Position numbers and translations under genes: made by a program
The notes under the pieces: model-generated
Seen by the model: the letters and a program-made list of their open reading frames with translations, nothing else
Told to the model about the DNA's origin: nothing
Database searches by the model: none
Assembly: GCA_027574665.1 (NCBI GenBank)
Contig: CM050673.1
Coordinates: 9,719,420-9,783,419, forward strand
Length of the DNA: 64,000 nucleotides
DNA from: Rhynochetos jubatus
Lineage: Eukaryota > Chordata > Aves > Eurypygiformes > Rhynochetidae
Direction: 5' to 3'
Shown here: positions 1-64,000 of the stretch, piece after piece
Numbering within the stretch: position 1 is the stretch's first letter
Layout of the letters: the number at the start of each line of letters is the position of its first letter

Positions 1-3000
1 CAGCCAAAATGCAGCCCACATCCGGGAGAATATCAAGAGCAGGGGGTGGAGCAAGCCAGGCCTCAAACCACGAGAAGCTCCAGCCCAAAAGGCAGCCAAA
101 ATGCAGCCCACATCCGGGAGAATCTCAAGAGCAGGGGGTGGAGCAAGCCAGGCCCCAAACCACGAGAAGCTCCAGCCCAAAATACAGCCAAAATGCAGGC
201 CACATCCGGGAGAATCTCAAGAGCAGGGGGTGGAGCAAGCCAGGCCTCAAACCACGAGAAGCTCCAGCCCAAAATGCAGCCAAAATACAGCCCACATCCG
301 GAAGAGTATCAAGAGCAGGGGATGGAGCAAGCCAGGCCTCAAACCACAAGAAGCTCCTGCCCAAAAGGAAGCCAAATTCCAGCCCACATCGGGGAGAATC
401 TCAAGAGCAGGGGGTGGAGCAAGCCAGGCCTCAAACCGCGAAAAGCTCCAGCCCAAAAGGCAGCCTAAATCCAGACCATATCCGGGAGAATATCAGGAGC
501 AGGGGGTGGAGCAAGGCAGGCCTCAAACCACGAGAAGCTCCAGCCCAAAAGGCAGCCAAAATCCAGCCCACCTCTGGGAGAATCTCAAGAGCAGTGGGTG
601 GAGCAAGCCAGGCCTCAAACCACGAGAAGCTCCAGCCCAAAAGGCAGCAAAAACGCAGACCACATCCGGGAGAATATCAAGAACAGGGGGTGGAGCAAGC
701 CAGGCCTCCAACCATGAGAAGCTCCAGCCCAAAAGGCAGCCAAAATGCAGCCCACATCCGGGAGAATCTCAAGAGCAGGGGGTGGAGCAAGCCAGGCCTC
801 AAACCACGAGTAGATCCAGCCCAAAAGGCAGCCAAACTCCAGCCCAACTCCCGGAGAATATCAAGAGCAGGGGGTTGGAGCAAGCCAGGCCTCAAACCAC
901 GAGAAGCTCCAGCCCAAGAATCAGCCAAAATGCATCCCACATCCGGGAGAATCTCAAGAGAAGGGTGTGGAGCAAGCCAGGCCCCATCCACGAGAAGCTC
1001 CAGCCCAAAAGGCAGCCAAAATGCTGCCCACATCCGGGAGAATCTCAAGAGCAGGGGGTGGAGCAAGCCAGGCCTCAAACCACGAGAAGCTCCTGCCCAA
1101 AAGGCAGCCAAAATCCAGCCGACATCCGGGAGAATCTCAAGAGCAGGGGGTGGAGCAAGCCAGGCCTCAAACCACGAGAAGCTCCAGCCCAAAAGGCAGC
1201 CAAAATGCAGCCCACATCCGGGAGAATATCAAGAGCAGGGGGTGGAGCAAGGCAGGCCTCAAACCACGAGAAGCTCCAGCCCAAAAGGCAGCAAAAATCC
1301 AGCCCACATCCGGGAGAATCTCAAGAGCAGGGGGTGGAGCAACCCAGGCCTCAAACCACGAGAAGCTCCAGACCAAAAGGCAGCAAAAATGCAACCCACA
1401 TCCGGGAGAATATCAAGAGCAGGGGGCGGAGCAAGCCAGGCTTCAAACCACAAGAAGCTCCAGCCCAAAAGGCAGGCAAAATCCAGCCCACATCCGGGAG
1501 AATCTCAAGAGCAGGGGGTGGAGCAAGGCAGGCCTCAAACCACAAGAAGCTCCAGCCCAAAAGGCAGCCAAAATCCAGCCCACATCCGGGAGAATATGAG
1601 GAGCAGGGGGTGGAGCAAGGCAGGCCTCAAACCACGAGGAGCTCCAGCCCAAAATGCAGCCAAAATGCAGCCCACATCCGGGAGAATCTCAAGAGCAGGG
1701 GGTGGAGCAAGCCAGGCCCCAAACCACGAGAAGCTCCAGCCCAAAAGGCAGCCAAAATGCAGCCCACATCCGGGAGAATCTCAAGAGCAGGGGGTGGAGC
1801 AAGCCAGGCTTCAAACCACAAGAAGCTAAAGCCCAAAAGGAAGCCAAAATACAGCCCACATCTGGGAGAATATCAAGAGCAGGGGGTGGAGCAAGCCAGG
1901 CCTCAAACCACGAAAAGCTAAAGCCCAAAAGGGAGCCAAACTCCAGCCCAACTCCCGGAGAATATCAAGAGCAGGGGGTGGAGCAAGCCAGGCCCCAAAC
2001 CACGAGAAGCTCCAGCCCAAAATACAGCCAAAATGCAGACCACATCCGGGAGAATCTCAAGAGCAGGGGGTGGAGCAAGGCAGGCCTCAAACCATGAGAA
2101 GCTCCAGGCCAAAAGGCAGCCAAAATCAGCCCACATCCGGGAGAATCTCAAGAGCAGGGGGTGGAGCAAGCCAGGCCTCAAACCACGAGAAGCTAAAGCC
2201 CAACAGCCAGCCAAAATACAGCCCACATCCGGAAGAGTATCAAGAGCAGGGGGTGGAGCAAGCCAGGCCTCAAACCACGAGAAGCTCCAGCCCAAAAGGC
2301 AGCCAAAATCCAGCCCACATCCGGGAGAATATCAAGAGATGTGGGTGGAGCAAGGCAGGCCTCAAACCACGAGAAGCTCCAGCCCCAAAGGCAGCCAAAA
2401 TACAGCCCACATCCGGGAGAATCTCAAGAGCAGGGGGTGGAGCAAGACAGGCCTCAAACCACGAGAAGCTCCAGCCCAAAAGGCAGCAAAATGCAGATCA
2501 CATCCGGGAGAATATCAAGAGCAGGGGGTGGAGAAAGCCAGGCCTCAAACCACGAGAAGCTCCAGCCCAAAAGGCAGCAAAAATGCAGACCACCTCCGGG
2601 ATAATATCAAGAGCAGGGGGTGGAGCAAGCCAGGACTCAAACCACGAGAAGCTCCAGCCCAAAAGGAAGCCAAATTCCAGCCCACGTCAGGGACAATCTC
2701 AAGAGCAGGGGGTGGAGCAAGCCAGGCCTCAAACCACGAGAAGCTCCAGCCCAAAATGCAGCAAAAATGCAGCCCACATCCGGGAGAATCTCAAGAGCAG
2801 GGGGTGGAGCAATCCAGGCCTCAAACCACAAGAAGCTCCAGCCCAAACGGCAGGAAAAATGCAGACCACCTCCGGGATAATATCAAGAGCAGGGGGTGGA
2901 GCAAGCCAGGACTCAAACCACGAGAAGCTCCAGCCCAAAAGGCAGCCAAAATCCAGCCCACATCCGGGAGAATATCAGGAGCAGGGGGTGGAGCAAGGCA

Positions 3001-5035
3001 GGCCTCAAACCACGAGAAGCTCCAGCCCAAAAGGCAGCCAAAATACAGCCCACATCAGGGAGAATCTCAAGAGCAGGGGGTGGAGCAAGCCAGGCCTCAA
3101 ACCACGAGAAGCTCCAGCCCAAAAGGCAGCCAAAATCCAGCCCTATATCTGGGAGTATATCAAGAGTAGGGGCTGGAGCAAGCCAGGCCTCAAACCACGA
3201 GAAGCTCCAGCCCAAAAGGCAGCCAAAATGCAGCCCACATCCGGGAGAATCTCAAGAGCAGGGGATGGAGCAAGCCAGGCCTCAAACCACGAGAAGCTCC
3301 AGCCCAAAATGCAGCCAAAATGCAGCCCACATCCGGGAGAATATCAAGAGCAGGGGGTGGAGCAAGCCAGGCCTGAAACCACGAAAAGCTAAAGCCCAAA
3401 AGGCAGCCAAACTCCAGCCCAAATCCCGGAGAATATCAAGAGCAGGGGGTGGAGCAAGCCAGGCCTCAAACCACGAGAAGCTCCAGCCCAAAAGGCAGCC
3501 AAAATGCAGCCCACATCCGGGAGAATCTCAAGAGCAGGGGTTGGAGCAAGCCAGGCCTCAAACCACGAGAAGCTCCTGCCCAAAAGGAAGCCAAATTCCA
3601 TCCCAAATCCGGGAGAATCTCAAGAGCAGGGGGTGGAGCAAGCCAGGCCTCAAACCACGAGAAGCTCCAGCCCAAAAGGCAGCAAAAAGGCAGCCCACAT
3701 CCGGGAGAATCTCAAGAGCAGGGGGTGGAGCAATCCAGGCCTCAAACCATGAGAAGCTCCAGCCCAAAAGGCAGCCAAAATGCAGCCCACATCCGGGAGA
3801 ATCTCAAGAGCAGGGGGTGGAGCAAGGCAGGCCTCAAACCACGAGAAGCTCCAGCCCAAAAGGCAGCCAAAATCCAGCCCACATCCGGGAGAATCTCAAG
3901 AGCAGGGGGCGGAGCAAGGCAGGCCTCAAACCACGAGAAGCTCCAGACCAAAAGGCAGCAAAAATGCAACCCACATCCGGGAGAATATCAAGAGCAGGGG
4001 GCGGAGCAAGCCAGGCTTCAAACCACGAGAAGCTCCAGCCCAAAATGCAGCAAAAATGCAGCCCACATCCGGGAGAATCTCAAGAGCAGCGGCTGAAGCA
4101 AGGAACGCCCCAAACCACGAGAAGCTCTAGCCCACAAGGCAGCCAAAATGCAGCCCACATCCGGGAGAATGTCAAGAGCAGGGGGCGGAGCAAGCCAGGC
4201 TTCAAACCACAAGAAGCTCCAGCCCAAAAGGCAGCAAAAATGCAGCCCACATCCGGGAGAATCTCAAGAGCAGGGGGTGGAGCAAGCCAGGCCTCAAAAC
4301 ACGAGAAGTTCCAGCCCAAAAGGCAGCCAAAATCCAGCCCACATCCAGGAGAATCTCAAGAGCAGGGGGTGGAGCAAGCCAGGCCTCAAACCACGAGAAG
4401 TTCCAGCCTAAAAGGCAGCCATAGTCCAGCCCACATAAAAGATAATATCAAGAGCAGGGGTTGGAGCAAGCCAGGACTCAAACCACGAGAAGCTCCAGCC
4501 CATAATGCAGCCAAAATCCAGCCCACATCCGGGAGAATATCAAGAGCAAGTGGTGGAACAAGCCAGGCCTCAAACCACAAGAAGCTCCAGCCCAAAAGGC
4601 AGCCAAAATCCAGCCCACATCCAAGAGAATATCAAGAGTAGGGGGTCGAGCAATCCAGGCCTCAAACCACGAGAAGCTCCAGCCCAAAAAGCAGCCAAAT
4701 TCCAGCCCAACTCCCAGAGAATCTCAAGAGCAGGGGGTGGAGCAAGCGAGGTCTCAAAAGACGGAAATTTCCAGCCCAAAAGGCAACCAAAATGCAGGCC
4801 ACATGCGGGAGAATATCAAGAGCAGGGGGTGGAGCAAGCCAGGCCTCAAACCACGAGAATCTACAGCCCAAAAGACAGCCAAAATGCAGCCCACATCCAG
4901 GAGAATCTCAAGAGCAGGGGGTGGAGCAAGCCAGGTCTCAAAAAAAGGATATTTCCAGTCCAAAAGGCAACCAAAATGCAGGCCACATGTGGGAGAATAT
5001 CAAGAGCAGTGGCTGCAGCAAGCCAAGCCTCAAAC
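1..5035 (+). repeat. 92-bp tandem satellite array (about 55 units, open at left edge)
   Basis: A 92-bp unit repeats head to tail. Landmarks in each unit, in order: CAGCCCACATCCGGGAGAAT, CAAGAGCAGGGGGTGGAGCA, CAGGCCTCAAACCACGAGAA, CTCCAGCCCAAAAGGCAGCC. Divergence is low in the middle. It rises from about 4400 to 5035, where units carry AAAAGACGGAAATTTCCAG or AAAAAAGGATATTTCCAG variants, as expected at a satellite edge. Occasional units have 1-bp indels (near 866 and 2126) or a shortened junction (near 980). The unit splits into four 23-bp segments homologous to the diverged 23-bp field at 16800-20477. The consensus has no stop codon in any plus-strand frame, which explains two overlapping 606-codon frames offset by exactly one unit. 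I see no sign of coding selection. Confidence 0.97.
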
Positions 5036-5044
5036 CTGATGCTG

Positions 5045-6007
5045 CCCCCAAGTTTTGCACAAAGTCCCTTCACACTATTCCCATCTGGCCCACAGTCAGA
5101 TCACACCATTCCCCAGCGGGTCCCGACTCTCCATCCATCAGCACAGCAACTCCAGCAAAGGTTAACACAGTTCCCGGCACACAGCTGCACGCACATGCCC
5201 CCCCTGCCAGAGACAGAAATGGCTGTGGAGATACGCATCTTGCTAGGAAGGTACCTGTTCAAATGCCCCCGGAGCCCGGTGCAAGCCTTCCCGTCACATG
5301 TCAGCATGTCTCAACGGGAGCAGACCTGAGCCTCCAGGAGGCTTTTCAGCCCAGGCCGTGTCGACCGCTCTCTCCTTTCCCAAACTGGGGGGTGTGGAGC
5401 TCTGAGTGCCATCCCACTCCAAGGGACATGCTGGGTGCAGCCCCTGCAGACCAGGAGAAAGCAAGGGTCAGCCATGGAGCCTCCCTCTATTTAGAGAGTC
5501 ATGAGATAATTGACTTCAGGCCTAAGCAATCTCCCAGCCTGGCCTTAATTGGGGCAGGCTCTTGTTGGCATTCCCAGCTGGTGCTGATCTCCCCAGACTG
5601 CCAGAAGGGTCAGGGCTGGCAGGGCATGTCTTAGTTCCCTCTCATCCCTAACTGGAATGAGGAAATGTCATGAGGCCCACTGAATTGGGCCTGAATTTCA
5701 TAGGGACTTGGGTCTGAATTTCACCAGGATTTGGGTGAGAATTTCTCGTGCACTTGGGTCTGAATTTCCCCTGGATTCTGGCCCAAATTTCCCCTGTAGT
5801 AGAGCCCGAATTTCTCCTCAACGTGCCCTCTAATTTCTCTTGAACTCTGGCCAAAATTTCTCCTGCACTGCAACCTTCAATTTCTGCTGGACTCCCTGAA
5901 ATTTCTCCTGCACGTGACCTCCAATTTCTCCTGCGCGGAATCCCAGATTTGACCTGCGCTGGAGCCCAGGTTTCCCCTGGAAGTGACCTCGAATTTGGCC
6001 TGCATTG
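5045..6007 (+). repeat. Left arm of a 1-kb inverted duplication
   Basis: Read on the minus strand, this block matches 20478-21475 almost base for base. Shared landmarks include CAAGTTTTGCACAAAGTCCC (right copy has one change), CCATTCCCCAGCGGGTCCCG and GCCTTAATTGGGGCAGGCTC. The first 600 bases (5045-5640) are not tandemly repetitive and look like low-copy sequence; the rest is 23-bp repeats. The left edge directly abuts the 92-bp array. Several frames run through the low-copy part, including one fused to the satellite, but both arms hold different frames and none resembles a known protein to me. By eye the arms are well above 90% identical, so the duplication is fairly young. Confidence 0.93.
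5670..6007 (-). repeat. 23-bp repeats in reverse orientation
   Basis: Successive 23-base segments begin GGGCCTGAATTTC, GGGTCTGAATTTC, GGGTGAGAATTTC, GGGTCTGAATTTC and TGGCCCAAATTTC. This is the reverse complement of the GAAATTCAGGCC-type element seen elsewhere in the window. It is the only sizeable run of this family in reverse orientation, consistent with the inverted duplication that carries it. Orientation flips back to forward just beyond 6100. Confidence 0.9.
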
Positions 6008-6032
6008 TGGCCTGCATCTCTCCAGCTTTAAG

Positions 6033-6098
6033 GCACGCCCCCTCGCAACTGAAAGCACGCCCCCTCACCCCTGAAGGCACACCTTCTCGCCCCTGTAG
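6033..6098 (+). repeat. Three degenerate 22-mers related to the 22-bp satellite
   Basis: Three consecutive 22-base units occupy 6033-6054, 6055-6076 and 6077-6098. Each begins GCAC (GCACGCCCCCTC, GCACGCCCCCTC, GCACACCTTCTC) and the third ends GCCCCTGTAG. The pure satellite 430 bp downstream has the same length and phase, CCCCGCCCCCTC followed by GCCCCTCTAG. The third unit differs from the satellite at only a few positions. These look like diverged relatives or founder copies of the array. Confidence 0.75.
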
Positions 6099-6533
6099 CC
6101 AGGAGAAATTGCAGCCCAAGTGCAGCAGAAATTCCAGTCCAAGTCCAGGAGATAGTCCACCTGAACTCCAAAAGATATTTAGGCCTAAGTCCAGGAGAAA
6201 TTCCAGCATAAAATGCAGCCCAATTCCAGGAGAAATTTTAGCCTAAGAGCAGCCAAACTCCACTTCAGTTTCAGGAGATAGTCCACCTGAACTCCAGGAG
6301 AAATTTGGGCCCAGATCCAGGAGAAATTCCAGCCTAAAATGCAGCCCAAGTCCAGGAGAAATTCCAGCCCAACCGCAGCAAAAATTCAAGTCCAAATCTA
6401 GGAAAAATTTGAGCCAAAGTGCAGGTGATATTGTGGCCAAGTCTAGCAGAAATTCAATCCTGAGTTCAGCAGAAATTTGGGCCCGAATTCAGCCCCTAAG
6501 TAGGAAAAATATTGGCCCAATTTCAATAGAAAT
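6099..6533 (+). repeat. Degenerate 23-bp repeat field, forward orientation
   Basis: Tandem segments of roughly 23 bases follow the pattern CAAGTCCAGGAGAAATTCCA, with spacing variants such as AAGTGCAGCAGAAATTCCAG and GATAGTCCACCTGAACTCCA. Units diverge substantially. It is the same family as the field at 16800-20477. The last copies grade into A/T-richer sequence at 6500-6533 and then stop abruptly at the 22-bp array. Confidence 0.88.
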
Positions 6534-6534
6534 C

Positions 6535-8571
6535 CCCCCTCGCCCCTCTAGCCCCGCCCCCTCGCCCCTCTAGCCCCGCCCCCTCGCCCCTCTAGCCCCG
6601 CCCCCTCGCCCCTCTAGCCCCGCCCCCTCGCCCCTCTAGCCCCGCCCCCTCGCCCCTCTAGCCCCGCCCCCTCGCCCCTCTAGCCCCGCCCCCTCGCCCC
6701 TCTAGCCCCGCCCCCTCGCCCCTCTAGCCCCGCCCCCTCGCCCCTCTAGCCCCGCCCCCTCGCCCCTCTAGCCCCGCCCCCTCGCCCCTCTAGCCCCGCC
6801 CCCTCGCCCCTCTAGCCCCGCCCCCTCGCCCCTCTAGCCCCGCCCCCTCGCCCCTCTAGCCCCGCCCCCTCGCCCCTCTAGCCCCGCCCCCTCGCCCCTC
6901 TAGCCCCGCCCCCTCGCCCCTCTAGCCCCGCCCCCTCGCCCCTCTAGCCCCGCCCCCTCGCCCCTCTAGCCCCGCCCCCTCGCCCCTCTAGCCCCGCCCC
7001 CTCGCCCCTCTAGCCCCGCCCCCTCGCCCCTCTAGCCCCGCCCCCTCGCCCCTCTAGCCCCGCCCCCTCGCCCCTCTAGCCCCGCCCCCTCGCCCCTCTA
7101 GCCCCGCCCCCTCGCCCCTCTAGCCCCGCCCCCTCGCCCCTCTAGCCCCGCCCCCTCGCCCCTCTAGCCCCGCCCCCTCGCCCCTCTAGCCCCGCCCCCT
7201 CGCCCCTCTAGCCCCGCCCCCTCGCCCCTCTAGCCCCGCCCCCTCGCCCCTCTAGCCCCGCCCCCTCGCCCCTCTAGCCCCGCCCCCTCGCCCCTCTAGC
7301 CCCGCCCCCTCGCCCCTCTAGCCCCGCCCCCTCGCCCCTCTAGCCCCGCCCCCTCGCCCCTCTAGCCCCGCCCCCTCGCCCCTCTAGCCCCGCCCCCTCG
7401 CCCCTCTAGCCCCGCCCCCTCGCCCCTCTAGCCCCGCCCCCTCGCCCCTCTAGCCCCGCCCCCTCGCCCCTCTAGCCCCGCCCCCTCGCCCCTCTAGCCC
7501 CGCCCCCTCGCCCCTCTAGCCCCGCCCCCTCGCCCCTCTAGCCCCGCCCCCTCGCCCCTCTAGCCCCGCCCCCTCGCCCCTCTAGCCCCGCCCCCTCGCC
7601 CCTCTAGCCCCGCCCCCTCGCCCCTCTAGCCCCGCCCCCTCGCCCCTCTAGCCCCGCCCCCTCGCCCCTCTAGCCCCGCCCCCTCGCCCCTCTAGCCCCG
7701 CCCCCTCGCCCCTCTAGCCCCGCCCCCTCGCCCCTCTAGCCCCGCCCCCTCGCCCCTCTAGCCCCGCCCCCTCGCCCCTCTAGCCCCGCCCCCTCGCCCC
7801 TCTAGCCCCGCCCCCTCGCCCCTCTAGCCCCGCCCCCTCGCCCCTCTAGCCCCGCCCCCTCGCCCCTCTAGCCCCGCCCCCTCGCCCCTCTAGCCCCGCC
7901 CCCTCGCCCCTCTAGCCCCGCCCCCTCGCCCCTCTAGCCCCGCCCCCTCGCCCCTCTAGCCCCGCCCCCTCGCCCCTCTAGCCCCGCCCCCTCGCCCCTC
8001 TAGCCCCGCCCCCTCGCCCCTCTAGCCCCGCCCCCTCGCCCCTCTAGCCCCGCCCCCTCGCCCCTCTAGCCCCGCCCCCTCGCCCCTCTAGCCCCGCCCC
8101 CTCGCCCCTCTAGCCCCGCCCCCTCGCCCCTCTAGCCCCGCCCCCTCGCCCCTCTAGCCCCGCCCCCTCGCCCCTCTAGCCCCGCCCCCTCGCCCCTCTA
8201 GCCCCGCCCCCTCGCCCCTCTAGCCCCGCCCCCTCGCCCCTCTAGCCCCGCCCCCTCGCCCCTCTAGCCCCGCCCCCTCGCCCCTCTAGCCCCGCCCCCT
8301 CGCCCCTCTAGCCCCGCCCCCTCGCCCCTCTAGCCCCGCCCCCTCGCCCCTCTAGCCCCGCCCCCTCGCCCCTCTAGCCCCGCCCCCTCGCCCCTCTAGC
8401 CCCGCCCCCTCGCCCCTCTAGCCCCGCCCCCTCGCCCCTCTAGCCCCGCCCCCTCGCCCCTCTAGCCCCGCCCCCTCGCCCCTCTAGCCCCGCCCCCTCG
8501 CCCCTCTAGCCCCGCCCCCTCGCCCCTCTAGCCCCGCCCCCTCGCCCCTCTAGCCCCGCCCCCTCGCCCCT
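6535..8571 (+). repeat. 22-bp GC-box satellite, about 92.6 identical copies
   Basis: The unit is CCCCCTCGCCCC followed by TCTAGCCCCG (22 bp, 18 of 22 G or C; 15 C against 3 G on the plus strand). The sequence repeats exactly every 660 bases and I saw no mismatch across about 2 kb. The minus strand of every unit reads GGGGGCGGGGC, which contains the consensus Sp1 decamer. It also presents G-runs of 5, 4 and 4 separated by 1-, 5- and 3-base loops, a strong G-quadruplex pattern. The palindromic CTAG places TAG on both strands, so no long frame can cross. The array interrupts a field of 23-bp repeats (6099-6533 and 8572-8860). Such purity implies very recent expansion, gene conversion or an assembly consensus effect. 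Confidence 0.98.
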
Positions 8572-8860
8572 TATTGCATGCCAGCTCAATAATAACTCCT
8601 GCCTAAGAAGCAGCCCCACGTCTCGAGCAATTCCAGCGTACGTGCAGCAGAAATGTCAGTTCAAAGCCCGGCCATGTTGCATGTGAATTCTAAGAGCGAT
8701 TCCAACCCCCGGTCAGGAGAAATTCAGGCCCAAGCCCAGTCAAAATTGCAGCCTCAAATGCAGCCCAAGTCCAGGACACACTCCTCCTGCTCTCCAGGAG
8801 AACTGCCCGTGCAAATCTAGCCCAGCTCCCCAAGCAGGCCCACGTCCCTCCAATGGAAGG
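8572..8860 (+). repeat. Diverged 23-bp repeats downstream of the 22-bp array
   Basis: Recognisable fragments such as GTGCAGCAGAAATGTCAG, GGTCAGGAGAAATTCAGGCC and CAGCCCAAGTCCAGGACACA show that the 23-bp family resumes after the 22-bp satellite, more diverged than on its left side. The stretch grades into the CpG-rich repeat family beginning near 8861. Confidence 0.7.
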
Positions 8861-10250
8861 AATGACTCTGAACTTAAGCGTGCAGGGACGCCCCCAATGC
8901 GAGGGGGCCAGGAGGCGCCACAACACCAAGACCAGCGCCCAGACCAAGAGCGGCAGCGAAGTGCAGCAGCACTCCAAGAGCGGCGCGAGACCCTCAACGG
9001 CGGCGCAACACCCCGAGCGGCGCGAGACCCCGAGCGGCAACGAGGCCCATCGACTCCAAGAGCGGCGCGAGACCCACAACGGCGGCGCAACACCCCGAGC
9101 GGCAACGAGGCCCACCACAGCACCAAGAGCAACAAGAGACCCCGATTGCCAAGCCAGAGCTCCTTCCGAGGCAGGCCCGCAGCGCTGCAAAGGAAGGAAC
9201 GCCTCTTACCGTGCGACTCCGAGGCGGAGGCGAGTCCGAGGTGGAGGCGAGTCCGAGGCGGAGGCAGGCCCGCGCCCCTGCAAAGGAAGGAACACCTCTT
9301 ACCGTCCAAGTCCGAGGCGAGTCCGACTCAAAGTCCGAGTCCGAGGTGGCGTGAGGCGCGTCGAGTCGGGGCTCCTTTCGAGGCAGGCCCGCGCCCCTGC
9401 GAAGGAAGGAACGCCTCTTACCTTCCGAGTCCGAGGCGACTTCGAGGAGAAGGCAAGTCCTAGTCCAAGTCGAGGTGAAGTCTGAGTCTGAGTACGAAGC
9501 GGCGGGGCGGCGCGCCGAGCTGGGACCCCTTTCGAGGTGGGCCAGCATCCCTGCAAACAAAGGAATGCCTCTTACCTTCAGAGTCCAGGGACGCCCTGGG
9601 CCCCAGGCGGCAAGGAGGCACGCCGAGACCAAGAGCAGCAGTGAGTTGCACCACCACACCAACAGCGGTGCAAGACCCAGAGTGGCAGCGAGGTGCGCAG
9701 ACTCCAAGAGAGGCGTGAAACCCAAAGCACCGCAACAAGAGCGGCACGACACCCAGAGCGGTGGCGAGGCGCACCAGCTCCAAGAGCAGCGCGACGGCGA
9801 GACACAGAGCACCAAGCCAGTGCGCCTTTCGTGGCTGGCCAGCGTCCCTGCAAAGAAGGAAAGCCTCCTACCTTCAGAGTCCAGGGACACCCCAAGTCCC
9901 AGGTGGCAAGGAGGCGCCGTGACACCAAGAGCGACGGGGCAGCACGCTGAGCCAGGGTTCCTTTCGAGGTAGGTCAGCGTCCCTGCAAAGGAAGGAATGC
10001 CTTCTACCTTCAGAGTCCACAGATGCCCCAAGTCTGAGGTGGTGAGGAGGCACCACGAGATCAAGAGCAGCACTGAGACCAAGAGCAGCGGCGAGGCACA
10101 CTGCGACACCCAGAGCGGCAGCAACGCCCAGAGTGGTGAGCCGGGGTCCCCTTTCAAGGCACCCCAGTGTCTCTGCAAAGGAAGGAATGCCTCGTACCTT
10201 CAGAGTGCAGGGACACCCCAAGTCCCAGGCGGCACAAGACCAAGAGTGGT
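8861..10250 (-). repeat. CpG-rich irregular tandem repeat family
   Basis: A module containing TGCAAAGGAAGGAA, then CCTCTTACC, then often TTCAGAGTCCAGGGA recurs with irregular spacing (about 93, 119, 154, 297, 135 and 190 bases). Between modules lie short degenerate segments rich in GAGCGGCGCGAGAC, CCAAGAGCAGC and AGGAGGC. CpG is dense, especially at 8880-9500. Long frames cross on both strands, for example a minus frame of 394 codons at 8994-10178 whose translation repeats versions of LKVxGIPSFAGTLxxLER. The repetition and the overlap with plus frames argue that these follow from the repeat rather than from a gene. Diverged copies begin near 8830. Confidence 0.8.
9185..10197 (-). other. Seven micro-intron-like GT...CAG segments
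   Basis: On the minus strand each module holds a donor-like GTAAGAG, GTAGAAG or GTACGAG, then a pyrimidine-rich stretch (CATTCCTTCCTTTGCAG or close) that ends as a good acceptor only 24-25 bases later. Positions: 9185-9209, 9278-9302, 9397-9421, 9551-9575, 9848-9871, 9983-10007 and 10173-10197. In the right-hand copies the donor is preceded by CTGAAG, giving a near-consensus AAG|GTAAGA. Twenty-five bases is too short for normal vertebrate splicing. If used at all, a donor in one module would pair with an acceptor in a later one. Confidence 0.6.
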
Positions 10251-10255
10251 GTGAA

Positions 10256-10980
10256 TGTTAAAAATTCTTCCCCAGACAAAGCGGGTTGCTCGAGGTATGC
10301 TATTTATTTAATCAAAACTCAGAGTTGGATCACCACTTCAGTGAGTGGCCAATGGCCCAAGATCTCACACAGTTTTTACACCGTTCAATCAATACCCATT
10401 ACAAAAGGTCCAAAGTCTTTGTATATTTCCACTCAGCCTTTCAGTCCCCAGAGTTCACCGTTTCCCAAAGACCTTCACAATCCCCCGTCTCAGCTGCATT
10501 CTTCTGTTCTGGTTCCGAGCCTCGGTTCAGTTACAGGGTCTTCTTTGGGTCGCCGTCTCCGTAATCACTCTTCTGCCATTTCTGTCCTGCACAATTCTGA
10601 GACAGACTTTGAGATGTACTATTAAGGGTTTACCTTCATTAATTATTCACTCTTTGTTCAAACTGTCTCTGCATGATTAGCTTGACTGGGTTTGAAACCA
10701 GCCTTGGGTGGGTCCGTACAAGGAGCAGGCTGAGAGCAAACATTCTGGGCCTGTCGAGTGGTATTTCTGCACTTTACAACACCCCAAACCTCAGACCTAA
10801 ACCTGCACTAGGGACTAGGAAAGATTCCTTTACAGAGATTCAGAAGCACTGTCCCACCCAGGTCACCAAAACAAGGGATAACCCTCTTCCCACCAACACA
10901 ACATTAAGAAACAGCATCCACTCGGTTGCAGACAGTGCTGTTCAGGGGATCGCTCCACCTCTTGTGCCTGCCGTACGTTG
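10256..10980 (-). mobile_element. Possible decayed LTR-type element end
   Basis: Composition changes sharply at about 10250 from CpG-rich repeat to ordinary, A/T-richer sequence. Read on the minus strand, the boundary ends TTTTTAACA, preceded about 45 bases upstream by AATAAA, which resembles the R-U5 end of a long terminal repeat. I could not find a matching 5' edge, a target-site duplication, a primer-binding site I recognise, or any gag/pol-like reading frame. The call is therefore weak. Alternatives are a low-copy spacer or another transposon class. No coding remnant is claimed. Confidence 0.22.
10303..10308 (-). promoter_or_regulatory. AATAAA polyadenylation-type hexamer
   Basis: The minus strand reads AATAAA within GATTAAATAAATAGCATACC. 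Its value lies only in its position about 45 bases before the composition boundary at 10256, where an LTR-like R-U5 region would place it. The hexamer alone is common by chance. Confidence 0.25.
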
Positions 10981-11870
10981 CATCAGCCTCCCCTCACATA
11001 CATATGGTACGCGTGGCATTTCCCAGAATGTTTGTCCATCTTCACTCTAATTCCTGGAACTAGTCATCATACTTACATGGTCATGACAAATGCAGCCTGC
11101 GTCTCTCAGGGCCTTCGTGGGTGTTCTTCCATGGTGTCTGGCGGTTGCTTAAGAGGTGACTCTCTGTGTCCTTTCCATGAATGCCCAGTCTTCTTTCCAT
11201 ATATGGTTTTGCCACGTCACTGCGCTCTGCTTGCGAAATTCCTTAAGCACCTTGTCCTGCTTTCCACTGGCATCTGTTGACCCGCACTCCCTGAGAACGT
11301 GCCCGTCACACTTGACAAAGCTACGTTGTCAGAGTCTTCTTGATCTGTGGACCTTGCATTCTCGCCCGAGGCCCCTGGTAACACGCTCTTGGCATTGGCC
11401 CTGTAGAGGAGGGTAAAAACTGGGACACGTATTTATCTATAGTGGTTTCTCTGAGGTGACAAGTTGAAAGGTTTGTGAGTAGTCTCCAGGAGATGGCACC
11501 CAAAGCACTCGGGTGATGACAATACCAGACGCACATAGCAGATTGCTCCTACCACCTCTGTTAGGTCACCCAGCCAAGCAACACCCTTCAGCCAGGCTAA
11601 TACAGTAACGATCGGCACATTAAGGAACTCGTAGGGCAGAACATCCCACCGTTCTGATCACAACTCTGAGAGCAAAGGGGTTGACATCCTGACCAGCCAC
11701 CACCAAAATACTACAGTGAACACTTCCCATCAGTCCATTCCAACATGCAGGAATCGGATGATCTGTCACTATCTCAACCCCTCGGGCCCCACCTGGGGCA
11801 CAAGACAGGACTGTCATCATTTAACCCAGCCAGCAACAGAGCTCTGAACGGCCACTCGCTCACCTCCCCC
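10981..11870. other. Apparently single-copy sequence, no gene recognised
   Basis: I see no tandem repeats, no frame longer than about 100 codons with a recognisable sequence, and no RNA gene. Base composition is balanced. It may be the least repetitive part of the window and a good place for a unique anchor, subject to a genome-wide copy check. Confidence 0.5.
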
Positions 11871-12640
11871 TCCTATACAGGGGCAGGAGAGCCAGAGAAA
11901 AAGACAAGAAAGCTCACAACGTAAGAGAGTAGCAACTTAAAAGTCAAAGAATAAAGTAACAATACTAATAAAACTACTGATAACATGCAATAGAAAAGTC
12001 CACCACTACTCGTACATTTTGAGAAAACTGTTAAACACCGGTGTAATCAGCATGAACCCAAACCACAACCTCTTACTGGCTGTCCTTAAGGAATTTAACA
12101 CTTTAAAAATACCTTGAAAATACAAATAGCAATAATGCAGAAGAAATACAAAGAAGATGTAAGGAATGAAGACCTTGAAATAAATTCAAGAAAGGGCGCT
12201 AAAGAGAGGGAGAAGTGGAAGGAATTTTAAAAAGAAACCGAGTGCAAGAAACAGACCAGAATCACAACATTGAAACAGGGAAATGGATAAGGGACAACAT
12301 ACGACAAAAGTTTGAAAAGTGATTTGACACAAGAAACAGAGGGTTACAGAACAGGGAGACAGCTAGAAAGGACCCTGATAATATGGAACAGGAAGCTAAC
12401 TGCATGGAAACACAGACTAGAAATTTCTAAATCACCCAAGTACAGGACAGAGAGAGATGGAGGGAAACCAGAAATAATGAATGGGTGAAGAGGCAGAGAG
12501 CAGAGTCAGCAGAAAAGAATCAAATGTCAGGGAGCCAGCCCAGTGACCAGCACAGGAGGAGGCAGAAGCAGAGAGAGTGGGGTGTACAGGAGACATGACA
12601 GGACTCGCCACAGCTCTGAAGACCAGGAACCCTTTACCAC
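11871..12640. other. A/G-rich low-complexity spacer, no gene
   Basis: The plus strand becomes purine- and A-rich (AGAAAAAGACAAGAAAGC, AATACAAAGAAGATGTAAGG, AAGAAACAGAGGG), with stops in all frames and no clear period. Towards 12450-12640 it acquires GGCAGAGAGCAGAG-type motifs like those of the purine tract at 13310-16735. It may be an older, diverged flank of that tract. Confidence 0.5.
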
Positions 12641-13309
12641 TCCTTCCATCTCTGAGCTTCCCCTGCCCCCTCAACAGCACTGCTTCCCAGGCAGCCCCTT
12701 TGTAGCTGGAGCCCCGCCCCGTGCAGGGCTGGCCCCATCCTCAGCCTCACGGGCCACACCTGGGGCTGCCCCAGCCCCAGCTGGAACCCATGAGGAACAG
12801 GGGCGATGGCCAAAGCCCCACAGCATATCAACCCTCACCGGAGGGCTGAGATGGTGGCTTTGCAGCAGGAACTCGAGGCTTAATGCAATAAAAGCTGCTG
12901 GCTCACAGCAATCCAGAAGGAGATAACGGTGACAGGCAATGTTGAGAAACACCTCAGCAATTTTTTGGGAGCTTCTGCCCGTCCTGCAAAGCGGCAGGAC
13001 CAGACTCTCCTGTCTTTGCTTACAGAACTCTACACCAACACCCAGGAGGGCACAGCTGAGCAACTCTGTCCATTGCCAGTGACACCCTGGGTCCCTGGAG
13101 GACAGTTGAAGATGATCAGTGTAAGTTTAAGGGGAAAACTGTTGTCTGGGTGGGAATGGGCTTCTTCACTGTGGGCTCAATGGGTGGGAAATGCTGCTGC
13201 TGCTGAACAACGGGGGATCAACTGATCCCTGAGGACAGGAGAAGACATTACAGCTGTCTTTAATCTCACCTGGTGTTGGACATGTGGGGCCCTTTGGGAG
13301 CAGAATCCT
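12641..13309 (+). other. GC-rich low-copy island with a weak exon-like segment
   Basis: Non-repetitive sequence separates the two purine-rich stretches. It holds an AATAAA at 12887-12892 followed by GCTGCTGGCTCACAGC. Further on is a good acceptor (CTGTCTTTGCTTACAG ending at 13025) and, 95 bases on, a donor-like GTGTAAGT (GT at 13121). One frame across 13026-13120 is open for about 31 codons and lies within an open frame of 98 codons from 12929. I do not recognise the peptide. This could be a decayed exon or part of a retroelement, or chance. Confidence 0.3.
12887..12892 (+). promoter_or_regulatory. AATAAA hexamer in low-copy island
   Basis: The sequence TTAATGCAATAAAAGCTGCT contains a polyadenylation-type hexamer in otherwise GC-rich DNA. 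No upstream gene is visible, so function is unsupported. Confidence 0.2.
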
Positions 13310-16300
13310 GGCTGTGGGTAGCAGGGTAGGGAAAAGCAGAGGGACAGGAAGAGGAAAAGGAGAGAGACAGGGGAGGACGGGGAGCAGCAGAGAGAGACGG
13401 GGAACGACAAAATAGCGCCGGGCTGAGCGGAACTCCAGACAACAACCAAATCCTGCCAGGGAGCAGCCAGAGGGATAGAGCGAGGGGAAATGTCCCCAGA
13501 GAGGATGGGGTAGAGCCAGCAGGGCAGGGCACGGGGAGAGGGAAAACATCAGGGGCAAGAACAGCAGCGGAGCCACCAAGAGAGGAGAAAACACCCCAAA
13601 CAAGTCAGGAAAAGGAACCGGCCAGCACTGGGCAGCTGGACAGGCATAGAGCAAGGAAAACCAGGCACGAGGCCAGGGACAGAGGGATGGGGCAGCACAG
13701 AGAGGGACGGGGACCGGGACATGAGACTGCAGAGAGAGGGGCACAGGGAACTGGGAAGGGTGACAGAGAGAAACAGAGAGGGGTGGGGAGCGGGTCGGAG
13801 ATGGAGAAAGGGAAAATCCCACCAGGGAGCTGGCCAGGAGGACGGAGCCGGAGGAGACGAACGGGAAGCAAGGCGGTGGGATGCAGCTGGCAAAACTAAC
13901 AATGGGCAACGGGCCAGAGGGATTGACGGCCGTAAGGGCCAGGGAGTGGGACAAAGGAACGGATGGAAAGCACTGAGGAGCAGCAGGAGAGAGGAACGCG
14001 GAGATAAAGAAGGAAGGAAAAGGAAGGCTCGAGGGCAGAGAGAGAGACGGGAACAGAGTGTGGGACGTGCAGAGACAAAGAGCAGGGAAAGGAAGAGGAC
14101 AGAGGGACTAGGGGTGGGGCTGGGGGGGACCAAATGCAGGTGAAGACAAAGAGATGGAGAAGGAAAAAAGATGCTGATGGGCTGCAGGACAGAGAGGGAG
14201 GAGAAGAAAATAGGGCTGGAGCAGGGAAGAGAAGGAGGAGAATGGGGACAGCTGGACGGACTGGGGGATACTCCTAGAAAGCAGGAAACAGGCACCAGGA
14301 CAGAGGGACAAAGGCAGAATAACGGGAGAGGGAGCGGGACAGAAGGACAGCGAGAGGAGGAAAGGGGCAGGGAGCAGGACTGAGAGATGAAGAAAGGAGC
14401 AATGGGAGCAGAGGGATGGAGAGAGGAAAATCCATGTGGGAGGAAGGAGAGAGGGATAGAGGGGAGGGACAGGGAGCAAGAAAATGGGATCCAGAGAAAC
14501 ACAGGGGGATGAGGAGCAGCACACTGGGATAGAGAGCAAGCGAGAGCAACAGGAACAAGGACAGGGAGACGGAGCCAGAGGAAAAACAGGGCCCGAAAGC
14601 CGCACAGAGAAATGGAATAGGAAAATCAGAGATGGGGAGTGGGACAGAGGAGTGGAGAGATGACAAGGGACACAAGGATAATGATTGAGGGGTGGAGGGT
14701 GGGGAAGGAAGACCAGGGAGCAGTGAAGCGGGGTGGACAAAGAAAAAGAGGGATGGGGAATGGGGCAGAGAAAGGAAAGAAGAAAATGCCGTGATGGGAG
14801 CAGGACAGAGGACAGGAGAGAGAAAAAGAAGCCAAGGGAAGAGACCGAGGAGCAGAGACAGAAAGGTCAGAAACAGCCAGAGGGGGAGAGAAGCCAAGAA
14901 AAATGGGGCCGAGGGGTCCTGCAGAGCTGGAGCGAGAACATGTAGGGTCAGTGAGCAGGACAGAGGGAGAGGAAGGACAAAGGAGGGACAGAGATGGTGA
15001 CAGGGTGCAGGACATACAGCCAGGGAGAAAAACAGGATAGGGAAGGGGAGAACAGGATTGAGAAACAAATAAAAGGTCAGATCTGCAGAGACGGGAAAAA
15101 CTGAGAACTAAAACCCCAGCAAAGGGGGAGAGTGTGGAGAGGGAAGGGAAAAAAGGGCCAAGGAGCAGGGGAGAGGAGGAAAGGAAGGGAAAAGGGGAGA
15201 GATGGCTGGGCAGGGAGGGAGAGCAGGAAATGACTGGACAGGCAGCGGGACAGAGAAATACAGACAGAAAACACAGGGCCAGGAAGCAGGACAGAGGCAC
15301 AGTGAGCGGTAATGAGGGGCAGGACAAAGGTGGGGACAGAAGCATCGGGGCAGAAGAACGGGAAGAACAAATAAAGGCAGGAAGAAGCCTGTGGGATGGC
15401 AGGAACCCCCGGTGAGAGACAGGGAAAAGGAGGACACAGAGCAGGACAGAGACCGTCAGAGACAGACGGGGCCAGGGAGCGAGACAGGGCAATGCAGAGA
15501 CAAGAAAAAGGGCCAGGGAGGCAGGAGAGTGCAAGAGACAGGCACAAATAAAGAGAAGTGGAGGGGAAAAGCCTGGCATCGCCTGTGGGACAGAGATGGA
15601 ATGAGAAGGAAAAAGGGATGGGGGCAGAACAAAGGCAAAGAGAACCGAGGTCAGGGAGCAGGACACAGGGGTGGAAGAGGGGAAAAATAGCGACGGGCCG
15701 CACAGCAGAGATGGGGGAATGAAACACGGCCCAGGGAGCGTCAAAGAACGAGAGAGAGTAAAGGGACAGAGAGCAGGACAGCGCTAGAGGGAAAAGCAAC
15801 TGCGATGGGCAGTGGGATAGAAACAAGGAGGAGGAAGGAAAAAACACTGTGCAAGACAGAAAGGAAAGAAGGGACAGTGAGCTGGACACGGGGATGGGAG
15901 AGGGAATGGGCCAGAGAGAGACAGACAGAAAAGACAGGGAGAGGAAGCAGGGCAGAAGGACAGCAAAGGAAAAAAGGGTCAGGGTTCTGGACAGAGATGG
16001 AGAAAAAAGCAGCAGGGCCAGAGAAAAAGAGGCAGAAAGAGCAGCAGGGAGGGAGCAGGGCAGAGAGAGCAGCAGCAGGATGGAGATGGAGGGAAAATGG
16101 GAGAGTCAACAGGACAGAGGCACAGGAATGTGGGCAGGGAGCAGGACTAAGGGATACAGGGAGAAACAATGGGACAGGAAGCAGGACAGAGGGACAGACA
16201 AGAGTGATGACCATGGGAGAAAGAGAGAAACCGTGAGAAGGACAGCAGTTTGGGGGGAGAGAGAGAGAGAGAGATGAGGAGCCCTGCAGGGAGAGAAAGA

Positions 16301-16735
16301 ACCAAAGGGGCAGGGACCAGCACAAGGGGTCAGAGAGAGCAAGGGATGAATGGGAAGGAGGGCGGAGACAGCGAGATACACAGCGAAAAACCGACAGCCA
16401 TGAGCAAGACACAGGGACAGCGAGAGCAAGAGAAGGACGGAGAGAGCGAGATGGGCCGGCAGGGACACCGAGCAGCATGTACAGGGCAGAGAGGAGCAGA
16501 ACATGAGGGAGCAGGGCAAGGACACCATGGGGAAAGAAAGAGCTGAATGCATAGCAGGAGAGGGAAAAACCAGTGAGGGGCTGCAGGACAGAACCAGAGG
16601 GGGAAACAAAGAGGGAGAAGAGGCACACAAGAACAGGGAGAAGAGGGACAGGGGAGCAGAAAACGAATCGCAGCAACACAGAAAAGACAGGGAGCCAGGG
16701 GAGGAGGGACAGGGAGGGACCGGCATGCAGTAGAG
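13310..16735 (+). repeat. 3.4-kb purine-rich degenerate minisatellite
   Basis: The plus strand is dominated by A and G with recurring motifs GAGCAGGACAGAGGGACAG, GGGACAGGGAGCAGG and GAGAGGAAAA. C occurs mostly inside ACAG or GCAG and T is rare. By eye the motifs recur about every 36-40 bases, but the copies are too diverged for me to fix a unit. Long minus-strand frames of up to 372 codons translate to Ser/Pro/Leu/Phe-rich low-complexity sequence in all three frames, which is what a pyrimidine strand gives. I treat none as a gene. Strand asymmetry of this length favours triplex (H-DNA) structures. Confidence 0.85.
16257..16274 (+). repeat. Short (GA)n microsatellite
   Basis: About nine uninterrupted GA dinucleotides follow a run of G within the purine tract. 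It is the only pure dinucleotide run I noticed in the window. Confidence 0.8.
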
Positions 16736-19700
16736 GGATGAGAGGGCCCCAGGGGCCCGGGACTCACCGCAGCTCTCTCCTGCGCTGTAGCCTCAGATTG
16801 TCCTGGATGTGACCTCCAGCAGAAATTAGTGCCAAATTCCATCCCAAGTCAAGAAGTAAGTACAGCCTAAAGAGCAGCCCAACTTCTTGAGAAATTCCAA
16901 CCTAAGTGTAGCAGAAATTCCAGTCCAAATACAGGAGGTATTCCACCTGAACTCCAGGAGAAATTCGGGCCCAGGTCCAGGAGAAATTCAAGCCAAAGGC
17001 CAAGGGAAATTCAGGCCTAAATCCAGGAGTAATTCCAGCATAAATCCAGCCCCTGTCCAGGAGAAATTCAGGCTCAAGAGCATCCAATACCCAGCCCACG
17101 TGCAGGAGAAATTCAAGAACAGGGACAAGAAAAATTCAAGCCTCAATCCAGGACTAATTCCAACCAAAAATGCAGCCCAACTCCTAAAGAAATTCGAGCC
17201 CAAGTGCAGCAGAATTCCAGTCCAAATCCAGGAGATATTCCACCTGAACTCCAGAAAAAATTCCAGACCAAGTCCAGGAGAAATTCAGGCCTAAGAGCAG
17301 CCAAAATCCAGCCCACGTCCAGGAGAATTTCAAGAACAGGGCCTAGAGAAATTCAGGCCTCAATCCAGGACTAATTCCAGCCTAAAATGAGGCCCAATTC
17401 CAGGAGAAATTCCAGACAAAGAGCAGCAGAAATTCCAGTCCAAGTCCAGCAGATATTTCACCCGAACTTCAGGAGAAATTCAGGCCCAGGTCCAGAAGAA
17501 ATTTAAGTCCAAATCTAGGAAAAATTTGTGCCAAAGTGCAGGTGATATTACGGCCAAGTCTAGGAGAAATTGCAGCCCAAGTGCAGCAGAAATTCCAGCC
17601 CATGTCCCTGAGATAGTCCACCCGAACTCCAGGAGAAATTTGGGCCCAAATCCATGAGGGATTATGGCCAAGTTCAGGAGAAATTCCAGCCTAAATTGCA
17701 GCCCAATTCCAGGAGAAATTCCAGACAAAGAGCAGCCAAAATCCAGTCTAAGTTCAGGAGAAATTCAAGAACAGGGGCAAGAGAAATTCAGGCCTAAATC
17801 CAGAAACAATTCCAGCATAAATCCAACCCATGTGCAGGAAGAACTCGGGCCCAATTCCCAGAGAACTTCCAGCCTAAAATGCAGCAAAGGTGCTGGAGAA
17901 ATTCAGGCCCAAGAGCAACAAATATCCAGCTCATATACAGGAGAAATTCAAGAACAGGGCATAGAGAAATTCAGGCTTCAGTCCAGGAGTAATTTCAGCC
18001 TAAAATAAGGCCCAAGTCCAGGGTAAATTCCAGCCCAAGTGAAGCATAAATTCCAGTCCAAATCCAAAAGATATTCCACCTGAATTCCAGGAGAAATTCC
18101 AGCCCAAGAGCAGCCAAAATCCAGTCTAAGTTCAGGAGAAATTCCAGAAGAGGCCCAAGAGTAATTCAGGCCTCAGTCCAGGAATAATTCTAGCATAAAT
18201 GCAGCCCCTGTCTAGGAGAAATTCAGCCCCAAGCCCAATAGAAATTCCAGCCCACGTGCAGGAGTAATTCAGGTCCAAGTCCAGGAGAAATTCCAGACAA
18301 AGAGCAGCCAAAATCCAGTCTAAGTTCAGGAGAAATTCAAGAACAGGGGCAAGAGAAATTCAGGTCTCAGTCCAGGAGTAATTCCAGCATAAATGCAACC
18401 CATGCCCAGGAGAAATTCAGCCCCAAGCCCAATAGAAATTCCAGCCCATGTGCAGGAGTAATTCAGGCCCATGTTCAGGAGAAATTCTAGCCTAAAATCC
18501 AGCCCACATTCAGGAGAAATTTAAGAACAGGGTTAAGAGAAATTCAGGCCTCAATCCAAGAGTAATTTCAGCCTAAAATGAGGCCCAAGACCAGGAGAAA
18601 TTCCAGGCCAAGTGCAGGAGAAATTCCAGTCCAAGTCCAGGATATAGTCCACCCAAACTCCAGGAGAAATTTGGGCCCAAGTCCAAGAGAAGTTCCAGTC
18701 CAAATCTAGGAGGAATTTGAGAGCAATCTAGGAGAAATTGAAGCCCGAATTCAGGAGAAAGTTGCGCCTGAATTCAGGAGAAACTTGAGCCCCGATCTAG
18801 CACATATCCGGGAGGAATTCAGGGCCAAGTGTAATAGGAATTCCCATCCAAGTCCAGGAGATATTTCACCCAACCTCCAGGAGAAATTTGGGCCCAAGTC
18901 CAGGATATAGTCCACCCAAAATCCAAGAGACATTTGGGCCCAAGTCCAGGAGAAATTTCAGCGCAACAGCAGTCAAAATCCCGCCTGCATCCAGGAGAAA
19001 TTCAAGCCCAAGGCCAAAAGAAATCAGGCCTCAATACAGGATTAATTTCAGCTTAAAATGCAGCCCAATTCCTTGAGAAATTCCACCCCAAGTGCAGCAG
19101 AAATTCCAGCATGAAATGCCGCCCTAAACCAGAAGAAATACATGCCCGAATGCAAGTGAAATTCCGGACTAATATGCAGCCCATGTCCAGGAGAAATTGG
19201 CGTCCAAGTCCAGGAGAAACTCGAGCAAGAACCGAGCCTTAGTCCATCATAACTCCAAGCGAAATTCCAGGTGAAATTGCAGCCTAAATCCAGCCCAAGT
19301 CCAGGAGAATTTCGGGCCCAGGTCCAATAGATATTACAGCAAAAATTCCAGCCCAAGTGCAGCAGAAATTCCAGCAGAAATTCAAGGCCAAATCCAAGAG
19401 TATATAAGGCCCAAGTTCAGGAGAAATTCCAACCTAAATTGCAGCCCAACTCCTTGAGAAATTCCAGCCCAATTGCAGCAGAAATTCCACTGAAAATCCA
19501 GGAGAAATTCCATCCTAGGTCCAGGAGATATTTGGGCTAAGTCTTGGACAAATTTGAGCCCTAGTCTAGGAGAAATTCAGGTTCCAATCCAAATGAAATT
19601 TGGGCCCAAGTCCAGCAGAAATCATGGCCCATGCCTACGAGAAATATGAGATCAATCTGAGGAGAAATTCCAGGCTAAAGTGCAGCCCAAGTCCAAGAGA

Positions 19701-20477
19701 AATTCCAGGACAAATCCAGTAGAAATTCCAGGCCAAGTGCAGATGATATTCATGCCTAAATCCAGCCCAAGTCCAGGAGAAATTCCAGCCCAAGAGCAGC
19801 CAAAATCCAGCCCACGTCCAGGAGAAATTCAAACCCAAGGCCAAGAGAAATTCAGGCCTAAATCCAGGAGTAATTCCAGCCTAAACTGCAGCCCAACTCC
19901 AGCCCAAGTGCAGCAGAAATTCCAGACCAAAATGCAGCCCAAGTCCAGGAGAAATTCATGCCCAAATCCAAGTGAGATTCCAGACTAACATGCAGCCCAC
20001 ATCCAGCAGAAACGTGGGCCCAAGTCCAGGAGAAATTGAGGACCAAATCCAGGAGAAAGTCTAGCAAGAACCGAGTCCCAGTCCGTCATAAATCCAAACG
20101 AAATTCCAGGCGAAATTAAAGCCTAAATCCAGCCCACGTCCATGAGAATTTCAGGCCCAAGTCCAATAGAAATCCCAGCCTAAACTAAAGCCCAAGATCA
20201 GCAGAAATTTCAGCCCAAGTTCAGCAGAAATTTGTGCCTGAATTAAGGAGAAACCTGGGCCCTAATCCAGCTCATATCCAGGAGAAACTGGGGCCCAAAT
20301 ACAGCACAAGTACAGGAGAAACTCAGGCCCAGGTCCAGGAGTAAGTCAGGCCTAAATGCATGAGAAATTACAGCCTAAATCCAGCTCAAGTCCAGGAGAA
20401 TTTCGGACCCAAGACCAACAGAAATTCCAGCCTAAGGTGCAGCCCAAGTGCAGGACACATTCCAGCCCAAGTGCAGG
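16736..20477 (+). repeat. Degenerate 23-bp repeat field (relative of the 92-bp satellite)
   Basis: After a short GC-rich transition (16736-16800), the sequence consists of tandem segments near 23 bases of the type CAAGTCCAGGAGAAATTCCA, CAAGTGCAGCAGAAATTCCA and CAGGCCTCAATCCAGGAGTA. The order of segment types is partly regular. At 17304-17385 the succession AGCAGCCAAAATCCAGCCCA, then TCCAGGAGAATTTCAAGAAC, then CAGGCCTCAATCCAGGACTA matches the internal order of the 92-bp unit. Similar tetramers occur near 17095-17160, 17730-17830 and 18300-18380. Divergence between neighbours is high and no long frame is meaningful. Confidence 0.92.
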
Positions 20478-21475
20478 CCAAATTCGAGGTCACTTCCAGG
20501 GGAAACCTGGGCTCCAGCGCAGGTCAAATCTGGGACTCGGTACAAAAGAAATTGGAGGCCACGTGCAGGAGAAATTTCAGAGAATCTAGGAGAAATTGAA
20601 GGTCCCAGTGCAGGAGAGATTTCGGCCAGGGTTCAGGAGAGATTTCGGCCAGGGTTCAGGAGAGATTTCGGCCAGGGTTCAAGAGAAATTAGAGGGCACG
20701 TTGAGGAGAAATTCGGGCTCTACTACAGGGGAAATTCAGGCCAGAATCCAGGGGAAATTCAGACCCAAGTGCACGAGAAATTCTCACCCAAATCCTGGTG
20801 AAATTCAGACCCAAGTCCCTATGAAATTCAGGCCCAGTTCAGTGGGCCTCATGACATTTCCTCATTACAGTTAGGGATGAGAGGGAACTAAGACATCCCC
20901 TGCCAGCCCTGACCCTTCTGGCAGTCTGGGGAGATCAGCACCAGCTGGGAATGCCCACAAGAGCCTGCCCCAATTAAGGCCAGGCTGGGAGATTGCTTAG
21001 GCCTGAAGTCAATTATCTTGTGACTCTCTAAATAGAGGGAGGTTCCATGGCTGACCCTTGCTTTCTCCTGGTCTGCAGGGGCTGCACCCAGCATGTCCCT
21101 TGGAGTGGGATGGCACTCAGAGCTCCACACCCCCCAGTTTGGGAAAGGAGAGAGCAGTCGACACGGCCTGGGCTGAAAACCCTCCTGGAGGCTCAGCTCT
21201 GCTCCTGTTGAGACATGCTGACATGCGACGGGAAGGCTTGCACCGGGCTCCAGAGACGTTTGAACAGGTACCTTCCTAGCAAGATGCGTATCTCCACAGC
21301 CATTTCTGTCTCTGGCAGGGGGAGCGTGTGTGTGCAGCTGCGTGCCGGGAACTGTGTTAACCTTTGCTGGAGTTGCTGTGCTGATGGATGGAGAGTCGGG
21401 ACCCGCTGGGGAATGGTGTGATCTGACTGTGGGCCAGATGGGAACAGTGTGAAGGGACTTAGTGCAAAACTTGGG
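20478..21475 (-). repeat. Right arm of the 1-kb inverted duplication
   Basis: This is the reverse complement of 5045-6007. The low-copy part lies at about 20880-21475 and the 23-bp part at 20478-20880, here in forward orientation and continuous with the field on its left. This arm holds two extra 23-base copies at 20621-20689 that are absent from the left arm. Small substitutions (for example CACACACGCTCCCC against CACGCACATGCCCC in the left arm) show that the copies evolve separately. Because this arm is colinear with its surroundings, I infer it is nearer the original and that the left arm is the displaced, inverted copy. Confidence 0.93.
20621..20689 (+). repeat. Recent triplication of one 23-bp unit
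   Basis: Three units beginning TTCGGCCAGGGTTCA occupy 20621-20643, 20644-20666 and 20667-20689. The first two are identical and the third differs at two positions. The matching part of the left inverted arm (about 5830-5855) has a single unit. Expansion of the 23-bp element has therefore continued since the arms were duplicated, or copies were lost from the left arm. Confidence 0.9.
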
Positions 21476-21707
21476 GTCAGCAACAGTTCAAAGCCCAAAC
21501 TCCACAGGCTGTGATCCTGTCCCCAGTTCCTTAGGCATAAAGCGATAATCAGGTGTGCGATCCTGGGGCGGAACCAGCCGCACATGGCTTTCAATTCCGT
21601 GGAGAGTAGAAAGGAGTGGGAATCCGAAGCCCCAGCACAGCAGAGATCTGAGTGAGAGCACGCAAAAGAATGGAGGTCATGTACAAGGCAAACCATCAAC
21701 TGAATTC
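21476..21707. other. Short unique spacer between inverted arm and 176-bp array
   Basis: About 230 bases without tandem structure separate the end of the inverted arm from the first satellite unit. I see no gene. The stretch AATTCCTGGCCAGAAACAGC at 21702-21721 merges with the satellite, whose equivalent reads GTGGCCGGAAACCGC, so the array begins within a few bases of 21708. Confidence 0.7.
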
Positions 21708-23532
21708 CTGGCCAGAAACAGCGACCTGCCATTCTTAGGGTTAGGGCTAGGGTTAGCGTCTGGAGAACAAGAAAGCCCCCAGGTCCAGGGATAGTTGGGA
21801 TTGCAAAGGCCTGCCAAGAGCAGCACGACACTGCACTGACATTGCTCCTACCACAGCTCTCATAGCCAGAACGCAGGTGGGGCGTGGCCGGAAAAGGCGA
21901 CCTGCCATTCTTAGGGTTAGGGCTAGGGTTAGCGTCTGGAGAACGAGAAAGCCCCCAGGTCCAGGGATAGTTGGGATTGCAAAGGCCTGCCAAGAGCAGC
22001 ACGACACTGCACTGACATTGCTCCTACCTCAGCTGTCATAGCAAGAATGCAGGGGGGGCGTGGCCGGAAACTGTGACCTGCCATTCTTAGGGTTAGGGCT
22101 AGGGTTAGCGTCTGGAGAACGAGAAAGCCCCCAGGTCCAGGGATAGTCGGGATTGCAAAGGCCTGCCAAGAGCAGCATGACACTGCACTGACATTGCTCC
22201 TACCGCATCTGCCATAACCAGAACGCAGGGGGGGCGTGGCCGGAAACGGTGACCTGCCATTCTTAGGGTTAGGGCTAGGGTTAGCGTCTGGAGAATGAGA
22301 AAGCCCCCAGGTCCAGGGATAGTTGGGATTGCAAAGGCCTGCCAAGAGCAGCATGACACCGCACTGACATTGCTCCTACCGCACCTCTCATAGCCAGAAC
22401 GCAGGTGGGGCGTGGCCGGAAAGCGCGACCAGCCATTCTTAGGGTTAGGGCTAGGGTTAGCGTCTGGAGAACGAGAAAGCCCCCAGGTCCAGGGATAGTT
22501 GGGATTGCAAAGGCCTGCCAAGAGCAGCACGACACTGCACAGACATTGCTCCTCCCGCAGCTCTCATAGCCAGAACGCAGGGGGGGCGTGTCCGGAAACC
22601 GCGACCTGCCATTCTTAGGGTTAGGGCTAGGGTTAGCGTCTGGAGAACGAGAAAGCGCCCAGGTCCAGGGAGAGTTGGGATTGCAAAGGCCTGCCAAGAG
22701 CAGCACGACACTGCACTGACATTGCTCCTACTGCATCTGCCATAGCCAGAAGGCAGGGGGGGCGTGGCCGGAAACCGCGACCTGCCATTCTTAGGGTTAG
22801 GGCTAGGGTTAGCGTTTGGAGAACGGGAAAGCCCCCAGGTCCAGGGATAGTTGGGATTGCAAAGGCCTGCCAAGAGCAGCACGACACTGCACTGACATTG
22901 CCCCTACGGCATCTGCCATAGCCAGAACGCAGGGGGGGCGTGGCCGGAAACTGCAACCTGCCATTCTTAGGGTTAGGGCTAGGGTTAGCGTCTGGAGAAC
23001 GAGAAAGCCCCCAGGTCCAGGGATAGTTGGGATTGCAAAGGCCTGCCAAGAGCAGCACGACACCGCACTGACAATGCTCCTCCCGCAGCTGTCATAGCCA
23101 GAACGCAGGTGGGGCGTGGCCGGAAACCGCGACCTGCCATTCTTAGGGTTAGGGCTAGGGTTAGCGTCTGGAGAACGAGAAAGCCCCCAGGTCCAGGGAG
23201 AGTTGGGATTGCAAAGGCCTGCCAAGAGCAGCACGACACTGCACTGACATTGCTCCTACCGCATCTGCCATAGCCAGAAGGCGGGGGGGCGTGGCCGGAA
23301 ACGGCGACCTGCCCTTCTTAGGGTTAGGGCTAGGGTTAGCGTCTGGAGAACGAGAAAGCCCCCAGGTCCAGGGATAGTTGGGATTGCAAAGGCCTGCCAA
23401 GAGCAGCACGACACTGCACTGACATTGCTCCTCCCGCAGCTGTCATGGCCAGAACGAAGGCGGGGCGTGGCTGGAAACCGCGACCTGCCATTCTTAGGGT
23501 TAGGGCTAGGGTTAGCGTCTGGAGAACGAGAA

Positions 23533-23564
23533 CGCAATCCTAACTATCCCTGGACCTGGGCACT
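23533..23564 (-). repeat. Micro-inversion in satellite unit (1 of 8)
   Basis: The 32 bases between GAGAA and AAGGCC are reverse-complemented relative to the standard unit. This copy has a few substitutions (CGCAATCCTAACTATCCC, GGGCACT), so it is the most diverged of the eight. Confidence 0.92.
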
Positions 23565-24236
23565 AAGGCCTGCCAAGAGCAGCACGACACTGCACTGACA
23601 TTGCTCCTACCGCATCTGCCATGGCCAGAACGCAGGGGGGGCGTGGCCAGAAACCGCGACCTGCCATTCTTAGGGTTAGGGCTAGGGTTAGCGTCTGGAG
23701 AACGAGAAAGCCCCCAGGTCCAGGGAGAGTTGGGATTGCAAAGGCCTGCCAAGAGCAGCACGACTCTGCACTGACAATGCTCCTACCGTATCTGCCATAG
23801 CCAGAACGCATGTGGGGTGTGGCCGGAAACCGCGACCTGCCGTTCTTAGGTTTAGGGCTAGGTTTAGCGTCTGGAGAACGAGAAAGCCCCCAGGTCCAGG
23901 GATAGTTGGGATTGCAAAGGCCTGCCAAGTGCAGCACGACACTGCACTGACATTGCCCCAACGGCATCTGCCATAGCCAGAACGTGGGGGGGGCGTGGCC
24001 GGGAACCGTGACCTGCCATTCTTAGGGTTAGGGCTAGGGTTAACGTTTGGAGAACGAGAAAGCCCCCAGGTCCAGGGATAGTTGGGATTGCAAAGGCCTG
24101 CCAAGATCAGCACGACACCGCACTGACATTGCTCCTCCCGCAGCTGTCATAGCCAGAACGCAGGGGGGGCGTGTCCGGAAACTGCGACCTGCCATTCTTA
24201 GGGTTAGGGCTAGGGTTCGCGTCTGGAGAACGAGAA

Positions 24237-24268
24237 TGAAATCCCAACTATCCCTGGACCTGGGGGCT
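24237..24268 (-). repeat. Micro-inversion in satellite unit (2 of 8)
   Basis: Same 32-base inversion, beginning TGAAATCCCAACTATCCC. The unit also carries GGGTTCGCGTCTGG, shared with copy 3, which shows common descent of copies 2 and 3. Confidence 0.95.
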
Positions 24269-24764
24269 AAGGCCTGCCAAGATCAGCACGACACTGCACT
24301 GACATTGCTCCTACCGCATCTGCCATAGTCAGAACGCAGGGGGAGCGTGGCCGGAGACCGCGACCTGCCATTCTTAGGGTTAGGGCTAGGGTTAGCATCT
24401 GGAGAACGAGAAAGCCCCCAGGTCCAGGGATAGTTGGGTTTGCAAAGGCCTGCCAAGAGCAGCACGACACTGCACTGACATTGCTCCTACCGCATCTGCC
24501 ATAGTCAGAACGCAGGGGGAGCGTGGCCGGAGACCGCGACCTGCCATTCTTAGGGTTAGGGCTAGGGTTAGCATCTGGAGAACGAGAAAGCCCCCAGGTC
24601 CAGGGATAGTTGGGTTTGCAAAGGCCTGCCAAGATCAGCACGACACCGCACTGACATTGCTCCTCCCGCAGCTGTCATAGCCAGAACGCAGGGGGGGCGT
24701 GTCCGGAAACTGCGACCTGCCATTCTTAGGGTTAGGGCTAGGGTTCGCGTCTGGAGAACGAGAA

Positions 24765-24796
24765 TGCAATCCCAAATATCCCTGGACCTGGGGGCT
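24765..24796 (-). repeat. Micro-inversion in satellite unit (3 of 8)
   Basis: Same inversion with one substitution (CCCAAATATCCC). It shares GGGTTCGCGTCTGG with copy 2, which lies 528 bases (three units) to the left. Confidence 0.95.
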
Positions 24797-25099
24797 AAGG
24801 CCTGCCAAGAGCAGCACGACACTACACTGACATTGCTCCTACCGCAGCTCTCATAGCCAGAACGCAGGGGGGGCGTGTCCGGAAACCGCGACCTGCCATT
24901 CTTAGGGTTAGGGCTAGGGTTAGCGTCTGGAGAACGAGAAAGCGCCCAGGTCCAGGGATAGTTGGGATTGCAAAGGCCTGCCAAGAGCAGCACGACACTG
25001 CACTGACATTGCCCCTACGGCATCTGCCATAGCCAGAACGCAGGGGGGGCGTGGCCGGAAACTGCAACCTGCCATTCTTAGGGTTAGGGCTAGGGTTAG

Positions 25100-27030
25100 C
25101 GTCTGGAGAACGAGAAAGCCCCCAGGTCCAGGGATAGTTGGGATTGCAAAGGCCTGCCAAGAGCAGCACGACACTGCACTGACATTGCTCCTCCTGCAGC
25201 TGTAATAGCCAGAACGCAGGGGGGGCGTGGCCAGAACCCGCGACCTGCCATTCTTAGGGTTAGGGCTAGTGTTAGCGTCTGGAGAACGAGAAAGCGCCCA
25301 GGTCCAGGGATAGTTGGGATTGCAAAGGCCTGCCAAGAGCAGCACGACACTGCACTGACATTGCTCCTATGGCAGCTGTCATAGCCAGAAGGCAGGGGGG
25401 GCGTGTCCGGAAACAGCGACCTGCCATTCTTAGGGTTAGGGCTAGGGTTAGCGTCTGGAGAACGAGAAAGCCCCCAGGTCCAGGGATAGTTGGGTTTGCA
25501 AAGGCCTGCCAAGAGCAGCACGACACTGCACTGACATTGCCCCTACGGCATCTGCCATAGCCAGAATGTGGGGGGGGCGTGGCCTGAAAAGGCGACCTGC
25601 CATTCTTAGGGTTAGGGCTAGGGTTAGCGTCTGGAGAACGAGAAAGCCCCCAGGTCCAGGGATAGTTGGGATTGCAAAGGCCTGCCAAGAGCAGCACGAC
25701 ACTGCACTGACATTGCTCCTACCGCATCTGCCATAGTCAGAACGCAGGGGGAGCGTGGCCGGAGACCGCGACCTGCCATTCTTAGGGTTAGGGCTAGGGT
25801 TAGCATCTGGAGAACGAGAAAGCCCCCAGGTCCAGGGATAGTTGGGTTTGCAAAGGCCTGCCAAGAGCAGCACGACACTGCACTGACATTGCTCCTACCG
25901 CATCTGCCATAGCCAGAACGCAGGGGGGGCGTGGCCTGAAAAGGCGACCTGCCATTCTTAGGGTTAGGGCTAGGGTTAGCGTCTGGAGAACGAGAAAGCC
26001 CCCAGGTCCAGGGATAGTTGGGATTGCAAAGGCCTGCCAAGAGCAGCACGACACTGCACTGACATTGCTCCTACCGCAGCTGTCATAGCCAGAACGCAGG
26101 GGGGCGTGGCCGGAAACCGTGACCTGCCATTCTTAGGGTTAGGGCTAGGGTTAGCGTCTGGAGAACGAGAAAGCCCCCAGGTCCAGGGATAGTTGGGATT
26201 GTAAAGGCCTGCCAAGAGCAGCACGACACTGCACTGACATTGCTCCTACGGCAGCTGTCATAGCCAGAAGGCAGGGGGGCCGTGGCCGGAAACCGCGACC
26301 TGCCATTTTTAGGGTTAGGGCTAGGGTTAGCGTCTGGAGAACGAGAAAGCCCCCAGGTCCAGGGAGAGTTGGGATTGCAAAGGCCTGCCAAGAGCAGCAC
26401 GACACTGCACTGACATTGCTCCTACCGCATCTGCCATAGCCAGAACGCAGGGGGGGCGTGGCCGGAAACCTCCACCTGCCATTCTTAGGGTTAGGGCTAG
26501 GGTTAGCGTCTGGAGAACGAGAAAGCCCCCAGGTCCAGGGAGAGTTGGGATTGCAAAGGCCTGCCAAGAGCAGCACGACACTGCACTGACATTGCTCCTA
26601 ACACATCTGCCATAGCCAGAACGCAGGGGGGGCGTGGCCGGAAACCGCGACCTGCCATTTTTAGGGTTAGGGCTAGGGTTAGCGTCTGGAGAACGAGAAA
26701 GCCCCCAGGTCCAGGGAGAGTTGGGATTGCAAAGGCCTGCCAAGAGCAGCACGACACTGCACTGACATTGCCCCAACGTCATCTGCCATAGACAGAACGT
26801 AGGGGGGGCGTGGCCGGGAACCGTGATCTGCCATTCTTAGGGTTAGGGCTAGGGTTAGCGTCTGGAGAACAAGAAAGCCCCCAGGTCCAGGGATAGTTGG
26901 GATTGCAAAGGCCTGCCAAGAGCAGCACGACACTGCACTGACATTGCTCCACCCGCATCTGCCATAGCCAGAACGCAGGGGGGGCGTGGCCGGAAACTGC
27001 AACCTGCCATTCTTAGGGTTAGGGCTAGGG
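25100..27030 (+). repeat. Multi-unit higher-order block, copy 1
   Basis: A run of variant units, including GCTCCTATGGCAGCTGTCAT near 25366 and AGTCAGAACGCAGGGGGAGC near 25735, recurs 3695 bases later (21 units) up to about 25.9 kb. From there the offset is 3871 bases (22 units), so one unit was gained or lost between copies. Confidence 0.8.
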
Positions 27031-28789
27031 TTAGCGTCTGGAGAACGAGAAAGCCCCCAGGTCCAGGGATAGTTGGGATTGCAAAGGCCTGCCAAGAGCA
27101 GCATGACACTGCACTGACAATGCTCCTCCCGCAGCTGTCATAGCCAGAACGCAGGGGGGGCGTGGCCGGAAACGGCGACCTGCCCTTCTTAGGGTTAGGG
27201 CTAGGGTTAGCGTCTGGAGAACGAGAAAGCCCCCAGGTCCAGGGATAGTTGGGATTGCAAAGGCCTGCCAAGAGCAGCACGACACTGCACTGACATTGCC
27301 CCAACGGCATCTGCCATAGTCAGAACGCGGGGGGGGCGTGGCCTGAAACCGCGACCTGCCATTCTTAGGGTTAGGGCTAGGGTTAGCGTCTGGAGAACGA
27401 GAAAGCCCCCAGGTCCAGGGAGAGTTGGGATTGTAAAGGCCTGCCAAGAGCAGCACGACACTGCACTGACATTGCTCCTACCGCAGCTCTCATAGCCAGA
27501 ACGCAGGGGGGGCGTGGCCAGAAACCGCGACGTGGCATTCTTAGGGTAAGGGCTAGGGTTAGCGTCTGGAGAACGAGAAAGCCCCCAGGTCCAGGGATAG
27601 TTGGGATTGCAAAGGCCTGCCAAGAGCAGCACGACACTGCACTGACATTGCCCCAACGGCATCTGCCATAGCCAGAACGTGGGGGGGGCGTGGCCGGGAA
27701 CCGTGACCTGCCATTCTTAGGGTTAGGGCTAGGGTTAGCGTTTGGAGAACGAGAAAGCCCCCAGGTCCAGGGATAGTTGGGATTGCAAAGGCCTGCCAAG
27801 AGCAGCACGACACTGCACTGACATTGCTCCTCCCGCATCTGCCATAGCCAGAACGCAGGGGGGGCGTGGCCGGAAACGGCGACCTGCCATTCTTAGGGTT
27901 AGGGCTAGGGTTAGCGTCTGGAGAACGAGAAAGCCCCCAGGTCCAGGGAGAGTTGGTATTGTAAAGGCCTGCCAAGAGCAGCACGACACTGCACTGACAT
28001 TGCTCCTACAGTATCTGCCATAGCCAGAACGCAGGTGGGGTGTGGCCGGAAACCGCAACCTGCCGTTCTTAGGTTTAGGGCTAGGGTTAGCGTCTGGAGA
28101 ACGAGAAAGCCCCCAGGTCCAGGGATAGTTGGGATTGCAAAGGCCTGCCAAGAGCAGCACGACACTGCACTGACATTGCCCCAACGGCGTCTGCCATAGC
28201 CAGAACGTGGGGGGGGCGTGGCCGGGAACCGTGACCTGCCATTCTTAGGGTTAGGGCTAGGGTTAGCGTTTGGAGAACGAGAAAGCCCCCAGGTCCAGGG
28301 ATAGTTGGGATTGCAAAGGCCTGCCAAGAGCAGCACGACACTGCACTGACATTGCTCCTACCGCATCTGCCATAGCCAGAACGCAGGGGGGGCGTGGCCG
28401 GAAACGGCGACCTGCCATTCTTAGGGTTAGGGCTAGGGTTAGCGTCTGGAGAACGAGAAAGCCCCCAGGTCCAGGGATAGTCGGGATTGCAAAGGCCTGC
28501 CAAGAGCAGCACGACACTGCACTGACATTGCTCCTACCGCAGCTGTCATAGCCAGAACGCAGGTGGTGCGTGGCCGGAAAGCGCGACCTGCCATTCTTAG
28601 GGTTAGGGCTAGGGTTAGCGTCTGGAGAACGAGAAAGCCCCCAGGTCCAGGGATAGTCGGGATTGCAAAGGCCTGCCAAGAGCAGTACGACACTGCACTG
28701 ACATTGCTCCTACCGCATCTGCCATAGCCAGAACGCAGGGGGGGCGTGGCCGGAAACCGCGACCTGCCATTCTTAGGGTTAGGGCTAGG

Positions 28790-30900
28790 GTTAGCGTCTG
28801 GAGAACGAGAAAGCCCCCAGGTCCAGGGAGAGTTGGGATTGCAAAGGCCTGCCAAGAGCAGCACGACACTGCACTGACATTGCTCCTCCTGCAGCTGTAA
28901 TAGCCAGAAGGCTGGGGGGGCGTGGCCAGAACCCGCGACCTGCCATTCTTAGGGTTAGGGCTAGGGTTAGCGTCTGGAGAACGAGAAAGCCCCCAGGTCC
29001 AGGGAGAGTTGGGATTGCAAAGGCCTGCCAAGAGCAGCACGACACTGCACTGACATTGCTCCTATGGCAGCTGTCATAGCCAGAAGGCAGGGGGGGCGTG
29101 TCCGGAAACCGCGACCTGCCATTCTTAGGGTTAGGGCTAGGGTTAGCGTCTGGAGAACGAGAAAGCCCCCAGGTCCAGGGATAGTTGGGTTTGCAAAGGC
29201 CTGCCAAGAGCAGCACGACACTGCACTGACATTGCTCCTACCGCATCTGCCATAGCCAGAATGTGGGGGGGGCGTGGCCTGAAAAGGCGACCTGCCATTC
29301 TTAGGGTTAGGGCTAGGGTTAGCGTCTGGAGAACGAGAAAGCCCCCAGGTCCAGGGATAGTTGGGATTGCAAAGGCCTGCCAAGAGCAGCACGACACTGC
29401 ACTGACATTGCTCCTACCGCATCTGCCATAGTCAGAACGCAGGGGGAGCGTGGCCGGAGACCGCGACCTGCCATTCTTAGGGTTAGGGCTAGGGTTAGCA
29501 TCTGGAGAACGAGAAAGCCCCCAGGTCCAGGGATAGTTGGGTTTGCAAAGGCCTGCCAAGAGCAGCACGACACTGCACTGACATTGCTCCTACCGCATCT
29601 GCCATAGCCAGAACGCAGGGGGGGCGTGGCCTGAAAAGGCGACCTGCCATTCTTAGGGTTAGGGCTAGGGTTAGCGTCTGGAGAACGAGAAAGCCCCCAG
29701 GTCCAGGGAGAGTTGGGATTGCAAAGGCCTGCCAAGAGCAGCACGACACTGCACTGACATTGCTCCTACCGCATCTGCCATAGCCAGAACGCAGGGGGGG
29801 CGTGGCCTGAAAAGGCGACCTGCCATTCTTAGGGTTAGGGCTAGGGTTAGCGTCTGGAGAACGAGAAAGCCCCCAGGTCCAGGGAGAGTTGGGATTGCAA
29901 AGGCCTGCCAAGAGCAGCACGACACTGCACTGACATTGCTCCTACCTCAGCTGTCATAGCCAGAACGCAGGGGGGCGTGGCCGGAAACCGTGACCTGCCA
30001 TTCTTAGGGTTAGGGCTAGGGTTAGCGTCTGGAGAACGAGAAAGCCCCCAGGTCCAGGGATAGTTGGGATTGTAAAGGCCTGCCAAGAGCAGCACGACAC
30101 TGCACTGACATTGCTCCTACCGCAGCTGTCATAGCCAGAAGGCAGGGGGGCCGTGGCCGGAAACCGCGACCTGCCATTTTTAGGGTTAGGGCTAGGGTTA
30201 GCGTCTGGAGAACGAGAAAGCCCCCAGGTCCAGGGAGAGTTGGGATTGCAAAGGCCTGCCAAGAGCAGCACGACACTGCACTGACATTGCTCCTACCGCA
30301 TCTGCCATAGCCAGAACGCAGGGGGGGCGTGGCCGGAAACCGCGACCTGCCATTCTTAGGGTTAGGGCTAGGGTTAGCATCTGGAGAACGAGAAAGCCCC
30401 CAGGTCCAGGGAGAGTTGGGATTGCAAAGGCCTGCCAAGAGCAGCACGACACTGCACTGACATTGCTCCTAACGCATCTGCCATAGCCAGAACGCAGGGG
30501 GGGCGTGGCCGGAAACCGCGACCTGCCATTTTTAGGGTTAGGGCTAGGGTTAGCGTCTGGAGAACGAGAAAGCCCCCAGGTCCAGGGAGAGTTGGGATTG
30601 CAAAGGCCTGCCAAGAGCAGCACGACACTGCACTGACATTGCCCCAACGGCATCTGCCATAGACAGAACGTGGGGGGGGCGTGGCCGGGAACCGTGATCT
30701 GCCATTCTTAGGGTTAGGGCTAGGGTTAGCGTCTGGAGAACAAGAAAGCCCCCAGGTCCAGGGATAGTTGGGATTGCAAAGGCCTGCCAAGAGCAGCACG
30801 ACACTGCACTGACATTGCTCCACCCGCATCTGCCATAGCCAGAACGCAGGGGGGGCGTGGCCGGAAACTGCAACCTGCCATTCTTAGGGTTAGGGCTAGG
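28790..30900 (+). repeat. Multi-unit higher-order block, copy 2
   Basis: Second copy of the block at 25100-27030. The extra unit lies around 29.6-29.9 kb. Its right part is itself duplicated at 30902-32030. Confidence 0.8.
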
Positions 30901-30901
30901 G

Positions 30902-32030
30902 TTAGCGTCTGGAGAACGAGAAAGCGCCCAGGTCCAGGGATAGTTGGGATTGCAAAGGCCTGCCAAGAGCAGCACGACACTGCACTGACATTGCTCCTAC
31001 CGCATCTGCCATAGCCAGAACGCAGGGGGGGCGTGGCCTGAAAAGGCGACCTGCCATTCTTAGGGTTAGGGCTAGGGTTAGCGTCTGGAGAACGAGAAAG
31101 CCCCCAGGTCCAGGGAGAGTTGGGATTGCAAAGGCCTGCCAAGAGCAGCACGACACTGCACTGACATTGCTCCTACCTCAGCTGTCATAGCCAGAACGCA
31201 GGGGGGCGTGGCCGGAAACCGCGACCTGCCATTCTTAGGGTTAGGGCTAGGGTTAGCGTCTGGAGAACGAGAAAGCCCCCAGGTCCAGGGATAGTTGGGA
31301 TTGTAAAGGCCTGCCAAGAGCAGCACGACACTGCACTGACATTGCTCCTACCGCATCTGCCATAGCCAGAACGCAGGGGGGGCGTGGCCGGAAACCGCGA
31401 CCTGCCATTCTTAGGGTTAGGGCTAGGGTTAGCATCTGGAGAACGAGAAAGCCCCCAGGTCCAGGGAGAGTTGGGATTGCAAAGGCCTGCCAAGAGCAGC
31501 ACGACACTGCACTGACATTGCTCCTAACGCATCTGCCATAGCCAGAACGCAGGGGGGGCGTGGCCGGAAACCGCGACCTGCCATTTTTAGGGTTAGGGCT
31601 AGGGTTAGCGTCTGGAGAACGAGAAAGCCCCCAGGTCCAGGGAGAGTTGGGATTGCAAAGGCCTGCCAAGAGCAGCACGACACTGCACTGACATTGCCCC
31701 AACGGCATCTGCCATAGACAGAACGTGGGGGGGGCGTGGCCGGGAACCGTGATCTGCCATTCTTAGGGTTAGGGCTAGGGTTAGCGTCTGGAGAACAAGA
31801 AAGCCCCCAGGTCCAGGGATAGTTGGGATTGCAAAGGCCTGCCAAGAGCAGCACGACACTGCACTGACATTGCTCCACCCGCATCTGCCATAGCCAGAAC
31901 GCAGGGGGGGCGTGGCCGGAAACTGCAACCTGCCATTCTTAGGGTTAGGGCTAGGGTTAGCGTCTGGAGAACGAGAAAGCGCCCAGGTCCAGGGATAGTT
32001 GGGATTGCAAAGGCCTGCCAAGAGCAGCAC
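30902..32030 (+). repeat. Six-unit higher-order repeat, second copy
   Basis: Units at 30198-30975 recur at 31253-32030 with an offset of 1055 bases, and units at 29671-30095 recur at 30902-31326 with an offset of 1231. The order of variants is kept, including CATAGACAGAACGTGGGG and the AACAAGAAAGCC unit. Confidence 0.8.
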
Positions 32031-33033
32031 GACACTGCACTGACAATGCTCCTCCCGCAGCTGTCATAGCCAGAACGCAGGTGGGGCGTGGCCTGAAACC
32101 GCGACCTGCCATTCTTAGGGTTAGGGCTAGGGTTAGCGTCTGGAGAACGAGAAAGCCCCCAGGTCCAGGGAGAGTTGGGATTGTAAAGGCCTGCCAAGAG
32201 CAGCACGACACTGCACTGACATTGCTCCTACCGCAGCTCTCATAGCCAGAACGCAGGGGGGGCGTGGCCAGAAACCGCGACGTGGCATTCTTAGGGTAAG
32301 GGCTAGGGTTAGCGTCTGGAGAACGAGAAAGCCCCCAGGTCCAGGGATAGTTGGGATTGCAAAGGCCTGCCAAGAGCAGCACGACTCTGCACTGACATTG
32401 CTCCTACGGCATCTGCCATAGCCAGAACGTGAGGGGGGCGTGGTAGGAAACGACGACCTGCCATTTTTAGGGTTAGGGCTAGGGTTAGCGTCTGGAGAAC
32501 GAGAAAGCCCCCAGGTCCAGGGAGAGTTGGGATTGTAAAGGCCTGCCAAGAGCAGCACGACACTGCACTGACATTGCTCCTACCGTATCTGCCATAGCCA
32601 GAACGCAGGTGGGGTGTGGCCGGAAACCGCGACCTGCCGTTCTTAGGTTTAGGGCTAGGGTTAGCGTCTGGAGAACGAGAAAGCCCCCAGGTCCAGGGAT
32701 AGTTGGGATTGCAAAGGCCTGCCAAGAGCAGCACGACACTGCACTGACATTGCCCCAACGGCATCTGCCATAGCCAGAACGTGGGGGGGGCGTGGCCGGG
32801 AACCGTGACCTGCCATTCTTAGGGTTAGGGCTAGGGTTAGCGTTTGGAGAACGAGAAAGCCCCCAGGTCCAGGGATAGTTGGGATTGCAAAGGCCTGCCA
32901 AGAGCAGCACGACACTGCACTGACATTGCTCCTCCCGCATCTGCCATAGCCAGAACGCAGGGGGGGCGTGGCCGGAAACGGCGACCTGCCATTCTTAGGG
33001 TTAGGGCTAGGGTTAGCGTCTGGAGAACGAGAA

Positions 33034-33065
33034 TGCAATCCCAACTATCCCTGGACCTGGGGGCT
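33034..33065 (-). repeat. Micro-inversion in satellite unit (4 of 8)
   Basis: Exact reverse complement of the standard 32 bases, followed by AAGGCCTTCC instead of AAGGCCTGCC. Confidence 0.97.
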
Positions 33066-34771
33066 AAGGCCTTCCAAGAGCAGCACGACACTGCACTGAC
33101 ATTGCTCCTACCGCATCTGCCATAGCCAGAACGCAGGGGGGGCATGGCCGGAAACGGCGACCTGCCATTCTTAGGGTTAGGGCTAGGGTTAGCGTCTGGA
33201 GAACGAGAAAGCCCCCAGGTCCAGGGATAGTTGGGATTGCAAAGGCCTGCCAAGAGCAGCACGACACTGCACTGACATTGCTCCTACCGCAGCTCTCATA
33301 GCCAGAACGCAGGGGGGGCGTGTCCGGAAACCGCGACCTGCCATTCTTAGGGTTAGGGCTAGGGTTAGTGTCTGGAGAACGAGAAAGCCCCCAGGTCCAG
33401 GGATAGTTGGGATTGCAAAGGCCTGCCAAGAGCAGCATGACACTGCACTGACATTGTTCCTACCGCAGCTGTCATAGCCAGAAGGCAGGGGGGCCGTGGC
33501 CGGAAACCGCGACCTGCCATTCTTAGGGTTAGGGCTAGGGTTAGCGTCTGGAGAACGAGAAAGCCCCCAGGTCCAGGGATAGTCGGGATTGCAAAGGCCT
33601 GCCAAGAGCAGCACGACACTGCACTGACATTGCTCCTACCGCATCTGCCATAGCCAGAACGTGGGGGGGGCGTGGCCTGAAAAGCGACCTGCCATTCTTA
33701 GGGTTAGGGCTAGAATTAGCATCTGGAGAACGAGAAAGCCCCCAGGTCCAGGGAGAGTTGGGATTGTAAAGGCCTGCCAAGAGCAGCATGACACTGCACT
33801 GACATTGCTCCTCCCGCAGCTGTCATAGGCAGAACGCAGGGGGGGCGTGGTTTGAAACTGTGACCTGCCATTCTTAGGGTTAGCGCTAGGGTTAGCGTCT
33901 GGAGAATGAGAAAGCCCCCAGGTCCAGGGAGAGTTGGGATTGCAAAGGCCTGCCAAGAGCAGCACGACACTGCACTGACATTGCTCCTACCGCACCTCTC
34001 ATAGCCAGAACGCAGGTGGGGCGTGGCCGGAAAGCGCGACCTGCCATTCTTAGGGTTAGGGCTAGGGTTAGCGTCTGGAGAACGAGAAAGCGCCCAGGTC
34101 CAGGGATAGTTGGGATTGCAAAGGCCTGCCAAGAGCAGTACGACACTGCACTGACATTGCTCCTACCGCATCTGCCATAGCCAGAACGCAGGGGGGGCGT
34201 GGCCGGAAACCGCGACCTGCCATTCTTAGGGTTAGGGCTAGGGTTAGCGTCTGGAGAACGAGAAAGCCCCCAGGTCCAGGGAGAGTTGGGATTGCAAAGG
34301 CCTGCCAAGAGCAGCACGACACTGCACTGACATTGCTCCTCCTGCAGCTGTAATAGCCAGAAGGCTGGGGGGGCGTGGCCAGAACCCGCGACCTGCCATT
34401 CTTAGGGTTAGGGCTAGGGTTAGCGTCTGGAGAACGAGAAAGCCCCCAGGTCCAGGGAGAGTTGGGATTGCAAAGGCCTGCCAAGAGCAGCACGACACTG
34501 CACTGACATTACTCCTACCTCAGCTGTCATAGCCAGAACGCAGGGGGGGCGTGGCCAGAAAGCGCGACCTGCCATTCTTAGGGTTAGGGCTAGGGTTAGC
34601 GTCTGGAGAACGAGAAAGCCCCCAGGTCCAGGGATAGTTGGGATTGCAAAGGCCTGCCAAGAGCAGCACGACACTGCACTGACATTGCTCCTACCGCATC
34701 TGCCATAGCCAGAATGTGGGGGGGGCGTGGCCTGAAAAGGCGACCTGCCATTCTTAGGGTTAGGGCTAGGG

Positions 34772-36068
34772 TTAGCGTCTGGAGAACGAGAAAGCCCCCA
34801 GGTCCAGGGATAGTTGGGATTGCAAAGGCCTGCCAAGAGCAGCACGACACTGCACTGACATTGCTCCTACTGCATCTGCCATAGCCAGAACGCAGGGGGA
34901 GCGTGGCCGGAGACCGCGACCTGCCATTCTTAGGGTTAGGGCTAGGGTTAGCGTCTGGAGAACGAGAAAGCCCCCAGGTCCAGGGAGAGTTGGGATTGCA
35001 AAGGCCTGCCAAGAGCAGCACGACACTGCACTGACATTGCTCCTCCCGCAGCTGTCATAGGCAGAACGCAGGGGGGTCGTGGCTTGAAACTGTGACCTGC
35101 CATTCTTAGGGTTAGGGCTAGGGTTAGCGTCTGGAGAATGAGAAAGCCCCCAGGTCCAGGGAGAGTTGGGATTGCAAAGGCCTGCCAAGAGCAGCACGAC
35201 ACTGCACTGACATTGCTCCTACCGCACCTCTCATAGCCAGAACGCAGGTGGGGCGTGGCCGGAAAGCGCGACCTGCCATTCTTAGGGTTAGGGCTAGGGT
35301 TAGCGTCTGGAGAACGAGAAAGCGCCCAGGTCCAGGGATAGTTGGGATTGCAAAGGCCTGCCAAGAGCAGTACGACACTGCACTGACATTGCTCCTACCG
35401 CATCTGCCATAGCCAGAACGCGGGGGGGGCGTGGCCGGAAACCGCGACCTGCCATTCTTAGGGTTAGGGCTAGGGTTAGCGTCTGGAGAACGAGAAAGCC
35501 CCCAGGTCCAGGGATAGTTGGGATTGCAAAGGCCTGCCAAGAGCAGCACGACACTGCACTGACATTGCTCCTACTGCATCTGCCATAGCCAGAACGCAGG
35601 GGGAGCGTGGCCGGAGACCGCGACCTGCCATTCTTAGGGTTAGGGCTAGGGTTAGCGTCTGGAGAACGAGAAAGCCCCCAGGTCCAGGGAGAGTTGGGAT
35701 TGCAAAGGCCTGCCAAGAGCAGCACGACACTGCACTGACATTGCTCCTCCCGCAGCTGTCATAGGCAGAACGCAGGGGGGTCGTGGCTTGAAACTGTGAC
35801 CTGCCATTCTTAGGGTTAGGGCTAGGGTTAGCGTCTGGAGAATGAGAAAGCCCCCAGGTCCAGGGAGAGTTGGGATTGCAAAGGCCTGCCAAGAGCAGCA
35901 CGACACTGCACTGACATTGCTCCTACCGCACCTCTCATAGCCAGAACGCAGGTGGGGCGTGGCCGGAAAGCGCGACCTGCCATTCTTAGGGTTAGGGCTA
36001 GGGTTAGCGTCTGGAGAACGAGAAAGCCCCCAGGTCCAGGGATAGTTGGGATTGCAAAGGCCTGCCAA
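34772..36068 (+). repeat. Four-unit (704-bp) tandem higher-order repeat
   Basis: Variant units at 34772-35364 recur at 35476-36068, exactly 704 bases later. They recur again near 38291-38883, marked by GCAGAACGCAGGGGGG followed by GTGGCTTGAAACTGTG and by CACCTCTCATAGCCAG. Confidence 0.8.
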
Positions 36069-39000
36069 GAGCAGTACGACACTGCACTGACATTGCTCCT
36101 ACCGCATCTGCCATAGCCAGAAGGCAGGGGGGGCGTGGCCGGAAACCGCGACCTGCCATTCTTAGGGTTAGGGCTAGGGTTAGCGTCTGGAGAACGAGAA
36201 AGCCCCCAGGTCCAGGGAGAGTTGGGATTGCAAAGGCCTGCCAAGAGCAGCACGACACTGCACTGACATTGCTCCTCCTGCAGCTGTAATAGCCAGAAGG
36301 CAGGGGGGCGTGGCCAGAACCCGCGACCTGCCATTCTTAGGGTTAGGGCTAGGGTTAGCGTCTGGAGAACGAGAAAGCCCCCAGGTCCAGGGATAGTTGG
36401 GATTGCAAAGGCCTGCCAAGAGCAGCACGACACTGCACTGACATTGCTCCTACCTCAGCTGTCATAGCCAGAACGCAGGGGGGGCGTGGCCAGAAAGCGC
36501 GACCTGCCATTCTTAGGGTTAGGGCTAGGGTTAGCGTCTGGAGAACGAGAAAGCCCCCAGGTCCAGGGATAGTTGGGATTGCAAAGGCCTGCCAAGAGCA
36601 GCACGACACTGCACTGATATTGCCCCTACGGCATCTGCCATAGCAAGAATGTGGGGGGGGCGTGGCCTGAAAAGGTGACCTGCCATTCTTAGGGTTAGGG
36701 CTAGGGTTAGCGTCTGGAGAACGAGAAAGCCCCCAGGTCCAGGGATAGTTGGGATTGCAAAGGCCTGCCAAAAGCAGCACGACACTGCACTGACATTGCT
36801 CCTACCGCATCTGCCATAGCCAGAACGCAGGGGGAGCGTGGCCGGAGACCGCGACCTGCCATTCTTAGGGTTAGGGCTAGGGTTAGCATCTGGAGAACGA
36901 GAAAGCCCCCAGGTCCAGGGATAGTTGGGTTTGCAAAGGCCTGCCAAGAGCAGCACGACACTGCACTGACATTGCTCCTACCTCAGCTCTCATAGCCAGA
37001 ACGCAGAGGGGGCGTGGCCTGAAAAGGCGACCTGCCATTCTTAGGGTTAGGGCTAGGGTTAGCGTCTGGAGAACGAGAAAGCCCCCAGGTCCAGGGAGAG
37101 TTGGGATTGCAAAGGCCTGCCAAGAGCAGCACGACACTGCACTGACATTGCTCCTACCGCATCTGCCATAGCCAGAACGCAGGGGGGGCGTGGCCAGAAA
37201 CCGCGACCTGCCATTCTTAGGGTTAGGGCTAGGGTTAGCGTCTGGAGAACGAGAAAGCCCCCAGGTCCAGGGATAGTTGGGATTGCAAAGGCCTGCCAAG
37301 AGCAGCACGACACTGCACTGACATTGCCCCAACGGCATCTGCCATAGACAGAACGTGGGGGGGGCGTGGCCGGGAACCGTGATCTGCCATTCTTAGGGTT
37401 AGGGCTAGGGTTAGCGTTTGGAGAACGAGAAAGCCCCCAGGTCCAGGGTTAGTTGGGATTGCAAAGGCCTGCCAAGAGCAGCACGACACTGCACTGACAT
37501 TGCCCCAACGGCATCTGCCATAGTCAGAACGCAGGGGGGGCGTGGCCGGAAACCGCGACCTGCCATTCTTAGGGTTAGGGCTAGGGTTAGCGTCTGGAGA
37601 ACGAGAAAGCCCCCAGGTCCAGGGATAGTTGGGATTGCAAAGGCCTGCCAAGAGCAGCACGACACCGCACTGACATTGCTCCTACCTCAGCTGTCATAGC
37701 CAGAACGCAGGGGGGGCGTGGCCGGAAACGGCGACCTGCCATTCTTAGGGTTAGGGCTAGGGTTAGCGTCTGGAGAACGAGAAAGCCCCCAGGTCCAGGG
37801 ATAGTTGGGATTGCAAAGGCCTGCCAAGAGCAGCACGACACTGCACTGACATTGCTCCTCCCGCATCTGCCATAGGCAGAACGCAGGTAGGGTGTGGCCG
37901 GAAACGGCGACCTGCCTTTCTTAGGTTTAGGGCTAGGGTTAGCGTCTGGAGAACGAGAAAGCCCCCAGGTCCAGGGAGAGTTGGGATTGCAAAGGCCTGC
38001 CAAGAGCAGCACGACACTGCACTGACATTGCCCCTACGGCATCTGCCATAGCCAGAATGTGGGGGGGGCGTGGCCTGAAAAGGCGACCTGCCATTCTTAG
38101 GGTTAGGGCTAGGGTTAGCGTCTGGAGAACGAGAAAGCCCCCAGGTCCAGGGATAGTTGGGATTGCAAAGGCCTGCCAAGAGCAGCACGACACTGCACTG
38201 ACATTGCTCCTACTGCATCTGCCATAGCCAGAACGCAGGGGGAGCGTGGCCGGAGACCGCGACCTGCCATTCTTAGGGTTAGGGCTAGGGTTAGCATCTG
38301 GAGAACGAGAAAGCCCCCAGGTCCAGGGATAGTTGGGATTGCAAAGGCCTGCCAAGAGCAGCACGACACTGCACTGACATTGCTCCTACCGCATCTGCCA
38401 TAGCCAGAACGCAGGGGGGGCGTGGCCTGAAAAGGCGACCTGCCATTCTTAGGGTTAGGGCTAGGGTTAGCGTCTGGAGAACGAGAAAGCCCCCAGGTCC
38501 AGGGAGAGTTGGGATTGCAAAGGCCTGCCAAGAGCAGCACGACACTGCACTGACATTGCTCCTCCCGCAGCTGTCATAGGCAGAACGCAGGGGGGGCGTG
38601 GCTTGAAACTGTGACCTGCCATTCTTAGGGTTAGGGCTAGGGTTAGCGTCTGGAGAATGAGAAAGCACCCAGGTCCAGGGAGAGTTGGGATTGCAAAGGC
38701 CTGCCAAGAGCAGCACGACACTGCACTGACATTGCTCCTACCGCACCTCTCATAGCCAGAACGCAGGTGGGGCGTGGCCGGAAAGCGCGACCTGCCATTC
38801 TTAGGGTTAGGGCTAGGGTTAGCGTCTGGAGAACGAGAAAGCCCCCAGGTCCAGGGATAGTTGGGATTGCAAAGGCCTGCCAAGAGCAGTACGACACTGC
38901 ACTGACATTGCTCCTACCGCATCTGCCATAGCCAGAAGGCAGGGGGGGCGTGGCCGGAAACCGCGACCTGCCATTCTTAGGGTTAGGGCTAGGGTTAGCG

Positions 39001-41654
39001 TCTGGAGAACGAGAAAGCCCCCAGGTCCAGGGAGAGTTGGGATTGCAAAGGCCTGCCAAGAGCAGCACGACACTGCACTGACATTGCTCCTCCTGCAGCT
39101 GTAATAGCCAGAAGGCAGGGGGGCGTGGCCAGAACCCGCGACCTGCCATTCTTAGGGTTAGGGCTAGGGTTAGCGTCTGGAGAACGAGAAAGCCCCCAGG
39201 TCCAGGGAGAGTTGGGATTGCAAAGGCCTGCCAAGAGCAGCACGACACTGCACTGACATTGCTCCTACGGCAGCTGTCATAGCCAGAACGCAGGGGGGGC
39301 GTGGCCAGAAAGCGCGACCTGCCATTCTTAGGGTTAGGGCTAGGGTTAGCGTCTGGAGAACGAGAAAGCCCCCAGGTCCAGGGATAGTTAGGATTGCAAA
39401 GGCCTGCCAAGAGCAGCACGACACTGCACTGACATTGCCCCTACGGCATCTGCCATAGCAAGAATGTGGGGGGGGCGTGGCCTGAAAAGGCGACCTGCCA
39501 TTCTTAGGGTTAGGGCTAGGGTTAGCGTCTGGAGAACGAGAAAGCCCCCAGGTCCAGGGATAGTTGGGATTGCAAAGGCCTGCCAAGAGCAGCACGACAC
39601 TGCACTGACATTGCTCCTACCGCATCTGCCATAGCCAGAACGCAGGGGGAGCGTGGCCGGAGACCGCGACCTGCCATTCTTAGGGTTAGGGCTAGGGTTA
39701 GCATCTGGAGAACGAGAAAGCCCCCAGGTCCAGGGAGAGTTGGGATTGCAAAGGCCTGCCAAGAGCAGCACGACACTGCACTGACATTGCTCCTACGGCA
39801 GCTGTCATAGCCAGAAGGCAGGGGGGCCGTGGCCGGAAACCGCGACCTGCCATTTTTAGGGTTAGGGCTAGGGTTAGCGTCTGGAGAACGAGAAAGCCCC
39901 CAGGTCCAGGGAGAGTTGGGATTGCAAAGGCCTGCCATTAGCAGCACGACACTGCACTGACATTGCTCCTACCGCATCTGCCATAGCCAGAACGCAGGGG
40001 GGGCGTGGCCAGAACCCGCGACCTGCCATTCTTAGGGTTAGGGCTAGGGTTAGCGTCTGGAGAACGAGAAAGCCCCCAGGTCCAGGGAGAGTTGGGATTG
40101 CAAAGGCCTGCCAAGAGCAGCACGACACTGCACTGACATTGCTCCTACCGCATCTGCCATAGCCAGAAGGCAGGGGGGGCGTGGCCGGAAACCGCGACCT
40201 GCCATTTTTAGAGTTAGGGCTAGGGTTAGCGTCTGGAGAACGAGAAAGCCCCCAGGTCCAGGGAGAGTTGGGATTGCAAAGGCCTGCCAAGAGCTGCACG
40301 ACACTGCACTGACATTGCTCCTACCGCATCTGCCATAGCCAGAACGCAGGGGGGGCGTGGCCAGAAACCGCGACCTGCCATTCTTAGGGTTAGGGCTAGG
40401 GTTAGCGTCTGGAGAACGAGAAAGCCCCCAGGTCCAGGGAGAGTTGGGATTGCAAAGGCCTGCCAAGAGCAGCACGACACTGCACTGACATTGCTCCTAC
40501 CGCATCTGCCATAGCCAGAACGCAGGGCGGGCGTGGCCGGAAACCGCGACCTGCCATTTTTAGAGTTAGGGCTAGGGTTAGCGTCTGGAGAACGAGAAAG
40601 CCCCCAGGTACAGGGAGAGTTGGGATTGCAAAGGCCTGCCAAGAGCAGCACGACACTGCACTGACATTGCCCCAACGGCATCTGCCATAGACAGAACGTG
40701 GGGGGGGGGTGGCCGGGAACCGTGATCTGCCATTCTTAGGGTTAGGGCTAGGGTTAGCGTTTGGAGAACGAGAAAGCCCCCAGGTCCAGGGTTAGTTGGG
40801 ATTGCAAAGGCCTGCCAAGAGCAGCACGACACTGCACTGACATTGCCCCAACGGCATCTGCCATAGTCAGAACGCAGGGGGGGCGTGGCCGGAAACCGCG
40901 ACCTGTCATTCTTAGGGTTAGGGCTAGGGTTAGCGTCTGGAGAACGAGAAAGCCCCCAGGTCCAGGGATAGTTGGGATTGCAAAGGCCTGCCAAGAGCAG
41001 CACGACACCGCACTGACATTGCTCCTACCTCAGCTGTCATAGCCAGAACGCAGGGGGGGCGTGGCCGGAAACGGCGACCTGCCATTCTTAGGGTTAGGGC
41101 TAGGGTTAGCGTCTGGAGAACGAGAAAGCCCCCAGGTCCAGGGAGAGTTGGCATTGCAAAGGCCTGCCAAGAGCAGCACGACACTGCACTGACATTGCTC
41201 CTACCGCGGCTGCCATAGCCAGAAGGCAGGGGGGGCGTGGCCGGAAATGGCGACCTGCCATTCGTAGGGTTAGGGCTAGGGTTAGCGTCTGGAGAACGAG
41301 AAAGCCCCCAGGTCCAGGGAGAGTTGGGATTGCAAAGGCCTGCCAAGAGCAGCACGAAACTGCACTGACATTGCTCCTACGGCATCTGCCATAGCCAGAA
41401 CGCAGGGGGGGCGTGGCCGGAAACCGCGACCTGCCGTTCTTAGGTTTAGGGCTAGGGTTAGCATCTGGAGAACGAGAAAGCCCCCAGGTCCAGGGAGAGT
41501 TGGGATTGCAAAGGCCTGCCAAGAGCAGCACGACACTGCACTGACATTGCTCCTCCCGCAGCTGTCATAGGCAGAACGCAGGGGGGGCGTGGCCGGGAAC
41601 CGCGACCTGCCATTCTTAGGGTTAGGGCTAGGGTTAGCGTCTGGAGAATGAGAA

Positions 41655-41686
41655 TGCAATCCCAACTATCCCTGGACCTGGGGGCT
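41655..41686 (-). repeat. Micro-inversion in satellite unit (5 of 8)
   Basis: Exact 32-base inversion, preceded by GGAGAATGAGAA. It pairs with copy 8 in the block duplication at an offset of 11767. Confidence 0.97.
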
Positions 41687-42867
41687 AAGGCCTGCCAAGA
41701 GCAGCACGACACAGCACTGACATTGCTCCTACCGCATCTGCCATAGCCAGAACGCAGGGGGGGCGTGGCCGGAAACGGCGACCTGCCATTATAGGGTTAG
41801 GGCTAGGGTTAGCGTCTGGAGAACGAGAAAGCCCCCAGGTCCAGGGATAGTTGGGATTGCAAAGGCTTGCCAAGAGCAGCACGACACTGCACTGACATTG
41901 CTCCTCCCGCAGCTCTCATAGCAAGAACGCCGGGGGGGCATGGCTGGAAACCGCGACCTGCCATTCTTAGGGTTAGGGCTGGGGTTAGCGTCTGGAGAAC
42001 GAGAAAGCCCCCAGGTCCAGGGATAGTTGGGTTTGCAAAGGCCTGCCAAGAGCAGCACGACACTGCACTGACATTGCTCCTACCGCATCTGCCATAGCCA
42101 GAACGTGGGGGGGGCGTGGCCTGAAAAGCGACCTGCCATTCTTAGGGTTAATGCTAGGGTTAGCATCTGGAGAACGAGAAAGCCCCCAGGTCCAGGGAGA
42201 GTTGGGATTGCAAAGGCCTGCCAAGAGCAGCACGACACTGCACTGACATTGCTCCTACCGCAGCTGTCATAGACAGAACGCAGGGGGGGCGTGGCCGGAA
42301 ACCGCGACCTGCCATTCTTAGGGTTAGGGCTAGGGTTAGCGTCTGGAGAATGAGAAAGCCCCCAGGTCCAGGGATAGTTGGGATTGCAAAGGCTTGCCAA
42401 GAGCAGCACGACACTGCACTGACATTGCTCCTCCTGCAGCTGTAATAGCCAGAAGGCTGGGGGGGCGTGGCCGGAACCCGCGACCTGCCATTCTTAGGGT
42501 TAGGGCTAGGGTTAGCGTCTGGAGAACGAGAAAGCCCCCAGGTCCAGGGATAGTTGGGATTGCAAAGGCCTGCCAAGAGCAGCACGACACTGCACTGACA
42601 TTGCTCCTAACGCATCTGCCATAGCCAGAACGCAGGTGGGGCATGGCCAGAAATGGCGACCTGCCATTCTTAGGGTTAGGGCTAGGGTTAGCATCTGGAG
42701 AACGAGAAAGCCCCCAGGTCCAGGGATAGTTGGGATTGTAAAGGCCTGCCAAGAGCAGCACGACACTGCACTGACATTGCTCCTCCCGCAGCTCTCATAG
42801 CCAGAACGCAGGGGGGGCGTGGCCGGAAACCGTGACCTGCCATTCTTAGGGTTAGGGCTAGGGTTAG

Positions 42868-42882
42868 CGTCTGGATTAGCCC
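42868..42882 (+). repeat. Small deletion variant of the 176-bp unit (1 of 4)
   Basis: The unit reads GCGTCTGGATTAGCCCCC, where others read GTCTGGAGAACGAGAAAGCC. Net loss is about 7 bases just after the telomere-like segment. Confidence 0.9.
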
Positions 42883-44460
42883 CCAGGTCCAGGGAGAGTT
42901 GGGATTGCAAAGGCCTGCCAAGAGCAGCACGACACTGCACTGACATTGCTCCTACATCAGCTCTCATAGCCAGAACGCAGGGGGGGCGTGGCCGGAAAGC
43001 GCGACCTGCCATTCTTAGGGTTAGGGCTAGGGTTAGCGTCTGGAGAACGAGAAAGCCCCCAGGTCCAGGGATAGTTGGGATTGCAAAGGCCTGCCAAGAG
43101 CAGCACGACACTGCACTGACATTACTCCTAACTCAGCTGTCATAGCCAGAATGCAGGGGGGGCGTGGCCGGAAACCGCGACCTGCCATTCTTAGGGTTAG
43201 GGCTAGGGTTAGCGTCTGGAGAACAAGAAAGCCCCCAGGTCCAGGGATAGTTGGGATTGCAAAGGCCTGCCAAGAGCAGCACGACACTGCACTGACATTG
43301 CTCCTAACGCATCTGCCATAGCCAGAACGCAGGGGGGGCGTGGCCGGAAACGGCGACCTGCCATTCTTAGGGTTAGGGCTAGGGTTAGCGTCTGGAGAAC
43401 GAGAAAGCGCCCAGGTCCAGGGATAGTTGGGATTGCAAAGGCCTGCCAAGAGCAGCATGACACTGCACTGACATTGGTCCCACTGCAGCTGTCATAGCCA
43501 GAAGGCAGGGGGGCCGTGGCTGGAAACCGCGACCTGCCATTCTTAGGGTTAGGGCTAGGGTTAGCATCTGGAGAACGAGAAAGCCCCCAGGTCCAGGGAG
43601 AGTCGGGATTGCAAAGGCCTGCCAAGAGCAGCACGACACTGCGCTGACATTGCTCCTCCCGCAGCTGTCATAGGCAGAACGCAGGGGGGGCGTGGCTTGA
43701 AACTGTGACCTGCCATTCTTAGGGTTAGGGCTAGGGTTAGCGTCTGGAGAATGAGAAAGCCCCCAGGTCCAGGGATAGTTGGGATTGCAAAGGCCTGCCA
43801 AGAGCAGCACGACACAGCACTGACATTGCTCCTACCGCATCTGCCATAGCCAGAACGCAGGGGGGGCGTGGCCGGAAACGGCGACCTGCCATTCTTAGGG
43901 TTAGGGCTAGGGTTAGCGTCTGGAGAACGAGAAAGCCCCCAGGTCCAGGGATAGTTGGGATTGCAAAGGCTTGCCAAGAGCAGCACGACACTGCACTGAC
44001 ATTGCTCCTCCCGCAGCTCTCATAGCAAGAACGCCGGGGGGGCATGGCTGGAAACCGCGACCTGCCATTCTTAGGGTTAGGGCTGGGGTTAGCGTCTGGA
44101 GAACGAGAAAGCCCCCAGGTCCAGGGATAGTTGGGTTTGCAAAGGCCTGCCAAGAGCAGCACGACACTGCACTGACATTGCTCCTACCGCATCTGCCATA
44201 GCCAGACCGTGGGGGGGGCGTGGCCTGAAAAGCGACCTGCCATTCTTAGGGTTAGGGCTAGGGTTAGCATCTGGAGAACGAGAAAGCCCCCAGGTCCAGG
44301 GAGAGTTGGGATTGCAAAGGCCTGCCAAGAGCAGCATGACACTGCACTGACATTGCTCCTCCCGCAGCTGTCATAGGCAGAACGCAGGGGGGGCGTGGCT
44401 GGAAACTGTGACCTGCCATTCTTGGGGTTAGGGCTAGGGTTAGCGTCTGGAGAACGAGAA

Positions 44461-44492
44461 TGCAATCCCAACTATCCCTGGACCTGGGGGCT
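44461..44492 (-). repeat. Micro-inversion in satellite unit (6 of 8)
   Basis: Exact 32-base inversion. The telomere-like segment of this unit begins CTTGGGGTTAGGG, a change shared with copy 7. Confidence 0.97.
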
Positions 44493-45324
44493 AAGGCCTG
44501 CCAAGAGCAGCACGACACTGCACTGACATTGCTCCTACCGCATCTGCCATAGCCAGAACGCAGGGGGGGCGTGGCCGGAAACGGCGACCTGCCATTCTTA
44601 GGGTTAGGGCTAGGGTTAGCGTCTGGAGAACGAGAAAGCCCCCAGGTCCAGGGATAGTCGGGATTGCAAAGGCCTGCCAAGAGCAGCACGACACTGCACT
44701 GACATTGCTCCTACCGCAGCTGTCATAGACAGAACGCAGGGGGGGCGTGGCCGGAAACCGCGACCTGCCATTCTTAGGGTTAGGGCTAGGGTTAGCGTCT
44801 GGAGAACGAGAAAGCCCCCAGGTCCAGGGATAGTTGGGATTGCAAAGGCTTGCCAAGAGCAGCACGACACTGCACTGACATTGCTCCTCCCGCAGCTCTC
44901 ATAGCCAGAACGCAGGGGGGGCGTGGCCGGAAACCGCGACCTGCCATTCTTAGGGTTAGGGCTAGGGTTAGCGTCTGGAGAACAAGAAAGCCCCCAGGTC
45001 CAGGGATAGTTGGGATTGCAAAGGCCTGCCAAGAGCAGCACGACACTGCACTGACATTGCTCCTACCGCAGCTGCCATAGCCAGAACGCAGGTGGGGCGT
45101 GGCCAGAAACGGCGACCTGCCATTCTTAGGGTTAGGGCTAGGGTTAGCATCTGGAGAACGAGAAAGCCCCCAGGTCCAGGGATAGTTGGGATTGTAAAGG
45201 CCTGCCAAGAGCAGCACGACACTGCACTGACATTGCTCCTCCCGCAGCTCTCATAGCCAGAACGCAGGGGGGGCGTGGCCGGAAACCGTGACCTGCCATT
45301 CTTAGGGTTAGGGCTAGGGTTAGC

Positions 45325-45339
45325 GTCTGGATTAGCCCC
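45325..45339 (+). repeat. Small deletion variant of the 176-bp unit (2 of 4)
   Basis: Same GTCTGGATTAGCCCCC junction as the copy at 42868, so one event that was copied. Confidence 0.9.
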
Positions 45340-46725
45340 CAGGTCCAGGGAGAGTTGGGATTGCAAAGGCCTGCCAAGAGCAGCACGACACTGCACTGAC
45401 ATTGCTCCTACATCAGCTCTCATAGCCAGAACGCAGGGGGGGCGTGGCCGGAAAGCGCAACCTGCCATTCTTAGGGTTAGGGCTAGGGTTAGCGTCTGGA
45501 GAACGAGAAAGCCCCCAGGTCCAGGGATAGTTGGGATTGCAAAGGCCTGCCAAGAGCAGCACGACACTGCACTGACATTACTCCTAACTCAGCTGTCATA
45601 GCCAGAATGCAGGGGGGGCGTGGCCGGAAACCGCGACCTGCCATTCTTAGGGTTAGGGCTAGGGTTAGCGTCTGGAGAACAAGAAAGCCCCCAGGTCCAG
45701 GGATAGTTGGGATTGCAAAGGCCTGCCAAGAGCAGCACGACACTGCACTGACATTGCTCCTAACGCATCTGCCATAGCCAGAACGCAGGGGGGGCGTGGC
45801 CGGAAACCGCGACCTGCCATTCTTAGGGTTAGGGCTAGGGTTAGCGTCTGGAGAACGAGAAAGCGCCCAGGTCCAGGGATAGTTGGGATTGCAAAGGCCT
45901 GCCAAGAGCAGCATGACACTGCACTGACATTGGTCCTACTGCAGCTGTCATAGCCAGAAGGCAGGGGGGCCGTGGCTGGAAACCGCGACCTGCCATTCTT
46001 AGGGTTAGGGCTAGGGTTAGCATCTGGAGAACGAGAAAGCCCCCAGGTCCAGGGAGAGTCGGGATTGCAAAGGCCTGCCAAGAGCAGCACGACACTGCGC
46101 TGACATTGCTCCTCCCGCAGCTGTCATAGGCAGAACGCAGGGGGGGCGTGGCTTGAAACTGTGACCTGCCATTCTTAGGGTTAGGGCTAGGGTTAGCGTC
46201 TGGAGAATGAGAAAGCCCCCAGGTCCAGGGATAGTTGGGATTGCAAAGGCCTGCCAAGAGCAGCACGACACTGCACTGACATTGCTCCTCCCGCAGCTCT
46301 CATAGCCAGAACGCAGGGGGGGCGTGGCCGGAAACCGCGACCTGCCATTCTTAGGGTTAGGGCTAGGGTTAGCGTCTGGAGAACAAGAAAGCCCCCAGGT
46401 CCAGGGATAGTTGGGATTGCAAAGGCCTGCCAAGAGCAGCACGACACTGCACTGACATTGCTCCTCACGCATCTGCCATAGCCAGAACGCAGGTGGGGCG
46501 TGGCCAGAAACGGCGACCTGCCATTCTTAGGGTTAGGGCTAGGGTTAGCATCTGGAGAACGAGAAAGCCCCCAGGTCCAGGGATAGTTGGGATTGTAAAG
46601 GCCTGCCAAGAGCAGCACGACACTGCACTGACATTGCTCCTCCCGCAGCTCTCATAGCCAGAACGCAGGGGGGGCGTGGCCGGAAACCGTGACCTGCCAT
46701 TCTTAGGGTTAGGGCTAGGGTTAGC

Positions 46726-46740
46726 GTCTGGATTAGCCCC
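46726..46740 (+). repeat. Small deletion variant of the 176-bp unit (3 of 4)
   Basis: Same deletion junction. Lies 1401 bases after copy 2 in the threefold block. Confidence 0.9.
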
Positions 46741-48317
46741 CAGGTCCAGGGAGAGTTGGGATTGCAAAGGCCTGCCAAGAGCAGCACGACACTGCACTGA
46801 CATTGCTCCTACATCAGCTCTCATAGCCAGAACGCAGGGGGGGCGTGGCCGGAAAGCGCGACCTGCCATTCTTAGGGTTAGGGCTAGGGTTAGCGTCTGG
46901 AGAACGAGAAAGCCCCCAGGTCCAGGGATAGTTGGGATTGCAAAGGCCTGCCAAGAGCAGCACGACACTGCACTGACATTACTCCTAACTCAGCTGTCAT
47001 AGCCAGAATGCAGGGGGGGCGTGGCCGGAAACCGCGACCTGCCATTCTTAGGGTTAGGGCTAGGGTTAGCGTCTGGAGAACAAGAAAGCCCCCAGGTCCA
47101 GGGATAGTTGGGATTGCAAAGGCCTGCCAAGAGCAGCACGACACTGCACTGACATTGCTCCTAACGCATCTGCCATAGCCAGAACGCAGGGGGGGCGTGG
47201 CCGGAAATGGCGAACTGCCATTCTTAGGGTTAGGGCTAGGGTTAGCGTCTGGAGAACGAGAAAGCGCCCAGGTCCAGGGATAGTTGGGATTGCAAAGGCC
47301 TGCCAAGAGCAGCATGACACTGCACTGACATTGGTCCTACTGCAGCTGTCATAGCCAGAAGGCAGGGGGGCCGTGGCTGGAAACCGCGACCTGCCATTCT
47401 TAGGGTTAGGGCTAGGGTTAGCATCTGGAGAACGAGAAAGCCCCCAGGTCCAGGGAGAGTCGGGATTGCAAAGGCCTGCCAAGAGCAGCACGACACTGCG
47501 CTGACATTGCTCCTCCCGCAGCTGTCATAGGCAGAACGCAGGGGGGGCGTGGCTTGAAACTGTGACCTGCCATTCTTAGGGTTAGGGCTAGGGTTAGCGT
47601 CTGGAGAATGAGAAAGCCCCCAGGTCCAGGGATAGTTGGGATTGCAAAGGCCTGCCAAGAGCAGCACGACACTGCACTGACATTGCTCCTACCGCAGCTC
47701 TCATAGCCAGAACGCAGGGGGGGCGTTTCCGGAAACCGCGACCTGCCATTTTTGGGGTTAGGGCTAGGGTTAGCGTCTGGAGAACGAGAAAGCCCCCAGG
47801 TCCAGGGATAGTTGGGATTGCAAAGGCTTGCCAAGAGCAGCACGACACTGCACTGACATTGCTCCTCCCGCAGCTCTCATAGCAAGAACGCCGGGGGGGC
47901 ATGGCTGGAAACCGCGACCTGCCATTCTTAGGGTTAGGGCTGGGGTTAGCGTCTGGAGAACGAGAAAGCCCCCAGGTCCAGGGATAGTTGGGTTTGCAAA
48001 GGCCTGCCAAGAGCAGCACGACACTGCACTGACATTGCTCCTACCGCATCTGCCATAGCCAGAACGTGGGGGGGGCGTGGCCTGAAAAGCGACCTGCCAT
48101 TCTTAGGGTTAGGGCTAGGGTTAGCATCTGGAGAACGAGAAAGCCCCCAGGTCCAGGGAGAGTTGGGATTGCAAAGGCCTGCCAAGAGCAGCATGACACT
48201 GCACTGACATTGCTCCTCCCGCAGCTGTCATAGGCAGAACGCAGGGGGGGCGTGGCTGGAAACTGTGACCTGCCATTCTTGGGGTTAGGGCTAGGGTTAG
48301 CGTCTGGAGAACGAGAA

Positions 48318-48349
48318 TGCAATCCCAACTATCCCTGGACCTGGGGGCT
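48318..48349 (-). repeat. Micro-inversion in satellite unit (7 of 8)
   Basis: Exact 32-base inversion with the same CTTGGGGTTAGGG change as copy 6, 3857 bases away. Confidence 0.97.
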
Positions 48350-48751
48350 AAGGCCTGCCAAGAGCAGCACGACACTGCACCGACATTGCTCCTACCGCAT
48401 CTGCCATAGCCAGAACGCAGGGGGGGCGTGGCCGGAAACGGCGACCTGCCATTCTTAGGGTTAGGGCTAGGGTTAGCGTCTGGAGAACGAGAAAGCCCCC
48501 AGGTCCAGGGATAGTCGGGATTGCAAAGGCCTGCCAAGAGCAGCACGACACTGCACTGACATTGCTCCTACCACAGCTGTCATAGACAGAAGGCAGGGGG
48601 GGCGTGGCCGGAAACCGCGACCTGCCATTCTTAGGGTTAGGGCTAGGGTTAGCGTCTGGAGAACAAGAAAGCCCCCAGGTCCAGGGATAGTTGGGATTGC
48701 AAAGGCCTGCCAAGAGCAGCACGACACTGCACTGACATTGCTCCTACCGCA

Positions 48752-50480
48752 GCTGTCATGGCCAGAACGCAGGGGGGGCGTGGCCGGAAACCGCGACCTG
48801 CCATTCTTAGGGTTAGGGCTAGGGTTAGCGTCTGGAGAACGAGAAAACGCCCAGGTCCAGGGATAGTTGGGATTGCAAAGGCCTGCCAAGAGCAGCACGA
48901 CACTGCACTGACATTGCTCCTACCGCAGCTGTCATAGCCAGAAAGCAGAGGGGGCGTGGCCGGAAACCGCGACCTGCCATTCCTAGGGTTAGGGCTAGGG
49001 TTAGCGTCTGGAGAACGAGAAATCCCCCAGGTCCAGGGATAGTTGGGATTGCAAAGGCCTGCCAAGAGCAGCACGACACTGCACTGACATTGCTCCTACC
49101 GCAGCTGTCATGGCCAGAACGCGGGGGGGGGCGTGGCCGGAAACTGCGACCTGCCATTCTTAGGGTTAGGGCTAGGGTTAGCGTCTGGAGAACGAGAAAG
49201 CGCCCAGGTCCAGGGATAGTTGGGATTGCAAAGGCCTGCCAAGAGTTGCACGACACTGCACTGACATTGCTAATACCGCAGCTGTCATGGCCAGAACACA
49301 GGGGAGGCGTGGCCGGAAACAGTGACCTGCCATTCTTAGGGTTAGGGCTAGGGTTAGCGTCTGGAGAACGAGAAAGCCCCCAGGTCCAGGGATAGTTGGG
49401 ATTGCAAAGGCCTGCCAAGAGCAGCACGACACTGCACTGACATTGCTCCTACCGCAGCTGTCATGGCCAGAACGCAGGGGGGGCGTGGCCGGAAACCGCA
49501 ACCTGCCATTCTTAGGGTTAGGGCTAGGGTTAGCGTCTGGAGAACGAGAAAACGCCCAGGTCCAGGGATAGTTGGGATTGCAAAGGCCTGCCAAGAGCAG
49601 CACGACACTGCACTGACATTGCTCCTACCGCAGCTGTCATGGCCAGAACGCAGGGGGGGCGTGGCCGGAAACCGCGACCTGCCATTCTTAGGGTTAGGGC
49701 TAGGGTTAGCGTCTGGAGAACGAGAAAGCGCCCAGGTCCAGGGATAGTTGGCATTGCAAAGGCCTGCCAAGAGCAGCACGACACTGCACTGACATTGCTC
49801 CTACCGCAGCTGTCATGGCCAGAACGCAGGGGGGGCGTGGCCGGAAACCGCGACCTGCCATTCTTAGGGTTAGGGCTAGGGTTAGTGTCTGGAGAACGAG
49901 AAAGCGCCCAGGTCCAGGGATAGTTGGGATTGCAAAGGCCTGCCAAGAGCAGCACGACACTGCACTGACATTGCTCCAACCGCAGCTGTCATGGCCAGAA
50001 CGGAGGGGGGGCGTGGCCGGAAACCGCGACCTGCCATTCTTAGGGTTAGGGCTAGGGTTAGCGTCTGGAGAACGAGAAAGCGCCCAGGTCCAGGGTTAGT
50101 TGGGATTGCAAAGGCCTGCCAAGAGCAGCACGACACTGCAGTGACATTGCTCCTACCGCAGCTGTCATGGCCAGAACGCAGGGGGGGCGTGGCCGGAAAC
50201 CGCGACCTGCCATTCTTAGGGTTAGGGCTAGAGTTAGCGTATGGAGAACGAGAAAGCGCCCAGGTCCAGTGATAGTTGGGATTGCAAAGGCCTTCCTAGA
50301 GCTGCATGACACTGCACTGACATTGCTCCTACCGCAGCTGTCATGGCCAGAACGCAGGGGGGGCGTGACCGGAAACCGCGACCTGCCATTCTTAGGGTTA
50401 GGGCTAGGGTTAGCGTCTGGAGAACGAGAAAGCGCCCAGGTCCAGGGATAGTTGGGATTGCAAAGGCCTGCCAAGAGCAG
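48752..50480 (+). repeat. Block of subfamily B units, first occurrence
   Basis: Units here mostly read CAGCTGTCATGGCCAGAAC, where subfamily A reads CATAGCCAGAAC, and many carry AAAGCGCCCAGG or AAAACGCCCAGG in place of AAAGCCCCCAGG. The ATGG opens a plus-strand frame of 94 codons per unit. Subfamily A flanks the block on both sides. The block matches 56490-58240 at an offset of about 7735 bases. Confidence 0.85.
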
Positions 50481-53421
50481 CACGACACTGCACTGACATT
50501 GCCCCTACGGCATCTGCCATAGCAAGAATGGGGGGGGGGCGTGGCCTGAAAAGGCGACCTGCCATTCTTAGGGTTAGGGCTAGGGTTAGCGTCTGGAGAA
50601 CGAGAAAGCCCCCAGGTCCAGGGATAGTTGGGATTGCAAAGGCCTGCCAAGAGCAGCACGACACTGCACTGACATTGCTCCTACCCCATCTGCCATAGCC
50701 AGAACGCAGGGGGAGCGTGGCCGGAGACCGCGACCTGCCATTCTTAGGGTTAGGGCTAGGGTTAGCATCTGGAGAACGAGAAAGCCCCCAGGTCCAGGGA
50801 GAGTTGGGATTGCAAAGGCCTGCCAAGAGCAGCACGACACTGCACTGACATTGCTCCTACGGCAGCTGTCATAGCCAGAACGCAGGGGGGGCGTGGCCTG
50901 AAAAGGCGACCTGCCATTCTTAGGGTTAGGGCTAGGGTTAGCGTCTGGAGAACGAGAAAGCCCCCAGGTCCAGGGATAGTTGGGATTGCAAAGGCCTGCC
51001 AAGAGCAGCACGACACTGCACTGACATTGCTCCTACGGCAGCTGTCATAGCCAGAAGGCAGGGGGGCCGTGGCCGGAAACCGCGACCTGCCATTTTTAGG
51101 GTTAGGGCTAGGGTTAGCGTCTGGAGAACGAGAAAGCCCCCAGGTCCAGGGAGAGTTGGGATTGCAAAGGCCTGCCAAGAGCAGCACGACACTGCACTGA
51201 CATTGCTCCTACCGCATCTGCCATAGCCAGAACGCAGGGGGGGCGTGGCCAGAACCCGCGACCTGCCATTCTTAGGGTTAGGGCTAGGGTTAGCGTCTGG
51301 AGAACGAGAAAGCCCCCAGGTCCAGGGAGAGTTGGGATTGCAAAGGCCTGCCAAGAGCAGCACGACACTGCACTGACATTGCTCCTACCGCATCTGCCAT
51401 AGCCAGAACGCAGGGGGGGCGTGGCCAGAAACCGCGACCTGCCATTCTTAGGGTTAGGGCTAGGGTTAGCGTCTGGAGAACGAGAAAGCCCCCAGGTCCA
51501 GGGAGAGTGGGGATTGCAAAGGCCTGCCAAGAGCAGCACGACACTGCACTGACATTGCTCCTACCGCATCTGCCATAGCCAGAACGCAGGGGGGGCGTGG
51601 CCGGAAACCGCGACCTGCCATTTTTAGAGTTAGGGCTAGGGTTAGCGTCTGGAGAACGAGAAAGCCCCCAGGTCCAGGGAGAGTTGGGATTGCAAAGGCC
51701 TGCCAAGAGCAGCACGACACTGCACTGACATTGCCCCAACGGCATCTGCCATAGACAGAACGTGGGGGGGGGGTGGCCGGGAACCTTGATCTGCCATTCT
51801 TAGGGTTAGGGCTAGGGTTAGCGTTTGGAGAACGAGAAAGCCCCCAGGTCCAGGGTTAGTTGGGATTGCAAAGGCCTGCCAAGAGCAGCACGACACTGCA
51901 CTGACATTGCCCCAACGGCATCTGCCATAGTCAGAACGCAGGGGGGGCGTGGCCGGAAACCGCGACCTGCCATTCTTAGGGTTAGGGCTAGGGTTAGCGT
52001 CTGGAGAACGAGAAAGCCCCCAGGTCCAGGGATAGTTGGGATTGCAAAGGCCTGCCAAGAGCAGCACGACACCGCACTGACATTGCTCCTACCTCAGCTG
52101 TCATAGCCAGAACGCAGGGGGGGCGTGGCCGGAAACGGCGACCTGCCATTCTTAGGGTTAGGGCTAGGGTTAGCGTCTGGAGAACGAGAAAGCGCCCAGG
52201 TCCAGGGAGAGTTGGGATTGCAAAGGCCTGCCAAGAGCAGCACGACACTGCACTGACATTGCTCCTCCCGCATCTGCCATAGGCAGAACGCAGGTAGGGT
52301 GTGGCCGGAAACGGCGACCTGCCGTTCTTAGGTTTAGGGCTAGGGTTAGCGTCTGGAGAACGAGAAAGCCCCCAGGTCCAGGGAGAGTTGGGATTGCAAA
52401 GGCCTGCCAAGAGCAGCACGACACTGCACTGACATTGCTCCTCCCGCAGCTCTCATAGCCAGAACGCAGGGGGGGCTTGGCCGGAAACCGCGACCTGCCA
52501 TTCTTAGGGTTAGGGCTAGGGTTAGCGTCTGGAGAACAAGAAAGCCCCCAGGTCCAGGGATAGTTGGGTTTGCAAAGGCCTGCCAAGAGCAGCACGACAC
52601 TGCACTGACATTGCCCCTACGGCATCTGCCATAGCCAGAACGTGGGGGGGGCGTGGCCTGAAAAGCGACCTGCCATTCTTAGGGTTAGGGCTAGGGTTAG
52701 CATCTGGAGAACGAGAAAGCCCCCAGGTCCAGGGATAGTTGGGATTGCAAAGGCCTGCCAAGAGCAGCACGACACTGCACTGACATTGCTCCTACCGCAT
52801 CTGCCATAGCCAGAACGCAGAGGGGGCATGGCCAGAAACCGTGACCTGCCATTCTTAGGGTTAGGGCTAGGGTTAGCGTCTGGAGAACGAGAAAGCCCCC
52901 AGGTCCAGGGAGAGTTGGCATTGCAAAGGCCTGCCAAGAGCAGCACGACACTGCACTGACATTGCTCCTACCGCAGCTGTCATGGCCAGAACGCAGGGGG
53001 GGCGTGGCCGGAAATGGCGACCTGCCATTCGTAGGGTTAGGGCTAGGGTTAGCGTCTGGAGAACGAGAAAGCCCCCAGGTCCAGGGAGAGTTGGGATTGC
53101 AAAGGCCTGCCAAGAGCAGCACGACACTGCACTGACATTGCTCCTACGGCATCTGCCATAGCCAGAACGCAGGGGGGGCGTGGCCGGAAACCGCGACCTG
53201 CCGTTCTTAGGTTTAGGGCTAGGGTTAGCGTCTGGAGAACGAGAAAGCCCCCAGGTCCAGGGAGAGTTGGGATTGCAAAGGCCTGCCAAGAGCAGCACGA
53301 CACAGCACTGACATTGCTCCTCCCGCAGCTGTCATAGGCAGAACGCAGGGGGGGCGTGGCCGGGAACCGCGACCTGCCATTCTTAGGGTTAGGGCTAGGG
53401 TTAGCGTCTGGAGAATGAGAA

Positions 53422-53453
53422 TGCAATCCCAACTATCCCTGGACCTGGGGACT
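53422..53453 (-). repeat. Micro-inversion in satellite unit (8 of 8)
   Basis: The same inversion with one change near its end (GGGGACT). Preceded by GGAGAATGAGAA as in copy 5. Confidence 0.96.
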
Positions 53454-54635
53454 AAGGCCTGCCAAGAGCAGCACGACACAGCACTGACATTGCTCCTACC
53501 GCATCTGTCATAGCCAGAACGCAGGGGGGGCGTGGCCGGAAACGGCGACCTGCCATTATAGGGTTAGGGCTAGGGTTAGCGTCTGGAGAACGAGAAAGCC
53601 CCCAGGTCCAGGGATAGTTGGGATTGCAAAGGCTTGCCAAGAGCAGCACGACACTGCACTGACATTGCTCCTCCCGCAGCTCTCATAGCAAGAACGCCGG
53701 GGGGGCATGGCTGGAAACCGCGACCTGCCATTCTTAGGGTTAGGGCTGGGGTTAGCGTCTGGAGAACGAGAAAGCCCCCAGGTCCAGGGATAGTTGGGTT
53801 TGCAAAGGCCTGCCAAGAGCAGCACGACACTGCACTGACATTGCTCCTACCGCATCTGCCATAGCCAGAACGTGGGGGGGGCGTGGACTGAAAAGCGACC
53901 TGCCATTCTTAGGGTTAGGGCTAGGGTTAGCATCTGGAGAACGAGAAAGCCCCCAGGTCCAGGGAGAGTTGGGATTGCAAAGGCCTGCCAAGAGCAGCAC
54001 GACACTGCACTGACATTGCTCCTACCGCAGCTGTCATAGCCAGAACGCAGGGGGGGCGTGGCCGGAAACCGCGACCTGCCATTCTTAGGGTTAGGGCTAG
54101 GGTTAGCGTCTGGAGAACGAGAAAGCCCCCAGGTCCAGGGATAGTTGGGATTGCAAAGGCTTGCCAAGAGCAGCACGACACTGCACTGACATTGCTCCTC
54201 CTGCAGCTGTAATAGCCAGAAGGCTGGGGGGGCGTGGCCGGAACCCGCGACCTGCCATTCTTAGGGTTAGGGCTAGGGTTAGCGTCTGGAGAACGAGAAA
54301 GCCCCCAGGTCCAGGGATAGTTGGGATTGCAAAGGCCTGCCAAGAGCAGCACGACACTGCACTGACATTGCTCCTAACGCATCTGCCATAGCCAGAACGC
54401 AGGTGGGGCGTGGCCAGAAACGGCGACCTGCCATTCTTAGGGTTAGGGCTAGGGTTAGCATCTGGAGAACGAGAAAGCCCCCAGGTCCAGGGATAGTTGG
54501 GATTGTAAAGGCCTGCCAAGAGCAGCACGACACTGCACTGACATTGCTCCTCCCGCAGCTCTCATAGCCAGAACGCAGGGGGGGCGTGGCCGGAAACCGT
54601 GACCTGCCATTCTTAGGGTTAGGGCTAGGGTTAGC

Positions 54636-54650
54636 GTCTGGATTAGCCCC
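54636..54650 (+). repeat. Small deletion variant of the 176-bp unit (4 of 4)
   Basis: Same deletion junction, in the single copy of that block within the second half of the 11-kb duplication. Confidence 0.9.
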
Positions 54651-56479
54651 CAGGTCCAGGGAGAGTTGGGATTGCAAAGGCCTGCCAAGAGCAGCACGAC
54701 ACTGCACTGACATTGCTCCTACATCAGCTCTCATAGCCAGAACGCAGGGGGGGCGTGGCCGGAAAGCGCGACCTGCCATTCTTAGGGTTAGGGCTAGGGT
54801 TAGCGTCTGGAGAACGAGAAAGCCCCCAGGTCCAGGGATAGTTGGGATTGCAAAGGCCTGCCAAGAGCAGCACGACACTGCACTGACATTACTCCTAACT
54901 CAGCTGTCATAGCCAGAATGCAGGGGGGGCGTGGCCGGAAACCGCGACCTGCCATTCTTAGGGTTAGGGCTAGGGTTAGCGTCTGGAGAACAAGAAAGCC
55001 CCCAGGTCCAGGGATAGTTGGGATTGCAAAGGCCTGCCAAGAGCAGCACGACACTGCACTGACATTGCTCCTAACGCATCTGCCATAGCCAGAACGCAGG
55101 GGGGGCGTGGCCGGAAACGGCGACCTGCCATTCTTAGGGTTAGGGCTAGGGTTAGCGTCTGGAGAACGAGAAAGCGCCCAGGTCCAGGGATAGTTGGGAT
55201 TGCAAAGGCCTGCCAAGAGCAGCATGACACTGCACTGACATTGGTCCTACTGCAGCTGTCATAGCCAGAAGGCAGGGGGGCCGTGGCTGGAAACCGCGAC
55301 CTGCCATTCTTAGGGTTAGGGCTAGGGTTAGCATCTGGAGAACGAGAAAGCCCCCAGGTCCAGGGAGAGTCGGGATTGCAAAGGCCTGCCAAGAGCAGCA
55401 CGACACTGCGCTGACATTGCTCCTCCCGCAGCTGTCATAGGCAGAACGCAGGGGGGGCGTGGCTTGAAACTGTGACCTGCCATTCTTAGGGTTAGGGCTA
55501 GGGTTAGCGTCTGGAGAATGAGAAAGCCCCCAGGTCCAGGGATAGTTGGGATTGCAAAGGCCTGCCAAGAGCAGCACGACACAGCACTGACATTGCTCCT
55601 ACCGCATCTGCCATAGCCAGAACGCAGGGGGGGCGTGGCCGGAAACGGCGACCTGCCATTCTTAGGGTTAGGGCTAGGGTTAGCGTCTGGAGAACGAGAA
55701 AGCGCCCAGGTCCAGGGATAGTTGGGATTGCAAAGGCTTGCCAAGAGCAGCACGACACTGCACTGACATTGCTCCTCCCGCAGCTCTCATAGCCAGAACG
55801 CAGGGGGGGCGTGGCCGGAAACCGCGACCTGCCATTCTTAGGGTTAGGGCTAGGGTTAGCGTCTGGAGAACAAGAAAGCCCCCAGGTCCAGGGATAGTTG
55901 GGATTGCAAAGGCCTGCCAAGAGCAGCACGACACTGCACTGACATTGCTCCTCACGCATCTGCCATAGCCAGAACGCAGGTGGGGCGTGGCCAGAAACGG
56001 CGACCTGCCATTCTTAGGGTTAGGGCTAGGGTTAGCATCTGGAGAACGAGAAAGCCCCCAGGTCCAGGGATAGTTGGGATTGTAAAGGCCTGCCAAGAGC
56101 AGCACGACACTGCACTGACATTGCTCCTCCCGCAGCTCTCATAGCCAGAACGCAGGGGGGGCGTGGCCGGAAACCGCGACCTGCCATTCTTAGGGTTAGG
56201 GCTAGGGTTAGCGTCTGGAGAACGAGAAAGCCCCCAGGTCCAGGGATAGTTGGGATTGCAAAGGCTTGCCAAGAGCAGCACGACACTGCACTGACATTGC
56301 TCCTCCCGCAGCTCTCATAGCCAGAACGCAGGGGGGGCGTGGCCGGAAACCGCGACCTGCCATTCTTAGGGTTAGGGCTAGGGTTAGCGTCTGGAGAACA
56401 AGAAAGCCCCCAGGTCCAGGGATAGTTGGGATTGCAAAGGCCTGCCAAGAGCAGCACGACACTGCACTGACATTGCTCC

Positions 56480-59400
56480 TACCGCAGCTGTCATGGCCAG
56501 AACGCAGGGGGGGCGTGGCCGGAAACCGCGACCTGCCATTCTTAGGGTTAGGGCTAGGGTTAGCGTCTGGAGAACGAGAAAACGCCCAGGTCCAGGGATA
56601 GTTGGGATTGCAAAGGCCTGCCAAGAGCAGCACGACACTGCACTGACATTGCTCCTACCGCAGCTGTCATAGCCAGAAAGCAGAGGGGGCGTGGCCGGAA
56701 ACCGCGACCTGCCATTCCTAGGGTTAGGGCTAGGGTTAGCGTCTGGAGAACGAGAAATCCCCCAGGTCCAGGGATAGTTGGGATTGCAAAGGCCTGCCAA
56801 GAGCAGCACGACACTGCACTGACATTGCTCCTACCGCAGCTGTCATGGCCAGAACGCAGGGGGGGCGTGGCCGGAAACTGCGACCTGCCATTCTTAGGGT
56901 TAGGGCTAGGGTTAGCGTCTGGAGAACGAGAAAGCGCCCAGGTCCAGGGATAGTTGGCATTGCAAAGGCCTGCCAAGAGTTGCACGACACTGCACTGACA
57001 TTGCTAATACCGCAGCTGTCATGGCCAGAACACAGGGGGGGCGTGGCCGGAAACAGTGACCTGCCATTCTTAGGGTTAGGGCTAGGGTTAGCGTCTGGAG
57101 AACGAGAAAGCGCCCAGGTCCAGGGATAGTTGGGATTGCAAAGGCCTGCCAAGAGCAGCACGACACTGCACTGACATTGCTCCTACCGCAGCTGTCATGG
57201 CCAGAACGCAGGGGGGGCGTGGCCGGAAACCGCAACCTGCCATTCTTAGGGTTAGGGCTAGGGTTAGCGTCTGGAGAACGAGAAAGCGCCCAGGTCCAGG
57301 GATAGTTGGGATTGCAAAGGCCTGCCAAGAGCAGCACGACACTGCACTGACATTGCTCCTACCGCAGCTGTCATGGCCAGAACGCAGGGGGGGCGTGGCC
57401 GGAAACCGCGACCTGCCATTCTTAGGGTTAGGGCTAGGGTTAGCGTCTGGAGAACGAGAAAGCGCCCAGGTCCAGGGATAGTTGGCATTGCAAAGGCCTG
57501 CCAAGAGCAGCACGACACTGCACTGACATTGCTCCTACCGCAGCTGTCATGGCCAGAACGCAGGGGGGGCGTGGCCGGAAACCGCGACCTGCCATTCTTA
57601 GGGTTAGGGCTAGGGTTAGTGTCTGGAGAACGAGAAAGCGCCCAGGTCCAGGGATAGTTGGGATTGCAAAGGCCTGCCAAGAGCAGCACGACACTGCACT
57701 GACATTGCTCCAACCGCAGCTGTCATGGCCAGAACGCAGGGGGGGCGTGGCCGGAAACCGCGACCTGCCATTCTTAGGGTTAGGGCTAGGGTTAGCGTCT
57801 GGAGAACGAGAAAGCGCCCAGGTCCAGGGTTAGTTGGGATTGCAAAGGCCTGCCAAGAGCAGCACGACACTGCAGTGACATTGCTCCTACCGCAGCTGTC
57901 ATGGCCAGAACGCAGGGGGGGCGTGGCCGGAAACCGCGACCTGCCATTCTTAGGGTTAGGGCTAGAGTTAGCGTATGGAGAACGAGAAAGCGCCCAGGTC
58001 CAGTGATAGTTGGGATTGCAAAGGCCTTCCTAGAGCTGCATGACACTGCACTGACATTGCTCCTACCGCAGCTGTCATGGCCAGAACGCAGGGGGGGCGT
58101 GGCCGGAAACCGCGACCTGCCATTCTTAGGGTTAGGGCTAGGGTTAGTGTCTGGAGAACGAGAAAGCGCCCAGGTCCAGGGATAGTTGGGATTGCAAAGG
58201 CCTGCCAAGAGCAGCACGACACTGCACTGACATTGCTCCAACCGCAGCTGTCATGGCCAGAACGCAGGGGGGGCGTGGCCGGAAACCGCGACCTGCCATT
58301 CTTAGGGTTAGGGCTAGGGTTAGCGTCTGGAGAACGAGAAAGCGCCCAGGTCCAGGGTTAGTTGGGATTGCAAAGGCCTGCCAAGAGCAGCACGACACTG
58401 CAGTGACATTGCTCCTACCGCAGCTGTCATGGCCAGAACGCAGGGGGGGCGTGGCCGGAAACCGCGACCTGCCATTCTTAGGGTTAGGGCTAGGGTTAGC
58501 GTCTGGAGAACGAGAAAGCGCCCAGGTCCAGGGTTAGTTGGGATTGCAAAGGCCTGCCAAGAGCAGCACGACACTGCAGTGACATTGCTCCTACCGCAGC
58601 TGTCATGGCCAGAACGCAGGGGGGGCGTGGCCGGAAACCGCGACCTGCCATTCTTAGGGTTAGGGCTAGAGTTAGCGTATGGAGAACGAGAAAGCGCCCA
58701 GGTCCAGTGATAGTTGGGATTGCAAAGGCCTTCCTAGAGCTGCATGACACTGCACTGACATTGCTCCTACCGCAGCTGTCATGGCCAGAACGCAGGGGGG
58801 GCGTGGCCGGAAACCGCGACCTGCCATTCTTAGGGTTAGGGCTAGGGTTAGCGTCTGGAGAACGAGAAAGCGCCCAGGTCCAGGGATAGTTGGGATTGCA
58901 AAGGCCTGCCAAGAGCAGCATGACACTGCACTGACATTGCTCCTACCGCAGCTGTCATGGCCAGAACGCAGGGGGGGCGTGGCCGGAAACCGCGACCTGC
59001 CATTCTTAGGGTTAGGGCTAGGGTTAGCGTCTGGAGAACGAGAAAGCCCCCAGGTCCAGGGATAGTTGGGATTGCAAAGGCCTGCCAAGAGCAGCACGAC
59101 ACTGCACTGACATTGCTCCTAACGCAGCTGTCATGGCCAGAACGCAGGTGGGGCGTGGCCGGAAACCGCGACCTGCCATTCTTAGGGTTAGGGCTAGGGT
59201 TAGCGTCTGGAGAACGAGAAAACGCCCAGGTCCAGGGATAGTTGGGATTGCAAAGGCCTGCCAAGAGCAGCACGACACTGCACTGACATTGCTCCTACCG
59301 CAGCTGTCATGGCCAGAACGCAGGGGGGGCGTGGCCGGAAACCGCGACCTGCCATTCTTAGGGTTAGGGCTAGGGTTAGCGTCTGGAGAACGAGAAAGCG

Positions 59401-62400
59401 CCCAGGTCCAGGGATAGTTGGGATTGCAAAGGCCTGCCAAGAGCAGCACGACACTGCACTGACATTGCTCCTACCGCAGCTGTCATGGCCAGAACGCAGG
59501 GGGGGCGTGGCCGGAAACCGCGACCTGCCATTCTTAGGGTTAGGGCTAGGGTTAGCGTCTGGAGAACGAGAAAACGCCCAGGTCCAGGGATAGTTGGGAT
59601 TGCAAAGGCCTGCCAAGAGCAGCACGACACTGCACTGACATTGCTCCTACCGCAGCTGTCATGGCCAGAACGCAGGGGGGGCGTGGCCGGAAACCGCGAC
59701 CTGCCATTCTTAGGGTTAGGGCTAGGGTTAGCGTCTGGAGAACGAGAAAGCGCCCAGGTCCAGGGATAGTCGGCATTGCAAAGGCCTGCCAAGAGTTGCA
59801 CGACACTGCACTGACATTGCTCCTACCACAGCTGTCATGGCCAGAACACAGGGGGGGCGTGGCCGGAAACAGTGACCTGCCATTCTTAGGGTTAGGGCTA
59901 GGGTTAGCGTCTGGAGAACGAGAAAACGCCCAGGTCCAGGGATAGTTGGGATTGCAAAGGCCTGCCAAGAGCAGCACGACACTGCACTGACATTGCTCCT
60001 ACCGCAGCTGTCATGGCCAGAACGCAGGGGGGGCGTGGCCGGAAACCGCGACCTGCCATTCTTAGGGTTAGGGCTAGGGTTAGCGTCTGGAGAACGAGAA
60101 AGCGCACAGGTCCAGGGATAGTTGGGATTGCAAAGGCCTGCCAAGAGCAGCACGACACTGCACTGACATTGCTCCTACTGCAGCTGTCATGGCCAGAACG
60201 CAGGGGGGGCGTGGCCGGAAACTGCAACCTGCCATTCTTAGGGTTAGGGCTAGGGTTAGCGTCTGGAGAACGAGAAAGCGCCCAGGTCCAGGGAGAGTTG
60301 GGATTGCAAAGGCCTGCCAAGAGCTGCACGACACTGCACTGACATTGCTCCTACCGCAGCTGTCATGGCCAGAAGGCAGGGGGGGCGTGGCCTGAAACCG
60401 CGACCTGCCATTCTTAGGGTTAGGGCTAGGGTTAGCGTCTGGAGAACGAGAAAGCGCCCAGGTCCAGGGTTAGTTGGGATTGCAAAGGCCTGCCAAGAGC
60501 TGCACGACACTGCACTGACATTGCTCCTACCGCAGCTGTCATGGCCAGAACGCAGGGGGGGCGTGGCCGGAAACCGCAACCTGCCATTCTTAGGGTTAGG
60601 GCTAGGGTTAGCGTCTGGAGAACGAGAAAGCGCCAAGGTCCAGGGATAGTTGGGATTGCAAAGGCCTGCCAAGAGCAGCACGACACTGCACTGACATTGC
60701 TCCTACCGCAGCTGTCATGGCCAGAACGCAGGGGGGGCGTGGCCGGAAACCGCGACCTGCCATTCTTAGGGTTAGGGCTAGGGTTAGCGTCTGGAGAACG
60801 AGAAAGCGCCCAGGTCCAGTGATAGTTGGCATTGCAAAGGCCTTCCTAGAGCTGCACGACACTGCACTGACATTGCTCCTACCGCAGCTGTCATGGCCAG
60901 AATGCAGGGGGGGCGTGACCGGAAACCGCGACCTGCCATTGTTAGGGTTACGGCTAGGGTTCGCGTCTGGAGAACGAGAAAACGCCCAGGTCCAGGGATA
61001 GTTGGGATTGCAAAGGCCTGCCAAGAGCAGCACGACACTGCATTGACATTGCTCCTACCGCAGCTGTCATGGCAAGAACGCAGGGGGGGCGTGGCCGGAA
61101 ACCGCGACCTGCCATTCTTAGGGTTAGGGCTAGGGTTAGCGTCTGGAGAACGAGAAAGCGCCCAGGTCCAGGGATAGTTGGGATTGCAAAGGCCTTCCTA
61201 GAGCTGCATGACACTGCACTGACATTGCTCCTACCGCAGCTGTCATGGCCAGAACGCAGGGGGGGCGTGACCGGAAACCGCGACCTGCCATTCTTAGGGT
61301 TAGGGCTAGGGTTAGCGTCTGGAGAACGAGAAAGCGCCCAGGTCCAGGGATAGTTGGGATTGCAAAGGCCTGCCAAGAGCAGCATGACACTGCACTGACA
61401 TTGCTCCTACCGCAGCTGTCATGGCCAGAACGCAGGGGGGGCGTGGCCGGAAACCGCGACCTGCCATTCTTAGGGTTAGGGCTAGGGTTAGCGTCTGGAG
61501 AACGAGAAAGCGCCCAGGTCCAGGGATAGTTGGGATTGCAAAGGCCTGCCAAGAGCAGCACGACACTGCACTGACATTGCTCCTAACGCAGCTGTCATGG
61601 CCAGAACGCAGGTGGGGCGTGGCCGGAAACCGCGACCTGCCATTCTTAGGGTTAGGGCTAGGGTTAGCGTCTGGAGAACGAGAAAACGCCCAGGTCCAGG
61701 GATAGTTGGGATTGCAAAGGCCTGCCAAGAGCAGCACGACACTGCACTGACATTGCTCCTAACGCAGCTGTCATGGCCAGAACGCAGGGGGGGCGTGGCC
61801 GGAAACCGCGACCTGCCATTCTTAGGGTTAGGGCTAGGGTTAGCGTCTGGAGAACGAGAAAGCGCCCAGGTCCAGGGATAGTTGGGATTGCAAAGGCCTG
61901 CCAAGAGCAGCACGACACTGCACTGACATTGCTCCTACCGCAGCTGTCATGGCCAGAACGCAGGGGGGGCGTGGCCGGAAACCGCGACCTGCCATTCTTA
62001 GGGTTAGGGCTAGGGTTAGCGTCTGGAGAACGAGAAAACGCCCAGGTCCAGGGATAGTTGGGATTGCAAAGGCCTGCCAAGAGCAGCACGACACTGCACT
62101 GACATTGCTCCTACCGCAGCTGTCATGGCCAGAACGCAGGGGGGGCGTGGCCGGAAACCGCGACCTGCCATTCTTAGGGTTAGGGCTAGGGTTAGCGTCT
62201 GGAGAACGAGAAAGCGCCCAGGTCCAGGGATAGTTGGGATTGCAAAGGCCTGCCAAGAGTTGCACGACACTGCACTGACATTGCTCCTACCACAGCTGTC
62301 ATGGCCAGAACACAGGGGGGGCGTGGCCGGAAACAGTTACCTGCCATTCTTAGGGTTAGGGCTAGGGTTAGCGTCTGGAGAACGAGAAAACGCCCAGGTC

Positions 62401-64000
62401 CAGGGATAGTTGGCATTGCAAAGGCCTGCCAAGAGCAGCACGACACTGCACTGACATTGCTCCTACCGCAGCTGTCATGGCCAGAAGGCAGGGGGGGCGT
62501 GGCCGGAAACCGCGACCTGCCATTCTTAGGGTTAGGGCTAGGGTTAGCGTCTGGAGAACGAGAAAGCGCCCAGGTCCAGGGATAGTTGGGATTGCAAAGG
62601 CCTGCCAAGAGCAGCACGACACTGCACTGACATTGCTCCTACTGCAGCTGTCATGGCCAGAAGGCAGGGGGGGCGTGGCCTGAAACCGCGACCTGCCATT
62701 CTTAGGGTTAGGGCTAGGGTTAGCGTCTGGAGAACGAGAAAGCGCCCAGGTCCAGGGTTAGTTGGCATTGCAAAGGCCTGCCAAGAGCTGCACGACACTG
62801 CACTGACATTGCTCCTACCGCAGCTGTCATGGCCAGAACGCAGGGGGGGCGTGGCCGGAAACCGCAACCTGCCATTCTTAGGGTTAGGGCTAGGGTTAGC
62901 GTCTGGAGAACGAGAAAGCGCCAAGGTCCAGGGATAGTTGGGATTGCAAAGGCCTGCCAAGAGCAGCACGACACTGCACTGACATTGCTCCTACCGCAGC
63001 TGTCATGGCCAGAACGCGGGGGGGCGTGGCCGGAAACCGCGACCTGCCATTCTTAGGGTTAGGGCTAGAGTTAGCGTCTGGAGAACGAGAAAGCGCCCAG
63101 GTCCAGTGATAGTTGGCATTGCAAAGGCCTTCCTAGAGCTGCACGACACTGCACTGACATTGCTCCTACCGCAGCTGTCATGGCCAGAACGCAGGGGGGG
63201 CGTGACCGGAAACCGCGACCTGCCATTGTTAGGGTTACGGCTAGGGTTCGCGTCTGGAGAACGAGAAAACGCCCAGGTCCAGGGATAGTTGGGATTGCAA
63301 AGGCCTGCCAAGAGCAGCACGACACTGCACTGACATTGCTCCTACCGCAGCTGTCATGGCCAGAACGCAGGGGGGGCGTGGCCGGAAACTGCGACCTGCC
63401 ATTCTTAGGGTTAGGGCTAGGGTTAGCGTCTGGAGAACGAGAAAGCGCCCAGGTCCAGTGATAGTTGGGATTGCAAAGGCCTGCCAAGAGCAGCACGACA
63501 CTGCACTGACATTGCTCCTACCGCAGCTGTCATGGCCAGAACGCAGGGGGGGCGTGGCCGGAAACCGCGACCTGCCATTCTTAGGGTTAGGGCTAGGGTT
63601 AGCGTATGGAGAACGAGAAAGCGCCCAGGTCCAGGGATAGTTGGGATTGCAAAGGCCTGCCAAGAGCAGCACGACACTGCACTGACATTGCTCCTACCGC
63701 AGCTGTCATGGCCAGAACGCAGGGGGGGCGTGGCCAGAAATCGCAACCTGCCATTCTTAGGGTTAGGGCTAGGGTTAGCGTCTGGAGAACGAGAAAGCGC
63801 ACAGGTCCAGGGATAGTTGGGATTGAAAAGGCCTGCCAAGAGCAGCACGACACTGCACTGACATTGCTCCTGCCGCAGCTGTCATGGCCAGAACTCAGGG
63901 GGGGCGTGGCCGGAAACCGCGACCTGCCATTCTTAGGGTTAGGGCTAGGGTTAGCGTCTGGAGAACGAGAAAGCGCACAGGTCCAGGGATAGTTGGGATT
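56480..64000 (+). repeat. Block of subfamily B units, second occurrence, to window end
   Basis: The CATGGCC and GCGCCCAGG variants dominate to the right edge. Neighbouring units are more alike here than in the A region, with many near-identical copies, suggesting the most recently homogenised part of the array in view. Confidence 0.85.
58848..63672 (+). repeat. 13- to 14-unit higher-order repeat in subfamily B
   Basis: Units at 58848-60250 recur at 61312-62617 with an offset of 2464 bases, and 60256-61385 recur at 62544-63672 with an offset of 2288. The most distinctive shared unit combines GGCCTTCCTAGAGCTGCA with a following GTTAGGGTTACGGCTAGGG. Confidence 0.8.

Follow-up and report, generated by a model that had tools for sequence, protein, structure and literature searches.

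The array that fills the end of our window, by which we mean the whole 64,000-nucleotide stretch of Rhynochetos jubatus DNA analysed here (contig C28, 9719420-9783419), is probably the edge of a large satellite of centromere or pericentromere type. This edge is made of one subfamily, A, and a short telomeric tract from a founder monomer appears to have been spread through the satellite by amplification and homogenisation.

The satellite array in the window

The array (21709-64000, plus strand) is a tandem repeat with a period of 176 bp and 240.5 copies. A wrap-around alignment that was not anchored by the telomeric motif divided it into 241 pieces, including 240 full units, and all conservation figures for the window come from this motif-independent alignment; a motif-anchored alignment is biased and was excluded from the conservation analysis. 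The telomere-like segment, TTAGGGTTAGGGCTAGGGTTAG, occupies alignment columns 27-48, which are 21735-21756 on the plus strand in the first unit. It contains two matches to YTAGGGTTR, and in the first unit these half-sites are TTAGGGTTA at 21735-21743 and CTAGGGTTA at 21747-21755, both on the plus strand.

The sequence-only reading had placed such a segment in each of about 240 units, with two half-sites per unit, 12 bases apart, and roughly 480 in the array. The number of units and the 12-bp distance between half-site starts agree with this, but the tract is less uniform than proposed. Exact copies of TTAGGGTTAGGGCTAGGG number 206 and those of the longer TTAGGGTTAGGGCTAGGGTTAG 203, all on the plus strand, and two half-sites are present in 207 of the 240 full units, with one in 32 units and none in a single unit. 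The array thus has 448 half-sites (220 of TTAGGGTTA and 228 of CTAGGGTTA) rather than 480, still a strong excess over the 0.44 expected from base composition. YTAGGGTTR occurs neither on the opposite strand of the array nor in the rest of the window.

We found no short-period higher-order repeat with a strong lag in the window (the best lag, 22, gives 0.941, and the remaining lags from 1 to 30 give 0.933-0.940). The same is true of 8 kb of the second subfamily, B, from each of contigs C13 and C28, the latter having nine near-identical pairs at lag 5. Separately, about 30 bp are inverted within one unit (23531-23562), and a matching inverted stretch is seen at six places in the window, 23535, 33036, 41657, 44463, 48320 and 53424. 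The micro-inversion therefore seems to have spread.

Genome-wide extent and subfamily organization

The assembly comprises 1.331 Gb in 148 contigs; this size, the numerous contigs only a few Mb long and a telomere repeat of vertebrate type are consistent with a bird. We read the satellite family at sampled places on C11, C13 and C28. On C28 the satellite was present at every sampled place from the start of the window array, at 9741128, to about 10292375, a length of approximately 551 kb. Two subfamilies can be distinguished. The array in the window belongs to A, the flank type, with two half-sites per unit (477 of 517 A units on C28). The B unit is 177 bp long and has CTAGGGTTAGGGTTAGGGTTAGGGTCC, a tract in which TAGGG is perfectly repeated four times; three half-sites per unit are usual (139 of 180 units). 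Exact A cores number 20,552 genome-wide (10,518 + 10,034) and exact B cores 37,796 (18,681 + 19,115), at least 58,348 together, while reversed-pattern controls for both cores gave no match anywhere in the genome. The family totals about 10.3 Mb, which is a lower bound. Compared with the roughly 480 half-sites first proposed for one array, the exact cores alone hold at least 154,492 genome-wide, equivalent to about 0.93 Mb of telomeric hexamers; around 113,000 of these are in exact copies of the B core.

The arrangement of the subfamilies is alike on two contigs. On C28, A extends to at least 9.8548 Mb, the change to B falls between 9.8548 and 9.8634 Mb, B is found from 9.8634 to 10.215 Mb, and A is found again at 10.25-10.292 Mb. 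Telomere repeats cap C13 (26.2 Mb) on either side (400 bases were read per end), and the block on this contig is internal and on the minus strand, running from about 8.33 Mb to beyond 9.86 Mb. At its left edge A starts at 8.329 Mb and continues for about 7.8 kb, followed by a piece of the flank module and then by B, which was found at all seven places read within the block (8.4, 8.6, 8.9, 9.0, 9.25, 9.6 and 9.82 Mb). Exact A cores resume at 9.830 Mb, and A is present at 9.86 Mb. Outside the block, no satellite match was found on C13 at 8.2, 8.3, 9.9, 10.1, 10.3, 10.6, 11.0 or 12.0 Mb. The A-B-A order common to C13 and C28 is not clean, because the B part of C13 contains, among the matches listed, six solitary exact A cores (8.479, 8.710, 9.090, 9.174, 9.177 and 9.378 Mb).

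The B units are also the more homogeneous, with mean pairwise differences of 0.022 on C28 and 0.044 on C13 against 0.066, 0.070 and 0.087 for A. Apart from the six isolated A cores in the B part of C13, both contigs therefore have a homogeneous core between more divergent monomers. Human alpha satellite likewise has a homogeneous core flanked by more diverged units. Within the C13 block, exact B cores between 8344613 and 8365003 recur every 14,764 bp at all 14 positions checked, which indicates a recent large-scale duplication.

This core between diverged flanks, together with the position of the C28 array near its contig end, leads us to the centromere or pericentromere reading. As for a single block per chromosome, the block is internal on C13 and near the end on C28 at the sampled places. 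A 23-mer spanning the flank-array boundary (21691-21713) has 12 matches at up to two mismatches, one on each of 12 contigs. On the other side of the balance, the CENP-B box core, TTCGNNNNANNCGGG, was not found; this box is a defining feature of just some mammalian centromeric satellites. No exact A or B core falls on C1 to C10 among the matches listed, provided that these follow contig order, as seems to be the case, and none occurs in the outermost 1 kb at either end of C1 or C2, or at the start of C3. The largest chromosomes may use a different centromere sequence.

The history of the satellite was probably as follows. A founder monomer would have acquired a short telomeric tract, and tandem amplification with homogenisation, through unequal exchange and segmental duplication, would then have multiplied the tract to tens of thousands of copies. 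The B core, which is homogeneous, would have kept four perfect repeats, with hexamers gained and lost by slippage, while the more diverged A flanks would retain a degenerate copy of the tract with two half-sites.

Sequences flanking the array and contig ends

To the left of the array lies a module bounded by inverted repeats. The arm on the array side (20463-21486, minus strand) is a 91% inverted repeat of 5036-6014 (plus strand), a copy of which is also found just past the right-hand edge of the C28 array. Between these arms of about 1 kb are 14 kb of sequence, part of it a 22-bp array, and one of the arms adjoins the satellite. The 22-bp array (6535-8571) consists of 92.6 copies of a C-rich unit with 100% identity (TRF repeat call); relatives of it are found near the ends of C20, C28, C29 and C31, and C34 has a weaker one at its beginning. 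Left of the module is a 92-bp satellite (1-5036, plus strand) that was present at all seven places sampled on C28 between 9.22 and 9.72 Mb, on the same strand at the six between 9.52 and 9.72 Mb and on the opposite strand at 9.22 Mb. Another module, at 10260-13000, recurs with about 95% similarity at the C27 and C28 ends, and a further repeat, spotted by eye, lies at the ends of C10, C20, C27, C29 and C31.

Another component (8571-10259, plus strand) belongs to a family found immediately after the telomere repeats of C60, and also at or near the ends of C27, C28, C29, C30 and C35. It was because of this family that the satellite looked subtelomeric at first, and the C28 array does end about 13 kb short of the contig end, adjoining telomere-adjacent family sequence. 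A subtelomeric satellite, or an interstitial telomere left by chromosome fusion, is nevertheless very unlikely. The C13 block is internal, 8.3 Mb from one of that contig's telomeres, and the C11 copy is at 13.7-13.8 of 34.9 Mb, so that the family is not confined to chromosome ends and we reject the subtelomeric satellite. Nor do consecutive telomeric hexamers form the array itself, as they do in an ITS; there is one short tract per 176/177-bp unit and not a run of hexamers.

Past the C28 array there are other repeats and relatives of the window's left-flank module, and the contig stops at 10305424, about 13 kb beyond the array, without a telomere. At its end C28 repeats, in inverted orientation, the sequence just before it, and about two satellite units, also inverted, lie at the turning point; this may be a real palindrome or an assembly fold-back. 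Such a structure is what a fold-back error would resemble, and it might be taken to mean that the array as a whole has been collapsed, expanded or misplaced in assembly. That the units are divergent, and that two contigs agree in the order of the two subfamilies, makes an artefact of this kind highly improbable.

Under the centromere reading, the distance of about 13 kb from array to contig end fits an acrocentric chromosome like those of chicken. The acrocentric short arm in chicken is described as having, apart from telomere and CNM repeats, just one sequence of 5 kb (PMC9974502).

Conservation of the telomeric tract

In the sequence-only reading the telomeric segment stays nearly invariant while other parts of the unit drift. 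Compared column by column, the telomeric columns of the window are indeed less variable than the remainder (mean variation 0.8% in the 22 motif columns against 4.3% elsewhere, second of 176 column sets of this width), and among the 517 A units of C28 they rank first (0.6% against 3.5%). The segment is, though, not alone in this, since the 22 columns from 115 vary at only 1.1%, and across the family it does vary. Conservation also does not follow the half-sites. The most intact 9-mers in the window start at columns 33 and 34 (230 of 240 units) and cross the spacer between the half-sites, which is as conserved as the half-sites themselves; TTAGGGTTA is intact in 219 units (rank 39 of 176) and CTAGGGTTA in 225 (rank 12 of 176).

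Whether selection maintains the tract may be judged from the frequencies of its variants. Singletons per column are equally common inside and outside the motif of the 517 A units (0.50 and 0.51), and the motif is therefore not a mutation cold spot. Shared variants differ. No motif variant reaches 2% in the 517 units (two do so at a 1% threshold), and the longest stretch of columns in which no variant is shared is exactly the motif, columns 27-48. When substitutions alone are counted, the motif of the C28 A units has 11 rare ones and none shared by 2% or more of the units, compared with 100 and 62 outside it (p = 0.008; p = 0.019 without CpG changes). The 180 B units have 10 and none against 62 and 28 (p = 0.058; p = 0.11 without CpG changes), and the combined p is 0.004, or 0.015 without CpG changes. 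These p-values are optimistic, because satellite copies are related.

This contrast suggests one way to account for the tract, namely that it is under selection through TRF1/TRF2 or another telomere-repeat protein and works as a sink, an anchor or an aid to heterochromatin or CENP-A. The number of half-sites in exact cores agrees with such a role. So does fission yeast, where internal telomere repeats are reported to favour the loading of CENP-A by way of Ccq1 and H3K9 methylation (PMC3729655). The signal is lost, however, when variants are counted by location. With those found in exactly two blocks excluded, the ratio of variants in one block to variants in three or more is 9:7 in the motif against 79:116 in the rest (p = 0.29). 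Significance further depends on threshold and subset, with p from 0.04 to 0.21 in the full A set at a 5% threshold, according to the handling of CpG changes and gaps, about 0.6 at 10%, and from 0.06 to 1 in a 251-unit subset (stretches L001-L005), depending on the threshold. In the window's 240 units alone, two motif variants do reach 2%. Divergence between A and B is ordinary in the motif (2 changes against 3.3 elsewhere, rank 38 of 176), and columns 87-112 are identical in the two subfamilies. We regard a selected role of this kind as a tentative possibility, and selective constraint on the motif as possible but weak.

The tract may instead simply belong to the monomer, with slippage and exchange keeping it fairly pure and without protein consequence in the cell, an account that seems to us about evenly balanced between right and wrong. 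The ordinary A-B divergence and the non-significant location control agree with it, as do changes that break or resize the motif. The number of TAGGG repeats in the 180 B units is four in 139, three in 25, five in 14 and two in 2. On C11 (34.9 Mb) the places read, at about 13.746-13.840 Mb, have a chromosome-specific B-like variant in which a TTACGG substitution that breaks a half-site has spread to 4 of 16 units in one stretch and to 3 of 16 in another (7 of 32). The repeat-number variation in B and the spread of TTACGG on C11 lead us to reject strict invariance of the motif in the family. Against a purely passive tract stands the lack of any motif substitution at 2% or more in A or B on C13 and C28, a point that is weak in the smaller sets. 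Its intact Myb sites, moreover, would by their sequence alone be expected to bind TRF in vitro.

Telomere-protein binding and a possible centromere function

YTAGGGTTR is present in most satellite units, A and B, and is identical to the Myb site given for human TRF2 (PMC4357705). TRF proteins are also reported to bind outside chromosome ends: one review has them on a subset of human ITSs, and TRF1 on large ITS blocks in hamster cells, where it guards against breakage (PMC6410037). Because the sites match the TRF2 consensus, and because TRF1/TRF2 binding to ITSs and satellites has been published, it is plausible that the array could serve as an internal platform for telomere proteins. Judging from the match of the sites, TRF1/TRF2 would probably show some binding to the tracts in vitro and might do so in cells as well. 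If accessible, the half-sites would be sufficient to compete with chromosome ends.

We can also imagine a more specific role in the centromere, in which telomere-repeat proteins bound to the B core, with its half-sites and with four G-tracts per unit that could form a quadruplex, would help to deposit heterochromatin or CENP-A. In a bird lineage, telomeric sequence of the chicken-kinetochore type would then have been fused into the centromeric monomer, and the A flanks, with their degraded tract, would be a retired centromere. We find this proposal, taken as a whole, unlikely.

Comparison with known repeats

A satellite of the chaffinch (Fringilla coelebs), reportedly described by Liangouzov et al. 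in 2002, is said to have monomers with short TTAGGG clusters. The tandem monomers described here likewise have a short TTAGGG cluster. The chaffinch GS repeat and the present satellite are both bird satellites with such a cluster in the monomer, and they may belong to the same family; they are likened by description only. Chicken Cen1 is chromosome-specific, unlike the present satellite, which is one family on many contigs. The chaffinch GS repeat and chicken Cen1 are both named in one paper as repeats with TTAGGG (PMC3648425). Cen1 and the present satellite are thus both tandem repeats said to include TTAGGG, again a likeness of description only.

Chicken centromere cores offer a second likeness, with telomeric sequence at kinetochore sites and acrocentric chromosomes with tiny short arms. 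CENP-A cores in chicken are stated to encompass (TTAGGG)n often (PMC9974502). The organization is different, in that chicken has (TTAGGG)n embedded in 41-bp CNM arrays whereas here the tract lies within every 176/177-bp monomer type. The het-ITS of the Chinese hamster resembles the present satellite in having the telomeric motif in satellite-like blocks, TRF1-bound in hamster cells (PMC6410037), but consists of long blocks, compared with mostly three to five hexamers per unit here.

More widely, bird ITRs are described as mostly centromeric or pericentromeric, with the motif sometimes within a larger satellite, and centromeric ITRs as relatively common in birds, in one review (PMC7348932). Telomere FISH in birds is usually terminal according to another (PMC9693754), and signals in nightingales, canary and zebra finch are reported as terminal only; both points speak against a general rule of centromeric telomere motifs in birds. 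A literature search of incomplete coverage gave no match for the motif 18-mer alongside 'satellite' and 'telomer'.

The satellite is real and large, is of a kind already reported in birds and is a good test case for centromeric telomere motifs. Its most interesting aspect is the arrangement of a pure core and degraded flanks on the same chromosome. As pure and degraded tracts occur in one array, the link between telomere motif and centromere is testable there. In such a genome, telomere probes or counts of TTAGGG in reads partly measure the satellite.
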